Assembly (NCBI GenBank): GCA_032768795.1
Contig: CP136495.1
Location: 1,490,501-1,554,500 of the forward strand
Reading direction: 5' to 3'
Origin: Tremella fuciformis
Lineage: Eukaryota > Basidiomycota > Tremellomycetes > Tremellales > Tremellaceae
DNA length: 64,000 bases
Shown here: positions 1 through 64,000 of the stretch, one piece after another
Numbering within the stretch: position 1 is the stretch's first letter
Layout of the letters: every line of letters begins with the position of its first letter
Made by a program: the position numbers and the translations under genes
Notes under the pieces: model-generated
The model's input: only the letters and a program-made list of their open reading frames with translations
Database searches by the model: none
Told to the model about the DNA's origin: nothing

Positions 1-336
1 CCTCAAGTATCTGCGCAACAATTGGAGAGACCGCTGGAGGCATATCCAGTCATTCAGCAAGACACTCGAAGACAACACCACCCGATGGAGCAATGTGGAC
101 AGCACGACATGCAACTACACGCTCCTTGGTCGCGAATGCACGAAGAACTGCAACAACTTTGACCCCACCCACATGAGTACCAAGATGTGGAAGAGACGAC
201 TGATGGACGAGCGTGGGATGTACCGATTTGATCGCCCGGAGAACAACGACGTGAGTCACCGCAATCCGAGGCGGACATCGACTGAATATTCCAGAAGTGG
301 GTCTCTTATCCCAAACTCGAAGCAGACGTTGTCTAG
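1..336 (+). CDS. F1: family member, subfamily III, C-terminal part (cut by window edge)
   Basis: This is the 3' end of a gene that starts outside the window. The open frame runs from base 2 to 250, followed by a 44-nt intron (251-294, GTGAGT...CCAG) and a last exon 295-336 that encodes KWVSYPKLEADVV and a stop. The exon before the intron carries the family signature: a cysteine pair, NNFDPTHMS, then W. The segment before it (LKYLRNNW...) aligns best with F14 (SLRYVYTPSW...), which places it in subfamily III. It faces F2 convergently. Function unknown; membership of the family is clear from the signature plus the WVxY last exon. Confidence 0.8.
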
Positions 337-1410
337 ACGGTCAGTGCGTGGGGCGTTCATGCAGGGGTACAGCTTGAGAGGAGCTCTAGCGAGGACCTCA
401 AGCAATCATCCCATCTCGACGCTCAGTTTGTGACATGCACGGAATGTGTTCATACTCTGCCGACTCACTGCCTCCGACTCGTCCCTTCATCTTTCAGCCA
501 TCTCATATACTGCTGCAATTTCTGTTGCTCGAGCCACGCCTGCCTTCAGAAGTCAGTGCCCAGTCCGGCTGACAGTCATCGCTCCCTTCGTCCTTCGTCG
601 ATACCATAAACGACACAGGGAGACTGGAAGTGTCCAGATTAGGCTCAACCGCCTCACGGTTTTTCTTCCCACGTGAATCCCTAGTACCTGAGGTTCCTTG
701 CCGACACAGACCGAACAGTCTGTCGCGCGAGGACCAGCCATGCTCATACACGACTGTCGCGACTGACATGCAGAGAAATCTAGCCGTTTGCCAGAGCGAG
801 CAGTCGTTGCAGACATGAGGCGCCGGATCCAAGCCTCGTTGCTTTTCCTTGGGAAGAGGAATCGTGCCGCGCACACTGCCACACTGCCACACTGCCACAC
901 TGCCACATTGTCACACTGTCTCACCGCCACACTGCTTGATGGATCACGTGACGGGAGAGTAGGGATCTTAGGGCACAGGACGCTCGAGGATGATCCCTCA
1001 TCCTGACATCTATCGTCCCGTGTAGGTCTGCTGTTGCACAGCGCTCGCCGGCCGGCCCACCCCGCATCTTCTGGGGCTTGTAGATCTTCATAGGGAGCCG
1101 CTGCGCTCGTTCCCGCCCAGTCGGGCCTATGCAGATCTTCTCCGCCACATCCTACACGAGACGGAGATAGGGATGTGCCGGGTTCTTCTGACTGCTCTGC
1201 CAAGCGTCTTTGCTCTGAGGCAGACTCCATGAATGGCGCCTGTATCTGCGCTTGTCATCGGGCTCATAGTCTGACAGTGCCTCCCTGCAGATGCGGAAGG
1301 TTGTTCTCTGGACGAGACGGCACATGCATGACAGGCGACAAAGGGCTGGGAAAGGAGCCAGCTCCGGACAGGACTCAGACCTCAAATGTAGTGACAGGCA
1401 TCGGCAGCTG
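337..1410. other. Intergenic region between F1 and F2, with a short tandem repeat
   Basis: No supported gene. Long open frames on both strands here (for example 553-1230 minus) have no recognisable domain and overlap simple sequence. The only clear structure is the CCACACTG-type tandem repeat at 871-934. Confidence 0.6.
871..934. repeat. CCACACTG octamer tandem repeat
   Basis: About five good copies of an 8-bp unit (GCCACACT/CCACACTG), followed by degenerate copies (CCACATTG, TCACACTG, TCACCG). A very similar array in the same sense lies at 41812-41880, also in a spacer next to a family gene. Confidence 0.85.
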
Positions 1411-1870
1411 CTAAACATATCGGACCCACGACTGCATGATCAGCCATTAAAAATACTGCTCAGCTCGCTCACTGTGATCGGACCCTCTCCATCATAGTTC
1501 TCTACCGTCCATTTCGCTAAAAGTCCCTTCCACATCGCTGGGGTCATATGCTCCGGGCTGAAATCATCGCATGAAGAATGGCATTCACCGTCCTCCTGTC
1601 TCGCGCAAGTGATCATGGGCGTTCCGGCCTGTCTCCCCAAGTCGAGATCCACGGGATGGATTGTCGAGCGCCGAAACACCATTCCGCGAGCGTGATCGGC
1701 TGTGCTCGGCAGTACCTTCACACGGGTATTCGCAGAGTGAACGACCACGACGCCTAATCGTAGAGCGTGCGGAACGCCATTCCACACAGGTGTTCGATCG
1801 CGTACGACCACCAGCACCCCATTACCGTACGAAAATGAAGTGACAGTCGCCGGATGTGTTGGAGAGGTGG
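1411..1870 (-). pseudogene. F2 3' part: family member split by the retrotransposon nest
   Basis: Coding continues from base 1870 down to 1473, with the signature C...C-HSSC-DDFSPEHMTPAMW, then a 41-nt intron (1432-1472) and a 21-nt last exon (1411-1431) encoding SWVRYV and stop. The 5' half of the same gene lies 31.5 kb away at 33418-33822. The break is exactly at the LTR of element A, with GGTGG at 1866-1870 repeated at 33418-33422. With one copy of the duplication removed, the two halves read through in one frame (…ATPAT joined to SPTHPATV…), so F2 was intact before the insertion. Subfamily I. Confidence 0.9.
1866..1870. repeat. Target-site duplication of element A, left copy (GGTGG)
   Basis: GGTGG immediately outside the left LTR; the same five bases lie immediately outside the right LTR at 33418-33422. 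Confidence 0.95.
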
Positions 1871-2183
1871 TGTCAAGACCGGACGTAGGATAGTCCGCGT
1901 CGAGCTGGGAAGTCGAGGTTGCCTTGCAGGGAGTATGCAATCGAGTAGGGTTACTAGAAGTAGACTGAGAGTACAAGAGATACATTCGACTAGAGATCTT
2001 CTCTACTCGAATGTCTACTATATGTATTCGAAAACCGTTCAACTATACTAGACAGTCCGAGTGCCGCATTTAGCAGTTCGGCTACTTCACCCGGATGAGG
2101 CAAGTGGGCGGTTGGCTGAGTCAGGCCGTGTGGCACTTGGCCTTGTCTCATTCCGCCACAGTCTCGGTGCCACAGTCCTGACA
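1871..2183 (-). repeat. Element A 3' LTR
   Basis: 313 bp, TGTCA...TGACA ends. By eye it matches 33105-33417 except one T/C difference (GCCTTGCAGG against GCCTCGCAGG). Confidence 0.95.
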
Positions 2184-2201
2184 GTCGCCCCCCTCTTCTT
2201 T
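2184..2201 (-). other. Element A polypurine tract
   Basis: On the minus strand this is a purine-rich stretch, AAAGAAGAGGGGGGCGAC, directly abutting the 3' LTR. This is where plus-strand DNA synthesis is normally primed in LTR elements. Confidence 0.75.
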
Positions 2202-2402
2202 GATGTCGACCCGACATCCTCGGTTGTTGACATCCTTTATTCGACGTTGCGTCCTTTGGCACTGTGTGTTCGGTTCGTTGAGGTAGATGCCACGCCCGTA
2301 AGCCCGAGAGACGCCGTTGTTTACCCCTTCATGCAAGTTGTTGTTCTGGTTGTTGTGTCCGGACTTCGTCTTTCTTGAGTCGTCTTTCGTACTGTTCTCA
2401 TC

Positions 2403-4082
2403 ATGGTCGACGACGAGCTGGCCGGATTCAATGTTGAGCAGGGCATACAAGATGCCTACGATGAGGCGTACCTCGGTACGGCCTCGGCGGACGACTATCG
2501 AATTCAACTCCAGGCCGCTCGAGAGAACCTCGAGGCGCAGCCCGAAAATGCCATTTTCAAGTTTGAGGTCGACAAGCTGGTTGCTGCGGGGAAGGCGGCT
2601 TTACGTCGAGAAAGGGATAAATCCGTGAGTCGAATGCCAGTAGACGAACTTCGAGTTAAGCTGTTAGGGTTCCTCTCCCGTAAAGTCGACTCCTGCTCGT
2701 GCTGAGTCGGTATTCCCGCCTATTCAATCGCCTTTCAAGGCTCCCCTTGCTCCCATCGGTCGTCTCTCACCCAAGAAACACATCTTGGATCCCTCTCCTA
2801 TCTCTCGTCAACCACCCTTCGGCTCGAGCAGCATTCCCGAGACACCGGCTAGTCAAAAGGGTCATGCTCATCGCCCTTTGGGCTTCCCTAAGGCCGCATC
2901 TCCGCCTGCCAAAGTCGTGTCTTCGGCTACTGAGGTCGGTCTGAGCGACTTGTTCGGCTCGGCCCCCGACTCGAGCCCGGGTCAGCCGATCCCTACTCCT
3001 TCGCCGACCAAGGCAGGTCGAACTCCTAGTGGGGTGTTCCCGAGGGTTGAAGGCGAAGAGTTGGTGGTCAAGCGTCTGAATCGCGTGTATCGGTACCCGC
3101 TGAAAGAACCGGAGGTCGTTGGACACGACGACTCGAGGATCGAGTCCTTCTACTCGTGGATCGAGTCGTACATTTCGACTCGTACTGGCGACACCGCGGA
3201 TACCGGGTCGAACATCCTCGAAGCGCTCGACTCCGGCTCGTGGGGCGTCCTGATGGGGGCGGAGCGTTGTGCAGCCTGTGTGTCCCATAATCGCCCTCCC
3301 ATGTCGGGCTACTCGGGTCTACTCTGCGTCTGCCCGGTTGTGGAGGTCGATGGTAGGCGGTATGTGGCGCAGAAGTATGTTTTCGACTTACCGTACTCGA
3401 TTTTCGCTGACGTATAGGTGTCTTGGGTGTATGCTCAAGTCGAAACACTGCACCCTTTCGCCCAACACCGCTCTTGGGCCCCGAGCTCAACTCGTCCTCC
3501 CTGCCGACGAGGTCGTTCGTCGTAAGGGTGTTATCGCAGGGATTCACCGCCAGGCGGCAGCTCTACTTGCAGACGCGAAACCCGGTCTGGCCCGTAATGC
3601 TATCTTGGAGATCTATAGAATCAATTACTCCGAATATCAGGTAAGTGTAGTCGGATTTCGTCTTGGTCTTGTCGAGATCTGACTTGCAGCATTTGAACCG
3701 GACTGCATTCCGCGGCGAGTCTCAAGTCGCTCTGCTAGACTCGGGTGATCCTCCGTTGGTGTCTACACTCGACTGGAGCTCTTTGGACGACGCGATGGCC
3801 GAAGGCGCTGAGGAGGGGGTTGCGGGTCCCTCGGTGGTCGGTGGGGGTGGTTTGAAGCGGCTATTGGAGGACTCGCCCGCGCCCTCCATTCACTCGTCTC
3901 CCGACCGGCACCACTCGGTTACTCGACTTCTGTCTGCCCGAGCTGAGTCCCTCGAGTCGGAATCCGACATCCCGCACCGCACGACCCGACTGCAGACCAA
4001 GGAGAAGACTGCCAGTGAGGCGAAGGCGCCACAGCGCGCCGCGCTTGGCGCCCTCAAGACGAAGCGCGGCCGCCGCAAGTGA
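2403..4082 (+). CDS. Element A antisense accessory gene, cysteine-rich protein (4 exons, 509 aa)
   Basis: Encoded on the strand opposite to gag-pol, between the 3' LTR and the end of pol. Exons 2403-2624, 2668-3359, 3418-3640 and 3690-4082 join in frame through introns of 43, 58 and 49 nt with GTGAGT, GTATGT and GTAAGT donors. The start is the ATG at 2403. Residues from about 275 hold a cysteine cluster (CAAC ... CVC ... CLGC-x6-C); the rest is rich in S, P and charged residues, ending in a basic KTKRGRRK tail. It ends 32 bp from the pol stop, convergently. The comparable genes in elements B and C have a similar cysteine arrangement, although A aligns with them only around the cysteines. A zinc-binding or DNA-binding role is an inference; no function is established. 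Confidence 0.75.
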
Positions 4083-4114
4083 TTGTAGTCCAGGTTGTAT
4101 TTTATGCAGAGACC

Positions 4115-4994
4115 TCATGCCGACTCCGTTCTCCAGCGCGGGGCGCGCCTTATGCGTTTCGCATCGGATACTAGGGATTCGACTTGGCTGTCCTCGATGC
4201 CCTTCATCCACGACTCGAACCGCGGGTCCCCCTTTAGAGAGTCTGTTGGTTGCCAGGTCGGTTGTTGGTACCCCTTCCATTTCACAAGGACCTGGTCCTC
4301 GAGTTGTCTTGCCTTACCCCGGGATCGTCGAGCTCGTTTCAGTACCCCTTCGACTTCGTAAAGCTCCTCCTCGCTAGTGTGTGGGGCTGGTGGCGGAGCG
4401 ACCAGCGCGGGTTGCGCTTCGACTCGAGCCCCACGAACGTGCGACAAGAGCTCTACGTTGAAGACTGGGTGAACTCGATTGGCGACCAATTCCGGAGGCA
4501 GGTCCAGTTTATATGCGTTCTCGTTTATCCTTTCTAGTATGGAGTACGGTCCTACGTGACGGTGGTCGAATTTCCTAGTCGGACGGAGCGTGCGCAAGTT
4601 CTTGCCATTTAGCCAGACTTTGTCCCCTACTTGGAAGTCCGGTGTACGTCGACGCTTATCATATTGCTTCTTCCACCCTTCTTGGGCTCTGAGCAAGTTC
4701 CCTCGTATTCGATGGTGCAGCTGTTCTAGCTGCTGAACCCGGTCGGCGGCTGCTGGAACTTGCAGGTCGGACAGGTCTCCTGGCGGATCGACTAGGGTCG
4801 TACGATATGCTCTCCCGGTGTAGGCCTCCAGGGGACTCATACCCAGCGAGGCGTGGTGCGTGCTATTGTAGCAGAACTCCGCGTGCGGCAGTAGGGGCAC
4901 CCAATTGTCTTGTTCGAGGTTCACATAGTTGCGTAGGTACTGTTCCAGCCACTGGTTCGTTCTCTCGGTTTGTCCGTCTGTTTGTGGGTGGTAT
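4115..4994 (-). pseudogene. Element A pol, 3' part: integrase C-terminus and chromodomain
   Basis: Open frame from the B insertion point down to the stop at 4115. It begins with HPQTDGQTERTN, which holds the last catalytic acidic residue (E) of the integrase D,D-E triad. It continues through the GPY/F-like integrase C-terminal region (VGDKVWLNGKNL, KFDHRHVGPYSI) and ends in a chromodomain (YEVEGVLKRARR ... LVKWKGYQQPTWQP, roughly 4225-4365). The first D and second D of the triad are on the other side of element B, at about 29.4 and 29.2 kb, so this integrase cannot be made as one protein from this copy. Confidence 0.92.
4990..4994. repeat. Target-site duplication of element B, left copy (GGTAT)
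   Basis: GGTAT directly before the left LTR; repeated directly after the right LTR at 29118-29122. Confidence 0.95.
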
Positions 4995-5398
4995 TGTCAC
5001 GTCGGCCACGCCTCCATGATCACCAAAGCACGCCTACGAGCCTCGTTCCAGCCCAGCACGCCTGTCAAACACGTGAGCCTATCGTCGATCCTCGAGTAGC
5101 CTCGACGACGCTCGAGTAGCCTCGACGACTTTAGAGCTCGAGCCTCGTCGATGGTGTTTCAAGGAGAAAGCCCAAGGCGGTGCAGAGGAGGGCACGGGTG
5201 ATATATATACAAGTCCTCACCCGTAGACCGTCCTTAGCACCGTGGTATTGAGTCCCATGGATAGAAGGTAACGGCGCAGCCGTGTTGTCGACGCACGAGA
5301 GGCTGTAGGACACACCTTCTCGTGGAGGACAGAGACAGATCAACAGATAGCACGTGTGAGAGGGCCTATCAGTCGACGACCGGCCTGGCCCCGTGACA
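4995..5398 (+). repeat. Element B LTR, left
   Basis: 404 bp, TGTCAC...GTGACA. Contains a TATA-like run at 5201-5209 and, 35 bp on, the segment 5236-5248 that is the exact reverse complement of the primer-binding site. Also has two tandem copies of a 20-bp unit (CTCGAGTAGCCTCGACGACN) near 5093-5131. It appears identical to the middle LTR at 12480-12883. Confidence 0.95.
5201..5248 (+). promoter_or_regulatory. Element B promoter: TATA-like box and predicted RNA start
   Basis: ATATATATAC at 5201-5210, with AGCACCGTGGTAT starting 35 bp downstream at 5236. That 13-mer is complementary to the primer-binding site, and in self-priming elements this segment is the first bases of the RNA; the spacing from the TATA box fits that. 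Confidence 0.7.
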
Positions 5399-5400
5399 GT

Positions 5401-5413
5401 ATACCACGGTGCT
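5401..5413 (+). other. Element B primer-binding site (self-priming type)
   Basis: ATACCACGGTGCT, two bases after the LTR, is the exact reverse complement of LTR bases 5236-5248. This is the arrangement known from Tf1, where the 5' end of the RNA folds back to prime reverse transcription instead of a tRNA. Confidence 0.85.
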
Positions 5414-5436
5414 TCTACCTCTCACACGACTAGTTC

Positions 5437-6579
5437 ATGGCACCATCGACTCGACGAACCACGTCGACAGATCCTGAGCATCAGCACATTGCTCTACCCA
5501 CAAACCTACGACTACCGGTGGACACTCGACTGAGAGCCGCCGCGACCAACATGGCCCAACCATTGGGTGATCAGCCGTCTGTGCAGCAGTTGCTCGCGCA
5601 GATCGTGCAGCTTCAGGCGGCCCTCGTCGAGCAGCAGGCGCAGCAACGACAGGGCTCGCCAGGCGTTGGGAACCCGTCCGAGCCGAAGGCGAACCCGCCT
5701 GACACGTTTAACGGCAAGGACCCAGCCGCTTTGGAGCGGTTCATCATGCAGTGCGAGACGGTCTTCAAGCTGCAGCCGTCGAAGTTCTCTGGCGACACGC
5801 ACAAGGTCATGTATGTGATCTCGTTCCTCAGGGGATTCGTGCTCGACGCGATTCAGCCCTTGGCGACAGGGCGAGACAGCGATTTGAACGAGAACGGAGA
5901 GCATGTCGAGGCTGGCGACTACCTCGACGAGAAAATTCGGACTTACGCTGGGCTTCGTCGCTACCTGCGCGAGAACTTTGGGGATCCCGACGCGAAGGGG
6001 ACTGCTCGACGCAAGTACTTCTCGCTGCGGCAGACGGGATCGGCAGCCGAATACTTCGCCAAGATTCGGGAGTACACGTCAGTCCTCTCATGGGAGCTCG
6101 ACGAGCAAGCAACGGCTCGTGCCAAGGAAGGGCTCTCCGACGTGCTTCAGGACGAGGTGGCCAGGCACCCCAAAGAGTTCGAGACCTTTGCCGAGCTGCA
6201 GGCGTTTGTGGTCCGCCTCGACAACAGTCTGCGAGCAAGGGAGGCAGAGAAGAACAAGGCGGAGAACAGGCGAGAGAAGAAGAAGACTGTCCCGGGCGGC
6301 AACAACGGCGGATCTACAGCGGTTACGTCAGAGGTTGGAGCGGCGGCGACGAACCCCAGACCCTCACCTGGCCCGACAACCTCGTCGAGTCTCAACTCCG
6401 CTGCAGCCCCTCGACGAGTCTACCCTCCTCGCCCTAGGCTCACTCCGGACGAGCACGAGAGGCGAGGCAGCCAGGGCCTTTGCTTCAAGTGCGGAAACGC
6501 TGGGCATCTTGCGCGCGACTGCCCAGGCTCGTTCAACCCCGGCCAACGCGTGAAGCAGGAGCCGCAGGGGGAAGCCTGA
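5437..6579 (+). CDS. gag: Element B copy 1 Gag
   Basis: 380 aa, the structural protein of the virus-like particle. Starts at the ATG at 5437, 39 bp after the LTR. A capsid-like region (PDTFNGKDPAALERFI ... LRGFVLDAIQPL ... YFSLRQTGSAAEYFAKIREY) is typical of Ty3/Gypsy Gag. A CCHC zinc knuckle, CFKCGNAGHLARDC, lies at about residues 349-362. Pol overlaps the last 100 nt in the -1 frame. The only amino-acid difference from copy 2 noticed is P for L near residue 286. Confidence 0.95.
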   Translation: MAPSTRRTTSTDPEHQHIALPTNLRLPVDTRLRAAATNMAQPLGDQPSVQQLLAQIVQLQAALVEQQAQQRQGSPGVGNPSEPKANPPDTFNGKDPAALERFIMQCETVFKLQPSKFSGDTHKVMYVISFLRGFVLDAIQPLATGRDSDLNENGEHVEAGDYLDEKIRTYAGLRRYLRENFGDPDAKGTARRKYFSLRQTGSAAEYFAKIREYTSVLSWELDEQATARAKEGLSDVLQDEVARHPKEFETFAELQAFVVRLDNSLRAREAEKNKAENRREKKKTVPGGNNGGSTAVTSEVGAAATNPRPSPGPTTSSSLNSAAAPRRVYPPRPRLTPDEHERRGSQGLCFKCGNAGHLARDCPGSFNPGQRVKQEPQGEA

Positions 6580-9500
6580 GGGGTCCCGAGCTACAAGGAG
6601 AAACTCGAGGCCCCGCTCCATACACACTCTCCGCCCTCACGCCTCCTGAACAACCGACTTCACCTCTCAAATCCTCTAATCCGACGCCCACTCACCCACC
6701 GACGGGGTCCGCTTCCCTCGTCGAGGAAGATCAACATGAAGAAGAAGCAGAGGACCTGGAGTCCGAGAAGGAGTCTGTACAGAGTGCTAGTGATGCCGAG
6801 GAATGCATGAGCGGTGAGGCTTGCAGGCTGGGAAGGCATCAAGCTGTCGTAGCAGGAAAAGTGGACGGGACGGCCGCTTGCATACTGTTAGATACAGGCG
6901 CAGGCGGGACCTTCATTGATCAGGACTACGCCGAAGGCCAGGGCTTGACCCAACAGAAGTTGGAGCGACCCAGGAATGTCCTCCTGTTCGACGGCGAACC
7001 GTCATCCGCGGGCGAAATCACCCACGAAGTGGTGGCCCCGGTGGAGACGCTTGGGGAAACAAGTGAAGAACGGCTAGCGGTTACGCGGCTCGCAGGTGCA
7101 GACGTCGTGCTAGGGTACGACTGGATGCAAGAGAAGAGAGTAGTCATGGACATGGGAGCTATGGAAGTCACCCGTGGAGAAGAAAAGGTGGCCTCGTCGA
7201 CGGTCGTCGAGGCTGCTTCAAGTGATCTGGCCATTTTGGCTACCAGAGCAAGAAGAGAGAGAGGAAAACACGCGGGGCAGTCCCGTAGGAGCTCCCCGAA
7301 CCATATCCCCTTGCGGATCAATCGGTGGGAGCAGAACAGGCTCGCCGCAGAGCGGCTGCGAGGGACTGTCACCGACGAGCTCGAGGAAGTGGTGGGGCGT
7401 TTGGACGGGCATCTTGGGTTTGACGAGTACACTCTGTCAGAGGAGGAGTCCCAGGCGGTGCGAAGGATCGTTCCGGAGTACTACCATGAGTTCCTCGATG
7501 TGTTCCACCCTCGTCGACCCGCCGACACGCTTCCGCCGAGTAGAGAATACGACCTGCGGATCAGACTGAAGGAGGGCGCAGAACTACGGGTCGCACCGCT
7601 TTACCAACTGTCGCCGGATCAAATGAGAGCACTCAGGGAGCTCCTCGCCAAAGAGCAAGCAGCGGGCAAGATCAGGCCATCGAACGCGGCGTATGGGTCG
7701 CCGAGCTTTTTCGTCCCTAAGAAGGTTGCCGGCGAATGGCGAATGGTGGTCGATTACCGGAAGCTCAACGAGGCAACAGTGTCGGACGCGTACCCCTTGC
7801 CGTTGATTTCCCAAGTCACGGCTGATCTGGCGGAGTCAGAGTGGTACACCAAGTTCGACCTACCGGGAGCCTACCAGCTTCTTCGCATGGCGCCAGGACA
7901 CGAAGCCTATACCGCCTTTAGGACGCCTCTGGGGATGTTCGAGTCCCTGGTAGTGCGAGATGGCTTGAAGAACGCGCCAGCAGTCTTCCAGCACTTCCTC
8001 AACGAGGTGCTCAGAGAGTTTGTTGGGCGGGGAGTGGTGATCTACATCGACAACATTTTGGTCCACGCCAAGAGCCTCGACGAGCTTCGTTCCCTCACAA
8101 AGGCGGTACTCGAGGCGTTGCGGAAGGCGGGACTGTATGTGAAAGCGTCGAAATCCGAGTTCGAGAAGAGGAAGGTCGACTTTCTGGGCTTTGTCATCTC
8201 CCGAGAAGGCGTGGAAGCGAATCCGGAGTACGTGAAAGGCGTCGTCGACTTCCCAGCACCAAGCAACCTCCTCGAAGTACGCCGGTTCTTGGGTCTGGCA
8301 AACTATTACCGCCGCTTCGTACCCAACTTTGCCAAGGTAGCGCTCCCCCTAGTGTTGCTGACAAAGAAGGGAGTCCCGTTTGGTTGGGGAGACGCGCAGG
8401 CAAGAGCCTTCGAAGAGATCAAGAGGCGAATGAGCGAGCCCCCTGTATTAGCCCATTTCGACCCTGCATTCGAGACCATCGTGCAGACCGACGCTTCGCT
8501 CTACGGGTGGGGATTTGTGATATCACAGATTAACCCCTCGACGAGCCTCGAGCACCCGGTGGCCATAGAGTCTGGGTCGTTTTCGGGGGCAGAGTTGAAC
8601 TGGACGACTACAGAGAAGGAGTTCCTGGCGATAGTGATGGCGTTCAAGCGGAAGCGACATCTCCTTCTGCAAGTAAGCTGCACGGTCCTCACGGATCACC
8701 ACAACCTCAGCTATTGGATGGAGCCGAGGAAACTGAGTGGGCGGGTTGCGCGATGGGTCGACGCCCTGGCAGGATTCTCCTTCCGAATCGTGTATCGTCC
8801 CGGGCTCAAAGCGGCTTACCCAGACGCTCTGTCGAGGAGGCCCGACTACAAGCCTGATGGATTGGACCTGGAGGAGCAACGAGTGCAGGCCTTACCTGGG
8901 TTTGACCAAGAAAGCAAGGTCGAGACGTCGCTGGGGTACATGCTTCGGGCACTCATCGAGGAGCCTCGACGAGGCTCGTCGAGTCCAGATCCAGAGGCAA
9001 GAGAGGATCCGCAGACGGGTACTCGGAGCACCTGGGAGGAGGATGAGGAGTTCGAGCACGCTGGAGAAGAGTTGGAGAGGATCAAGAAGGAGGAGAACGG
9101 AGTGGTGATTGATGCGGCGGGATTCCCCAAGCTGTTTGGGTTGGTTCAAAGGATGGGCCTCGACGAGCCCACACGAGCCAAGGTAGAGCCTGGCGGGGCC
9201 CTGCGACTCAATGGGCGGCTATACCTCACTGGCAAGGGCGATGGGCGGCTCCGAGCCATAAGGGATCGACATGAGGGGATCCTAGCGGGACATCCGGGAA
9301 TCACCAAGATGTTGGAGTTGCTCAGAAGGGACGTCTGTTGGCTGGGGCTGCGGCGCGATGTTGAGGCCTACGTACAGGGTTGTGCCATCTGCCAGAGGAC
9401 AAAGACAAGCAGGCAGCGCCCTCATGGTCTCCTCCAGAGTCTCGAAGTCCCGGAAGGCCCGTGGCAAGCTATTTCCATGGACTTCATCGAGGAGCTCCCC

Positions 9501-10547
9501 GGCAGCCAGGGCTTCAACTCCATCCTCGTCGTGGTAGACCGCCTGACGAAGTGGGCTATCTTCGTGCCGACAACGACTCGCCTCACAACGGCGGGACTCG
9601 TCGACCTCATCATCGACAATGTCGTGGCGCAGCATGGGTTGCCAAGATCCATCGTATCTGATCGAGGGAGCAAGTTCACTAGTCGACTATGGGGAGCACT
9701 GTGTGGGGCCCTGGGGATCAAGATCAGCCTGTCGACAGCCTTCCATCCCCAAACCGACGGGCAGACGGAGCGAGTCAATCAGGTCCTCGAGCAGTACCTA
9801 CGGGTATTCTGCGATCACAGACAAGACAATTGGTCGAGTCTGCTGCAGAGAGCAGCCTTCGCCTATAACAATACCCAGCACTCGGCGATCAAGATGAGCC
9901 CGTTCGAGGCGAACTTTGGGTACTCGCCGCGATGGACTGATGACTTGAGAGAGAGCGCCGAGCGAGCGGAGATACCGTCGGTCAAGGAAAAGCTTGGGTC
10001 CCTCGACGGGGTGCACCGATCTTGCCAACAAGCCATACAGCAAGCCAATGAGCGGTACGCCAAGTATTACGATGCAAGGAGAAGGGATGCGCCAGTGTTG
10101 AAGGTGGATGATATGGTCATGCTGTCGATGGAGAACATCAAGACTCGTCGACCCTCGAAGAAGCTCGACATCAAATGGGGGGGACCATACAAAATCCTCG
10201 CTAAGACGGGTCCATCAACGTACAAGCTGGAGCTGCCGGCGACGATGAGGGTGAGCCCGGTCTTCAACGTCCTCCGTCTTAAGCCATACCACCCGCCGAG
10301 GATCCCTGGACAGACCTACGACCCTCCGCCACCAGTGGAGGTCGACGACGAGGGCCCTAGCTATGAGGTGAAGAACGTCGTCGACTCGAGGAAAAGGGGC
10401 AGAAAGGTGGAGTACCTCGTCGAGTGGGTGGGGTACGAAGGAACAGATGAGGAGACGACCTGGGAACCAGTGGAGAACATTACTGGTGCTCTCGAAAGCG
10501 TCGAGAGCTTCCACAAAAGGAACCCAGGGAAACCAAGAGGAATATAA
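6480..10547 (+). CDS. pol: Element B copy 1 Pol (protease, RT, RNase H, integrase, chromodomain) with YIDN active site
   Basis: Open frame of 1355 codons in the -1 frame relative to Gag, so Pol is probably made by frameshifting near the Gag end (the run AGGGGGAA at 6566-6573 is a weak candidate). Order: aspartic protease LLDTGAGG (about residue 135), reverse transcriptase with YIDN at 523-526 where YIDD is expected, RNase H (TDASLYGWG, about 669), HHCC zinc region (HEGILAGH...CAIC, about 930-975), integrase D, D and E in MDF, SDRGS and TDGQTERVN (about 1000-1100), and a chromodomain at the end (YEVKNVVDSR...YLVEWVGYEG). The Asp-to-Asn change at nt 8052-8054 removes a catalytic metal ligand, so the enzyme is predicted inactive. 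Confidence 0.95.
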   Translation: MLQVRKRWASCARLPRLVQPRPTREAGAAGGSLRGPELQGETRGPAPYTLSALTPPEQPTSPLKSSNPTPTHPPTGSASLVEEDQHEEEAEDLESEKESVQSASDAEECMSGEACRLGRHQAVVAGKVDGTAACILLDTGAGGTFIDQDYAEGQGLTQQKLERPRNVLLFDGEPSSAGEITHEVVAPVETLGETSEERLAVTRLAGADVVLGYDWMQEKRVVMDMGAMEVTRGEEKVASSTVVEAASSDLAILATRARRERGKHAGQSRRSSPNHIPLRINRWEQNRLAAERLRGTVTDELEEVVGRLDGHLGFDEYTLSEEESQAVRRIVPEYYHEFLDVFHPRRPADTLPPSREYDLRIRLKEGAELRVAPLYQLSPDQMRALRELLAKEQAAGKIRPSNAAYGSPSFFVPKKVAGEWRMVVDYRKLNEATVSDAYPLPLISQVTADLAESEWYTKFDLPGAYQLLRMAPGHEAYTAFRTPLGMFESLVVRDGLKNAPAVFQHFLNEVLREFVGRGVVIYIDNILVHAKSLDELRSLTKAVLEALRKAGLYVKASKSEFEKRKVDFLGFVISREGVEANPEYVKGVVDFPAPSNLLEVRRFLGLANYYRRFVPNFAKVALPLVLLTKKGVPFGWGDAQARAFEEIKRRMSEPPVLAHFDPAFETIVQTDASLYGWGFVISQINPSTSLEHPVAIESGSFSGAELNWTTTEKEFLAIVMAFKRKRHLLLQVSCTVLTDHHNLSYWMEPRKLSGRVARWVDALAGFSFRIVYRPGLKAAYPDALSRRPDYKPDGLDLEEQRVQALPGFDQESKVETSLGYMLRALIEEPRRGSSSPDPEAREDPQTGTRSTWEEDEEFEHAGEELERIKKEENGVVIDAAGFPKLFGLVQRMGLDEPTRAKVEPGGALRLNGRLYLTGKGDGRLRAIRDRHEGILAGHPGITKMLELLRRDVCWLGLRRDVEAYVQGCAICQRTKTSRQRPHGLLQSLEVPEGPWQAISMDFIEELPGSQGFNSILVVVDRLTKWAIFVPTTTRLTTAGLVDLIIDNVVAQHGLPRSIVSDRGSKFTSRLWGALCGALGIKISLSTAFHPQTDGQTERVNQVLEQYLRVFCDHRQDNWSSLLQRAAFAYNNTQHSAIKMSPFEANFGYSPRWTDDLRESAERAEIPSVKEKLGSLDGVHRSCQQAIQQANERYAKYYDARRRDAPVLKVDDMVMLSMENIKTRRPSKKLDIKWGGPYKILAKTGPSTYKLELPATMRVSPVFNVLRLKPYHPPRIPGQTYDPPPPVEVDDEGPSYEVKNVVDSRKRGRKVEYLVEWVGYEGTDEETTWEPVENITGALESVESFHKRNPGKPRGI

Positions 10548-10687
10548 CGCATGGACTACTGGCGGTGACGATGATCTGGATCGAGATTCGTCACCCAAGC
10601 TGAGTCCTATCCCTGCATCCCCTGTACAACATGAACAACACGGCATATGAACATGAGCTAAGAAAGAACTATGTACACTATCTACAT
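10548..10687. other. Short spacer between convergent pol and antisense gene in element B copy 1
   Basis: 140 bp between two convergent stop codons. No further gene seen. It must hold any 3' end signals of the antisense transcript. Confidence 0.5.
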
Positions 10688-12476
10688 TCACGACCCCGAA
10701 CCACTCGCCTCCGCCACGTCGTCGAACATGGGCCCGACCATCGCCCTAAGGTCCAGCCCCAGGAGCCTCGCGTGCCGCCTCGCCTCCTCGACGTGGTACG
10801 CCCTGTCCGCCGGGATGGACTGGGCCAGCGTGACATGGTGCTGAAGGACACCGATGTCGAGCCTCGTCGAGGGAGTCCACGACAAGGGAGCTGGCGCGGA
10901 TGGGCGGGCAGGAGTCGACACCGGAGGCGGCGTCGGAGGCGGCACGGGTTGACGAACCGACCGGCGAAGTCGGTCGGTGAAGGCGGCCGGGCCGACAACA
11001 GGCGTGGGGGCGGGAGTCGGCGAAGGCGGGTCGACATCCGCGAAGCTCACAGCCCGGCGAGCTCTGGGTGTCGAGGACGAGCTGGCGGGTCGTCGAGGAG
11101 TCGGGCTGGAGTTGAACGAGCAACCTGAGGCTGTGCCACAGGTGTAGCACTTCAACTTCGGCCCGCCTCCATCTAGGACCCTACACGGCAAGTTGTCCGA
11201 ACGACACCGCTGGCATCGCTGGCGGCCGTTGAGCGTGCGGAGAGGTCGCCCTTTTGCCTGAGCCTGCAAGATCAGCGTGAGAGGCTGGAGAGTAGAAGAC
11301 AACAACGCACCAGGGCCCATGGGAGGGTCCTATTCGATCCCCGGCCGAACGTCGGGTAGAATGGCCCTGGGAATGAGCGGGGACCTCAACAGATGGCGGA
11401 CGTACCGAAAAAGGCGCGGTCCAGCGCATTCCTACACCGGACTCGAGGGCCAGCCTCGAGTCGCCTCGACGACGCCTCGCTTCCCTCCCCATCGGATCCT
11501 CCACTGCCCGCTTCGGATTCCCCAACGGATCCTTCGCTGCCCGCTTCGGATCCGTCTCCCGTCGAGATGCTCCCCTCCACGACGTCTTCTCCTACACCTG
11601 CGTTGTCCACGGCGGCCGGGAGAGCATCGGCTACCTCAGACACCCCAAGATACCGGGTTGAGGCTGAACGCAGGCGAGAGGAGTACATGCCGCCAACAGG
11701 CGACACGCGACGACGCTTTGGGGTTGGGGAGAGGGGAGGCGGTATCGTTGGCAGGGGAGTGTTGCCTGGGGAACCGGGCGACTCGACTCGACGCCGGCGG
11801 CGTGGGTTGATTGGCGGAGTCGGAGAGCGGGATGGCGGAGGCATAGAAGGCGGGGGAAGGAGAAGGATAGGCGAGCCGAGGGGGACGAGGGGATAGGGCG
11901 GTATGATGGGGGATCCGGTCCCACCACCAATGTAGGGGCGAAGAGGCCGAGGCGAGGCCGGCTCGAACGGCAAGGAGTGGGCTTCTCGATAGCGACTCTC
12001 GCCAGCGAAAGCCGCGTCGGAAGCCTGGGAAGACGGGGGCGAGGCGTCTGAGTAGCCGCTGGACGTAGAGGAGGTAGCACAGCTACTCTCCCTAGCGGCT
12101 CTGACGGTCCCCTGGTGCCGACGGATCTCGGCGTGTATGTCTGCTAGCGAGCGCAGAATCGCTGTACGCCCTGGGCATCAATACAAGCAGTAGGGTGACT
12201 CAACAATCACTCACCGCTTGGCGCAGCACTGGCCGCATCCGACCAGTCGAGCTCATCGACGAGCTCGTCGATCTCCTCGACCGGTGTGGGCTCCGGAGTT
12301 CGAGGACGGACCGCCCATCGAGGGAACAGTCGAGGAGGGGGAGCGTCGACAGCCGACTCGGGGGAGGATGGCGGCGTCGTGGGGCTGGGGGAAGGGGTTT
12401 TGGTCATCGTGACCAGGCGTAGAGGTCGTCCTCGGAGGACGATTTTGAGGGAGGGATCGGTGGCGTTGGAGAACAT
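10688..12476 (-). CDS. Element B copy 1 antisense accessory gene, cysteine-rich protein (4 exons, 552 aa)
   Basis: Runs against gag-pol. Exons (minus) 12476-12215, 12170-11406, 11366-11311 and 11263-10688 join in frame through introns of 44, 39 and 47 nt. The start ATG at 12476 lies only 3 bp inside the middle LTR boundary. The third exon encodes the short GPFYPTFGRGSNRTLPWAL segment, matching GSHYPDRGQRGYNRSLTWAR in element C. The last exon opens with a cysteine cluster from about residue 378, C-x2-C-x6-C-x11-C-x2-C-x5-C, close to the Zn2Cys6 pattern of fungal transcription factors. Most of the rest is P/S/R-rich low complexity. Function unknown; conservation of splicing and cysteines across elements argues that it is real. 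Confidence 0.8.
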
Positions 12477-12479
12477 ATG

Positions 12480-12883
12480 TGTCACGTCGGCCACGCCTCC
12501 ATGATCACCAAAGCACGCCTACGAGCCTCGTTCCAGCCCAGCACGCCTGTCAAACACGTGAGCCTATCGTCGATCCTCGAGTAGCCTCGACGACGCTCGA
12601 GTAGCCTCGACGACTTTAGAGCTCGAGCCTCGTCGATGGTGTTTCAAGGAGAAAGCCCAAGGCGGTGCAGAGGAGGGCACGGGTGATATATATACAAGTC
12701 CTCACCCGTAGACCGTCCTTAGCACCGTGGTATTGAGTCCCATGGATAGAAGGTAACGGCGCAGCCGTGTTGTCGACGCACGAGAGGCTGTAGGACACAC
12801 CTTCTCGTGGAGGACAGAGACAGATCAACAGATAGCACGTGTGAGAGGGCCTATCAGTCGACGACCGGCCTGGCCCCGTGACA
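12480..12883 (+). repeat. Element B LTR, middle (shared)
   Basis: 404 bp, appears identical to 4995-5398. It directly follows CATATG of copy 1 and is followed by the copy 2 primer-binding site at 12886-12898. Confidence 0.95.
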
Positions 12884-12885
12884 GT

Positions 12886-12898
12886 ATACCACGGTGCT
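12886..12898 (+). other. Element B copy 2 primer-binding site (self-priming type)
   Basis: Same 13-mer as in copy 1, complementary to 12721-12733 in the LTR. Confidence 0.85.
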
Positions 12899-12921
12899 TC
12901 TACCTCTCACACGACTAGTTC

Positions 12922-14064
12922 ATGGCACCATCGACTCGACGAACCACGTCGACAGATCCTGAGCATCAGCACATTGCTCTACCCACAAACCTACGACTAC
13001 CGGTGGACACTCGACTGAGAGCCGCCGCGACCAACATGGCCCAACCATTGGGTGATCAGCCGTCTGTGCAGCAGTTGCTCGCGCAGATCGTGCAGCTTCA
13101 GGCGGCCCTCGTCGAGCAGCAGGCGCAGCAACGACAGGGCTCGCCAGGCGTTGGGAACCCGTCCGAGCCGAAGGCGAACCCGCCTGACACGTTTAACGGC
13201 AAGGACCCAGCCGCTTTGGAGCGGTTCATCATGCAGTGCGAGACGGTCTTCAAGCTGCAGCCGTCGAAGTTCTCTGGCGACACGCACAAGGTCATGTATG
13301 TGATCTCGTTCCTCAGGGGATTCGTGCTCGACGCGATTCAGCCCTTGGCGACAGGGCGAGACAGCGATTTGAACGAGAACGGAGAGCATGTCGAGGCTGG
13401 CGACTACCTCGACGAGAAAATTCGGACTTACGCTGGGCTTCGTCGCTACCTGCGCGAGAACTTTGGGGATCCCGACGCGAAGGGGACTGCTCGACGCAAG
13501 TACTTCTCGCTGCGGCAGACGGGATCGGCAGCCGAATACTTCGCCAAGATTCGGGAGTACACGTCAGTCCTCTCATGGGAGCTCGACGAGCAAGCAACGG
13601 CTCGTGCCAAGGAAGGGCTCTCCGACGTGCTTCAGGACGAGGTGGCCAGGCACCCCAAAGAGTTCGAGACCTTTGCCGAGCTGCAGGCGTTTGTGGTCCG
13701 CCTCGACAACAGTCTGCGAGCAAGGGAGGCAGAGAAGAACAAGGCGGAGAACAGGCGAGAGAAGAAGAAGACTGTCCTGGGCGGCAACAACGGCGGATCT
13801 ACAGCGGTTACGTCAGAGGTTGGAGCGGCGGCGACGAACCCCAGACCCTCACCTGGCCCGACAACCTCGTCGAGCCTCAACTCCGCTGCAGCCCCTCGAC
13901 GAGTCTACCCTCCTCGCCCTAGGCTCACTCCGGACGAGCACGAGAGGCGAGGCAGCCAGGGCCTTTGCTTCAAGTGCGGAAACGCTGGGCATCTTGCGCG
14001 CGACTGCCCAGGCTCGTTCAACCCCGGCCAACGCGTGAAGCAGGAGCCGCAGGGGGAAGCCTGA
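12922..14064 (+). CDS. gag: Element B copy 2 Gag
   Basis: 380 aa, same architecture as copy 1: capsid-like region and a CFKCGNAGHLARDC zinc knuckle near the C-terminus. The one residue difference noticed from copy 1 is L for P in the KKKT-V-x-GG segment. Pol overlaps its last 100 nt in the -1 frame. Confidence 0.95.
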   Translation: MAPSTRRTTSTDPEHQHIALPTNLRLPVDTRLRAAATNMAQPLGDQPSVQQLLAQIVQLQAALVEQQAQQRQGSPGVGNPSEPKANPPDTFNGKDPAALERFIMQCETVFKLQPSKFSGDTHKVMYVISFLRGFVLDAIQPLATGRDSDLNENGEHVEAGDYLDEKIRTYAGLRRYLRENFGDPDAKGTARRKYFSLRQTGSAAEYFAKIREYTSVLSWELDEQATARAKEGLSDVLQDEVARHPKEFETFAELQAFVVRLDNSLRAREAEKNKAENRREKKKTVLGGNNGGSTAVTSEVGAAATNPRPSPGPTTSSSLNSAAAPRRVYPPRPRLTPDEHERRGSQGLCFKCGNAGHLARDCPGSFNPGQRVKQEPQGEA

Positions 14065-17000
14065 GGGGTCCCGAGCTACAAGGAGAAACTCGAGGCCCCG
14101 CTCCATACACACTCTCCGCCCTCACGCCTCCTGAACAACCGACTTCACCTCTCAAATCCTCTAATCCGACGCCCACTCACCCACCGACGGGGTCCGCTTC
14201 CCTCGTCGAGGAAGATCAACATGAAGAAGAAGCAGAGGACCTGGAGTCCGAGAAGGAGTCTGTACAGAGTGCTAGTGATGCCGAGGAATGCATGAGCGGT
14301 GAGGCTTGCAGGCTGGGAAGGCATCAAGCTGTCGTAGCAGGAAAAGTGGACGGGACGGCCGCTTGCATACTGTTAGATACAGGCGCAGGCGGGACCTTCA
14401 TTGATCAGGACTACGCCGAAGGCCAGGGCTTGACCCAACAGAAGTTGGAGCGACCCAGGAATGTCCTCCTGTTCGACGGCGAACCGTCATCCGCGGGCGA
14501 AATCACCCACGAAGTGGTGGCCCCGGTGGAGACGCTTGGGGAAACAAGTGAAGAACGGCTAGCGGTTACGCGGCTCGCAGGTGCAGACGTCGTGCTAGGG
14601 TACGACTGGATGCAAGAGAAGAGAGTAGTCATGGACATGGGAGCTATGGAAGTCACCCGTGGAGAAGAAAAGGTGGCCTCGTCGACGGTCGTCGAGGCTG
14701 CTTCAAGTGATCTGGCCATTTTGGCTACCAGAGCAAGAAGAGAGAGAGGAAAACACGCGGGGCAGTCCCGTAGGAGCTCCCCGAACCATATCCCCTTGCG
14801 GATCAATCGGTGGGAGCAGAACAGGCTCGCCGCAGAGCGGCTGCGAGGGACTGTCACCGACGAGCTCGAGGAAGTGGTGGGGCGTTTGGACGGGCATCTT
14901 GGGTTTGACGAGTACACTCTGTCAGAGGAGGAGTCCCAGGCGGTGCGAAGGATCGTTCCGGAGTACTACCATGAGTTCCTCGATGTGTTCCACCCTCGTC
15001 GACCCGCCGACACGCTTCCGCCGAGTAGAGAATACGACCTGCGGATCAGACTGAAGGAGGGCGCAGAACTACGGGTCGCACCGCTTTACCAACTGTCGCC
15101 GGATCAAATGAGAGCACTCAGGGAGCTCCTCGCCAAAGAGCAAGCAGCGGGCAAGATCAGGCCATCGAACGCGGCGTATGGGTCGCCGAGCTTTTTCGTC
15201 CCTAAGAAGGTTGCCGGCGAATGGCGAATGGTGGTCGATTACCGGAAGCTCAACGAGGCAACAGTGTCGGACGCGTACCCCTTGCCGTTGATTTCCCAAG
15301 TCACGGCTGATCTGGCGGAGTCAGAGTGGTACACCAAGTTCGACCTACCGGGAGCCTACCAGCTTCTTCGCATGGCGCCAGGACACGAAGCCTATACCGC
15401 CTTTAGGACGCCTCTGGGGATGTTCGAGTCCCTGGTAGTGCGAGATGGCTTGAAGAACGCGCCAGCAGTCTTCCAGCACTTCCTCAACGAGGTGCTCAGA
15501 GAGTTCGTTGGGCGGGGAGTGGTGATCTACATCGACGACATTTTGGTCCACGCCAAGAGCCTCGACGAGCTTCGTTCCCTCACAAAGGCGGTACTCGAGG
15601 CGTTGCGGAAGGCGGGACTGTATGTGAAAGCGTCGAAATCCGAGTTCGAGAAGAGGAAGGTCGACTTTCTGGGCTTTGTCATCTCCCGAGAAGGCGTGGA
15701 AGCGAATCCGGAGTACGTGAAAGGCGTCGTCGACTTCCCAGCACCAAGCAACCTCCTCGAAGTACGCCGGTTCTTGGGTCTGGCAAACTATTACCGCCGC
15801 TTCGTACCCAACTTTGCCAAGGTAGCGCTCCCCCTAGTGTTGCTGACAAAGAAGGGAGTCCCGTTTGGTTGGGGAGACGCGCAGGCAAGAGCCTTCGAAG
15901 AGATCAAGAGGCGAATGAGCGAGCCCCCTGTATTAGCCCATTTCGACCCTGCATTCGAGACCATCGTGCAGACCGACGCTTCGCTCTACGGGTGGGGATT
16001 TGTGATATCACAGATTAACCCCTCGACGAGCCTCGAGCACCCGGTGGCCATAGAGTCTGGGTCGTTTTCGGGGGCAGAGTTGAACTGGACGACTACAGAG
16101 AAGGAGTTCCTGGCGATAGTGATGGCGTTCAAGCGGAAGCGACATCTCCTTCTGCAAGTAAGCTGCACGGTCCTCACGGATCACCACAACCTCAGCTATT
16201 GGATGGAGCCGAGGAAACTGAGTGGGCGGGTTGCGCGATGGGTCGACGCCCTGGCAGGATTCTCCTTCCGAATCGTGTATCGTCCCGGGCTCAAAGCGGC
16301 TTACCCAGACGCTCTGTCGAGGAGGCCCGACTACAAGCCTGATGGATTGGACCTGGAGGAGCAACGAGTGCAGGCCTTACCTGGGTTTGACCAAGAAAGC
16401 AAGGTCGAGACGTCGCTGGGGTACATGCTTCGGGCACTCATCGAGGAGCCTCGACGAGGCTCGTCGAGTCCAGATCCAGAGGCAAGAGAGGATCCGCAGA
16501 CGGGTACTCGGAGCACCTGGGAGGAGGATGAGGAGTTCGAGCACGCTGGAGAAGAGTTGGAGAGGATCAAGAAGGAGGAGAACGGAGTGGTGATTGATGC
16601 GGCGGGATTCCCCAAGCTGTTTGGGTTGGTTCAAAGGATGGGCCTCGACGAGCCCACACGAGCCAAGGTAGAGCCTGGCGGGGCCCTGCGACTCAATGGG
16701 CGGCTATACCTCACTGGCAAGGGCGATGGGCGGCTCCGAGCCATGAGGGATCGACATGAGGGGATCCTAGCGGGACATCCGGGAATCACCAAGATGTTGG
16801 AGTTGCTCAGGAGGGACGTCTGTTGGCTGGGGCTGCGGCGCGATGTTGAGGCCTACGTACAGGGTTGTGCCATCTGCCAGAGGACAAAGACAAGCAGGCA
16901 GCGCCCTCATGGTCTCCTCCAGAGTCTCGAAGTCCCGGAAGGCCCGTGGCAAGCAATTTCCATGGACTTCATCGAGGAGCTCCCCGGCAGCCAGGGCTTC

Positions 17001-18032
17001 AACTCCATCCTCGTCGTGGTAGACCGCCTGACGAAGTGGGCTATCTTCGTGCCGACAACGACTCGCCTCACAACGGCGGGACTCGTCGACCTCATCATCG
17101 ACAATGTCGTGGCGCAGCATGGGTTGCCAAGATCCATCGTATCTGATCGAGGGAGCAAGTTCACTAGTCGACTATGGGGAGCACTGTGTGGGGCCCTGGG
17201 GATCAAGATCAGCCTGTCGACAGCCTTCCATCCCCAAACCGACGGGCAGACGGAGCGAGTCAATCAGGTCCTCGAGCAGTACCTACGGGTATTCTGCGAT
17301 CACAGACAAGACAATTGGTCGAGTCTGCTGCAGAGAGCAGCCTTCGCCTATAACAATACCCAGCACTCGGCGATCAAGATGAGCCCGTTCGAGGCGAACT
17401 TTGGGTACTCGCCGCGATGGACTGATGACTTGAGAGAGAGCGCCGAGCGAGCGGAGATACCGTCGGTCAAGGAAAAGCTTGGGTCCCTCGACGGGGTGCA
17501 CCGATCTTGCCAACAAGCCATACAGCAAGCCAATGAGCGGTACGCCAAGTATTACGATGCAAGGAGAAGGGATGCGCCAGTGTTGAAGGTGGATGATATG
17601 GTCATGCTGTCGATGGAGAACATCAAGACTCGTCGACCCTCGAAGAAGCTCGACATCAAATGGGGGGGACCATACAAAATCCTCGCTAAGACGGGTCCAT
17701 CAACGTACAAGCTGGAGCTGCCGGCGACGATGAGGGTGAGCCCGGTCTTCAACGTCCTCCGTCTTAAGCCATACCACCCGCCGAGGATCCCTGGACAGAC
17801 CTACGACCCTCCGCCACCAGTGGAGGTCGACGACGAGGGCCCTAGCTATGAGGTGAAGAACGTCGTCGACTCGAGGAAAAGGGGCAGAAAGGTGGAGTAC
17901 CTCGTCGAGTGGGTGGGGTACGAAGGAACAGATGAGGAGACGACCTGGGAACCAGTGGAGAACATTACTGGTGCTCTCGAAAGCGTCGAGAGCTTCCACA
18001 AAAGGAACCCAGGGAAACCAAGAGGAATATAA
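13965..18032 (+). CDS. pol: Element B copy 2 Pol (protease, RT, RNase H, integrase, chromodomain), active-site motif intact
   Basis: 1355-codon open frame matching copy 1. The reverse transcriptase has YIDD (second D at 15537-15539), as required for catalysis. Protease LLDTGAGG, RNase H TDASLYGWG, the integrase HHCC and D,D-E residues and the C-terminal chromodomain are all present. This copy has no visible coding defect, though the element is split downstream by element C, which lies beyond pol and would interrupt the genomic RNA before the 3' LTR. Confidence 0.95.
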   Translation: MLQVRKRWASCARLPRLVQPRPTREAGAAGGSLRGPELQGETRGPAPYTLSALTPPEQPTSPLKSSNPTPTHPPTGSASLVEEDQHEEEAEDLESEKESVQSASDAEECMSGEACRLGRHQAVVAGKVDGTAACILLDTGAGGTFIDQDYAEGQGLTQQKLERPRNVLLFDGEPSSAGEITHEVVAPVETLGETSEERLAVTRLAGADVVLGYDWMQEKRVVMDMGAMEVTRGEEKVASSTVVEAASSDLAILATRARRERGKHAGQSRRSSPNHIPLRINRWEQNRLAAERLRGTVTDELEEVVGRLDGHLGFDEYTLSEEESQAVRRIVPEYYHEFLDVFHPRRPADTLPPSREYDLRIRLKEGAELRVAPLYQLSPDQMRALRELLAKEQAAGKIRPSNAAYGSPSFFVPKKVAGEWRMVVDYRKLNEATVSDAYPLPLISQVTADLAESEWYTKFDLPGAYQLLRMAPGHEAYTAFRTPLGMFESLVVRDGLKNAPAVFQHFLNEVLREFVGRGVVIYIDDILVHAKSLDELRSLTKAVLEALRKAGLYVKASKSEFEKRKVDFLGFVISREGVEANPEYVKGVVDFPAPSNLLEVRRFLGLANYYRRFVPNFAKVALPLVLLTKKGVPFGWGDAQARAFEEIKRRMSEPPVLAHFDPAFETIVQTDASLYGWGFVISQINPSTSLEHPVAIESGSFSGAELNWTTTEKEFLAIVMAFKRKRHLLLQVSCTVLTDHHNLSYWMEPRKLSGRVARWVDALAGFSFRIVYRPGLKAAYPDALSRRPDYKPDGLDLEEQRVQALPGFDQESKVETSLGYMLRALIEEPRRGSSSPDPEAREDPQTGTRSTWEEDEEFEHAGEELERIKKEENGVVIDAAGFPKLFGLVQRMGLDEPTRAKVEPGGALRLNGRLYLTGKGDGRLRAMRDRHEGILAGHPGITKMLELLRRDVCWLGLRRDVEAYVQGCAICQRTKTSRQRPHGLLQSLEVPEGPWQAISMDFIEELPGSQGFNSILVVVDRLTKWAIFVPTTTRLTTAGLVDLIIDNVVAQHGLPRSIVSDRGSKFTSRLWGALCGALGIKISLSTAFHPQTDGQTERVNQVLEQYLRVFCDHRQDNWSSLLQRAAFAYNNTQHSAIKMSPFEANFGYSPRWTDDLRESAERAEIPSVKEKLGSLDGVHRSCQQAIQQANERYAKYYDARRRDAPVLKVDDMVMLSMENIKTRRPSKKLDIKWGGPYKILAKTGPSTYKLELPATMRVSPVFNVLRLKPYHPPRIPGQTYDPPPPVEVDDEGPSYEVKNVVDSRKRGRKVEYLVEWVGYEGTDEETTWEPVENITGALESVESFHKRNPGKPRGI

Positions 18033-18172
18033 CGCATGGACTACTGGCGGTGACGATGATCTGGATCGAGATTCGTCACCCAAGCTGAGTCCTATCCCTG
18101 CATCCCCTGTACAACATGAACAACACGGCATATGAACATGAGCTAAGAAAGAACTATGTACACTATCTACAT
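18033..18172. other. Spacer between convergent pol and antisense gene in element B copy 2
   Basis: Same 140-bp spacer as in copy 1; no gene seen. Confidence 0.5.
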
Positions 18173-21100
18173 TCACGACCCCGAACCACTCGCCTCCGCC
18201 ACGTCGTCGAACATGGGCCCGACCATCGCCCTAAGGTCCAGCCCCAGGAGCCTCGCGTGCCGCCTCGCCTCCTCGACGTGGTACGCCCTGTCCGCCGGGA
18301 TGGACTGGGCCAGCGTGACATGGTGCTGAAGGACACCGATGTCGAGCCTCGTCGAGGGAGTCCACGACAAGGGAGCTGGCGCGGATGGGCGGGCAGGAGT
18401 CGACACCGGAGGCGGCGTCGGAGGCGGCACGGGTTGACGAACCGACCGGCGAAGTCGGTCGGTGAAGGCGGCCGGGCCGACAACAGGCGTGGGGGCGGGA
18501 GTCGGCGAAGGCGGGTCGACATCCGCGAAGCTCACAGCCCGGCGAGCTCTGGGTGTCGAGGACGAGCTGGCGGGTCGTCGAGGAGTCGGGCTGGAGTTGA
18601 ACGAGCAACCTGAGGCTGTGCCACAGGTGTAGCACTTCAACTTCGGCCCGCCTCCATCTAGGACCCTACACGGCAAGTTGTCCGAACGACACCGCTGGCA
18701 TCGCTGGCGGCCGTTGAGCGTGCGGAGAGGTCGCCCTTTTGCCTGAGCCTGCAAGATCAGCGTGAGAGGCTGGAGAGTAGAAGACAACAACGCACCAGGG
18801 CCCATGGGAGGGTCCTATTCGATCCCCGGCCGAACGTCGGGTAGAATGGCCCTGGGAATGAGCGGGGACCTCAACAGATGGCGGACGTACCGAAAAAGGC
18901 GCGGTCCAGCGCATTCCTACACCGGACTCGAGGGCCAGCCTCGAGTCGCCTCGACGACGCCTCGCTTCCCTCCCCATCGGATCCTCCACTGCCCGCTTCG
19001 GATTCCCCAACGGATCCTTCGCTGCCCGCTTCGGATCCGTCTCCCGTCGAGATGCTCCCCTCCACGACGTCTTCTCCTACACCTGCGTTGTCCACGGCGG
19101 CCGGGAGAGCATCGGCTACCTCAGACACCCCAAGATACCGGGTTGAGGCTGAACGCAGGCGAGAGGAGTACATGCCGCCAACAGGCGACACGCGACGACG
19201 CTTTGGGGTTGGGGAGAGGGGAGGCGGTATCGTTGGCAGGGGAGTGTTGCCTGGGGAACCGGGCGACTCGACTCGACGCCGGCGGCGTGGGTTGATTGCC
19301 GGAGTCGGAGAGCGGGATGGCGGAGGCATAGAAGGCGGGGGAAGGAGAAGGATAGGCGAGCCGAGGGGGACGAGGGGATAGGGCGGTATGATGGGGGATC
19401 CGGTCCCACCACCAATGTAGGGGCGAAGAGGCCGAGGCGAGGGCGGCTCGAACGGCAAGGAGTGGGCTTCTCGATAGCGACTCTCGCCAGCGAAAGCCGC
19501 GTCGGAAGCCTGGGAAGACGGGGGCGAGGCGTCTGAGTAGCCGCTGGACGTAGAGGAGGTAGCACAGCTACTCTCCCTAGCGGCTCTGACGGTCCCCTGG
19601 TGCCGACGGATCTCGGCGTGTATGTCTGCTAGCGAGCGCAGAATCGCTGTACGCCCTGGGCATCAATACAAGCAGTAGGGTGGTGTCACGATGCTGCGCT
19701 CTCCCGTTGGCAGAGGCCCTCTCGCACAATATCAGAGTCAAGAATAAAGGATAAAGGGGTAGAAACGAGGATGTCGAGGTAGGATCCTCGTCGAGGTTGG
19801 ATCCTCGTCGAGGTTACAAGGTCGTCGAGGTAACAAGGTCGTCGAGGATACAGCGTGAGTGCGACTCAGCCACGCTGCGTGCCACGGAGAGAGTGAGATC
19901 GTCAATGGTGATCCATGAGACTCAATCAGAGAGTGCTGAAGAACTACGACGGGCGCCCGGGGCATCCTATATGACTCTGCGCCTGCTTCCCGCCGTCGCG
20001 CGTTCATTCAACGTCTACTCCCTCGTCGAGGTTCTCCAGCCCGAGGTAGGTCACGTGTCGCTCACGTGAGAGGTGTTGGTCACGTGCGTAGGTCGTCGAG
20101 GGCGTGGCCGTCGTGACACTCTGCCCACCTTTGAAGTCGAGCTCCTGCGAGACACGCGCTATCTCCATCCACTCCAGCCTTCATCCTCGTCCTCGTCCTC
20201 GTCCTCGTCGAGCACACCCGCATTGCCGATCCATGAGTCGAGATAGCAGTCGAATGACGTCGCTTGTAACGGGAGCGAAACTCTGGCGACAAGTCGTCGA
20301 GCGGTCGTCAAGGAAACGGTGAAAGGACTGCCAATCCGTCGTCGAGGTAGCCTCGTGTTGCTCGAGGGCGTCGCCATGTCGCGGGGTGCTCGAAAACGAC
20401 ATAAACAGAGGGGGGAGAGGGCGTCAGCGCTCTCATCCCCACCATCAACCTCAACTCACGCCTTATGCCCTGGCTACACCTCTCGAGACCAAGAACACTC
20501 GACGCATCCACCTTCACCACAAGCTCGCCCCCTCCATCTCCCTACATCCTCTTCGACAGCAGTTCTCTAGACAACGCGCTGTCCTATCCTTCTCCTACAA
20601 CCCCTACGGCAACTATAGACGAGGCATCTTCTGACTCAGACGGGTCAGTAACACTCTGCACAGAAACCGATTCTCGATTTGAGACTGTCAGTGTCGACTC
20701 GATGTCCAACCCATCCCCATCTCGTGCCGGCACCGCCCAACCCGAAGGCACCCCCTTCCCATCCCCCACGCAAGCCGCCTCGACTGCCGACATCCCAACA
20801 GTCGACGAGGCTGTTCCACTCCCCGCCGTCGGAGCCATCCCACCGCCCGACGAACAAGCTGCGGAGCTACTCAGCGATGCGCCTGCCGCGGCTGTCCCAC
20901 AGGAAGAGGGGGAGGAGGAGTTGGATGTAGAGGCTGATGTGGACGAGCTAGCGCCCGACACTCCGGCATCGTCGAGCTTGTCCGAGGAGGAGATTTCTCC
21001 TAGCCGGCGATTTGACCCACGAAATGCCTCCGAGGAGGCATACTATGTGAAGAAGGGATGGGGACTGCCGGTCCCGGAGTCAGAGCCATTGGACCGTTCG

Positions 21101-24100
21101 TTCTTTGGTAAGTAAAGTCTGCAAGTTTCGCCCAAACTGATCAGTAGGCTCCCACTACCCCGACCGAGGACAGCGGGGATACAACAGATCTCTGACATGG
21201 GCCCGGGTGAGTATTGTCAGCTACTTGGTATCCTCTGACATTCAGCAACAAGCGGGTTCACGGCCGATCCGGGTTCTAGAAGGGGATGAGCGATGTGAGG
21301 CGTGTGTCACCGACGACCTCCCGTGTCGCATCGTTGAGGAAGGCAAGAAAGTGAAGTGCCTAACGTGCGGCACCCTGGCCTGCTCGTTCGGCACGGTAAC
21401 TCCTGGCCCCTCGTCATCGGCACGGCGCCGTCAGGTGTCCTTCGCCCGCGGCACGTCTCCCTCGCCCGTCACGCCCGGCGCCCGACGCTCCGGCCGACTC
21501 GCTGCAGCCCGGTCCACGTCGACGACCTTGGCTGCTGGCCTCGCCAACATCGACCTAGCGGGCACGGTCAAGGCTTCTGGGAAGAAAGGGAAGGGAAAGG
21601 GAAGAGAGAAACGTCGGGCTCGCTCTTCGTCCTCGCCCATTTCGTCACCGTTGTCACACAAGAGGCTCCGCTCGGGGCATCCTACCTCGACGAGTAGGCT
21701 GAGCCCGCTCCCTCCCCCTGCTCCGGAACCGATGGATGACGCTGGCACGGGTTGGCTAGGGGATGGCGGACTCGATCCTGTACCTCAAGCCGGACCATCA
21801 AGGACTTCTCACTGGTCTCCACCCCCTCCCATGATGCAGCTACCGCCGCCAACACCACCACCACCCGCTCCAATGACCTCGACCTCTGCCCCAGACCGCC
21901 GGTGGCAAGAGTTATTTCAATTGAGTCACTTCGCTCGCCGAGAGACTCAAGCACCGATGCGTACCTACTTTATCTCACGGGCGCGAGACATCGCAGGTGA
22001 CTTGGGTGTTAACTTCGACGAGTTGACACTTGGGGAGTTTCTCGAGGGAACATCTTGACCGTAGCTTGTCTTGTCTCTTACTTCTTGCTTCTTGCTTTTG
22101 CCGTCTTGACTCTTGTATCTTGCCGCATGTATGTCTCTCACCGCTCACTGCTTCTCAGCCTATGCTCTGTCGCTGCTTCACTTAGGCCCTGGTTGCTGCT
22201 TGGCCTCCTGGTTTCTCCGGGTTCTCCTTGTGGAACTTCTCAATGCTCGCCCAGGCTCCATCAATGTTCCCTGCCGGTTCCCATGTCGTCGCCTCATCCG
22301 TTCCCTCATACCCGAGCCACTCCACCTTGTACTCCAATCGCCCTCTCCTTTTCCTCGAGTCGATGATCCTCTTCACCTCGAATGATTCCCCTTCCTCGTC
22401 GACTTCCACAGGCCCTGGCGGATCGTATGTTTGTCCTGGGAGCGTCGGTGGCTCGAATACCTTGAGTCGGTCCACCGAAAAGACTGGATTGACCTTCATT
22501 GTGTCGGGCAGCTCAAGCTTGTACGCGCTGCCCGCCTTTGCGATGATCCTGTAGGGTCCACACCATTTCAAGTCGAGCTTCTTCGAGGGTCGTCGAGTTT
22601 GTATGTTTTCCATCGACAGCATCACTTGGTCCCCTACCTTCATCTCGGGGGCCTCCTGATGCTTGGCATTATACCCTCTAGCGTATGCTTCATTGGCGAG
22701 CTCGATGTTCTTCTTGCACAACGCGTGCACCTCCTCGAGCGAAGCAAACTTCTCGACGACTGATGGGATCTCTCGAGCCTCTCCCTCGACGACGATGGAT
22801 TCTGCCCACCTTGGGGCGTAGCCGAAATTTGCTTCAAACGGCGTCATCATGATTGCCGAATGCATTGAGTTGTTGTACGCGAACGCCGCTCGCTGGAGGA
22901 GAGTAGCCCAGTTGTCCTGCTTGTAGTCGCAGAAGATCCTCAGGTATTGTTCGAGGGCTTGATTTGTCCTCTCTGTCTGCCCATCCGTCTGAGGGTGGAA
23001 GGCCGTCGAAAGGCTGACCTTGATGCCGAGGGTGCTGCACATTGCACCCCAAAGCTTGCTGGTGAACTTGCTTCCTCTATCCGAAATGATGCTCGTGGGT
23101 AGCCCATGCTGCGCTACCACATTGTCGAGGACAAGGTCGACCAAGCCTGCCGTGTTGAGCCGAGTTGTCGTAGGGATGAAGATAGCCCATTTGGTGAGCC
23201 GGTCGACGACGACAAGGATCGAGTTGAAGCCCGAGCTGGCGGGAAGCTCCTCGATGAAGTCCATGGATATCGAGGACCATGGCCTGTCAGCAATCTCCAG
23301 GCTGTGTAACAGTCCATGGGGACGCTGACGCACCGGTTTGCACCGCTGACACACTGCACACCCTCTCACATACTTCTCCACATCCCGTCTTAGTCCCAAC
23401 CAACAGTACTCCCTCCTAACCAGCTCCAGCATCTTCGCAACTCCAGGATGTCCAGCCAATTGCCCCTCGTGGTGATCCCGCATGACCTTTACTCTTGCCT
23501 GTTTGATGTCCGGGATGTAGAGTCGCCCGTTGATCCTGAGCAGGCCATCCTCGTCGAACTTGAACTTGCTTGCCTCGTCGAGGCCCAGTCTTTTTGCCAG
23601 TGACCATGCCCTTGGGTTCTCCTCCTTCGTAATCCTCTTCTCCCCTCTTAACTCCCCAAGCTCCTCCAATGTATCCTTCAAGTCCTCATCTCCGCCCTGC
23701 CCTTCCTTTAATTCTCCTCGAGACAATCCCCTCAATTCTCCTTCCTCGTCTTCTTCTCCTTCTTCGTCTTCTCCTCCTTCTTCGTCTTCTCCTCCTTCTT
23801 CGTCTTCTCCTCCTTCTTCGTCTTCCACCAGCGCTCGCAACATGTAGCCCAGACTGGACGTGGCCGTACTCTCCTTGTCGAAGCTTGGCAGGGCTTGGAC
23901 TAGCTCTGGTTCTGCGTCCTTGCCCTGTGGAATATAGTCGGCTCTCCTCGATAATGCATCCGGGTAGGCTGCCTTGGTTCCTGGTCGGTAGACGATCTTG
24001 TATGAGAAGCCAGCTAGGGTATCCACCCATCTCGCAACTCGAGGGCTGAGTTTCTGTGGCTCCATCCAGTATGTGAGGTTGAGATGGTCGGTCAAGATCG

Positions 24101-27100
24101 TCGAGGTAACCTGCAGAAGGAGATGCCGACGCCGCTTGAAGGCCATGACGATCGCGAGGAACTCTTTCTCCGTGGTGGTGTAGTTGAGCTCCGCTCCTGA
24201 GAAGGCACCCGACTCGACTGCAACAGGGTGTTCTTGTCCTGTCGAGGAGTTCACCTGCGAGATGATGAACCCCCATCCGTAGACCGAGGCGTCTGTCTGG
24301 ATGATAGTCTCGAACGTCGGGTTGAAGTGAGCGATCACTGGTGCTTCGCTCATTCGCCTCTTGATCTCCTCGAACGCCCACTGCTGTCCATCTCCCCAAT
24401 GGAAGTCGATATCCTTCCTTGTGAGGTGCGAGAGAGGCCCAGCGAGCTTGGAGAATTGCGGTACGAAGCGTCGGTAATAGCTCGCAAGACCGAGGAACCG
24501 TCGAGTTTCGTGTAGGTTTCGAGGGGTAGGGAAATTGCGAACACCCTCGACATACCCACTGTCAGCCTCGACGCCCTCGTGCGAGATGATGAAGCCCAAG
24601 AACTTCACCTTAGTCTGCTCGAACTCCGACTTAGACGCCTTCACAAACAGTCCAGCCTTCCGCAACGCCTCCAGCACCGCCTTAGTCAATCTCCTAAGTT
24701 CCTCGAGGTTCTCCGCATGGATGAGAATGTCGTCGATGTAGATGATGACCCCTTTTCCCAGGAATTCGTGCAGGACTTCGTTCAAGAAGTGTTGGAACAC
24801 GCTCGGCGCGTTCCGAAGTCCGTCTCGCACCACCAGTGACTCGAACATTCCTCGAGGGGTACGGAATGCTGTGAACTTCTCATGTCCAGGAGCCATCCGG
24901 AGCAGCTGGTATGCTCCCGGCAAGTCGAGCTTCGTGTAGTATCTCGACTTGGCTAGGTCGTCGGTCACTTGGGATATCAGGGGTAGCGGATACGCGTCTG
25001 GCACCGTCATCTCGTTGAGCTTGCGATAGTCGACAACCATTCTCAGTTCTCCTTGGGCCTTCTTTGGTACGAAGAAGCTTGGTGACCCATAGGGCGAGTT
25101 CGAGGGTCGAATCCTTCCAGCCTTTCTCTCTCGATCCAGCAACTTGTCGAGCGCATCCATCTGATCTGGGTTCAGGCTATACAGCGGGGCCACTCGTAGG
25201 TCGGCTCCAGGTTTAAGCGTGATGCGTAGGTCGTATTCTCTACTTGGAGCAAGCGTCTCTACCCCTCGTCGAGGATGGAAGACCTCGAGGTATTCGTGAT
25301 ATCGCTCCGGGACAAGATGTTGCACGGCTGCTTCCTCTTCTGGGCTGAGTTCGTACTCGTCATAGTCGGGTAGGACGTCGATATATGCCTCCTTCTCGCT
25401 CAACTCCTCGGTCACTGTGCCGCATAGCTCGACTGTATTTCCCTGGTTCTGCTCCCATCGGTTGAATGGGAGCTCAATGCTGTTCGCCTTCGATCGCCTG
25501 CTCCTTCGTCTACCTTGTCGCCTTTCCGCCTTGGTCTCCAATGTTCCTGATAGTCGAGAGACCTCGTCGAGGTTCTGTGGTCCGTTCTCCTGGTTCGTCT
25601 CTTTCCCGCCTGTCCTCTTCCTTGTCGCCTTCTTCCTTCCAGCATCCAATATCACACCGTTCTCCTTCATCCAGTCATATCCCAACACCACGTCCGCTCC
25701 TGCCAATGTTGTCACACCTAACTCTTCCTTTCCTTCACCGCCTAGGACTTTTACTGTTCCCGTCACTCCCTTTTCTACTTGTCCTGCTGAGCTTGGTTTG
25801 CCGTCAAAGAGGAGGAGTTGCCGGGGTCGAGGGAGTGGGTAACAGGGGATGTGATGCCGTTCAACGAACACAGAGTCGACGAAGTTACCAGTGGCCCCGG
25901 TGTCGAGCAGCACCTTCACCCCGTCGACTTGATTGACGCTTCCTGACACGACAGCCTGCTCTCTGCCTAAACAGCAAACCTCACCACGAATGCATGCCTC
26001 CTTATCACTAGCTATTCCGTCCGTGGCAACCAGTGCCTTCTCATCTTTCGCTTCTTCGTCGAGGTTCGGGATTAAAGGTGATTGTGATACAGGGGGGTTG
26101 GGAGGTGAATGGGGAGGGGAGGTGGCCGAGAGGATGTCTTGATGGGGCCGCTGGACCTCTCGTATGTTCTCAGCGTCCCTCAAGCTTTTGGGTCCTCCTG
26201 CTTGACGATAGGTCGGCCGGGTGCAGGGCTGCCTCGAGGAACGGGAGGTCGTTGCCCGGGAACACAGGCGTTGGCGAAATGACCGACTCCGCCGCATCGG
26301 AAACAGAGGCGCTGCTCGTTCCTCCTCTGACGTTCGGCAGGGTCGAGACCTCCAGGAGGCGTTGACCTGAAACCAGGCGGGCCACTAGGGGCTGGCGATG
26401 GACGCGTCGACGGGATCGGCGGGAGAGGTCGGTAGGTCGACGAGGCAGGGAGAGCAGCTTGCTGCTGGGTAGTCGGGGCTGGTCGTCGTCGAGCTTCTTC
26501 GTACCGCTTGACCTCTGCCTTCTTCTCAGCCTCCCTTGCTCTGAGCCTGTTGTCCAACTTGATGACATAGGACTGAAGCTCTCCGAAGGTCTCCAGCTCC
26601 ACTGTGGTCCGAGCAACCTCGTCTCGAAGATTGTCTGAGAGGCCCTCGAGCGCCCTAGCTCTAGCTTGCTCGTTGGCTTCCCATCCCAAGACCGCCAGGT
26701 ACTCCCTAAGCTTCGCGAAGTACTCTGCCGCTGATCCGGTCTGCTTCAAGTCGAAGTATCGCCTCTGAGCGGTCCCCTTGATGTCGGGGTCTCCGAAGTT
26801 GTCCCTCAAGTATTTCGACAGCCTCTGGAAGCTACTGATCTTCTCGTCGAGCTCGTCTCCCGACGCGAGAGGTTGGATAGCGTCCTGAACGAATCCTCTG
26901 AGAAAGGAGATGGCGTAAATGACCTTGGACTCCTCTGTGAACTTCGAAGGCTGTAGCCGAAAGACGATGTTACATTGCATGAGGAATCCTTCGAGTTTCT
27001 CCGGCTTTGAGCCATCGAAAGTGTCGGGCGGGTTGGCCTTTGGCTCGCTCGATGATGCGTTGGTCGAGGGAGCGGGGGAGTTGGCTCGTCGAGCCTCGAT

Positions 27101-28028
27101 GGCAACGAGCTGTTGCAGGATCTGAGCGAGGGAAGCCTGATCCGCCATGTTGTTGGGTGTGCTAGACCGGCTAGCAGGAGGAAGACGAAGGGACTGTGGT
27201 AAAGCTTGGTGCTCGTGGTTCGGGTTGAGTGATGTCGAACGTCGAGTCTCGATGGGCATATGCCCCGGGTGTGCGTGGTTGTGCGAAGAGGTAATAGCAC
27301 TCTCTGATACTGTCACGATGCTGCGCTCTCCCGTTGGCAGAGGCCCTCTCGCACAATATCAGAGTCAAGAATAAAGGATAAAGGGGTAGAAACGAGGATG
27401 TCGAGGTAGGATCCTCGTCGAGGTTGGATCCTCGTCGAGGTTACAAGGTCGTCGAGGTAACAAGGTCGTCGAGGATACAGCGTGAGTGCGACTCAGCCAC
27501 GCTGCGTGCCACGGAGAGAGTGAGATCGTCAATGGTGATCCATGAGACTCAATCAGAGAGTGCTGAAGAACTACGACGGGCGCCCGGGGCATCCTATATG
27601 ACTCTGCGCCTGCTTCCCGCCGTCGCGCGTTCATTCAACGTCTACTCCCTCGTCGAGGTTCTCCAGCCCGAGGTAGGTCACGTGTCGCTCACGTGAGAGG
27701 TGTTGGTCACGTGCGTAGGTCGTCGAGGGCGTGGCCGTCGTGACAGGTGGCTCAACAATCACTCACCGCTTGGCGCAGCACTGGCCGCATCCGACCAGTC
27801 GAGCTCATCGACGAGCTCGTCGATCTCCTCGACCGGTGTGGGCTCCGGAGTTCGAGGACGGACCGCCCATCGAGGGAACAGTCGAGGAGGGGGAGCGTCG
27901 ACAGCCGACTCGGGGGAGGATGGCGGCGTCGTGGGGCTGGGGGAAGGGGTTTTGGTCATCGTGACCAGGCGTAGAGGTCGTCCTCGGAGGACGATTTTGA
28001 GGGAGGGATCGGTGGCGTTGGAGAACAT
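18173..28028 (-). CDS. Element B copy 2 antisense accessory gene, split in intron 1 by element C
   Basis: Exon 1 is 28028-27767; exons 2-4 are 19655-18891, 18851-18796 and 18748-18173. Sequence and splice sites match copy 1, with at least two residue differences (PPSPRP for PASPRP, PAINP for PPINP). Element C (19684-27745) lies inside intron 1, turning a 44-nt intron into one of about 8.1 kb. The donor and acceptor remain, but splicing over an element with its own LTR signals is doubtful, so the gene may be non-functional here. The cysteine cluster C-x2-C-x6-C-x11-C-x2-C-x5-C is intact. Confidence 0.75.
19679..19683. repeat. Target-site duplication of element C, left copy (GGTGG)
   Basis: GGTGG before the left LTR and again at 27746-27750 after the right LTR. 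The empty site is visible in element B copy 1 (around 12191-12200), where the matching stretch reads GGTGA. Confidence 0.95.
19684..20118 (-). repeat. Element C 3' LTR
   Basis: 435 bp, TGTCACG...CGTGACA. Matches 27311-27745 without a difference noticed. Contains doubled short units (ATCCTCGTCGAGGTT twice, ACAAGGTCGTCGAGG twice) at about 19788-19853. Confidence 0.95.
20119..20132 (-). other. Element C polypurine tract
   Basis: Minus strand AAAGGTGGGCAGAG directly next to the 3' LTR. Confidence 0.75.
20133..20464 (+). other. Possible leader or first exon of the element C antisense gene
   Basis: No gene resolved. In element B the equivalent antisense gene has an extra first exon; a matching exon was looked for here and not found with confidence. 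Contains a short CTCGTC repeat near 20184-20209. Confidence 0.4.
20465..22058 (+). CDS. Element C antisense accessory gene, cysteine-rich protein (3 exons, about 504 aa)
   Basis: Opposite to gag-pol. Exons 20465-21107, 21148-21206 and 21246-22058 join in frame through 40- and 39-nt introns. The ATG at 20465 is provisional, as an upstream exon is possible. The first exon is S/P/E-rich and ends ...DRSFFG; the second encodes GSHYPDRGQRGYNRSLTWAR. The third starts with RPIRVLEGDERCEAC and a cysteine cluster C-x2-C-x6-C-x10-C-x2-C-x4-C (from about residue 251), followed by basic and proline-rich stretches and an EFLEGTS end. The element B protein aligns with it over all these landmarks (…FFG / YP..G..NR.L.WA / RPLR.L.G..RC..C), which shows shared ancestry. 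It stops 124 bp from the pol stop, convergently. Confidence 0.78.
22182..26297 (-). CDS. pol: Element C Pol (protease, RT, RNase H, integrase, chromodomain)
   Basis: 1371-codon open frame in the -1 frame relative to Gag. Domains in order: protease VLLDTGATGNF (about residue 130), reverse transcriptase with intact YIDD (about 520), RNase H TDASVYGWG (about 667), an acidic linker made of DEEGGE repeats (about 823-850), integrase HHCC (HHEGQLAGH ... CAVCQRCK), catalytic D, D and E in MDF, SDRGS and TDGQTERTN, and a C-terminal chromodomain (FEVKRIIDSRK ... VEWLGYEGTDE). About 60-70% like element B Pol by eye, so C is a related but separate family. Confidence 0.95.
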   Translation of the reverse strand: MRRSRSFRQRLCSRATTSRSSRQPCTRPTYRQAGGPKSLRDAENIREVQRPHQDILSATSPPHSPPNPPVSQSPLIPNLDEEAKDEKALVATDGIASDKEACIRGEVCCLGREQAVVSGSVNQVDGVKVLLDTGATGNFVDSVFVERHHIPCYPLPRPRQLLLFDGKPSSAGQVEKGVTGTVKVLGGEGKEELGVTTLAGADVVLGYDWMKENGVILDAGRKKATRKRTGGKETNQENGPQNLDEVSRLSGTLETKAERRQGRRRSRRSKANSIELPFNRWEQNQGNTVELCGTVTEELSEKEAYIDVLPDYDEYELSPEEEAAVQHLVPERYHEYLEVFHPRRGVETLAPSREYDLRITLKPGADLRVAPLYSLNPDQMDALDKLLDRERKAGRIRPSNSPYGSPSFFVPKKAQGELRMVVDYRKLNEMTVPDAYPLPLISQVTDDLAKSRYYTKLDLPGAYQLLRMAPGHEKFTAFRTPRGMFESLVVRDGLRNAPSVFQHFLNEVLHEFLGKGVIIYIDDILIHAENLEELRRLTKAVLEALRKAGLFVKASKSEFEQTKVKFLGFIISHEGVEADSGYVEGVRNFPTPRNLHETRRFLGLASYYRRFVPQFSKLAGPLSHLTRKDIDFHWGDGQQWAFEEIKRRMSEAPVIAHFNPTFETIIQTDASVYGWGFIISQVNSSTGQEHPVAVESGAFSGAELNYTTTEKEFLAIVMAFKRRRHLLLQVTSTILTDHLNLTYWMEPQKLSPRVARWVDTLAGFSYKIVYRPGTKAAYPDALSRRADYIPQGKDAEPELVQALPSFDKESTATSSLGYMLRALVEDEEGGEDEEGGEDEEGGEDEEGEEDEEGELRGLSRGELKEGQGGDEDLKDTLEELGELRGEKRITKEENPRAWSLAKRLGLDEASKFKFDEDGLLRINGRLYIPDIKQARVKVMRDHHEGQLAGHPGVAKMLELVRREYCWLGLRRDVEKYVRGCAVCQRCKPVRQRPHGLLHSLEIADRPWSSISMDFIEELPASSGFNSILVVVDRLTKWAIFIPTTTRLNTAGLVDLVLDNVVAQHGLPTSIISDRGSKFTSKLWGAMCSTLGIKVSLSTAFHPQTDGQTERTNQALEQYLRIFCDYKQDNWATLLQRAAFAYNNSMHSAIMMTPFEANFGYAPRWAESIVVEGEAREIPSVVEKFASLEEVHALCKKNIELANEAYARGYNAKHQEAPEMKVGDQVMLSMENIQTRRPSKKLDLKWCGPYRIIAKAGSAYKLELPDTMKVNPVFSVDRLKVFEPPTLPGQTYDPPGPVEVDEEGESFEVKRIIDSRKRRGRLEYKVEWLGYEGTDEATTWEPAGNIDGAWASIEKFHKENPEKPGGQAATRA
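23745..23830 (-). repeat. 18-bp tandem repeat inside element C pol, coding DEEGGE
   Basis: Several near-perfect 18-bp units (TCTTCTCCTCCTTCTTCG on plus) in the linker between RNase H and integrase. The repeat keeps the frame and gives a strongly acidic run. The matching place in element B Pol holds a non-repetitive acidic stretch. Confidence 0.9.
26180..27259 (-). CDS. gag: Element C Gag
   Basis: 359 aa from the ATG at 27259 (MPIETRRSTSLN...). The open frame extends upstream into the primer-binding site but without another ATG. Capsid-like region (PDTFDGSKPEKLEGFL ... LRGFVQDAIQPL ... GSAAEYFAKLREYLAV) and a CFRCGGVGHFANAC zinc knuckle at about residue 319. The frame ends GAC CCA AAA GCT TGA; CCCAAAA there is a standard -1 slippery heptamer and Pol is in the -1 frame. 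Confidence 0.95.
   Translation of the reverse strand: MPIETRRSTSLNPNHEHQALPQSLRLPPASRSSTPNNMADQASLAQILQQLVAIEARRANSPAPSTNASSSEPKANPPDTFDGSKPEKLEGFLMQCNIVFRLQPSKFTEESKVIYAISFLRGFVQDAIQPLASGDELDEKISSFQRLSKYLRDNFGDPDIKGTAQRRYFDLKQTGSAAEYFAKLREYLAVLGWEANEQARARALEGLSDNLRDEVARTTVELETFGELQSYVIKLDNRLRAREAEKKAEVKRYEEARRRPAPTTQQQAALPASSTYRPLPPIPSTRPSPAPSGPPGFRSTPPGGLDPAERQRRNEQRLCFRCGGVGHFANACVPGQRPPVPRGSPAPGRPIVKQEDPKA
26186..26192 (-). promoter_or_regulatory. Candidate -1 ribosomal frameshift site of element C (CCCAAAA)
   Basis: C CCA AAA in the Gag frame fits X XXY YYZ exactly, lies two codons before the Gag stop and inside the overlap with Pol. A downstream structure was not assessed. Confidence 0.65.
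27296..27308 (-). other. Element C primer-binding site (self-priming type)
   Basis: Minus strand ATCAGAGAGTGCT, two bases inside the 5' LTR boundary, is the reverse complement of LTR bases 27552-27564 (minus AGCACTCTCTGAT). A TATAG box lies about 33 bp upstream of that LTR segment (near 27594-27599). Confidence 0.85.
27311..27745 (-). repeat. Element C 5' LTR
   Basis: 435 bp; same sequence as 19684-20118 by eye. Carries the minus-strand TATA-like box and predicted RNA start. Confidence 0.95.
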
Positions 28029-28713
28029 ATGATGCGTTGGAGTGGAGAGTTTGGAATGGACGGGACGAGTAGCCTCGTCGAGAGGGGGTTTATACCTTTT
28101 GGAGGGGACATGGCGGGGACGAGGGACGAGAGGGCACTTGACGACGAGAGCAGGCAACACGACTTTTCACGACAGTTTGGCGACTTGTTGCCTAGCAACG
28201 AGCAACATGATCGACAGAAGGGCGTAGCGCGGAGCGGCAATCACCGGTTATCTCGCGGCGACTGCCGCATTGGGCAATCTGACCCCGGCCTCGTGGCCGA
28301 GGTCGACTCGAGGTCGACTTACATACGCGCAAATTCCAGCATGAGACGCCTATAGCTCAGCAACGGGCGGGCTATCCAGCACAGGGATCACCCTCGACAC
28401 CACGCGCGTCGGGACACATGCGGGCTGCACACTACCTGTGCCCGTTAGTCACTCCACGACGGCAACACAGCCTACGCCCCGACTAGCGCCTAGAAAGATA
28501 GCACCAGCTGCGCGAGACCTCGAGCGACCAAGAAGGACGGACCGTCGACGAGACCAGGCCCTGCTTACACACCCACAGACCCTCGGGATCAGCCCTGCGA
28601 GGAATGACCAAAAGATACGGCTTAGCGCGAGGCGGGAGCAAAGGCTCAGGCCATACAAGCTGCCCCGCCTCGCCCGCCATCTCGCAGGAGCTCGATTTCA
28701 GAGGGGGGCAGAG
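28029..28713 (+). other. Element B copy 2 3' internal tail, upstream region of the antisense gene
   Basis: 685 bp from the antisense start codon to the 3' LTR, absent from copy 1. No convincing gene. Read on minus it precedes the antisense ATG and so should hold that gene's promoter. It ends in the polypurine tract. Confidence 0.55.
28700..28713 (+). other. Element B polypurine tract
   Basis: AGAGGGGGGCAGAG directly before the 3' LTR. Missing at the copy 1/middle LTR junction. Confidence 0.75.
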
Positions 28714-29117
28714 TGTCACGTCGGCCACGCCTCCATGATCACCAAAGCACGCCTACGAGCCTCGTTCCAGCCCAGCACGCCTGTCAAACACGTGAGCCTA
28801 TCGTCGATCCTCGAGTAGCCTCGACGACGCTCGAGTAGCCTCGACGACTTTAGAGCTCGAGCCTCGTCGATGGTGTTTCAAGGAGAAAGCCCAAGGCGGT
28901 GCAGAGGAGGGCACGGGTGATATATATACAAGTCCTCACCCGTAGACCGTCCTTAGCACCGTGGTATTGAGTCCCATGGATAGAAAGTAACGGCGCAGCC
29001 GTGTTGTCGACGCACGAGAGGCTGTAGGACACACCTTCTCGTGGAGGACAGAGACAGATCAACAGACAGCACGTGTGAGAGGGCCTATCAGTCGACGACC
29101 GGCCTGGCCCCGTGACA
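28714..29117 (+). repeat. Element B LTR, right
   Basis: 404 bp; two substitutions noticed against the left and middle LTRs (GAAAGTAAC for GAAGGTAAC, CAGACAGC for CAGATAGC), plus a change giving CTGTC/CCGTC-type variation not excluded. Followed by GGTAT. Confidence 0.95.
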
Positions 29118-29122
29118 GGTAT
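29118..29122. repeat. Target-site duplication of element B, right copy (GGTAT)
   Basis: Pairs with 4990-4994. Removing the insert and one copy restores the element A integrase frame through STAYHPQTDGQ. Confidence 0.95.
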
Positions 29123-31785
29123 GCTGTCGAGTAGCGCAGGTTGGTTCCTAGACCTTGGCAGAAGGCTTTCCAGAATTTGGATACGAACAGACTCCCACGA
29201 TCCGACACTATGCTGTCGGGTATGCCGAAACGAGTATATACTCTATCCGTGAAGATTTCGGACATTCCTTTAGCGGTGATCGACTTGTGACAGGGCGCGA
29301 ATACTGCCATCTTCGAGAAGCGATCCACGACAACCATGATGGAGTCGTAGGTATTCGAGGTGGGCAGGTCGACTATGAAGTCCACAGACAGGTCTGCCCA
29401 TGGTCGTAGTGGCGGTTCGAGCGGTCGAAGGAGGCCGTACGGTTTCTGTCTCGAGGGCTTGTTTCTTTGGCACTTCTCGCACTCCGCCGCAGATTTCTCT
29501 ACATCCGTCTTGATGTTCGGCCACCACCAGTGTTGCCTAATTGCCTGATAAGTCTTTCGGGGTCCAGGGTGACCGGCCGAGACTATATCATGATGTGCCT
29601 CGATGACCTCTGTCCGAGACTTCGAGGGACAGTAGTATGCTTTCGAGTGTCTATAGTATCCTTGCGTGTCTTGGGTTACTTTTCCGTCCGCGATCAATGA
29701 TCCTAGCTCGTCGTCCCCTTCGTACAAGTCGGACGGCGTCTTGCCCAGCAGCTGTACTTGTAGGGAGAGTAGCAACTGTTCTGAGGACAGGAGCGGTCGG
29801 AAATTGTGTCCGTTGAGTTCCTGAGACAGGCTCGTGGCTGTCGAGTCGGTGGGGAGGTAATCCGGTCTTCGACTGAGGGCGTCCGGTTTAGTACTTTGCT
29901 TCCCCGAACGATAGGAGATCTCGAAGTTGAAGTCTGCCATCATCTCTGCCCATCGTGCCTGTCGTCGGGTCAGTTGCTTGGTTGACAAGAAGGTTTCCAG
30001 GCTGCGGTGGTCGGTGAGCACTTGTGTCCGGTGTCGGGCACCTTCCAGGTAGTGTCGCCATTCCTTGAAAGCGTACACGATTGCCAAGAATTCCTTGTCG
30101 TGTATCGGGTAGTTCAACTCGGCTGGCGACATGACTCGACTCGAATATGCGACTGGGCGCAGCCCATTCTCCCCGTCTTTCTGGGATATGACTGCCCCGA
30201 TCGCGAAATCGGACGCGTCGGTCTCTACCACGCATTCCTGGTCTGGGTCATAGTGTTTCAGGACGGGTCCGGTCGTCATTTTCGTCTTGAGCAGGTCGAA
30301 CGCCGCCTGGTGCGGTTCCGACCAGGAGAACGGGGTCGACTTCCGAGTGAGTTCGTGCAGTGGCTTAGCTACCTTGGCGAACCCTGCTATGAACCTTCGA
30401 TAGAAGTTTGCAAAACCCAGGAAGGATTGGACTTCCTTGACGTTCCGAGGTGCTGGCCATGCCGACACCGCTCGCACCTTGTTCGGGTCCATCGATACGC
30501 CCTTCGGGTCGATGATGTAGCCCAGGAACTCTACGGAGTCGGTATGGAACTGGCACTTGTCGTGTTTTGCGAACAGTTCGAATTTCCGCAGTCGTTGTAG
30601 GACTTCTTTGACGTGCCTCTCGTGCTCGCTCCGTGACTTCGAGAAGATAAGTATGTCGTCCAGATAGACTATGACGAAAATGTCCAGCACATCGCGGAAT
30701 ATGTGGTTCATCAAGTGTTGGAATGAGGCTGGGGCATTCGTGAGGCCGAATGGCATCACTCGGTACTCGAACAGCCCGAACCGAGTTCTGAATGCGGTTT
30801 TCCATTCTTCCCCGGCGGCGATCCGGAGGAGGTTGTACGCGCCACGTAGGTCTATTTTTGAGTAGATAGTGGCCGCACGGAGTTGGTCTAGTAGATCTCC
30901 GATCAACGGTAGGGGATAACGGTTCTTGACGGTTATGTTATTCAACTTGCGGTAGTCCACGCAGAGGCGTAAGGATCCGTCTTTCTTCTTTACAAATAAA
31001 ATTGGCGAGGCCGCTGGCGACTCCGAAGGTACGATAAAGCCTTTCTTGAGGTTCGTATCCAAGTAGTCTCGGAGGGCCTCCTGTTCGGTCACGGACAGCG
31101 AGTAGATCGGGCCGAATGTCGGCTCAGCGCCGTCGAGTAGCGGGATGCGGTGGTCGAAAGGCCTATGAGGAGGTAGCTTGGTGGCCTCCGACTCCGAGAA
31201 GACATCCAGGAACTCGTGGTATTCCGTAGGTACCACTTCCTCCATCCGAGGTGGGTCCACGGAGATGGCTCGTAGGTAGATCGCCCCCTTGGGTTCGTCC
31301 GTAATCTGTTCAAATGCCTCGGCCGAGATGAGGGAGATTGCTTTTAGTTTTCCCGACTTGCCCTGGTGTGATCTCGAGGGAGGAGGTTGAATGGCCAGGT
31401 TATCCCAGTCGAGCGTTGGCTTGACTTCTTTGAAGAATGGCGCCCCAAGGATGATGGGGCCCACATCTAGTCTGGCGACCAGAAATGTAGCTGTGTAAGG
31501 CTGGAACCCTTCCCCTAGCAAGAGGGTGAGGGTAACCTCTTGTTCGATAGCGCTGCGGGAGCCATCCGCTAATCGTAGGGTCTGTTTGATTCTAGAAGGG
31601 CGCAATTCGAGTTTCGACTCGATGGCGTAGGTTTTCTCTATAAAGTTCCGGGAGGCCCCGGTGTCGAGCAGCGCTCGGGAGACTAGTGATTGTTTGTTTG
31701 CGATCGCGACAGGTATATGGAAAAGGTCTGGGGTATCAGGAATAGCTGGCGTCGAGATTGGGAGTGCGGCGAAGGTGGCGGTCAC
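29123..31785 (-). pseudogene. pol: Element A pol, 5' part: protease, RT, RNase H, integrase core
   Basis: Open frame in -1 relation to Gag, cut at its 3' end by element B. Protease ALLDTGASRNF (about residue 41), reverse transcriptase with YLDD (about 373), RNase H TDASDFAIG (about 520), integrase zinc region HHDIVSAGH...CEKC, then catalytic D in VDF and D in SDRGS. The frame reaches RYSTAY and then runs into LTR sequence. The rest of the protein, from HPQTDGQTER on, is at 4115-4994. The element's own genes are otherwise free of stops, so B is the lesion. Distinct from B and C Pol (YLDD rather than YIDD, IVDLPTSNTYDS rather than IEELPGSQGFNS). Confidence 0.93.
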
Positions 31786-33056
31786 GCTGAGGCGTACCTC
31801 GCCGCCGCGGGGCTGGGGTACGCCAACTTGTTTTCCGAATCGTCTTTGTCGAATTTCGTATGATCGAGGTTGGCGTTCGCATTCGGTGATTCGTGTCTAA
31901 TACCATTGAGGCGGACTGCGTTCGCCCCCGATGCGGGGCTGTTTCGAGGAGCTCGCGTTTTCGGGGCCGTGGGGCAGTTGGCTACAATGTGATCCGGGCT
32001 CTCACAGTATAGACACAGGTTTTTGTCCATCCGTCGCTGTCTTTCGCTGGGCGAGATCCTACCCCTCGAGTGTCCGTCGTCCTTCCGATATCTCTGGTTG
32101 GTCGGGGGTCGAGAGGGCGGATTCGGGGATCGAACGTAGTCCCTCGAAGGTCTGTCGGCGCGGTCGCGAGAGTGAGTTGTCGCCGGCGCCTCGCCGAACC
32201 TTTTCGAGGTAGCTCGCTCCGGCTCGCGCTGCAGCAAGTTGTTGCGGACACTGTCCTGCTGTACATTGAGACGAATCGCTACGTCCGCCAGCTCTTTTAG
32301 GGATCTGGGCTCGTGCTTGCGATTCGCTATGGCCAGGCGGATCTCGGGTCGCAGACCCGACTCGAACATGTCTCGTAGGCTACGGTCCTCATACTCCACA
32401 TCGGCTGAGATCGCCAGGAATCGTGCATAGTATTCCGAGACCGTGCGGGTTTGCGACAGTTTCTTGAGTCGCTGCACCGCAATTCGGTGTCTATCCGGGT
32501 CGCCGAACATGTCCTGTAACTCGGAAATGAAATGGTCCAAGTCGGAGCAAAAAAGGGGTTGTTCGATTTTCGGCCTGTTGAAGTACGGTTCCCACCAACG
32601 AAGGGCATTTCCCCGTAGGTAGGATGCCGCCCAAATGACTTGCCTCCGCGAGTCCAGGCCACCGCCTTGCATGCTAAGGTACATTCGTACCTGGGTAATG
32701 TATTGCGGTAGCTTATCGCGGTCACCGTGATATTCATCTGGGGGGTTCACCTTGAAGGATCTCGTCGCGTTCGAAATCCTCTGAGCGGACTCGAGCGGCG
32801 AGTGGTCGTGGTCGAGATCCGTGTCCGTGATCTCTTCCAGGGGTGTACCTTGCGCGGCTCCCGTGTGATGAGTGGTTGCCGGGGTGGCCCGTTCGGCCAA
32901 TGCGAGACGGGCGGCCGCTAGGGCCGAGTCGCTCTGCTCCTTGGCTTGGCGAAGCTCGAGTATCTGACGTCGGAGTTCCTCAACCTCCGTAGGAGTGTCG
33001 AGGTCCTCCGAGTCCGGGTCGACATGCGACCGTAGTTGGCGAGTGGAAGCACTCAT
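31782..33056 (-). CDS. gag: Element A Gag
   Basis: 424 aa from the ATG at 33056 (MSASTRQLRSHVDP...). N-terminal coiled-coil-like stretch (VEELRRQILELRQAKEQ), a capsid-like retrotransposon Gag region (FKVNPPDEYHGDRDKLPQYI ... YLRGNALRWWEPYF ... TVSEYYARFLAISADV), and a CLYCESPDHIVANC zinc knuckle at about residue 344. Pol overlaps the end in the -1 frame; no clear slippery heptamer was seen. Unlike B and C Gag it has the W-W pair (LRWWEP) common in many fungal Gags. Confidence 0.93.
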   Translation of the reverse strand: MSASTRQLRSHVDPDSEDLDTPTEVEELRRQILELRQAKEQSDSALAAARLALAERATPATTHHTGAAQGTPLEEITDTDLDHDHSPLESAQRISNATRSFKVNPPDEYHGDRDKLPQYITQVRMYLSMQGGGLDSRRQVIWAASYLRGNALRWWEPYFNRPKIEQPLFCSDLDHFISELQDMFGDPDRHRIAVQRLKKLSQTRTVSEYYARFLAISADVEYEDRSLRDMFESGLRPEIRLAIANRKHEPRSLKELADVAIRLNVQQDSVRNNLLQREPERATSKRFGEAPATTHSRDRADRPSRDYVRSPNPPSRPPTNQRYRKDDGHSRGRISPSERQRRMDKNLCLYCESPDHIVANCPTAPKTRAPRNSPASGANAVRLNGIRHESPNANANLDHTKFDKDDSENKLAYPSPAAARYASA

Positions 33057-33087
33057 GTTCCTCGACTTGCAATACTCAGTGCGAGTA

Positions 33088-33102
33088 TAGTCGAATGTAT
33101 CT
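33088..33102 (-). other. Element A primer-binding site (self-priming type)
   Basis: Minus strand AGATACATTCGACTA, two bases inside the 5' LTR boundary. It is the reverse complement of LTR bases 33212-33226 (minus TAGTCGAATGTATCT), which lie about 31 bp downstream of a minus-strand TATAG (about 33252-33256). Confidence 0.87.
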
Positions 33103-33104
33103 AA

Positions 33105-33417
33105 TGTCAAGACCGGACGTAGGATAGTCCGCGTCGAGCTGGGAAGTCGAGGTTGCCTCGCAGGGAGTATGCAATCGAGTAGGGTTACTAGAAGTAGACT
33201 GAGAGTACAAGAGATACATTCGACTAGAGATCTTCTCTACTCGAATGTCTACTATATGTATTCGAAAACCGTTCAACTATACTAGACAGTCCGAGTGCCG
33301 CATTTAGCAGTTCGGCTACTTCACCCGGATGAGGCAAGTGGGCGGTTGGCTGAGTCAGGCCGTGTGGCACTTGGCCTTGTCTCATTCCGCCACAGTCTCG
33401 GTGCCACAGTCCTGACA
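33105..33417 (-). repeat. Element A 5' LTR
   Basis: 313 bp, same ends as 1871-2183. Contains the TATA-like box and predicted start on the minus strand. Confidence 0.95.
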
Positions 33418-33822
33418 GGTGGCTGGGGTTGCTTGGTCCATCCGCTCGGCCACGTATGCAGGTCCAAAAGCGCCAGCATAAAGCACTGTCGGCTTGAGGT
33501 CGTTTTTGCGGTGCGCGCGCTTCGCATCTAGACGAATCTCGAAGCAAGTCTCGTGCGACAGTGGGATGATGCTGTGCTGTATTGCAAAAGTCAGGAGGGT
33601 GACGGGTAGGGATTTATACCTCCCCTGCTTGATCTTTTCGAGATCGACTAGCATGACAAAGTTGTTTCGGGCCGGAATTGTCGCCACTGTCCTTGATTGC
33701 CCTGGGCCCGTCTTGAGAGGCTTTTTCACCTTGCTCATCATCCAAGCTCTCTGCAGTCTGTGCCAAAGGGAATTTCCGGCTCTTGCTGTCGATCTGGCAA
33801 CCAGGGAATGGCCCTCTTGCAT
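33418..33822 (-). pseudogene. F2 5' part: N-terminal half of the family gene split by the retrotransposon nest
   Basis: Starts at the ATG at 33822 (MQEGHSLVARSTARAGNS...). Shows the subfamily I landmarks: WHRLQRAW, then VDLEKIKQGRYKSLPVTLLTF, CFEIRL and AGAFGPAYV. The frame then enters the element A LTR at the GGTGG duplication (33418-33422) and continues at 1870. Joined length would be about 274 residues, matching intact neighbours (270-285), which supports a clean disruption without further damage. Confidence 0.9.
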
Positions 33823-34720
33823 GTCGAGGTGCGCGGACAGGGCAATAGGAATGATTCCTTCGGATTGTGACTGCTAAGCCATGCTCTGGCCGAACAAAGT
33901 TTCTTGAGTCTATGTCCTGAGTTGAGTGATCCGCGGCTTGAAGCACACTCTGCACGTGGTCTGCACGTCAGATACGGCATGCTTTGTCCATCGTGCGTGG
34001 ACAGCGTGTACACGGGACGCCTGGCAGGATGGACTGCTGCTCGAGGCAGTGACGTCAAGCCACGTCTTAAAGGAACAGATACCGAAGTTCCAGAGGGATG
34101 GAATGCCGATTGCTCGACGAGAAGGCGCGGTACAGGCTGCGTTGAAAGGCGATTATTTTCCAATCAATGGTTCGTCCTGCCCCTACACAAGTACAGCACA
34201 GTACATACGACTTAGGACTGCTGCCAACCTGCACACTCCCTTAGCTTTGTAAAGTACTTTTCTGCCGGTCTCCGACATCATATGCATCATCATGTCACGT
34301 TGGATGAGCTGCAACAAGATCAGCGAACTGTCAAGCCCGGCGGATCCTGATTTGCGCATAGGCCGGAGCTACGATGGGCGCGGAACCGTACACAGCCAGA
34401 GTGACAGGCTGGGCGTAGGAGTCAACCAGGATAACTGAATTTCAAATGCTGACTTCGGACTCCCGTTGAGCTAATCGAGCACTGCGAGGATGAAGCGGAT
34501 CCGAGAAGGCTAGCTTCCAGTATATTTGCCCTCCCTGGTGCCATTCCGGGCGGGCAGTCAGGTCAGCCAGGAGAATGCTGCATGTCCCGCTGGGCGACCG
34601 ACGTGCTGGCAAGCTATGACCGAATCAAGATCTTCCATCATCGACATAGGGCGTAAGGCTAGATCAGTAGGCAGGTAGGCAGGTAGGCAGGTAGGTAGAA
34701 CACATGGTGATGCTACCCCG
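33823..34720. other. Spacer between F2 and F3 with a short tandem repeat
   Basis: No supported gene. A GTAGGCAG-type repeat lies at 34667-34698. Confidence 0.55.
34667..34698. repeat. GTAGGCAG microsatellite
   Basis: Three tandem GTAGGCAG units followed by GTAGGTAG, just beyond the 3' end of F3. Confidence 0.85.
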
Positions 34721-35548
34721 TCAGGGATTGCTCCTCCGGACTCGATGGCAGACCCACTGCATCATGAGTACAGTACTGTGATGTCGTAGTGAGAGGATGG
34801 CACTCACGCTTTCCACCGGAGCGGTGTCGCATTCCTTGGCCCAGTAGCCCATGAGCTGGTCCCTCCACATCTCCGCCGACATGTGCTCTGGGTCGAAGTC
34901 TGCACAAGTTGAGTGACAGCCTTGGTGCGCGGCGGCGCAAGTGACGAGAGAGCTTGCTCTCTCCTCGACTGCAAGGTCTACCCACAGAGGGTATACCCTC
35001 GTCCGGCGGAAGGCGAGTAGCCTGCACTTCGTATCGATACTGGGCCAAGCGGTGATCTGAATCGTATGGGAATGCACAATAACAAAACCCACACGAAAGA
35101 CGAGAGGGACACCTTCATCAGAGGGTCTGGCGCCGCGAGTGGTGATTTTCAGCGTCCGCTCCTCGCATTCCAGCTTGACATTGGCTGCTCGAGGTCGAGA
35201 TAGTCGGCCTCGTAAAGGGAGGTACTTGGAAGTGAGGTCACTTGGCCCATATGCAGCGAAGTAGAGCAAGGAGTCAGTGCGGGGCTCGCCGAGCGGTGCA
35301 AGTCGTATTTCGTATCTTGACTCATGTACGTGACTGCTGTGTGGTTGGGTGATCTGTAGCGCTACAAAAGAGGCCGATTTTGAGCCGTGGGTACCCTGTT
35401 TGAGCCCGACGATGTCGACGCGCAATCCGTAGATGGCGTTCAACGAGTCGGCCATGATGAAGGGGACGCCAAGAGGCTGCTGTTCGGGCCGCATGAGATG
35501 GGTCATGAGCGCAGAATGCTGCATTTGAGGCCACGGACTTAATACCAT
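34721..35548 (-). CDS. F3: family member, subfamily I (divergent)
   Basis: Exon 1 from the ATG at 35548 to 34808, a 51-nt intron (34757-34807) and last exon 34756-34721 encoding WVCHRVRRSNP and stop; 258 aa. The start region (PQMQHSALMTHLM) replaces the usual WHR-QRSW-TR. Then VDIVGLKQGTHGSKSASFVAL, YEIRL, FAAYGPSDL and FRVGFVIVHSHTIQI follow the family order. C-terminal signature: C-x6-C-x3-C-ADFDPEHMSAEMW. No signal peptide or membrane segment is evident. The intron length is a multiple of three, so retention would only insert residues. Confidence 0.85.
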   Translation of the reverse strand: MVLSPWPQMQHSALMTHLMRPEQQPLGVPFIMADSLNAIYGLRVDIVGLKQGTHGSKSASFVALQITQPHSSHVHESRYEIRLAPLGEPRTDSLLYFAAYGPSDLTSKYLPLRGRLSRPRAANVKLECEERTLKITTRGARPSDEGVPLVFRVGFVIVHSHTIQITAWPSIDTKCRLLAFRRTRVYPLWVDLAVEERASSLVTCAAAHQGCHSTCADFDPEHMSAEMWRDQLMGYWAKECDTAPVESVSAILSLRHHSTVLMMQWVCHRVRRSNP

Positions 35549-35830
35549 GACCTGGAAGCAGCGGGAGCGAAGGGCAGGTGAGGGCTGCTTCTTCCTATAG
35601 ATTCTCTATCCCAAGCCACAGAGCAAATTCAGAAGTTTCATCAGACTTCATTGAGCCTTTACAACGCTTGCAGGCTCTACACTCTCCCTTCCCACCGTTC
35701 TCAGCGAGCCCCTGGCCCTTGCAGTCTGTAAGGGTGGTGTCAGCTCACTCTCGGACGTCCAACCGCCCAGTCAGCATCATCACCCAAACCGCAGGTCACC
35801 TCTTGCGGGTTGGCCACCTCAGCATTCATT

Positions 35831-36774
35831 ATGGCAGCAAGACTCGATGTGAATACCACGCTACTCCGCTCCCCGTTCGCATTTAGCGGTTTGGGCCAAG
35901 AGGTGGTGGTCGAGTTTGCCGGGTACAAAGAAGGAACACACCACGGGCTGCCCGCCCGGCTCATCCTCCTGAAAGTGTCCAACCACGGGGCCAACTCCAA
36001 CTCCATCGTAGACGGCTATGAATTCGAGATCCGCGCCGTACCGACGGAGCCACCGTCTCAGCCACAGCACAGGGTCGAGTACCTCCCTAACCCATCCGCG
36101 ATCGTCCTCGGTGGTCCGTGCGCAATTCCTCTTCACATCGCGGCCCCCCGGGTTGATAGTGGTAATGACACAAAAAAGCTTCCCCTCTTGGTCGCATGGG
36201 CGCCGAGTCATCTCGAGACCAACATGTTCGAGAGCGAGCATGAAAGGAAAAGGGGGACATCGTTAGGCATAAGCTTTAATCTCGGCCCTGGATCCCCGGA
36301 ACCCGGCGCCCATGTGCACAACCACAACAAAGTAAAGTGGCGATCCGGCCAGAATTATACCATTACTTCGACTCAAGTAGACAAAGGTGTCCGATTCTAC
36401 GTCAGAGGCCCAGGCAGAAAAGGGTCAGGACTCCCTTCCGTCATATACGTAGGCGTCATTATAAGAATGACATCCCCTGCTACACTCGAGGTCTATCCCA
36501 CCACTCGGACCTTCGGAGAATACAGCATCATCCGCAAGCGTCTCGATGTTCCAACCACACCGGTACACTCCGATGGGTATCTACGAACCTGCGGAAGAAC
36601 CGATGGCTCCTGCAATCCGGCCAGTTGTAGGGAGTTCGATTCTTCCCACACTACCCGCGCTGTGTGGCGCAAACTCCTCGAGTGCCAGGACAAAAAGTTC
36701 AGTACTGAGGTAAGCTCGGGCTCCTGCTGCCGTTAAGGCTGAGACAACAGAGATGGCTTTCGACTCGACACTAG
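35831..36774 (+). CDS. F4: family member, subfamily II
   Basis: Exon 1 35831-36709, 41-nt intron (36710-36750), last exon 36751-36774 encoding RWLSTRH; 300 aa. The first ATG in frame is at 35831. Its closest relative in the window is F17: both open with SPFAF-x3-G-x-EV-VE-x2-GYKEGT and have LLKVSN-x-G-x-NSNS-x3-GYEFE. Signature near the end: C-x6-C-x4-C-REFDSSHTTRAVW. It has no WHR-QRSW motif. Convergent with F5; its start faces F3 across 282 bp, so a shared divergent promoter is possible. Function unknown. Confidence 0.87.
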
Positions 36775-37373
36775 GTGTTGACTTTCTTGACTTGGGGGCT
36801 CCGTTGCTCCATCGGTGAAGGTGAACATCTACTCATCAAACTAGCCAGCACTGTAAAGAGCATCGACACGTAGTCTGTCCGTATCATGCATGGGATGCCT
36901 TTATGCCATACGCAGACACAAATTGCTCTCGCTGTGACTCCCAGCTCTGTATAAACCCCATAGACGGTATGGACATGGCGGAACTCGCGTGTGCTACCAC
37001 CCGAGACGGAAGTGGAGATGAGGGCCATGATGTCATAAGCGAGTTAAAGGCGAGCGGATCGTTTCCGAATCCGCGCTTACCTTTGCAAAGAGTCACTGAC
37101 GGTGGAGAGGACTGCCAAGGACATGCCCGCAAGGGCTCCAACCTCGTGGTTTAAGCACGCGAGCTAAGCTGCGGCTGCCTAGCGAGCAATAAGCAGCTAC
37201 GCGGTACGCGGGGGCAATTTTGCAAGTGTATGCTATTGCCCATTGTTATGCTATCGCAATCTTGCATACCGACACATTGCTGCACTGATAACATGCATAC
37301 GAGGGCTATGTGGATGCCGCTGTGCATGGTGCGCATAAGCTCTTGCCTGTCGAGTGTGTATGGGTACAAGAAG
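36775..37373. other. Spacer between convergent F4 and F5
   Basis: About 600 bp with no supported gene or repeat. Confidence 0.5.
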
Positions 37374-38516
37374 TCACTCCTCGGGAGCCAATACCCAATG
37401 CTGATAATCATTAGCACATATTTTCGCAGGACGACTCACGTTCTCGTTGACGTCGAGATCCCACCCATCGAGAGGGTGGAGTAGCTTCTCCTTCCATTTC
37501 GAGGGCGCCATGTGGAACTGATGGAACTGCTTGCAGTTGTCCTGAGCCGGGCAACAAGCGCAAGTGCCGGCCGTGGCTGCTGTACCGCCGCGAGTCGTAT
37601 CAACGAGTGTCCGCTTGACCGGCGGAGATGACCAATGGAACCACTCGCTCCATGAACTTGTATCGTGCCGTGCCTCTAGATCGATGGGACTGGGGGACAA
37701 CACGACAAAGCCCACTCTAAAACGTAACGGGCAGCCATTATCGCCTACCGCGGCTCTTTGGCAATGGACTTTCAGGCCTTGATTGATGACCGTGATGTCG
37801 ATTCTGGCGGAGGTTTTGGTGTCGTACTTCTTGTTTATGTCGTGACCGAGCGACCCGACTTCCACTTCGACTGCCTCTGCTTTCACTTTCGGGGAGAAAA
37901 TCCGGTGTACCATGTCGTTCAAAGTCACTTTAGTCGGTGGTCCGTAAACGATAGCAGGTCCGTAGGCGACGAGCTTCGGAGCAGTGGGAGATGGCGGAGC
38001 ACGCTGACGAGTGTTGAGGGTGCGGCAGACGGCGGAGCGCTTGCGAGACATGTCTTCCATGAAATCGGAGGCTTTTCGGCCCACACTCCCCCACAAGGAG
38101 CGACGCTCAAGCGTCGTCTTGTCCATTGTACGCGAGGGCTCTACCTTGCCCTGAGTGCGACTCGACTTGTTGGGCTGGGTATGGTCACGGGGGGGAGGTG
38201 ATTTGGGCCGTCCATCCATCACAGATTCTGATGAAGTCAGCCTAAATTCCATTGTGTCACCCAGAGATCGGAATAAAGCGTCTCACTCACTACACGAATC
38301 ACTAGCGGCCACGGTGTAAAAGACATCGAAGGTGAAAGATGCGATCTTCGTGTTTGCTAGTTGCACGTCCAGCCAAACCAAAATCGCCTTCTGGTCGGAG
38401 TAGAAGCCATCTTTGACTTGGTGGATCCTGACTGTCGATATGGAACCTTCCCCGACGACCTGATTGATGGGGTTGTGGGGTGCGAGCTCCAGAAGTAGAC
38501 GATCTTGGGCTGACAT
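37374..38516 (-). CDS. F5: family member, subfamily IV
   Basis: Exons 38516-38291, 38227-37440 and 37400-37374, with introns of 63 and 39 nt (the latter has a GCTAAT branch-like site). The last exon encodes HWVLAPEE; 346 aa from the ATG at 38516. Homology to F21 continues upstream of this ATG (PPLAEWST against PPITEWPL), so a further 5' exon is likely and the true start is not settled. Shared with F21: LLLELAPHNP, VK-GxY, FDV, YGPA, then KRTLVDTTRGGT and the signature C-x5-C-KQFHQFHMAPSKW. The middle has a basic, S/P-rich stretch. On the minus strand, unlike F21. Confidence 0.8.
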
Positions 38517-39246
38517 GGTGGACCATTCAGCGAGTGGGGGGACTGCGCGAGCCTTGTCGGACCGCCCGAACTAGCATGGTCAGCAGTGAAGTCTACGAGG
38601 AGGGAGAGAACAGGAGAAACGAGCTCAAAACAGAAGACTGACAAGCCACACCATGTTAGAGATGGGTCGATTCGCTGACCGCAAGTAGGTCTGATCTGGA
38701 CAATACCTTTGCCTTCTTTGTTGCCCAAGCGAGAGCCCTTTGCACGTCGGGGTTGCAGCGAGAGAAAGTAAGAATGTCCAGTGTTCGCCGCCCGGTGCTG
38801 AAGCCTCATGTTTCTTGTCCCAGCCACAGTCGACGGAATAAGGCCCGTCATCGCTGTGGATTCTCACTGTCCGAGGCTTCGGCGTAAGATCAAGGCTTGG
38901 AGTCCGAAATACTTGCAGACCCCTCTATGGCAGCGGGAAGGACCCGGAAAACCAATCCCTGTCCTCGTTAGTGGGACGTACGAGTAGCTCTGAGAGCATT
39001 TGAGTGGCTGTCCGCCTCTCAGATCAATCCAGAGCCCAAAGGCACACGCGCGTTGGTGTACACACGCTTACACCCGCATGTACACACACATAGTGTCCGC
39101 TGACAATACATTGCTTCTTTGAAACGGCGGACCGCACGTGTTGCCGCCCTAGCAACAGTCGAACCCAAGGACACTGCAAGTCATCATCAGCCTTCAGTTC
39201 AGCTGCTGAGTCGAGCTCTAATCACCGTAAGCAGATAGGAGGAGGT
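38517..39246. other. Divergent promoter region between F5 and F6
   Basis: About 730 bp. Probably includes the unresolved 5' exon of F5 close to 38520-38570; otherwise no gene seen. Confidence 0.5.
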
Positions 39247-40117
39247 ATGACGGTGAGCCACACTGAGGGTCAGATGCTTCGTCCCCGCACACGCGTCTCC
39301 CACAGCGACGGCATGACCCCCTGGCACCGTATGCAGCGGTCCTGGCCTCTGACCCGTACATTAGATGAGGTCGACGACACACTCGATAGTCCCAGGATCA
39401 TCTCCCTCTTCCCCAAGACGACCCATTACGGTTTCGGAATACAGGTGCAGCTTGCGAAGGTCAAGCAGGGCACATACCATACCAAACGCGCTACCCTGGT
39501 CACCTTCAGAGTCTCTCTCAACCCAACGCGCGCTTTTCCCGAAGCGTGTATTGAGATTCGGATTATAGACCGTCGTCGGCGACGATTCAAGAAGGAGTCA
39601 GCACCCCACTCATTCGTTGGCGCATACGGTCCCGCACACATTCAAGAAGCGGTCCCCGGAGACGAGGACGCAATTCCCGCTACGGTACAAATGTCTCCCC
39701 TCTCGAGGGGTGCCCTGGCTATCGTGCGGGCTCGGGTCCCTGAGGTGCAGGTCATACCCAATGTTTTCGACATGGGCATCATCGTCGTACATGAACAAGA
39801 GGTCCAGCTCAAACTTCTCCCCAGTACTATCGACTGTCAAAGAGCAAAGGCTCTCCGGCGCACCAAGATCCACCCTATCAATCTCCCAATGGATGGCGAT
39901 TCGGGGTCATCGCTTGTCACTTGTGCGTTGGAAGGCGGAGGCGGATGTCATCCTACTTGCGACAACTTTGACGCCGCCCATATGACACCCGAAGTGTGGA
40001 AGATGCTGTTGGGAAAGCGTAACGCTGGGGTGTATGACGGAGAAACAATGGAGGTATGTCGCATCTCGGGCTTTCGACGACGCTTACGGCGTACAGGATT
40101 GGGTTCACTACGTCTAG
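39247..40117 (+). CDS. F6: family member, subfamily I (plus strand)
   Basis: Exon 1 39247-40053, 43-nt intron (40054-40096), last exon 40097-40117 encoding DWVHYV; 275 aa. Landmarks: WHRMQRSWPLTR (about residues 27-38), VQLAKVKQGTYHTKRATLVTF, CIEIRI, VGAYGPAHIQE, MGIIVVHEQEVQLKLLPST, LRRTKIHP, and signature C-x7-C-x3-C-DNFDAAHMTPEVW. It is the only subfamily I member on the plus strand here. Closest to F20 and the relic F19. Convergent with F7. Confidence 0.9.
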
Positions 40118-40761
40118 TGCTCAACTCAGCAATCGCTCGTGGGGCGCCCACCGCTGTACCTACGTGAGACCCCTCCTGTACTGCTGTACCACGCCATGTC
40201 ATTGATCTGGATGTGCTGTGCCATTTATCCAGCGGAGTGAAGGGAGAACCAGCCGAAGCAAGCTCTAGGGCCCGTTTCCCTTGCTAATGGGGCGGGAATG
40301 GTGATAAATGAGCGAGTGGTGGTCACCTCAGTCTCGTGCTGACCCAGTGAAGACTGCGGAGTCCACAACTGCGAGGCGTTCCACTGTAGTTCTACCGCGA
40401 CGCATACTCATTGCTAGTGACCAGCGGCTGGGTGAGTCGTCGGCTTACATCATTATACGCGGTCAAGCGGGTATGACCATTATCTTTGAGACCTGGCGTT
40501 TCTACCGGACAGAGGTGCAAGACCTGTCAGCGGTCAGGAGCCTGTTGCCTTTAGGAGGGTTAAGCGGGCGCGGCCCAGCTAGCAACGTGCAATTGGGCGA
40601 TGATAAGCTTGTGTCGATAGCCCTTAAGCTTACTCGTGGAGTCCGATCACACTGCATGCTAGAACGTACTTGTGCTATATGTTCACCGTAGTACAGGCAG
40701 GACGAAGGTACGGGACCATTGATCCTCCCACAAGCCTCGCTTTTCTCTGTGCATGCGTGCT
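40118..40761. other. Spacer between convergent F6 and F7
   Basis: About 640 bp; no supported gene. Confidence 0.5.
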
Positions 40762-41660
40762 CTAAGCGTAGGCCACCCATCTCTGTGACGGTAAGCAATG
40801 TCAAGCATGAATCGAGACAGGAGAGGACTTTCCTCTCCGGGCCCGGACCCTCGATACGCCTGGGCGTGTATCTGGAACAGCAGCGATTCCCATCGTGCGG
40901 CAGTCATATGCTCGGGTCCAAAGTCGGCACAGGCTTCCGAGCAAGGTTCGCCATTTGCCTTTCCGCAGGCTATTTCGGATGGACGAAGCTCGGTACCCAT
41001 GTCAAGCAGCAGAGGCCACACTTTGGCGCGCCTGGCAACCGTCGCTCGGATCTTCGTATCGGCGCTAGGAAAGATTTTCAATTCCGCTGGCTGTTCATGC
41101 ACAATTACTAGCCCGATCTTGAAAGCCTCGAGGATACCGCGGTCGTTCTGGGTACTGGCAGAGACAACAAATCTCGCACCCTGCTCAGTCAGGAAGGACT
41201 GGATACGAGCGCATTGTGCTTGAGGGATGATTTCCCCAGCTTCGGTCTTGGTCGGGCGGGTGATGTATGCCGGACCGTACGCGACTACAATTGGCTTGCA
41301 AGGGGCTGTGACTGAGCGTGACTGTCTAGTCTCGAGTCGCACGTCGAAGATGGTCTGGCGCAGCTTCCAGAACTGCGAGTGGCAGGGCTCGAGGTATATG
41401 AAAGTAGCTGGTTTGCCTTGATACAGACCCTGCTTGGCAGCTTGGAGCGTCACCCAAGTGTCGGCATTGAAACCAGGCCCGTGATAGCATGGACTCGAGG
41501 CAAGTTGTGGCATAGCGTACCGATGGGGCTTGATGCTCGTCGCTGGCATGATGCGTGTCATCAGCGACGCTCGCTGCACACGATGCCAGATGGAGTCGCC
41601 GGCTTTTGCCATGGTCTTGGGCGTGGCTTCAGTTACACCTGTAGAGTCGGACATGTTCAT
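40762..41660 (-). CDS. F7: family member, subfamily I, with a damaged last splice donor
   Basis: Starts at the ATG at 41660 (MNMSDSTGV). Landmarks: WHRVQRASLMTRIMP, VTLQAAKQGLYQGKPATFIYL, FDVRL, VVAYGPAYITRP, KIGLVIVHEQPAELKIFPS, and signature C-x7-C-x3-C-ADFGPEHMTAARW. The expected last exon exists at 40762-40782 (RWVAYA, stop), preceded by CACAG. Its donor at 40832 reads GAAAGT instead of GTAAGT. If the 50-nt intron is retained, the frame runs on to 40683 with an unrelated tail. Either a rare non-canonical intron or a degenerating gene. Up to the donor the gene is open (276 codons). Confidence 0.8.
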
Positions 41661-42087
41661 TTCGCACGATACGATGCGAAGGAATGAGCTAAACAAGAGG
41701 TAAGGAGGCTTCACTTTTCTGCGCCTCGGGCGACGCGTGTCTCTGGCAGACTTGATCCACACGCTGACGTCAAGCTCGGTTGGAAGGCATGACCTTTTGC
41801 GCGCGATTGAACCGCCACACCGCCACACCGCCACACTGCCACACTGCCACACTGCCACACTGCACACTGCACGCTGCCACACGAGGTTGGTTCCGCCTCT
41901 GTCGGAGCAGCAATTGGCGGCGAGCAGGAATACAGCACATTCTTCCTGCTAGCAGCAGCCTTGGAGCCCGTAATGCATGCAGAAGGGTCTTTGAATGTGA
42001 CATACATCGCGCTGAACAGCTGACCGTACCACCCAGTCTATCGATGTCTGGTGCCAGATGGCACGCAGTCCGGCGATGGAGGGCCAG
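41661..42087. other. Spacer between F7 and F8, with octamer repeat
   Basis: Upstream of F7 and downstream of F8. Holds the CCACACTG array at 41812-41880; no gene. Confidence 0.55.
41812..41880. repeat. CCACACTG octamer tandem repeat (second array)
   Basis: Three GCCACACC-type units followed by GCCACACT units and decayed copies, in the same sense as the array at 871-934. Located about 150 bp upstream of the F7 start. Confidence 0.85.
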
Positions 42088-42947
42088 CTACGCAGGAGTC
42101 ATACGGTGCACCCAAGTCTAGCGCATATGAGTATAACGACGGAGGACCGAGGCGTGCTCACGTTGACAGCCGGGTTGGGGTCGAAGCTGGAGAGGCTGAA
42201 GGCGTTCAGGAGCTCCTTCCACCTGACAGTTGTCAAATGCTCCGAGCCGAAGTCGTTGCATGTCGCATGACAGGCGTCGTCTCCCTGTCGGGCGCAAGTC
42301 ACAAGCTCGTCCCTCGATTGCAATGTGGGGTCGAGGATCAACGGGTACAACCTTGTACGCTGGAAGACTCGTGCTCGGCGCTTCTCACTCATGCTGGGTG
42401 TGACGGTGAGAATGAAAGTGTCGAGGTAAACCACTACGACTGCGAAGCGGAACACTCTGGACATGACCCGATTCTTGTCCGGGCTGTTGCGGAGCAGCAA
42501 AAGCAAGCCTCGTTTCGTCTCGAACATGTCGACGCCTGAGATGCTTGTGGTCGCCATGGAATCAGGCCGAGAGACAGAATTTGCCAAGTGGGCGGGCCCG
42601 TATGCGCCGAAGTGAGGTCCGAAGCTGTCACTAGTGCTTCTTGTGGTCGGATACAGCCTGATTTCGAAGCATATCACGTCGCTTCGCACCAAAGGGTTGA
42701 TGCTGACCTGGAATCTGAGGAGAGCGGCCGAATGTCCACCAAACGAGCCCTGCTTGATACTCTCTATGTCAACAATGATGGATTCTGGTGTGCCGCTTGG
42801 GGAAGGAGCGGTGGCGATTGCATTGGTTCGTCTCGCGTCACTGTTGATGGGAGGTCCCACGGTGACTATAGGCCACCCGCGCTGCACTTTGTGCCATAAG
42901 GTCATGCCTGCTCGTATTTGTGCTTTGGCTGTGCTTCCCGTGGTCAT
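42088..42947 (-). CDS. F8: family member, subfamily I
   Basis: Exon 1 42947-42162 from the ATG at 42947 (MTTGSTAKAQIRAG), 44-nt intron (42118-42161), last exon 42117-42088 encoding TWVHRMTPA; 271 aa. Landmarks: LWHKVQRGWPI, VDIESIKQGSFGGHSAALLRF, CFEIRL, FGAYGPAHLANS, FRFAVVVVYLDTFILTVTPS, FQRTRLYPL, signature C-x7-C-x3-C-NDFGSEHLTTVRW (HL instead of HM). Close to F13 in the C-terminal half (both have DLVTCAR/DTCDR-x-GE/DACHxTCND). Confidence 0.88.
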
Positions 42948-43773
42948 TTTCGAGCTCACTACGCATCAGCGATACACAATCGTGTGCTACGGACCGACCC
43001 ACTTTGACTTTGACGCACAATTGGGTGTAGGTCAGAGTTGGAAGAGAGCGAGAATTGAGGTAGTTGACGGAAGGTATCGTGAGAGGACGGGCTTTCCGCC
43101 GATCCGCCGGGAAAACACGTTGTTCGCTGCTCCTCGAAATTCTAGCGTGGTGTACCCTTTGTACGCCAGTGTGGAGTGTGTGTGCCCGGACGGAGATGGT
43201 GGTCCGCAATGCTGATGGTGTTCACTCTCTCAAGGCGCAGATAAGGGAGGTGCGGAGCCTTTTGAGTCACCTCTTTGAGCCTTCAGGATCATCAGCTGCA
43301 GGATTTGGCTGAGAGACGGCCTCTAAACCTGTTTTAAACGGCAAGATACACTGATAATACTGTGTCACTCTGCTCGAGCTTTTACCTCGACGTGCAAATG
43401 ACCTTACTCGGTCAGCATCTCGCTCGGCAAACTCGCGGCCGAAGAGGGATTGAGGTTTAGAAGTTTGGACGGTCCGTTGCACCTATAACACGCTGACGTC
43501 GTGCCGCTTCTAGTGGATAGTTCCATGCGCGTATTGGCAGGCAAGGCCGTGCTTTGACTTCCCCCGGCTTGCTCCAGTCGCCCTCGAGACTACGGCTGTC
43601 TCAGACCTCTGCAACGACAGATTGCGCTCCCTGTCGCGATCGCTCCCCACCTTCCTGCGGTCTTCCTAGCCAATTCTTGCCAACTTCATTCGAATCTTTC
43701 TGCTCTTCGCCGGAACCATCTCGACGCGATACCCGGTGGCGAATCGACGCTGTGACTGGGTCGACCCGGAGCG
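42948..43773. other. Divergent promoter region between F8 and F9
   Basis: About 830 bp, no supported gene. Both neighbouring genes start outward from it. Confidence 0.5.
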
Positions 43774-45015
43774 ATGAGCAGCACCACCACCGCCGAGTCA
43801 GTGCTTCCTCCTCGGGCCCCCCTCCGAAACCTCCTGCAACTGTCCCGAGATACTCTTTTCAGCGCCATGACTGGCAATCGGTATGACCAGTCCTGCGTAC
43901 AGCTAGAGCTCGTCAAAGTCGGCACGTACGAGACTCATCCCGCAATGTTCGTCTTGTTCAAAGTCAGCCTCGCCCTCAGACAACTAGACCGGCTTCTGTT
44001 CGACATCTACTTCACCACTCCAAAGCCAGATATTGTGATGCAGGTCAAACAAAGCAGTGAGTACACCGTCATACTTGGGTATGTGGGGGCTGACCTAGAA
44101 GAACCAGCCCCCGCTCCTACTGGGAAGCGTTCGACCTGTTCATTCAGAACCCTTACGCGCAAGACGATGGCAGTCGTGCATCAAACTCATCTGCGTCGCT
44201 CTGTTCTCAAAGGTCAGATATATCAGAGCCTGGAACGCTACAAAAACGCACTTCTCCTTGGTCATGCAACCCCTTTCGAAGCCGGACAACCCGTTGTCGT
44301 CGCAACTGGGCCCTTTGTCGTTCAAGGACGATCGAGTAACGTCACACGCGAGGAAGATGTACAACTCAACGTCGAGCCATCGATCCCAACGCCCAACGGC
44401 CCTTTGAATCTGGGCGGCTACAGGAACACCTCCCGTGTGATTCACCCGGATACTCCTGGAGGCTCCATAACCACCACCATTCACGGATGGGGCATCCGAG
44501 TCGCCGTGGAGGCGGCGAATGTCGAAGGTCGACAGTACCCAGGAGTGTTTTCCATCGGGGTTGTACTTCAGCACACCGGCCCAGTCGACGTACTCGTTCT
44601 ACCGGCTTCGGGACTCGTCGAGCGACTGAAACCAGAGCTGGCTATCGTACACAGACTGCAAGACGACATGCAGGGCCGCAGATACCCGACCTGTTCCCAC
44701 TCCAGCACGAGTTCAGCGTCCTGTGGCGACACATGCAAGGAGTTCAACGATCTCCACATGTCAGACAGCGTTTGGAAAGGTTATTTGGCAGCGCACTGGC
44801 TGAAGAGTTGGGACGTGCCCTCTAATGAAGACGTGAGTGATCTAAAGTCGGTTGCATGACCTCATACTCGACAGGGCTGGGTGCAGTACTCTCATCGCAA
44901 ACTTCCCCCGCGGAATCCAAACCCGGATGGAACGGAAAAGAGGAAGATAGACTCCCCGCGGAATCCAAACCCAGACGAAACGGAGAAGAGGAAGATTGAC
45001 TGCGTGATTGCCTGA
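43774..45015 (+). CDS. F9: family member, subfamily III, with a duplicated C-terminal tail
   Basis: Exons 43774-44056, 44099-44832 and 44875-45015 with introns of 42 and 42 nt; 385 aa. The first intron is at the same place as in F14. Landmarks: CVQLELVKVGTYETHPAMFVLFKVSL, PVVVATGPFVV, GVFSIGVVLQHTGPVDVLVLP, and signature C-x9-C-x3-C-KEFNDLHMSDSVW. The last exon starts GWVQYSHRKLP and then has two 16-residue units (PRNPNPDxTEKRKID-) from a 48-bp tandem duplication at 44908-45003. This makes a longer, basic tail than in other members, ending CVIA. Convergent with F10. Confidence 0.87.
44908..45003 (+). repeat. 48-bp tandem duplication in F9 last exon
   Basis: Units 44908-44955 and 44956-45003 match at most positions and keep the frame. 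Confidence 0.95.
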
Positions 45016-45287
45016 CTCACCGCAAGACGAGCTGTGCGTGGATCATGTTGCAGCAATTATCATGACAGTATGCAAAGTGAACCGTCTATGACACGAGCAC
45101 AGCCATCGAACACGAGTGAGACTTGCGGACATACATAGCAAAGAAAATCAGTCTACCTGTACACCCCAGGCGGCGGGGCGGTCGCTCTGACGGTGTGAGC
45201 ATAGGCGCGGAATAGCGCTGTAATATATCGCAAGAGGCTCTGCAGTCACGTACACTGAAGCCGTGTCGCTTCTGGCAGGGCGACCCC

Positions 45288-46183
45288 CTAAGGCAGAGGG
45301 AGATTGCGCCCCCAGGCCTGCTTTTCAGCTTGTGCCCTTCGTGAAAGGGCAGACCCACGCTCTCGTCTGGCTTCCCACGGAAAGCTTTGAGCTCCAGTCT
45401 CGCAAGAATGGATTTCCATCTGGCGGGAGTCATGTGACCTGGACCAAAGTCGTTGCAACTTGGATGACATCCTCCTTCCTGCTGATTGTCGCACGTTCCA
45501 ATAGAGTACAGCTCCCCCATGCTATCGACGATGAGCGGCCATATTTTGGTTCGAAGAAAGATGCTGAATCGCCGATGATGGGTCACGCTGGGGAAGATAC
45601 GCAGCTGTACGGGTGCATGGTGAACCAGAACAAAGCCGAAATTGATCACTCTCGGGACTCCAGTGCGCTGGTACGAACGTGGACGAGCATTGACCTGCAA
45701 GCCGTGCTCGGTTGTCTGAATGTCGATCGCCCCGGGAATTGCACGGCCGTCGGCGGGCCATCGTGAAGAGACACCGGGAATCTCAACGATCTCGGCCGGG
45801 GCATATGCCGCTACATGCCAGCTAGTTGGCGTGCCGGAGCCTTTGATCTTCTTGTCCAGGGAGCTGATGCGTATGCTGAAGCAGGAGAGGGGAAAGTATG
45901 ACGAGACTGTCCAGTTTATCTCGAGGAGCAGCAAGGAGGCGGGTTGTGAGTGGTACGTTCCTTGTTTGACATTCTCCAGCCTGACCTGGATGCCTGCGTC
46001 ATCGCGAAAGCTGCTGGGGTGTTCAGCAAGGCGGGGGGAATAGCTGGGGATCTGCTCGATAGTGGACATCATACGTGTGAATGGCCAACACCGCTGAGCC
46101 TTGTCCCAGATAGTACGGCCAGGCTCTCCCTCACATCTCCCGAGCCTGTGGTTGCGGTTGGCAGTGAGATCCAGTGGACGCAT
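45288..46183 (-). CDS. F10: family member, subfamily I
   Basis: Exon 1 46183-45359 from the ATG at 46183 (MRPLDLTANRNH), 41-nt intron (45318-45358, GTGGGT donor), last exon 45317-45288 encoding AWGRNLPLP, where the usual WVxY is WGRN; 284 aa. Landmarks: IWDKAQRCWPFTRMM, VRLENVKQGTYHSQPASLLLL, FSIRI, VAAYAPAEIVE (YAP for YGP), INFGFVLVHHAPVQLRIFPS, signature C-x7-C-x3-C-NDFGPGHMTPARW. Alternative: without splicing, the frame runs to 45086 with an unrelated tail. The spliced form is preferred because size and position match its relatives. Confidence 0.85.
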
Positions 46184-46556
46184 CTTCGTAGAGTGTGAGA
46201 GCGAGCAGGTATACGCCACTTGGCGCAGAAAAGGGGTGGCGACGGAGCTCAGTATTGGGTCCAGAGGTGACTAATGACGAGAAACGTGTATTGCAAGACA
46301 GACCATGTGAATGGCGCATGGGCAGTTAACAGCTTCCGAGCCTATCTGGGCGACATTCCGGGACCAGCAATCCGGAATCCGACAACGGCCTAGTCGAGAG
46401 CGCGGCGGGTCTGAGAGCAGATTGGGAGTCCTTCTCACTCCAGTATACTGTACGCGCATATGCATTGTGAACGGAAAAGAGTCGCGGATACATAGAAGAC
46501 AGATGATAGGCGAGGACATGGCCGGATATGTGCTTGGGAGCTGACATTCACCGGCT
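46184..46556. other. Spacer between F10 and F11
   Basis: About 370 bp; nothing supported. Confidence 0.5.
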
Positions 46557-47421
46557 CTACTGAGGTTTAGCGTATCGTACCCAAGCCTGTTGTTAGCAAT
46601 TGTATGAGAGACAGGATGGATTCACATTGTCGGGTCCATCTCCACTGTACTCCCAGATCCGATTGTCACCTAGCACTGCGCTCCATACTGCCGCAGTCAT
46701 ATGTTCGGGGCCGAAATCCGCGCAAGTATCCGAACACGGCCTGCCACGATCAAGTCCGCATGTTGTGACGTCGTTGAAGGCCGTAGAGAGGTCGACATCG
46801 AGGGGGTACACCCGTGTCTTTCTGAAAACACCCGCTCGGCCAAGTTTTCCGGTGGTAGGGACAATGGTGAGCTGAGCGATGGCGCTGTGAACGATGACAA
46901 GGCCAAATTGTATGGATATCGGAAAACCGCGGGGTTTGGTGCGGTCCAGGATCTCCATCATGAACCCGTCATCTTGTTGCCGGATCTCGACTCCGGGCAA
47001 AAGTCCCGGGCGGCGGAGGATAATAGATGATCGCCTCTTGTGGTCTCGTCAGCCGGCCTGGACCGAAGACCGCAATATAAGCGGAGCTCTTGGGACAGCA
47101 GGCGTGGCTTGGGCAAAGATCGATCTTGAAGCTGGTCTGAGATAGCTTGTACTCTTCGGAATGTAGAACCTCCAGCCGAACGAAAGTAGCGGGAGAGTGA
47201 TGGTATGTGCCTTGCTTTACGGCATCGAGTCGGACCGTGGCCGTGCCGAAGTTTGATGCACGCTGCAGTATAGGGCAGAAGGCAAGGAAGGTATCAAATC
47301 CTTCGGACATGTCGATGGGCGGCATGATTCGGGTGAAGAGGGAGGTGCGCTGTATTCTATGCCATTGAGTACGTTGGATCTCGCCCCCGGATGCCTTCTT
47401 CTGAGTTTGCCGGGCAGACAT
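46557..47421 (-). pseudogene. F11: family member, subfamily I, with a frameshift
   Basis: Starts at the ATG at 47421 (MSARQTQKKASGG). The first frame runs through WHRIQRTSLFTRIMPPIDMS, VRLDAVKQGTYHHSPATFVRL, FKIDL and VFGPGRLTRP. After YYPPPPGTF the frame changes near 46995-47004, and the rest (PGVEIRQQDDGFMMEI ... CADFGPEHMTAAVW) is in another frame. Exon length 46626-47421 is one base over a multiple of three, so one extra base is the simplest lesion. Intron 46587-46625 (39 nt) and last exon 46586-46557 (AWVRYAKPQ) are intact. Its relative F16 reads straight through the same place. A sequencing error cannot be excluded. Confidence 0.82.
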
Positions 47422-48208
47422 TTCAGCGGAGGTACGCCGCTTGCGAGCGAGGAAGGGAAGAACCGGCATCAGGCGATGAGCGCAGCGAGGATGATGAGTC
47501 ACCTCCGTCGTCTTTCCAGCACGAGTAAAGTAGAGAGATGGGGTGTCACTCTGGCACCACGCCCCTTCCTCGTGGTCTCCTCCGGACCAGTAGGGCACCG
47601 GGGGGCGAAAGAGTCGCCATCAGCGTAGAGCAGCCAGTCGGGAGGGAGAGTATACGGTTTCAGAGTCCGATATCCTATTGTATTCGTGATGCGCACCCCC
47701 AGTAGGTCGGCGCTGTGCAGGGGCAGAGAACTGGGTAAGGATACAAGCATCGCCGAGTGCCTACGGCCTAGTGTGTGTTCCTGAGTGTGAGGTGAGCCAT
47801 GCGCTGGCACATGAGGTATGTCTGGACACTGGCTTGATGACTCATCGAGTGCGCGCTGGGCTATAGGGGCAACGATGAGTGCTACCTGCGCAAGATGTTG
47901 AGCAAACTTTGCATGCTCGACATGACTCAGGCCTCATGTACTCTCGCCTGCGCCCGTCTAAGTCCAGAGTATCGGCATCACGGATCCGGGGAAAGTAGAA
48001 GGGAGGCGCACGAGCCAGTCGCACAATTGTGAATGGTCAGGCAGGAGTAGAACCCCAAGTTGAGCACGGCCTACGGGGAGCGGTGACAGTGTGGCAGTGG
48101 TGGATTGAGCGAGTACCTCTGGGCTATCAGTCGAATGATCAGAGACGATCCCACCCATTCGAAAGCTCACGGCCGCAGCCTTCCAAGACACTGCACCCTG
48201 AGCGTCCA
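47422..48208. other. Spacer between F11 and F12
   Basis: About 790 bp; no supported gene. The frame of F11 stays open upstream of its ATG but lacks family features. Confidence 0.5.
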
Positions 48209-49061
48209 TTAGTGTGCGGCAACGTACTCGACCCACCCCTGAGCGTCAGAAAGTAGCCTAGGGAGTGTGCTCACTGTTCCACTTGGATCCCCATCCCATT
48301 TGCCGAATCTGACGTGGCCCAACAGCGACTGCCATATGGCTGGAGTCATGTGTTCGGGGCCAAAGTCATCGCACGAGATATGGCAGCCTCCTTCTTCGCG
48401 TTGCCCGCGCTCGCAGGTCACCAGAGGTTGCACATCCTCCTCGTATTCTGGGTCTCCGTGTGAGATTTGAGAGTCCAGGTGGAGTGGTCGGATGCTGTTG
48501 CGTTGGAGGATGAATAAGCGGCGACAACTCGACATGCTGGGAAGGATAGCGAGTTGCGTATCGTGGCTGTTCACGACAACGCATGCGAAGTGTAGCCACG
48601 TCGGAACAACGTATGGGATGGTCTGGCGTGCATGAACACCCACTAGCGCTCCCCGTCTGGTGGGATAGGTGCATATTCGAGCCGGAGGGGCCAGACGTCG
48701 CTGCGCAGGATCGGAACGAGTATCGGCCTCTCCGATTTGAGAGGGGCCGAAGGCTGCAATAAACGGGGCACAGGCATTGTCGTGTTGATTGGATGAGCTC
48801 GCTGCATCCCGAACTACCCGAATCTCGAAATAGAATGAGTCGGATCGCATCTTTGGGGTGATAGTGACGTCGAACACCAAAGGAAGGCGGGAAGGGAGTC
48901 ATACCTTCTTTCGCCTTGACAACGGTGACCTGGATGCCGCCGTGAAGCCCGCTGGAGTCGGGTGCAGCGACCACGATCTTGTAGCAGTCGGTTTGCTGGC
49001 TCAAAGGTGCTCCATTTCGAGTCATAGGCCAAGCGCGTTGGAAACGATGCCAGAGGGACAT
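48209..49061 (-). pseudogene. F12: family member, subfamily I, with a frameshift
   Basis: Starts at the ATG at 49061 with WHRFQRAWPMTR. The first frame reaches VVKAKEGM; the family frame is then lost and resumes one frame over with LVFDVTITPKMRSDSFYFEIRV, FIAAFGPSQI and the signature C-x9-C-x3-C-DDFGPEHMTPAIW. The lesion lies in about 48882-48905. Exon 1 (48275-49061) is one base over a multiple of three. Intron 48239-48274 is 36 nt, the shortest here; the last exon 48238-48209 encodes GWVEYVAAH. A GTATGA at the shift could be read as an intron donor, but that would remove the conserved FDV strand, so a frameshift is favoured. Confidence 0.82.
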
Positions 49062-49558
49062 TCCCTGCTGCTTCTTGGCTAATCCGGGCTCCGTTGGGCT
49101 GTTGGCGCAGTGTTTAGCAAGTGATGGAGACCAAGTACCTGGCGCCTAGGATGAGCGGGGCCTTATGCTCGTCAATTTGATCAAAAGGCTCGAGCCGCAA
49201 GCCGGCTGTGGTCGTGCTTTGGCTTGCAACACGAGTCCAACCTCCCTGGTGCGGAATGGCACACTCAGGTTGCATGCCGCCTCATGACCCGCGACGGGAT
49301 CAAGCCACGATACCCGCATGGACGATGCTGTTCGGTGTGGAGATACAAACTTTCGCAATGCTCTGGAACTCGGACTCCCATCTCGAAGTCGGGAAAGTTC
49401 ACCGTCCAGCCCTTGATGGGGATGAACCGTGGCCGCAGCGAGAAATACAGGGTATACATGCGAGAATGGACAGACATCTGGGACGTCATGGAGGGTTTTT
49501 TTGGGAAGACTGACTGGGGCTGGACGTTGCTCTTCAATACATCGAGCTGCCATCGCCT
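49062..49558. other. Spacer between F12 and F13
   Basis: About 500 bp; open frames on both strands but none with family or other recognisable features. Confidence 0.5.
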
Positions 49559-50424
49559 TCACTTCCGCGGCAAGCCCGTGTGGTGTACCCAGACCTGAGT
49601 GTCAGCCTGAAGCGTCCCTATGGTCGACTCACGTTGCCGAGTGAGTCTCTGCTGAAAGTAGAAAGATCCCGATTCAAGGTGAGCGAAATCCACCTAGCCG
49701 CTGTCATATGATCCGGGCTGAGATCGTTGCAGGTCGAATGGCACGCCTGCTCGCCTTCGCGATCACAGGTGTCCACGTCGTCGCTGGTCTCGTACGCCAA
49801 GTCAAGAATGACGGGATGAAGCTGGGTGCGCCAGGGAACAATGGCTCGTTTCCTACCGCTGGTGCTCGGGATGACTGTGAGGATCACTGTCTGCGGATGC
49901 ACAATCACCAGCGCAAAGTTGAAGAACTTGGGCAGGTCGTTCATCCTCGCTTTGCTGTCTCGGACTACCACAAGCGCACCACCTTTGGTCTGGTGCATGG
50001 TGACGCTGGCGAGCTGGGCGGGATTTGTGGATTCTGGGAAGGCGGAGGATCCTTGCACTCGAGCTGGCCCGTAGGCAGCTACGTAAGGAGGAACTGCGCC
50101 TTCCGGCGTTTCCCCCTTTGATCTCGCAGTCACTCGGACTTCGAAACAGACCTCCGTCGCATATATGAGGGAGGAAATGCTGGCATGGAACACGACCAGA
50201 CTAGCTGGGTAGCCCGTGTAGGAGCCTTGTTTGAGTGTGGCCAGATCTACTGTGATTCCGTCGCGAAGGCAATTTGGCGTCGGCGCTATTGCTACTGTGC
50301 GAAGGCCTCGGGGGTTGTCATTTATGGCGTAGCATATTTTCGTCATTGGCCAGCTTCGTTGTATGCGGTGCCAGCACGAAAGACCGGTAACCGGAGCTGC
50401 ATGCTCAGGTGATTTCCCCGGCAT
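49559..50424 (-). CDS. F13: family member, subfamily I
   Basis: Exon 1 50424-49633 from the ATG at 50424 (MPGKSPEHAAPVTG), 38-nt intron (49595-49632), last exon 49594-49559 encoding VWVHHTGLPRK; 275 aa. Landmarks: CWHRIQRSWPMTK, VDLATLKQGSYTGYPASLVVF, CFEVRV, VAAYGPARVQG, FNFALVIVHPQTVILTVIPS, WRTQLHPV, signature C-x7-C-x3-C-NDLSPDHMTAARW (L for F after ND). Most like F8. Start faces F14. Confidence 0.88.
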
Positions 50425-51147
50425 GCTCGGATCCGCGAGAAAGCCCGCCGCTCTTGAATCTAGGACCAAACGAAGGGAGAGGATCAGGCGCAAGCCTTTT
50501 GGAAAGCGTAACAGGGAGGAAACTGAGATCGCAACATGAATACCTGGTGGAAGACGCTTCCTGCCCTAAAACCATCAATGGGAAACACGTTGTACGCTGA
50601 TTTCCCGAGCGAGCCGGATGTGGCAGTACGTCTGTGCCTGTCAATCAGTGATCAAGGGGCCTATACGGGTACAGATTGTCGTGTAAAAGGTTTCAATCCG
50701 TTGGGAGAGCCTTTCATAAGACTGTGAAAGAGCCAAATCGAGACAGATAGCGGGTGGCAGGTGCCGCGTCGACCTAGGAGGCATACAATGCAGGGACTGG
50801 GCAGATGCACACTCTTTCGCGCGAGTATTTGCCACATAGCGTGCGTTGCCATGTGACAATCGCACGGCCTAAGTCCTCAGTCCTCATTGCTTCCTGTAGG
50901 AAGCGAATCGCAATCCTGATAGATGTCCCAGGCGACCCTCTGTGCTAGCCTTCCTCCTGGCCCCTGTCCGACACTCCCAACTCGCTACCCGCTTCGCTTT
51001 GTCGTGCCACCAAGCCTTCCTGCTCACCTGGAAGTGTTATCTAGGCGCTTGAAGAATTGGACCTGGGATTCAGGTGAGCCTGGCTTGCTCCATGCGGTAC
51101 TTTCGATTGCCACGCCCGTGATGACCCCTCAGAGCATCCTTCTCATC
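50425..51147. other. Divergent promoter region between F13 and F14
   Basis: About 720 bp. No supported gene; an in-frame ATG for F14 at 51121 would extend that protein by nine residues. Confidence 0.5.
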
Positions 51148-52358
51148 ATGAACGCCACTCCAGCGACCCGCCTTCCGCCCAGACGCCCCTTGAAAGAAGT
51201 CCTCGCGGTCGCCCGACACAGTTCTTTCGTACAATTGTTCGGGTTGTCAAAAGACGCTTCCTTCGTTGAGCTCCACACTGTCAAGGAAGGCCAATATGAA
51301 GGACACCCCGCCATGCTCCTGCTGTTGAAGGTTACCCTTGCGAGGAGCGAAATGAAGGACTTCGGATTTGAAGTGATGCTCGAGAGTGGTCGAGATGGCA
51401 CGGGGTCGGGTACGCAGTGTTTCTTATACCGTACAATGGTATCGTTGTTGTGTCTGATGCCTGATCGTCAGCTTCCGCTCCAGATCCTCCCGACAACGCG
51501 AAGTCTCGTAAAAGCCTGCAGCAGAAAGTCCTCTCGGCGAAGTCAAGGATGACACTGGCGTGGACGAATTACCGTCATCGACGATACCTTGCGCATGATC
51601 CTCTTGCGGGACAGGAGCAGCCCGTTGTCGTCGCCGTTGGGCCCCGAAATGTGAGAGGCCCTACCAGCAAGGACGACCACGATTCTGAGTACGAGTTGGG
51701 ACTTGACCCCGAAGTCACCGCAGGCCCCGTGGGATTCAGCCTCGGACATGCCACAAAAAGGGGCAAGGATCACTCAGACGAGATACCCGGTGCCGAGATC
51801 GCTGTCCACATCAGGAATTGGGGGTTCAGAGTCGAGCTGCGCGCCGGCCGCATCAAATCACCCAAATATCCAAGAGCCTTCTTTGTGGGCGCCGTGTTCC
51901 AGCACTCTGCCCCGGTCGACATGGTGCTCCGATGTGCTAGCCCAATGGCTCGGTCTTTGCGTTACGTTTACACCCCCAGTTGGACCCGCCTCTCTGACAA
52001 CACGCAAGGTATCCCCTTTCCCACCTGTGCTCTCATTGGGAGCGAGTGCGATGACGCTTGCAACGACTTCAGCCCTTCGCACATGAGTGCCGAAGCATGG
52101 GAGAATATTATGGCCGTGATGGATCTCTCCGGATGGGCCAAACGACGCAACAAAGGGGTAGGTTCATGTTCAGGCGACCTTGAGGCTCATCGCCAGAAAT
52201 GGGTGTCATACCAGTACAACCCCTCTCCTCCCGTAGCACAGCAGTCTTCTGCCTTCCCGACTCCTCAAGCGGCGCAGGACTCGCATTCACTTGAGATCCT
52301 GTCCAAGCGAGTCAGTTTCGCCTCGCAGCCTACCCAGCACAGAACGAGGCGTCAGTGA
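51148..52358 (+). CDS. F14: family member, subfamily III
   Basis: Exons 51148-51409, 51472-52157 and 52197-52358 with introns of 62 and 39 nt; 369 aa. The start at 51148 (MNATPATRLPPRRP) is chosen by alignment with F9. Landmarks: FVELHTVKEGQYEGHPAMLLLLKVTLA, PVVVAVGPRNV, FFVGAVFQHSAPVDMVL, signature C-x6-C-x3-C-NDFSPSHMSAEAW. The last exon is long for the family: KWVSYQYNPSPP followed by a Q/S/R-rich tail of about 40 residues. Splicing of intron 1 is needed to join the two frames, which supports it strongly. Convergent with F15. Confidence 0.88.
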
Positions 52359-52703
52359 AGTTGTGACGAAGATGCCATGAATTGAAGACTGTTCTGCGTA
52401 CCTTTTGAACAGCTTCCGAGAAGACCCTGGACTCTGGGCCATGGGCGGCTGTGTCGACCGCCGGAGGGTACACTTCTTGTCAATATTGTGACGGACACAG
52501 GAGGGCAGTGAGCACGTCACCCTCATCGACAACAGCTGCAGTGCCGAGGGCAGAATCAAGCATTGGCCTGAGGGACCTGGCGAGGACTAAGACAGCGACT
52601 GGTACTTCAGGAAGCTCCATGCGTCCAGATTCCAAGCTGTGCATATGTAGAACGTCATTCGTCATTCACCGATCGTGCACGACTGGATTGACACACAAAA
52701 CAT
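52359..52703. other. Spacer between convergent F14 and F15
   Basis: About 345 bp; nothing supported. Confidence 0.5.
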
Positions 52704-53625
52704 CTACCCCGAGCGCGAGAGCAATGGCCCGTGAAGCAAAGGGTTTGACCATTTGACCCAAGCCTGTGAGTGGCTCAGCGGAAGAAGGAGTGATGTGAAC
52801 AGAGTCTCACCTCGGGCCCATCGCAATCCATCCAAGGCACACCCTGCCGACCGAGCTCTTCCCAGACTGCGGGAGTCATATGCTCCGGGCCAAACTCCTT
52901 ACAACGCTCTCCAAGACCACAATGGGTGATCCAGCCACAGGTGGACGGGTATGGACCTTGCTCACCTGTCCCATCGATGATCAGAGGTCTGACCCATGAG
53001 CGGCGGAGTGCACGGAGACGCCTTTGTCCGAGCTTGTGATGTAGGTTGAGAGCATCACTGGCGCCGAGTGTAAGACGACGACGAGGATATCGAAAGAGGG
53101 GTGAACGCCGGTGGGTTTCCAGGCATTTTCGATACTGTTGATCATGATGCCGCGTTCGGTCGGGTACACCTCGACTCGCTCTAACTGCTCTCTGGTCAGC
53201 GATTGGTCGGTTGAGGTGATTGGTCGTGTAAGGTAGACTGGTCCGTATGCAGCGATCTTCACCTCGCCGTTGTAGCTGCGAGGGGCTTTGCTGGAGCGTT
53301 CTGTGACTGGACGGAGGCGCAATTCGACACTCGATTGCTGGATATCCCACTCTCTCCAGTTGGCCACATGCACGGAGAACAGAGTTGCGGGGGCGCCTCG
53401 GAAGGTCCCTTGCTTGACGAGTTCGAGATTCACGATATTGTCGTGCCAGTCCTGAGGACCGGGAACAGGGAGACCGGCGAGCAGGATGTTGTCGTCCAGG
53501 TCCAGGTTCACAGGCTCCTTTACACGAGTGAAAGGCCAGGATCGTTCTAATCGATGCCAAACCGACTTCTCAGGATCAGGCGTGCTTTTCTGACCTCGAG
53601 GGGGCTTTGGTGTAGCGCCCGACAT
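52704..53625 (-). pseudogene. F15: family member, subfamily I, with a frameshift
   Basis: Starts at the ATG at 53625 (MSGATPKPPRGQ). Landmarks in the first frame: VWHRLERSWPFTRV, LELVKQGTFRGAPATLF, VELRL, IAAYGPVYLTRP, FDILVVVLHSAPVML. Near 53021-53027, at a GACAAAGG, the family frame moves: QRRLRALRRSWVRPLIIDG and the signature C-x5-C-KEFGPEHMTPAVW follow in another frame. Exon length 52811-53625 is one short of a multiple of three, fitting loss of one A. Intron 52764-52810 (47 nt); last exon 52763-52704 encodes AWVKWSNPLLHG... A sequencing error in the A run is possible. Confidence 0.82.
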
Positions 53626-53859
53626 CCTGCAAGCACTGCTTACTTCAGACTCAGAGGGGAATCACTGTGAAGAGACTCGCTTGTGGAATGAGGAGGCATG
53701 ACCAATATGCATAATCATTGTACGCATAACATGTGACGCCTCGTGTTGGACGCTGAGGACTAGGCCCACGAGGCAACAGAGACAATGTGGGATGGCTCGA
53801 GACCAATCGCCAAGGTACGACGAGTACAGTATTTCTCTGACCGCTCGATCAAAGTCTCG

Positions 53860-54740
53860 TTATTGCACCGCATATCGCACGTACGCCTGAACTATCAGCG
53901 ACACGCTGAGAAGGGCGCGAAGAGTTGACTCACGCTGCCTGGTTCTTCCGCCCTGTAATCCCAGAAACGGTTGTGCTTCAGCAGCTCGTCCCAGACTGCA
54001 GATGTCATATGCTCCGGCCCGAACTCCGCGCAACCGTCAGAGCATGGCGAGGCCCCATCTTTCCCGCAGGTGACCAAGTCGTTGAACGCAGTCGTTAGGT
54101 CAATGTCGAGAGGATAGACGCGCGACTTTCGACAAACTGCAGCGCCTCCCTTTCTGCTGGTGGAAGGGACGACGCTGAGCTGAGCAGGCGTTTCGTGGAC
54201 AATGACGAGTCCTATGTGTGCGGATATGGGGAAGCCGCGGGGTCTGGTATAGTCCTCGATCTGCATCATGAGGCAGTCATCTTGTTGTCTGATCTCGATG
54301 TGCGGGATGGTTCCAGCCGGTGCAGAATAGTATCTGTCTGTTTCGTGGGGCTTTGAGATCCGCCCAGGACCGAAAGCGACGATAGAGGCAGGGGCGCCTG
54401 ACTGGGGAGTGTGGCTCGATTTCAGCATGATCTTGAATGCCGTCTGACGAAGCCGGTATTCTTCCGGGTTCACGATCTCCAACCGCAGCAGAGTGCCAGG
54501 TGCGCCGCGCCAGGTTCCCTGTTTGACGGCGTCGAGGCGAATAGTGACGTTGCCGAAATCAGATGGGCGGAAGAAAATAGGGCAAAATGAGATGAATGTG
54601 TCCATGCCTTTCGACATGTCTATCGGTGGCATGAAGCGAGTGTAGAGAGCGCTACGCTGCACCCGATGCCAGACTGTTTGGGAGATCTTGTGTTCCGCCA
54701 GGCTGTTGCGCTGACATGGGGGTTTGGAAGACGAGCTCAT
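53860..54740 (-). CDS. F16: family member, subfamily I (close to F11)
   Basis: Exon 1 54740-53934 from the ATG at 54740 (MSSSSKPPCQRN), 47-nt intron (53887-53933), last exon 53886-53860 encoding AYVRYAVQ, where the usual W is Y; 277 aa. Landmarks: VWHRVQRSALYTRFMPPIDMS, IRLDAVKQGTWRGAPGTLLRL, FKIML, VAFGPGRISKP, HIEIRQQDDCLMMQI, HIGLVIVHETPAQLSVVPS, signature C-x7-C-x3-C-AEFGPEHMTSAVW. Shares the MPPIDMS, FGPGRxxxP and EIRQQDD features only with F11, so the two come from a later duplication. Confidence 0.88.
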
Positions 54741-56036
54741 CTTATGCCCGCCTGACTCGAGTGGCAAGGTCGGTGAACGGACGTGTGCTAGTAAGTCTTA
54801 GCTGGGACTCTCTCGCCACCGTTAGGACACCCCCGTGCTGTAGAGTGTGTACTGTCTGGAATGAGGGGAAGAAGCCTAAACAACGCTTCGCCTGCCTCGA
54901 GGCTGGTTTGCACAACGTGCCTTGGATCGCTAACGCCAGTCAAGTCCTTTGGGTGCGCGTCGAGAGCTCCTTTAATGGCGTACTAAGGTAATGCTTGGGA
55001 TTCCCTATATCAATAATCGCAGCGTCTCGCTACTCGTAGACCTGATATGGCTACGGTCTACCCTATAGCGCACCTCCGAGGAGACACCATTCGTCTCAGT
55101 TAAAGCGGCTCCGGGCGAGGGGTGAGACGGGTGTCATATGCACTTACACTGCAGTTCCGCATCTCGCACACTGGAGGCGGCGTACACAGGACATCCTCAG
55201 AGAGCGGTGCAAGGAAAGTATTCGGACATGTCTGCCGAGCGATAATCACAGTGTGCATAGAAAGAATTCCCTCAATCCCAGATCCTCCTTTCCCTGTCCT
55301 TTGGGGACCAGCGGAGCTGGCATGGCGGGTGTCCGGACGGATCTATGCAGAAGCAAATGCGGGGTGCATCTACGACTCGTGCGGGCAGCAGGAGACATCT
55401 GCTAGAAGCTCAGGCATGCACCTATAGAGGTCCTCTTATTTCTGCAAAGCTCGCCTCTGAATGCCCAGCTACCAAGTTCACGACCTCCAATAAGCCATTA
55501 TCGGACGGATTCCCCATACAGTGCTTGTTATTCTGCTTGGTACACTTGGACCAGGGCGCTATTGGCCACTTCGTGCCTTCGGAACTGGACGTCTCATCCA
55601 CTGCTGCCCATTTTCATCTCACTCAGCCCCATCAGAGACGTCGAACCGCTCCCGCCCTACCCCGTGCGGCTTGTCACCGGTTGAAAGGTATGAACATGCC
55701 TTGTCGTAGCATCCTCAACTGAGACTCAGATCCCCGAGCCTGTCCCTTGATACCTTTCCACTTCTCGGCTCTTACCTTCCCTCCTGTTAGTCGTGTGGGT
55801 CTTGGAGACCATTGCGATTCGGTTGACCAGTTGTGAGTGTGAAGTCCGCTCTCCTCTCCCCGCTTCCCCGCTGAAGGTGTTCATGGAAGAGGCTGACAAG
55901 TCAGGCAACTTTCAAGCACAAGCACTCCTCTCTGCTCGAACGCCGCACGGGATCGACCACTCTCTGCCCTTGACAAGTCGAGCGTAGCGGCCTGTTTCAA
56001 CTGCACCCTCCAGTCACAACCGCTGATTCTTCCACC
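54741..56036. other. Divergent promoter region between F16 and F17
   Basis: About 1.3 kb, the longest empty stretch in the cluster. Searched for family signatures on both strands; none found. Small open frames only. Confidence 0.5.
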
Positions 56037-57139
56037 ATGTCCCTCCACGTCATTTCAACCATCCTCGACTCTCCATTTGCGTTCTTCAGAGTTGGTAAAG
56101 AGGTGGCTGTGGAGCTCTCGGGGTACAAGGAGGGCACCTACCTCGGTCGACCCGCTACCTTGGTCTTGTTGAAAGTGTCCAACAGCGGCAGGAACTCCAA
56201 CTCAGTCACGCAAGGCTACGAATTCGAGCTGCGAGTCAAGGAGTTCACACCTCCCGCGGAACAGAGGACTCGGCGCGGAGTTCCACCCATCGCCCCTCAT
56301 CCAGAACACATCGTCGGAGCAACCATCCTGACGAGGGACGACGAAGCTTCGATGCTATCCGAAGCCAGCGGCATCGGTTTCGGGTTCGCGAGGCAGCCAA
56401 CCCTTGACATGGTCCTCCGCGCCCCTCAGGACAGTCTTGCGCAAGCGCTGGGGATCCAAGTAGCTCTTGCGCGAGCAGCACCCGCACCGGCCCATCACCC
56501 TCCCGCCCATGTTCTACCGAGCAACATCCCCGTTCGAGAACCGCCTCTCTGCCTCGCCTGGACGCCAAATGCAGTTCAGACCGTCATGTTCAAGACCATC
56601 CACCGTTTGAAGCGCAAGAACTTGGTGGGAGCAAAGGTGGGGGAGACCGACCAGATTCCAGCAGGACTTCATGCCAGCCACGAGGGTACTCACGAGACGC
56701 ATTGGTCGGCAGAAGAGCATTATTCCATCAGTTCTATTCAACGCTCGGCGGGGGTGGAGTACCGCATTCGAGGACCAGGGAAGAAGGACACTGGAGTCCC
56801 ACCGAAGCTTCTTCTCGGTATCATCATTGGCCATAGTTGCCCCGCAAAGCTCAAAGTCTACCCCTCTTCTCGGACCTTCTCCAAATACGTCACAATTCGA
56901 AAGGCTGTGGCTGTCCCTACTACGCAGGTCAACGACGAGTTCCTCCCGACATGTGCAGGAATCGTGAACGTCTGCCATAGAGATAGCTGTCGGGAGTTCG
57001 GGAGGCGGCATCTTACCGATGACATGTGGCGATCTCTCATCGGCGTCGACGAGAGGAAATTCGCCCAAGACTCGGTCAGTAGCTCACTGCAACTGACCGC
57101 AAGCTGAAAGCGCAGAATTGGGTCTTCCGTCGCCCCTGA
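56037..57139 (+). CDS. F17: family member, subfamily II
   Basis: Exon 1 56037-57074, 41-nt intron (57075-57115), last exon 57116-57139 encoding NWVFRRP; 353 aa. ATG at 56037 in a CCACCATGT context. Same layout as F4: SPFAFFRVGKEVAVELSGYKEGTYLGRPATLVLLKVSN, GYEFELR, then an A/P-rich insert of about 60 residues absent from F4, then YRIRGPGKKDTGVPPKLLLGIIIGHSCPAKLKVYPS and signature C-x6-C-x4-C-REFGRRHLTDDMW. Convergent with F18. Confidence 0.88.
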
Positions 57140-57662
57140 GTCTAGTTCAGAGGCCAATACCGCACCTGCAAGTCCTTTTCTGTATGCAAACAGTGCAAGC
57201 TCGCCCAACGGAAGAGATCAAGAGACGGCGTGAAGCATAAGTGCGAAGGAACTGTGATACTGTATCTTCGTGCTTAGACCATTAACGATGCCACGAAAAT
57301 ACCGAGCCGCTTCACTGTTCCCCCTCCGCCCGGATCTCCTTCCTCCATGTGTGCACTGCAGCTGACTGCTGTGTGCAGACCGCAGAGCTTGAACACTCGA
57401 ACACGTTTCTCCCACGTTCGGTTCAGCTTTACAGGGTCGCGTGGAAAATGCTACTTTCGCATTGTTCCACAGTGCCACTCTCGCATTGTGAACTTAGCGT
57501 GAAGCAAGGAGGCGGTAGGCTTGCCAAGGGCAGTCTCCATCAAAATAGGCACCTGCTCAGAGGAGCTTTGTCCCGTTACGACAAAATTCATTCGCAGACT
57601 GTCCTCCTACATGGCTGCGCGAGGCGGGGCCGAAGGAGGAGAATGTATAGTCGACGGACATC
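57140..57662. other. Spacer between convergent F17 and F18
   Basis: About 520 bp. A few degenerate CCACAGTG/CATTGTTCC units near 57460-57490, nothing else. Confidence 0.5.
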
Positions 57663-58550
57663 TTAGACGTAACCAGCCCACGACTGTAGTCAGCCTATCT
57701 GACGTTTGGCAGTCGCTGACCGTCACACCGTGTTTGGCGAGTTGCCATCGTAGTGTCTGAGAGAGGTGGGTTGCTTCGTCAGATTCTGCTCCCACATCTT
57801 GGGGGTCATGTGGTCCGGTCCAAAGTCGTCACAAGTAGAATGGCAGCCGCCCTCAGCTTGGTGTGCACATGAAGCAATCGGCTGGCCCAGCTTGTCGTCC
57901 AGATCGAGATGGATTGGCGTGATGATCGTCCGCTTATGAGCCCTGAGGCGGGCGAACTCAGTAGTGCTTGGCAGAACTTGTATTTTGGTCCTCGCGCTGT
58001 GAACCACGACGATACCGAAGGGGAAGATTTCGGGTTCCAGAGCTGGATTCGTCTCCTGGGGTCGAACCGTCACGAGTGCGTCTCGCTTGCATGGTCGGAT
58101 CTCAACTGAGGCCGGAAGGTCCGATGCGCTAGCTCGAGCTGATTCAATGGGCTCGGGCCATTCGGTAACTCGCTGCGGCCCGTAGGCACCCAGGTAGAGA
58201 ACGCTCTTCTTGGTGCTCTCATGGGGAAGAGAGTCGATCTGTATCTCCAGACAGGCTTCCGGCATCTCCCCCTGGCGCCCCAGGCTGACCTCAAACATGA
58301 GCAGAGTGGCTGGATTCGATTTATACTTCCCTTGTTTAACGCCGCGCAGCTCGACAAAGAGTCGCATATGATCCTGCGGCGTACCAAGGAATCGAGCGAT
58401 CTTTTTGGTCTCGTTGGACAGCTCGGTGATTGGTTCAACGTACCGGATCATGGGCCAAGAGCGCTGAAGCCGATGGACTAGTGTCATACCATCGGTCTTG
58501 AGTAGCGCCTTCGGCTTTTTGGGTTTGGGCTGATCTGAGTTGAATACCAT
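57663..58550 (-). CDS. F18: family member, subfamily I
   Basis: Exon 1 58550-57729 from the ATG at 58550 (MVFNSDQPKPKKPK), 45-nt intron (57684-57728, GTGTGA donor), last exon 57683-57663 encoding SWAGYV; 280 aa. Landmarks: LVHRLQRSWPMIRYV, VELRGVKQGKYKSNPATLLMF, CLEIQI, LGAYGPQRVTE, FPFGIVVVHSARTKIQVLPST, HKRTIITPI, signature C-x7-C-x3-C-DDFGPDHMTPKMW. If the intron is not removed the frame stops two codons into it, so splicing would be needed for the SWAGYV tail. Confidence 0.87.
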
Positions 58551-59392
58551 CCATGTGTCAGCGCGCTGTCACGAGGGCCATCTGGCATAGTATTCATTGG
58601 ACAAGACGTACCTTGTCAAATGGAGAGAGTCGGGTCAGCTAAAGAGGACAGCGATGCTGGAGAAGGGCAGAGGTTCAAGTGAGATCTGAACTCGGCCCAA
58701 AAACATGACTGATATGCTATCCGCAAGTTCCTCACGATGTCATCATTGGCATAGACAATGATGCATGTGTGTGTGCGTTGGGTTGCCCTCGTGTTACTGT
58801 GTGAACACTGCGGCAGGTAGCGATTCCTGGACTTTCCGGTCACAGCTTCGACTGAAATTCAGAGATGGTTGACACCCGTGCTGATTTGGTAGACAGCAGC
58901 TCTGCTTGAATCGTCCGCAGCGTTTGAGGATAGACGTGAACTTTGGATGTCGTCGGCCTCGATGAGAAACCGTATGGGCAGACGAGACGCGGCCCAAAGC
59001 AGTTCACAGCCTTCGTAGCGTGGACAACCGACACCTCTGCAGGGCGGAGGATGTGCATTGTCAGGGAAGACAACGAGGTCTTGTGTGTAAAGTTTGCTTC
59101 TTCCATGCCCGTCTCACCGCACTGATTCTTTGCCGCCCGTTACTCAGGGAGATAACTGTAGACTGCACGCGCTCCACGTCATCAAACAATGCCGAGCGAA
59201 CCCAGCAACATGCAAACGGTCCTACGCAGAGACTAGGGCAAGATAGCAAGATTGTTGATCCAGTCCACTGCCTGCTAATACGGGCAGCACGGCTGACACC
59301 GATAGGAAGTTGATGCCCATACCTCGGACAATTCTCAATCCGAAGTCAGCTCCGTCTTGTTGGAGCTGGCTCCAGGCAATGCATTCACCGAT
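58551..59392. other. Spacer between F18 and the F19 relic
   Basis: About 840 bp; nothing supported. Confidence 0.5.
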
Positions 59393-59775
59393 TCAGTCCG
59401 ACCAGCGCAGTGACGTTTCCACGATGTGTGCTGGGCCATATGCGCCAATGAACACATCATTCTCGGATCGCTTTTGGGGTTGGATGTCACGGCGGAGTCG
59501 AGGCGGATTTCGAGGCGGCTTTCGAGGCAGACTTCTGGGAAATCACGGGCTAGGCTGAGGGTGACTCTCAAAAGGACGAGGTGGGCCGGCTTGGACCGGT
59601 AGTTGCCTTGTTTGAGGTGTTTGAGCTGGACTTGTATGCCCAATCTATCCTTGGCAGCATGAGGCTGGATGGCGATGACATCAATCTTGTTCACAATGTT
59701 GTTGACCCCATCGGTGGGCTGCGTGAACGGCCACGAACGCTGCAGGCGATGCCAGACCGTCCGCCCGTCAGTTAA
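59393..59775 (-). pseudogene. F19: 5' relic of a subfamily I family gene
   Basis: Recognisable N-terminal half only: VWHRLQRSWPFTQPTDGV, then VQLKHLKQGNYRSKPAHLVLLRVTLS and LEIRLD in one frame, and VFIGAYGPAHIVE in the next frame after a shift near 59455-59470, followed by a stop at 59393-59395. No start ATG was found in frame upstream, and no signature, last intron or WVxY exon is found downstream. The remaining half has been lost. Nearest relatives are F20 and F6. Confidence 0.8.
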
Positions 59776-60313
59776 GCGCAGACGGGCTTTTTTTCTCTCC
59801 TGCCTCGGAGGATGAGATTGCGGATGAGCGATGTCTGGTCAAGGTCACAGTCGGGCCTTACCCCAGACTCCGGCCTAACTTCAGTCATGACTAGGCCGTG
59901 ATTTGATGAACGGACGAGACTTGACACGAGCCCATGGGAGGTGCAGTGTGTGGCTATGCCCTTTGCACATGCTTCCGTCCTCACCCCATCTTGTCCAGAC
60001 CCCGCAGGGGCCTGCGCAGTACTAATGCAGCATGTGTGCAAGGCATGCTGCAAAGGGCTGTCTCCTCTCCTCTCGGACACATCGCCTGTCCGCTTCGCTT
60101 GCAAAACACCCGTTGTATGGACGCTCTCGCGGCCTGGGGCGAGTCACTTCTATGACCTGCGAGAAGTATTGCATGCATCTGTCTGGATCGAGGATGGGCA
60201 CAACATTGGCGGGGTGCGACTGGATCCAGAATGGGGAGGAGTGGAGGAACTCTGACTGGGTTGGCGCGATACTAGCTCAATTCACAGACTGGTGACCAGT
60301 CGACGCTGGTCCT
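59776..60313. other. Spacer between the F19 relic and F20
   Basis: About 540 bp; nothing supported beyond possible unresolved upstream sequence of F19. Confidence 0.45.
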
Positions 60314-61166
60314 TCATACATACGTCACCCAATCCTACCCACGGTCAGCGCGATCTCGCGGTGCAAGTGCTCACCTGAGGAGATTCGCCATCATAGAACC
60401 GCGCCCAGCCTTTGCGGAGTAGCCGTTTCCAGACCTCAGGGGTCATGTGGGTAGGTCCAAAGTCGTCACATGTCGAATGGCACCCTCCTTCCTCCTGCAG
60501 AGCACAGGTGACCAGGGAACGCCCCAGCTCGCCACCCATATCCAGCTCCAGAGGCCGAATCGTTGTGCGCCGAAAAGCCCTAGCTCTTCGACAATCCGTC
60601 ATGCTCGGCAATACCCTCAGCTGGATAGTCTGCTCGTGAACGACGACGATGCCCATAGCGAATGTAGTTGGTACGACCTGTGTCTCGGGGTATCGACCGT
60701 GTAGCGCCAGGATGGCTCCTTGTGGGAATACAGACATGGTCACCCTTGCTGGGATTCGCGAGCCGAGCCTAGCTTGGGGGGAAATCTCCTCGATGTGTGA
60801 AGGTCCATACACCGCCACGAAAGGCGGACTTTTTCGCTCCTCAGACAGCCTTTGAGCATCTGAATGCATTCGGATCTCGATGAAAGCCTCGGGGTATTTG
60901 ATCACATCGCGAAGTGTCACGTCGAAGGTGATGAGGGTGGCAGACTTCGAGTCGTAGGTTCCTTGTTTCACGTCACCGAGCTGCACCTCTATGCCGGCAT
61001 CGCCTCGAGTACGTATCGGAAAGTCTGTGACCGTCCGAGGCTGCTCGAGAGACTCGTTGATGAGGGGTAGAATACGGGTCATGGGCCAGGATCGCTGCAA
61101 GCGATGCCACAAGCCTGTATTTGGCTTCCTGAAGGATTGATTGGATTCTCGGTGCCGTCGAAACAT
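60314..61166 (-). CDS. F20: family member, subfamily I
   Basis: Exon 1 61166-60375 from the ATG at 61166 (MFRRHRESNQSF), 40-nt intron (60335-60374), last exon 60334-60314 encoding DWVTYV; 270 aa. The frame is open further upstream with other ATGs, but the conserved part begins here. Landmarks: LWHRLQRSWPMTRIL, VQLGDVKQGTYDSKSATLITFDVTL, FIEIRM, VAVYGPSHIEE, MGIVVVHEQTIQLRVLPS, FRRTTIRPL, signature C-x7-C-x3-C-DDFGPTHMTPEVW. One of the most typical members and very close to F6. Confidence 0.9.
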
Positions 61167-61812
61167 ATGCGGTGACGCACTCGCAAGCCGAATAGGATAT
61201 GTTCTAGCTTTCAGGCCCGTCGCGGCACAGATGTGGTGATAGGGAACGGAAGGGGCAGTAGGGGAGCATCTAGCACGTGTCGACGCCGAGCTAGAAGCGT
61301 GGTCATGACGTGGTCGTGGAAGGAGCATAGCCCCGAAGGGATGCGAGCCGGGATCCCTCCCCCAGTTGTGACACACGACCCGGAGCGACCGCCTTTGACA
61401 GAAAAGTCATGATGGTCTGCCATTTTCGCCATCTATAGAGGGAACGGGACTCATTGTCTCGCCTCCAGCTCACAAGTGCCGCTGACAGTCTTGCAGCTTG
61501 TTTGCTGCCTTGGCTTTGCTCACACTTTCTCAACTGCCTTCTCCGTGAAGCGAGGTAGGGATGGAGTGTGTGAGCCCCAATCCTCAAAAGTCAAGCTAGA
61601 ATCCAAGCGGCAAAGGCGAGGTCTCGGGCCCGTCTCGGACCGTACTGCCAACATGCGATTCTCGCGCGGCAGCACCACAGTTCGCCGGCATGCATCTCTT
61701 TGTGCCGTCTCTCCTTCCATTGGCGGCGACGGGACGCGATAAGCATACTCGCCTCATCTTTGACCCTGAGCAACACCGGAGACACAGCCAAGCTCAATCA
61801 GTGGCCGGCACG
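61167..61812. other. Divergent promoter region between F20 and F21
   Basis: About 650 bp; nothing supported apart from the open upstream frame of F20. Confidence 0.5.
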
Positions 61813-63089
61813 ATGGGACAGAAACCATCCGTACCTGCATCGGTAAGCTGCATAGCTCTAGGCTTGACACAAGAGATCGTCCCCCTACTATCTGTTTCTG
61901 CTGTATGCCAGTGCTGACGTGAGAAGGCTGGACCAGTTCCTCGCCAGGTACCCCCTATCACCGAGTGGCCCCTCCCAGCGGGTACAGAGAGCCTCTTACT
62001 TGAGCTTGCTCCGCATAATCCAGCTCACCAGTTGGTGCACGGAGGGTCGACATCTGGCGTAGTGATCAGCCAAGTCAAAGAGGGACACTACTCCACTGTG
62101 AAGGCAACCTTCGTTCTTCTAGACGTCATCCTTGCCGATGCGGAAATCCCAGTTTTCGGGTTCGATGTTATTTTCACGAGTACTGAATCGCTTGATCAGC
62201 GTGAGTTGCATTCTCGAACCCCTCTGAGCTTGGCTTTCGGGTTTGCAACGAGCTGATATCTGTCAGAGGCCGACGCACGCCAACAGCCTGCAAACAATGA
62301 GGTTAGCCCCGTTCGCGAAGGAGTTATCGTTGATGACTAGTCCAAACAAGTCTCAGTGATGCAGCGCGTACGTCAGAGGTCGTCTCGGATTGCAGCCAGC
62401 ATTGCCAGGAGAAGCACTCAGGTCTGGCGCTCGATCAATACGCAACAGCGTGCACAGCCCACACTACAGGGGCCCGTTGTGATGTGTTACGGTCCGGCCG
62501 AGGTGTTGGGTCGGCCTACCACGGTGAACGTTCAGAAGAAACGACGCACCCGAGTAGAGCCAAAAGTGAAATTCAACGGAGTAGGCGTTGAAGGGGTTGG
62601 AATGGAATCGGGAACGAGACTGGATTTCACCACCGAGAACTGCCCATATATCCGTCTTGCCAAGATCTCGAGCGGAGTCCGGGTTCGAGCTGCCGGTGCA
62701 AAGATTGTGTCAGGAGGCTGTCCGACACGGTTCCGAGTTGCCTTCGTCGTCGCTCATCCGGGACCCGTGGACATTCAGGTCATCAGAGACGAGACCTGCT
62801 TCAGCGACTTCCTCCACTGGGCTTCAGCGCCCGTCAAGAGAACCCTCCGGGACACCACTCGAGGCGGAACGATCGCCACTGCGGCAACTTGCGTGTATGG
62901 CGAAGCGTGCGAGGAGCGCCCAGATTGCCGACAGCTTCACCCGTATCACATGACTCCCGGAGTCTGGAAAGAGAGGCTTATTCTTCCCCTCAGGGGTTTT
63001 GACGACCCTTCGAATGATGAGGTGAGTCAGTCAGCGCATGAGCAGGTGCTGATAAGCTATAGCACTGGGTTACCTATTGCTTCGAGTGA
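61813..63089 (+). CDS. F21: family member, subfamily IV
   Basis: Exons 61813-61842, 61927-62200, 62267-62301, 62341-63021 and 63063-63089; 348 aa. Introns 2-4 are 66, 39 and 41 nt. The first intron has a good donor (GTAAGC), but its acceptor (AAG at 61926 or GAG at 61923) is weak, so the first exon is less certain. Shared with F5: PPxxEW, LLLELAPHNP, ISQVKEGHYSTVKATFVLLDV, FDV, CYGPAEVLG, FRVAFVVAHPGPVDIQVI, KRTLRDTTRGGT and the signature C-x5-C-x5-C-RQLHPYHMTPGVW. Last exon encodes HWVTYCFE. It is the last family gene before Ku80, 466 bp away on the same strand. Confidence 0.83.
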
Positions 63090-63555
63090 ATCTCTGAGAA
63101 CTTACGATGGGTATCAGATCATAACCAATCGCGAATGCATCAGTGCAGGGCATGGGTATTGTTAGTGGGAGTCATATGGCCAGCCCCAGACGAGGACGCA
63201 GAGTACAAATCGCTATCACGCTGCTGACAGTTGTGAGCATGGCGACAGGAAGGCGGGCAGGAAGGCCCACGATTTGCAGTAGGGCCGGAATGAAACCCAT
63301 GTGGCAACAGAGGGAGAGGCCGCGAGTGGTCTGTACGTGGAAGATACAGTCAAGTCTTCGAACAGTTGATGGTAGTTCGGTGACTTTTGCCCGAATGTCT
63401 CGTCGAGTCACCGTCCTTTGCTGTTGACGGCAAAATGTGCCACATTCGAAGTGCCACACTCAGCCTGTCGTCGGTTGACGCGACTGTCGCTGGACAGGAG
63501 CGTCCACCAGACCTCATATGATGCAGCGAGCATCACTGACTGCCTCGTTCGCGAG
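63090..63555. other. Spacer between F21 and the Ku80-like gene
   Basis: About 466 bp; a few isolated TGCCACA(T/C)T units near 63438-63461 recall the octamer arrays. It should include the Ku80 promoter. Confidence 0.5.
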
Positions 63556-64000
63556 ATGCCTTCGGACAGGGCTGGGTATACCTTGTCGATATTCGCCATC
63601 GATGTCTCGCCTTCCATGGGGGAGAAGCGCGAGGACGTGGGGAGCTCGACCAAGAGGACAAAGTTGAGCCTTGCCAAGGAGTATGTGGCGAGACGATGCG
63701 AGCCAAAGGTCAGTGCCGCTCTGGCCAGAAGATGGGTTCTGACCGAAAAGATCTCATCAGGACGCAAGACCGAAGTGGTCGGCATACTGTCTTATGGTGG
63801 TCGTGAGTGTTTGCCGTCGCCCAGAGGGATGTGTCTCATCCATCAAGGGAGCAACAACCAGGCCCATCACGACTATGTGGCCAAGAACCCGGACGATGAG
63901 GAACCCATGTACGCGCATGTCTCATGTGACGTCGCTGCGCAGACAGCCAAGCCGAAGATCGTGGAGGTGGTGATGAACCTGGAAGTTGGGGAGCATGAAG
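63556..64000 (+). CDS. KU80: Ku80-like DNA end-binding protein, N-terminal part (cut by window edge)
   Basis: Start at the ATG at 63556. Exons 63556-63680, 63729-63802 and 63848 onward, with introns of 48 nt (GTATGT donor) and 45 nt (GTGAGT donor). The start MPSDRAGYTLSIFAIDVSPS and the later KISSGRKTEVVGILSYGG match the opening of the Ku N-terminal alpha/beta (von Willebrand A-like) domain in fungal Ku80; removing the first intron brings these two blocks to the usual distance. Ku80 with Ku70 binds DNA ends in non-homologous end joining and at telomeres. Both introns are multiples of three, so the unspliced frame is open too. Most of the protein is outside the window. Family assignment rests on recalled motifs, not a search. 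Confidence 0.78.
   Translation, partial: MPSDRAGYTLSIFAIDVSPSMGEKREDVGSSTKRTKLSLAKEYVARRCEPKVSAALARRWVLTEKISSGRKTEVVGILSYGGRECLPSPRGMCLIHQGSNNQAHHDYVAKNPDDEEPMYAHVSCDVAAQTAKPKIVEVVMNLEVGEHE

Follow-up and report, generated by a model that had tools for sequence, protein, structure and literature searches.

Antisense, intron-containing genes for zinc-cluster-like proteins in Ty3 retrotransposons of Tremella fuciformis

How can an element that is copied through RNA carry a gene with introns, and what might such a gene do for its carrier? The question arises from a 64,000-nt stretch of Tremella fuciformis DNA (contig CP136495.1, positions 1,490,501 to 1,554,500; hereafter the window), in which the initial annotation had described three LTR retrotransposons, A, B and C, each with an opposite-strand, multi-exon gene for a cysteine-cluster protein placed after the pol stop and before the 3' LTR. 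Elements of this type are nested in the window's left half: A, on the minus strand, has two plus-strand B elements inserted in its pol; B1 and B2 stand in tandem with the middle LTR common to both (4995-12884 and 12480-29118); and C, on the minus strand and with 435-bp LTRs, is inserted within the antisense gene of B2, so that the second copy of the B gene noted earlier is present but interrupted. The features are as follows.

1871-2184, minus strand: 3' LTR repeat of A (5' copy at 33105-33418, 99.7% identical)
2403-4082, plus strand: A antisense gene, exons 2403-2624, 2668-3359, 3418-3640 and 3690-4082, introns 2625-2667, 3360-3417 and 3641-3689; 509 aa, cysteine cluster at residues 275-316
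4115-4924, minus strand: C-terminal part of A pol, with SH3 and a chromodomain under the Pfam cut-off
4995-5399, plus strand: B LTR (more copies at 12480-12884 and 28714-29118)
5437-6579, plus strand: B1 gag, by its Gag domain
6480-10547, plus strand: B1 pol, by its Pol domains
12476-10688, minus strand: B1 antisense gene, exons 12476-12215, 12170-11406, 11366-11311 and 11263-10688, introns 12214-12171, 11405-11367 and 11310-11264; 552 aa, cluster at residues 378-409
13965-18032, plus strand: B2 pol, by the open frame list and LTR layout
18173-19683, minus strand: pol-proximal part of the B2 antisense gene, cut by the C insertion
19684-20118, minus strand: C 3' LTR (5' LTR at 27311-27745, 100% identical)
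20465-22058, plus strand: C antisense gene, exons 20465-21107, 21148-21206 and 21246-22058, introns 21108-21147 and 21207-21245; 504 aa, cluster at residues 251-280
22182-26297, minus strand: C pol, by its Pol domains
26180-27316, minus strand: C gag, by its Gag domain
27746-28031, minus strand: B2 antisense gene, first-exon part, beyond the C insertion
29059-31785, minus strand: protease-RT-RNase H-integrase part of A pol, its final bases being B LTR

Elsewhere in the window (35700-58600), several minus-strand frames carry a motif like W-H-R-x-Q-R-x-W-P and look like a tandem gene family; eight frames from this interval gave no Pfam match at E 0.01.

The gene models bear out the description given of them: in each of A, B and C, an opposite-strand, multi-exon gene occupies the interval from the pol stop to the 3' LTR, the distance between gene end and pol stop being 32, 140 and 123 bases respectively, and the products fall within or close to the expected 500-550 aa. 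All eight introns have GT-AG ends and are 39-58 bases long. The B and C clusters read C-x2-C-x6-C-x10/11-C-x2-C-x4/5-C, as described, and that of A has seven cysteines at other spacings (C-x2-C-x15-C-x1-C-x9-C-x2-C-x6-C). The two B elements differ upstream of the gene, where 682 bp between the antisense start and the 3' LTR are present in B2 (28032-28713) and missing in B1, the internal region of which joins its 3' LTR directly; since 25 of the 30 B-type loci fetched, and L059, run into part of this stretch, B1 is the odd one.

Pfam domains (RT, RNase H and integrase in each) place all three elements among the Ty3 LTR retrotransposons. The Ty3 chromovirus order RT-RNase H-integrase-chromodomain is present in B and C, where the chromodomain is clear, and in A it is spread over two pieces, the chromodomain of the small pol piece scoring 22.0 bits against a cut-off of 25.1. 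The view that the three belong to different families by Pol is right for A, which has 35-40% identity to either of the others, but B and C, at 64%, are sisters; the elements therefore represent two lineages, one with two sister families, and what B and C have in common is to be read as common descent. This includes the exon preceding the cysteine exon, the sharing of which is confirmed by BLASTP (E 3e-25, 51% over 109 columns).

Whether the antisense frame is a gene at all was judged from substitutions in other copies (37 loci, of which L060 was unalignable and L009 and L041 are the window's own). Most divergent copies display purifying selection in the antisense frame, with dN/dS of about 0.04-0.23: for A, 0.04-0.17 in eight copies and 0.14-0.16 in the divergent L052-L054; for C, 0.06-0.15 in L005-L008 and L061 (14 or more changes) and 0.23 in the relic L057; for B, 0.17-0.23 in L028, L030, L034, L035, L038 and L058, with several copies broken and two misfits, L029 and L032, at 0.36 and 0.42. 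Near-identical B copies with 5-30 changes (L024 1.03, L025 0.97, L031 1.73, L033 1.16) are uninformative on selection. Neutral ratios, named beforehand as an outcome that would speak against the gene, did not occur in the divergent copies of A, B or C. The C antisense gene is under selection close to that on C pol, for which dN/dS is 0.06-0.09 in four of the same copies (L001 and L004 being left out of the pol comparison); a frame-shift count of 1 in C copies probably reflects truncation of the fetched sequence at its end. Splice sites are likewise conserved, as had been proposed, with GT-AG wherever the alignment covers them except at one donor in L054, where a GT lying three bases upstream in the alignment would preserve the frame. 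Conservation of the cysteines also held up: of six copies examined, five retain every cysteine of the cluster and one, a relic, has lost a single cysteine, and dN/dS is 0.03-0.23 over 90-125 codons around the cluster in the six. Chance open frames were rejected on dN/dS and on the conservation of frame and introns in copies.

Other reading frames gave ratios mostly above 1, the exception being the opposite-strand frame whose wobble positions coincide with those of the annotated one. In the largest exon this frame has a low ratio too; in 17 comparisons with more than 10 changes its ratio was higher than that of the annotated frame in 14, equal in one (L008) and lower in two (L028, L029). A sense-strand gene was considered instead and rejected, since the listed start-codon frames there reach at most 177 aa over the three genes and the opposite frame is thus not open along the gene.

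With one antisense exon per family as query, the host genome (28.1 Mb, 11 contigs) yielded 17 strong matches for A, none with a stop, 23 C-type matches, 22 without a stop, and 30 B-type loci that were fetched. The exon lies on the 3' side of pol in 21 of the 23 C matches and 14 of the 17 A matches, one of the three misses being the window's own A, with its pol split by the B insertion. Of the marks of an antisense additional ORF between pol and 3' LTR (aORF-3R), the position and orientation are found in A, B and C; presence in most copies of a family is found in C and A by the pol-to-exon counts, which cover these two families, and conservation like that of other element proteins in C, by the dN/dS near that of pol; B, F, G and K are represented by copy lists only. 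For 69 of 86 antisense exons from A, C, F, G and K, an RT match is listed upstream on the opposite strand within 6.5 kb; three have a same-strand RT only, and 14 have none among the RT matches listed.

The breadth of the arrangement is apparent from a survey of RVT_1 candidates (150 of 339 scored), which revealed many more Ty3 families, and from the 3' region of one copy fetched from each of ten further families or subfamilies. The antisense gene recurs in six Ty3 families, A, B, C, F, G and K, being placed antisense after the pol stop in the last three (by the pol stop alone). Absence of the frame from related elements, another outcome that the initial annotation had held would count against it, was therefore not observed: relatives in the same genome possess it. 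The K gene (L069 319-1675, minus strand) is readable as seven exons encoding 369 aa, with five GT-AG introns and a last GC-AG intron (donor GCAAGT); a model restricted to GT-AG introns does not stay open, and the GC-AG intron restores the frame. Its last exon holds the cluster C-x2-C-x6-C-x8-C-x2-C-x3-C and occurs in 22 copies, 21 without a stop. In F, the cluster is split by an intron, and seven of 19 copies contain an in-frame stop; M has the F region in common (97%). G features two separate antisense cysteine-cluster genes (L065 = G000:C5:991500-995500, 578-2400), both present in two copies, the second pair lying together at C2:2160598 and C2:2161660, with a 43-44% relative of one of them in three more places. 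In D, paired LTR matches place the LTR 12 bases after the pol stop, and E, I and J have the same junction, which leaves no room for an antisense gene in the sampled copy of each; all four families are present in several copies. Protein searches with the A, C and K exons, and NCBIfam, gave no relatives outside this genome, a result that says little.

Two further observations were made in these flanks. At a similar distance beyond pol, H and L each contain inverted sequence resembling the B LTR (L066 1165-1845, L070 875-1572), and a dispersed repeat occurs in the flanks of different families (L065 3148-3371 and L068 3778-4001, 98% identity).

Are the cysteine clusters related? The proposal of a cluster shared by all three elements of the window stands for B and C, but the likeness of A to these is weak outside the cysteines: BLASTP between the antisense proteins gave a weak match of A to C (E 1e-4) and a non-significant one of A to B (E 0.13). 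In a comparison of each cluster with 500 shuffles that held the cysteines in place, the real score against a B/C/K profile was reached by 6 shuffles for A, 5 for G2, 35 for G1 and 174 for F, and the score of K against a B/C profile by 3. Taken with the BLASTP results, these counts suggest that the resemblance of A, G2 and K to B and C probably extends beyond the cysteines. Common ancestry of all the clusters was not retained, F being unsupported at 174 of 500.

The likeness to the Zn2Cys6 pattern, proposed at the outset for B and C, finds tentative backing in fold matches that lack significance and in a profile match just short of its cut-off. The Zn2Cys6 spacing rule includes C-x2-C-x6-C halves; agreement with PF00172 is seen in the first half in B, C, F, G1 and K, in the second half in A, F and G, and in the helices that follow the cluster in the K model, whereas the second half is shorter in B, C and K (x3-x5), the first half differs in A and G2, the middle is longer in F and G1, and the clusters fall under the family cut-off or remain unmatched where tested. 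The A, B and C proteins have no match to any Pfam family, and cluster pieces of K, G1, G2, A and C have none to PF00172; the spliced F cluster matches it at E 4e-4 and 20.8 bits, under the curated cut-off of 21. A Foldseek search with the K model, in which the cluster is predicted to be followed by two long helices, returned five matches, PUT3, Pho7, PPR1, 1cld (LAC9) and HAP1, none significant (E 2.7-9.9) and all of which we take to be Zn2Cys6 proteins, as the title states for PPR1 only. The B model likewise predicts a cluster followed by helices. The best PDB match of a seven-cluster profile is an ethanol-regulon factor, 1f4s, at a non-significant E of 0.05; this is presumably AlcR, a zinc-cluster protein. 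Profile A1 also matched a designed repeat protein, which was attributed to low-complexity sequence and disregarded.

Features of the start regions bear on how such a gene could be expressed, and two of these regions lie in the window.

20119-20464, plus strand: start region of C, from its LTR to the antisense ATG; TATA-like box CATAAACA lies 68 bases before the examined sequence ends, at the ATG
28032-28713, minus strand: stretch that separates the 3' LTR of B2 from its antisense ATG and that B1 lacks; TATA-like box TATAAACC lies 65 bases before the examined sequence ends, at the ATG

Such a box, 57-68 bases from the region end at the ATG, is found in B (long form), C and G2, and the same pattern found none in the start regions of A, F, G1 and K; the boxes make an own promoter for the antisense gene plausible in some families.

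Short words are over-represented family by family: TCGACGA in B and C, ACTCGA/AGTCGA in A, CTTCGCC/CTTCGAC in part of G, and ACGAATA in part of K, where part of the word lies at intron ends; F has no strong word, and J and I, which are without the gene, have enriched words too, in short 3' stretches. Against synonymous-codon shuffles of gag-pol (n=300), TCGACGA occurs 21 times in B compared with 3.8 in shuffles (z 9.4, the highest z of any shuffle word being 5.2) and 17 times in C compared with 5.2 (z 6.0; shuffle 95th percentile 4.6, highest 6.4), an enrichment beyond codon usage and amino-acid sequence. The top word of A pol barely exceeds the 95th percentile (4.6 vs 4.4) and is not among A's enriched words; no word is clearly beyond codon shuffles in A pol or the three antisense reading frames, and none in D passes the shuffle 95th percentile. 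TCGACGA is densest in the LTRs, at 12-14 per kb vs 0.3 per kb in window positions 34001-64000, and is absent from 3.9 kb of family D. The palindrome CCTCGWCGAGG, which holds this word, has 1656 genome sites compared with 33 for the reversed control; among the first 100 of the 1656, 80 lie in clusters with arrays spaced at 16-32 bases, 14 in B copies, three have the spacing of the C LTR and three stand alone. The one array cluster that was read holds a Ty1/copia pol (G000:C1:1069150-1073939; L073), and its end arrays of CCTCGWCGAGG lie about 4.8 kb apart; this copia family probably has no room for an antisense gene. The word could be recognised either by the antisense protein or by a host factor that serves several elements.

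What, then, might the protein do? The reading we prefer, at even odds (a probability of roughly 0.5), is that of an element-encoded nuclear DNA-binding regulator, as predicted from selection on the frame, the fixed layout, the Zn2Cys6 likeness, the helices of the K model and the precedents of Grande, Retand and HBZ described below. The accessory gene would run against gag-pol, from a start close to the 3' LTR to an end that converges with that of pol, and its mRNA, judging by the conserved introns, would be spliced; because the gene is antisense, its introns would not be removed from the genomic RNA and would survive reverse transcription. The product, mostly low-complexity sequence with a divergent Zn2Cys6-type cysteine cluster, would enter the nucleus and bind DNA of its own element, and binding would raise or tune element expression by transactivation or anti-silencing. 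Splicing, zinc binding and DNA binding, like the target and the direction of regulation, are what we infer from these features. A more specific version, in which the protein reads family-specific words across its own element and activates or un-silences it as a fungal counterpart of VANC, the copia family being a hitch-hiker on the regulator, is suggested by TCGACGA being common to B and C and by the other CGA-containing words in A and parts of G and K; a host factor fits the word arrays equally well, given that the copia family probably lacks room for the gene, and we regard this version as unlikely.

Other roles have to be weighed against a nuclear regulator of this kind. The protein could act at a step that follows transcription, helping the preintegration complex into the nucleus or choosing the integration site, a reading encouraged by the elements nested in one another in the window and by the retrotransposition or nuclear-import role proposed for plant antisense proteins in the part of the review available (PMC7264820); B and C Pol already have a chromodomain, however, and the multicopy D, E, I and J do without the gene, which leaves this reading doubtful. 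Similarly tentative is a self-limiting repressor that would lower 5' LTR transcription and control copy number, by analogy with HBZ, which is antisense, spliced and nuclear and down-regulates the 5' LTR (PMC10186651, in excerpt); moderate copy numbers (17 strong A exon matches, 23 C-type, 22 K) are compatible with it, but selection for self-repression in a selfish element must act within the element lineage.

Capture of a host gene, carried as a passenger, would account for introns and zinc-cluster likeness, both usual in host genes, and PF00172 has 151 matches listed in this genome. Weak matches at a distance from known copies, such as those at C8:746845, C7:1824342, C11:80908, C11:257043, C10:753294, C3:10125 and C9:761239, could be host relatives. 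The strong matches nevertheless lie mostly beside an opposite-strand RT, and the constraint is close to that of pol, making a passenger improbable. Most improbable is that the antisense transcript matters through double-stranded RNA, the open frame being secondary: convergent genes could give overlapping RNA, and such roles are discussed elsewhere (PMC7264820, in excerpt), but this predicts no codon bias in the changes, whereas introns and cysteines are retained and the divergent copies have an antisense dN/dS far below 1.

If the proteins are zinc-cluster DNA binders, retrotransposons would encode their own transcription regulators, and the antisense orientation explains how an intron-bearing gene can persist in an element copied through RNA. 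Several families with the gene in many near-identical copies, beside related families without it, form a natural comparison set within one organism whose genome is manageable in size.

The antisense layout itself is already known, and the brtn gene of the Boty elements was reportedly described by Zhao et al. in 2011. As summarised in the accessible text of two sources, brtn is an additional antisense gene of Boty LTR retrotransposons in Botrytis cinerea (PMC8365987, PMC7264820); the resemblance, drawn by description only, is that of a fungal LTR element with an extra antisense gene between pol and 3' LTR. Plant antisense aORFs include gene23 of maize Grande, which is nuclear and has its own promoter (PMC7264820, in excerpt), as well as those of rice RIRE2 and Silene Retand (ORF4/TRP28), the Retand proteins being predicted to bind DNA and present in 97% of clusters (PMC7264820 and PMC11963269, in excerpt). 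These belong to another kingdom and element lineage, and in place of a cysteine cluster they have TRP28 and SMC-like domains; the Retand paper never uses the word intron (PMC11963269). An additional ORF of unassigned function is mentioned for Gypsy elements in the part seen of PMC2864245, and the review, in its accessible part, assigns no established function to antisense accessory genes of LTR retrotransposons (PMC7264820). HTLV-1 HBZ resembles the genes here as a spliced antisense gene near the 3' LTR for a nuclear regulator (here predicted), but is a bZIP factor with its promoter in the 3' LTR itself, and no relationship is claimed (PMC10186651, in excerpt).

VANDAL elements are DNA transposons. 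VANC of Arabidopsis VANDAL is likewise an element-encoded, intron-containing gene with family-specific short words enriched; its words are mainly non-coding and binding to them has been shown, according to the available text (PMC5735166), whereas the words here are also coding and binding is a guess. A title- and abstract-level literature search, with most subscription journals outside its scope, found no fungal antisense zinc-cluster gene in retrotransposons. Within the literature searched, the type of protein encoded, the presence of introns and the spread across families of one fungus look new, and the genes described here are an intron-rich, zinc-cluster-like variant of the known antisense layout.
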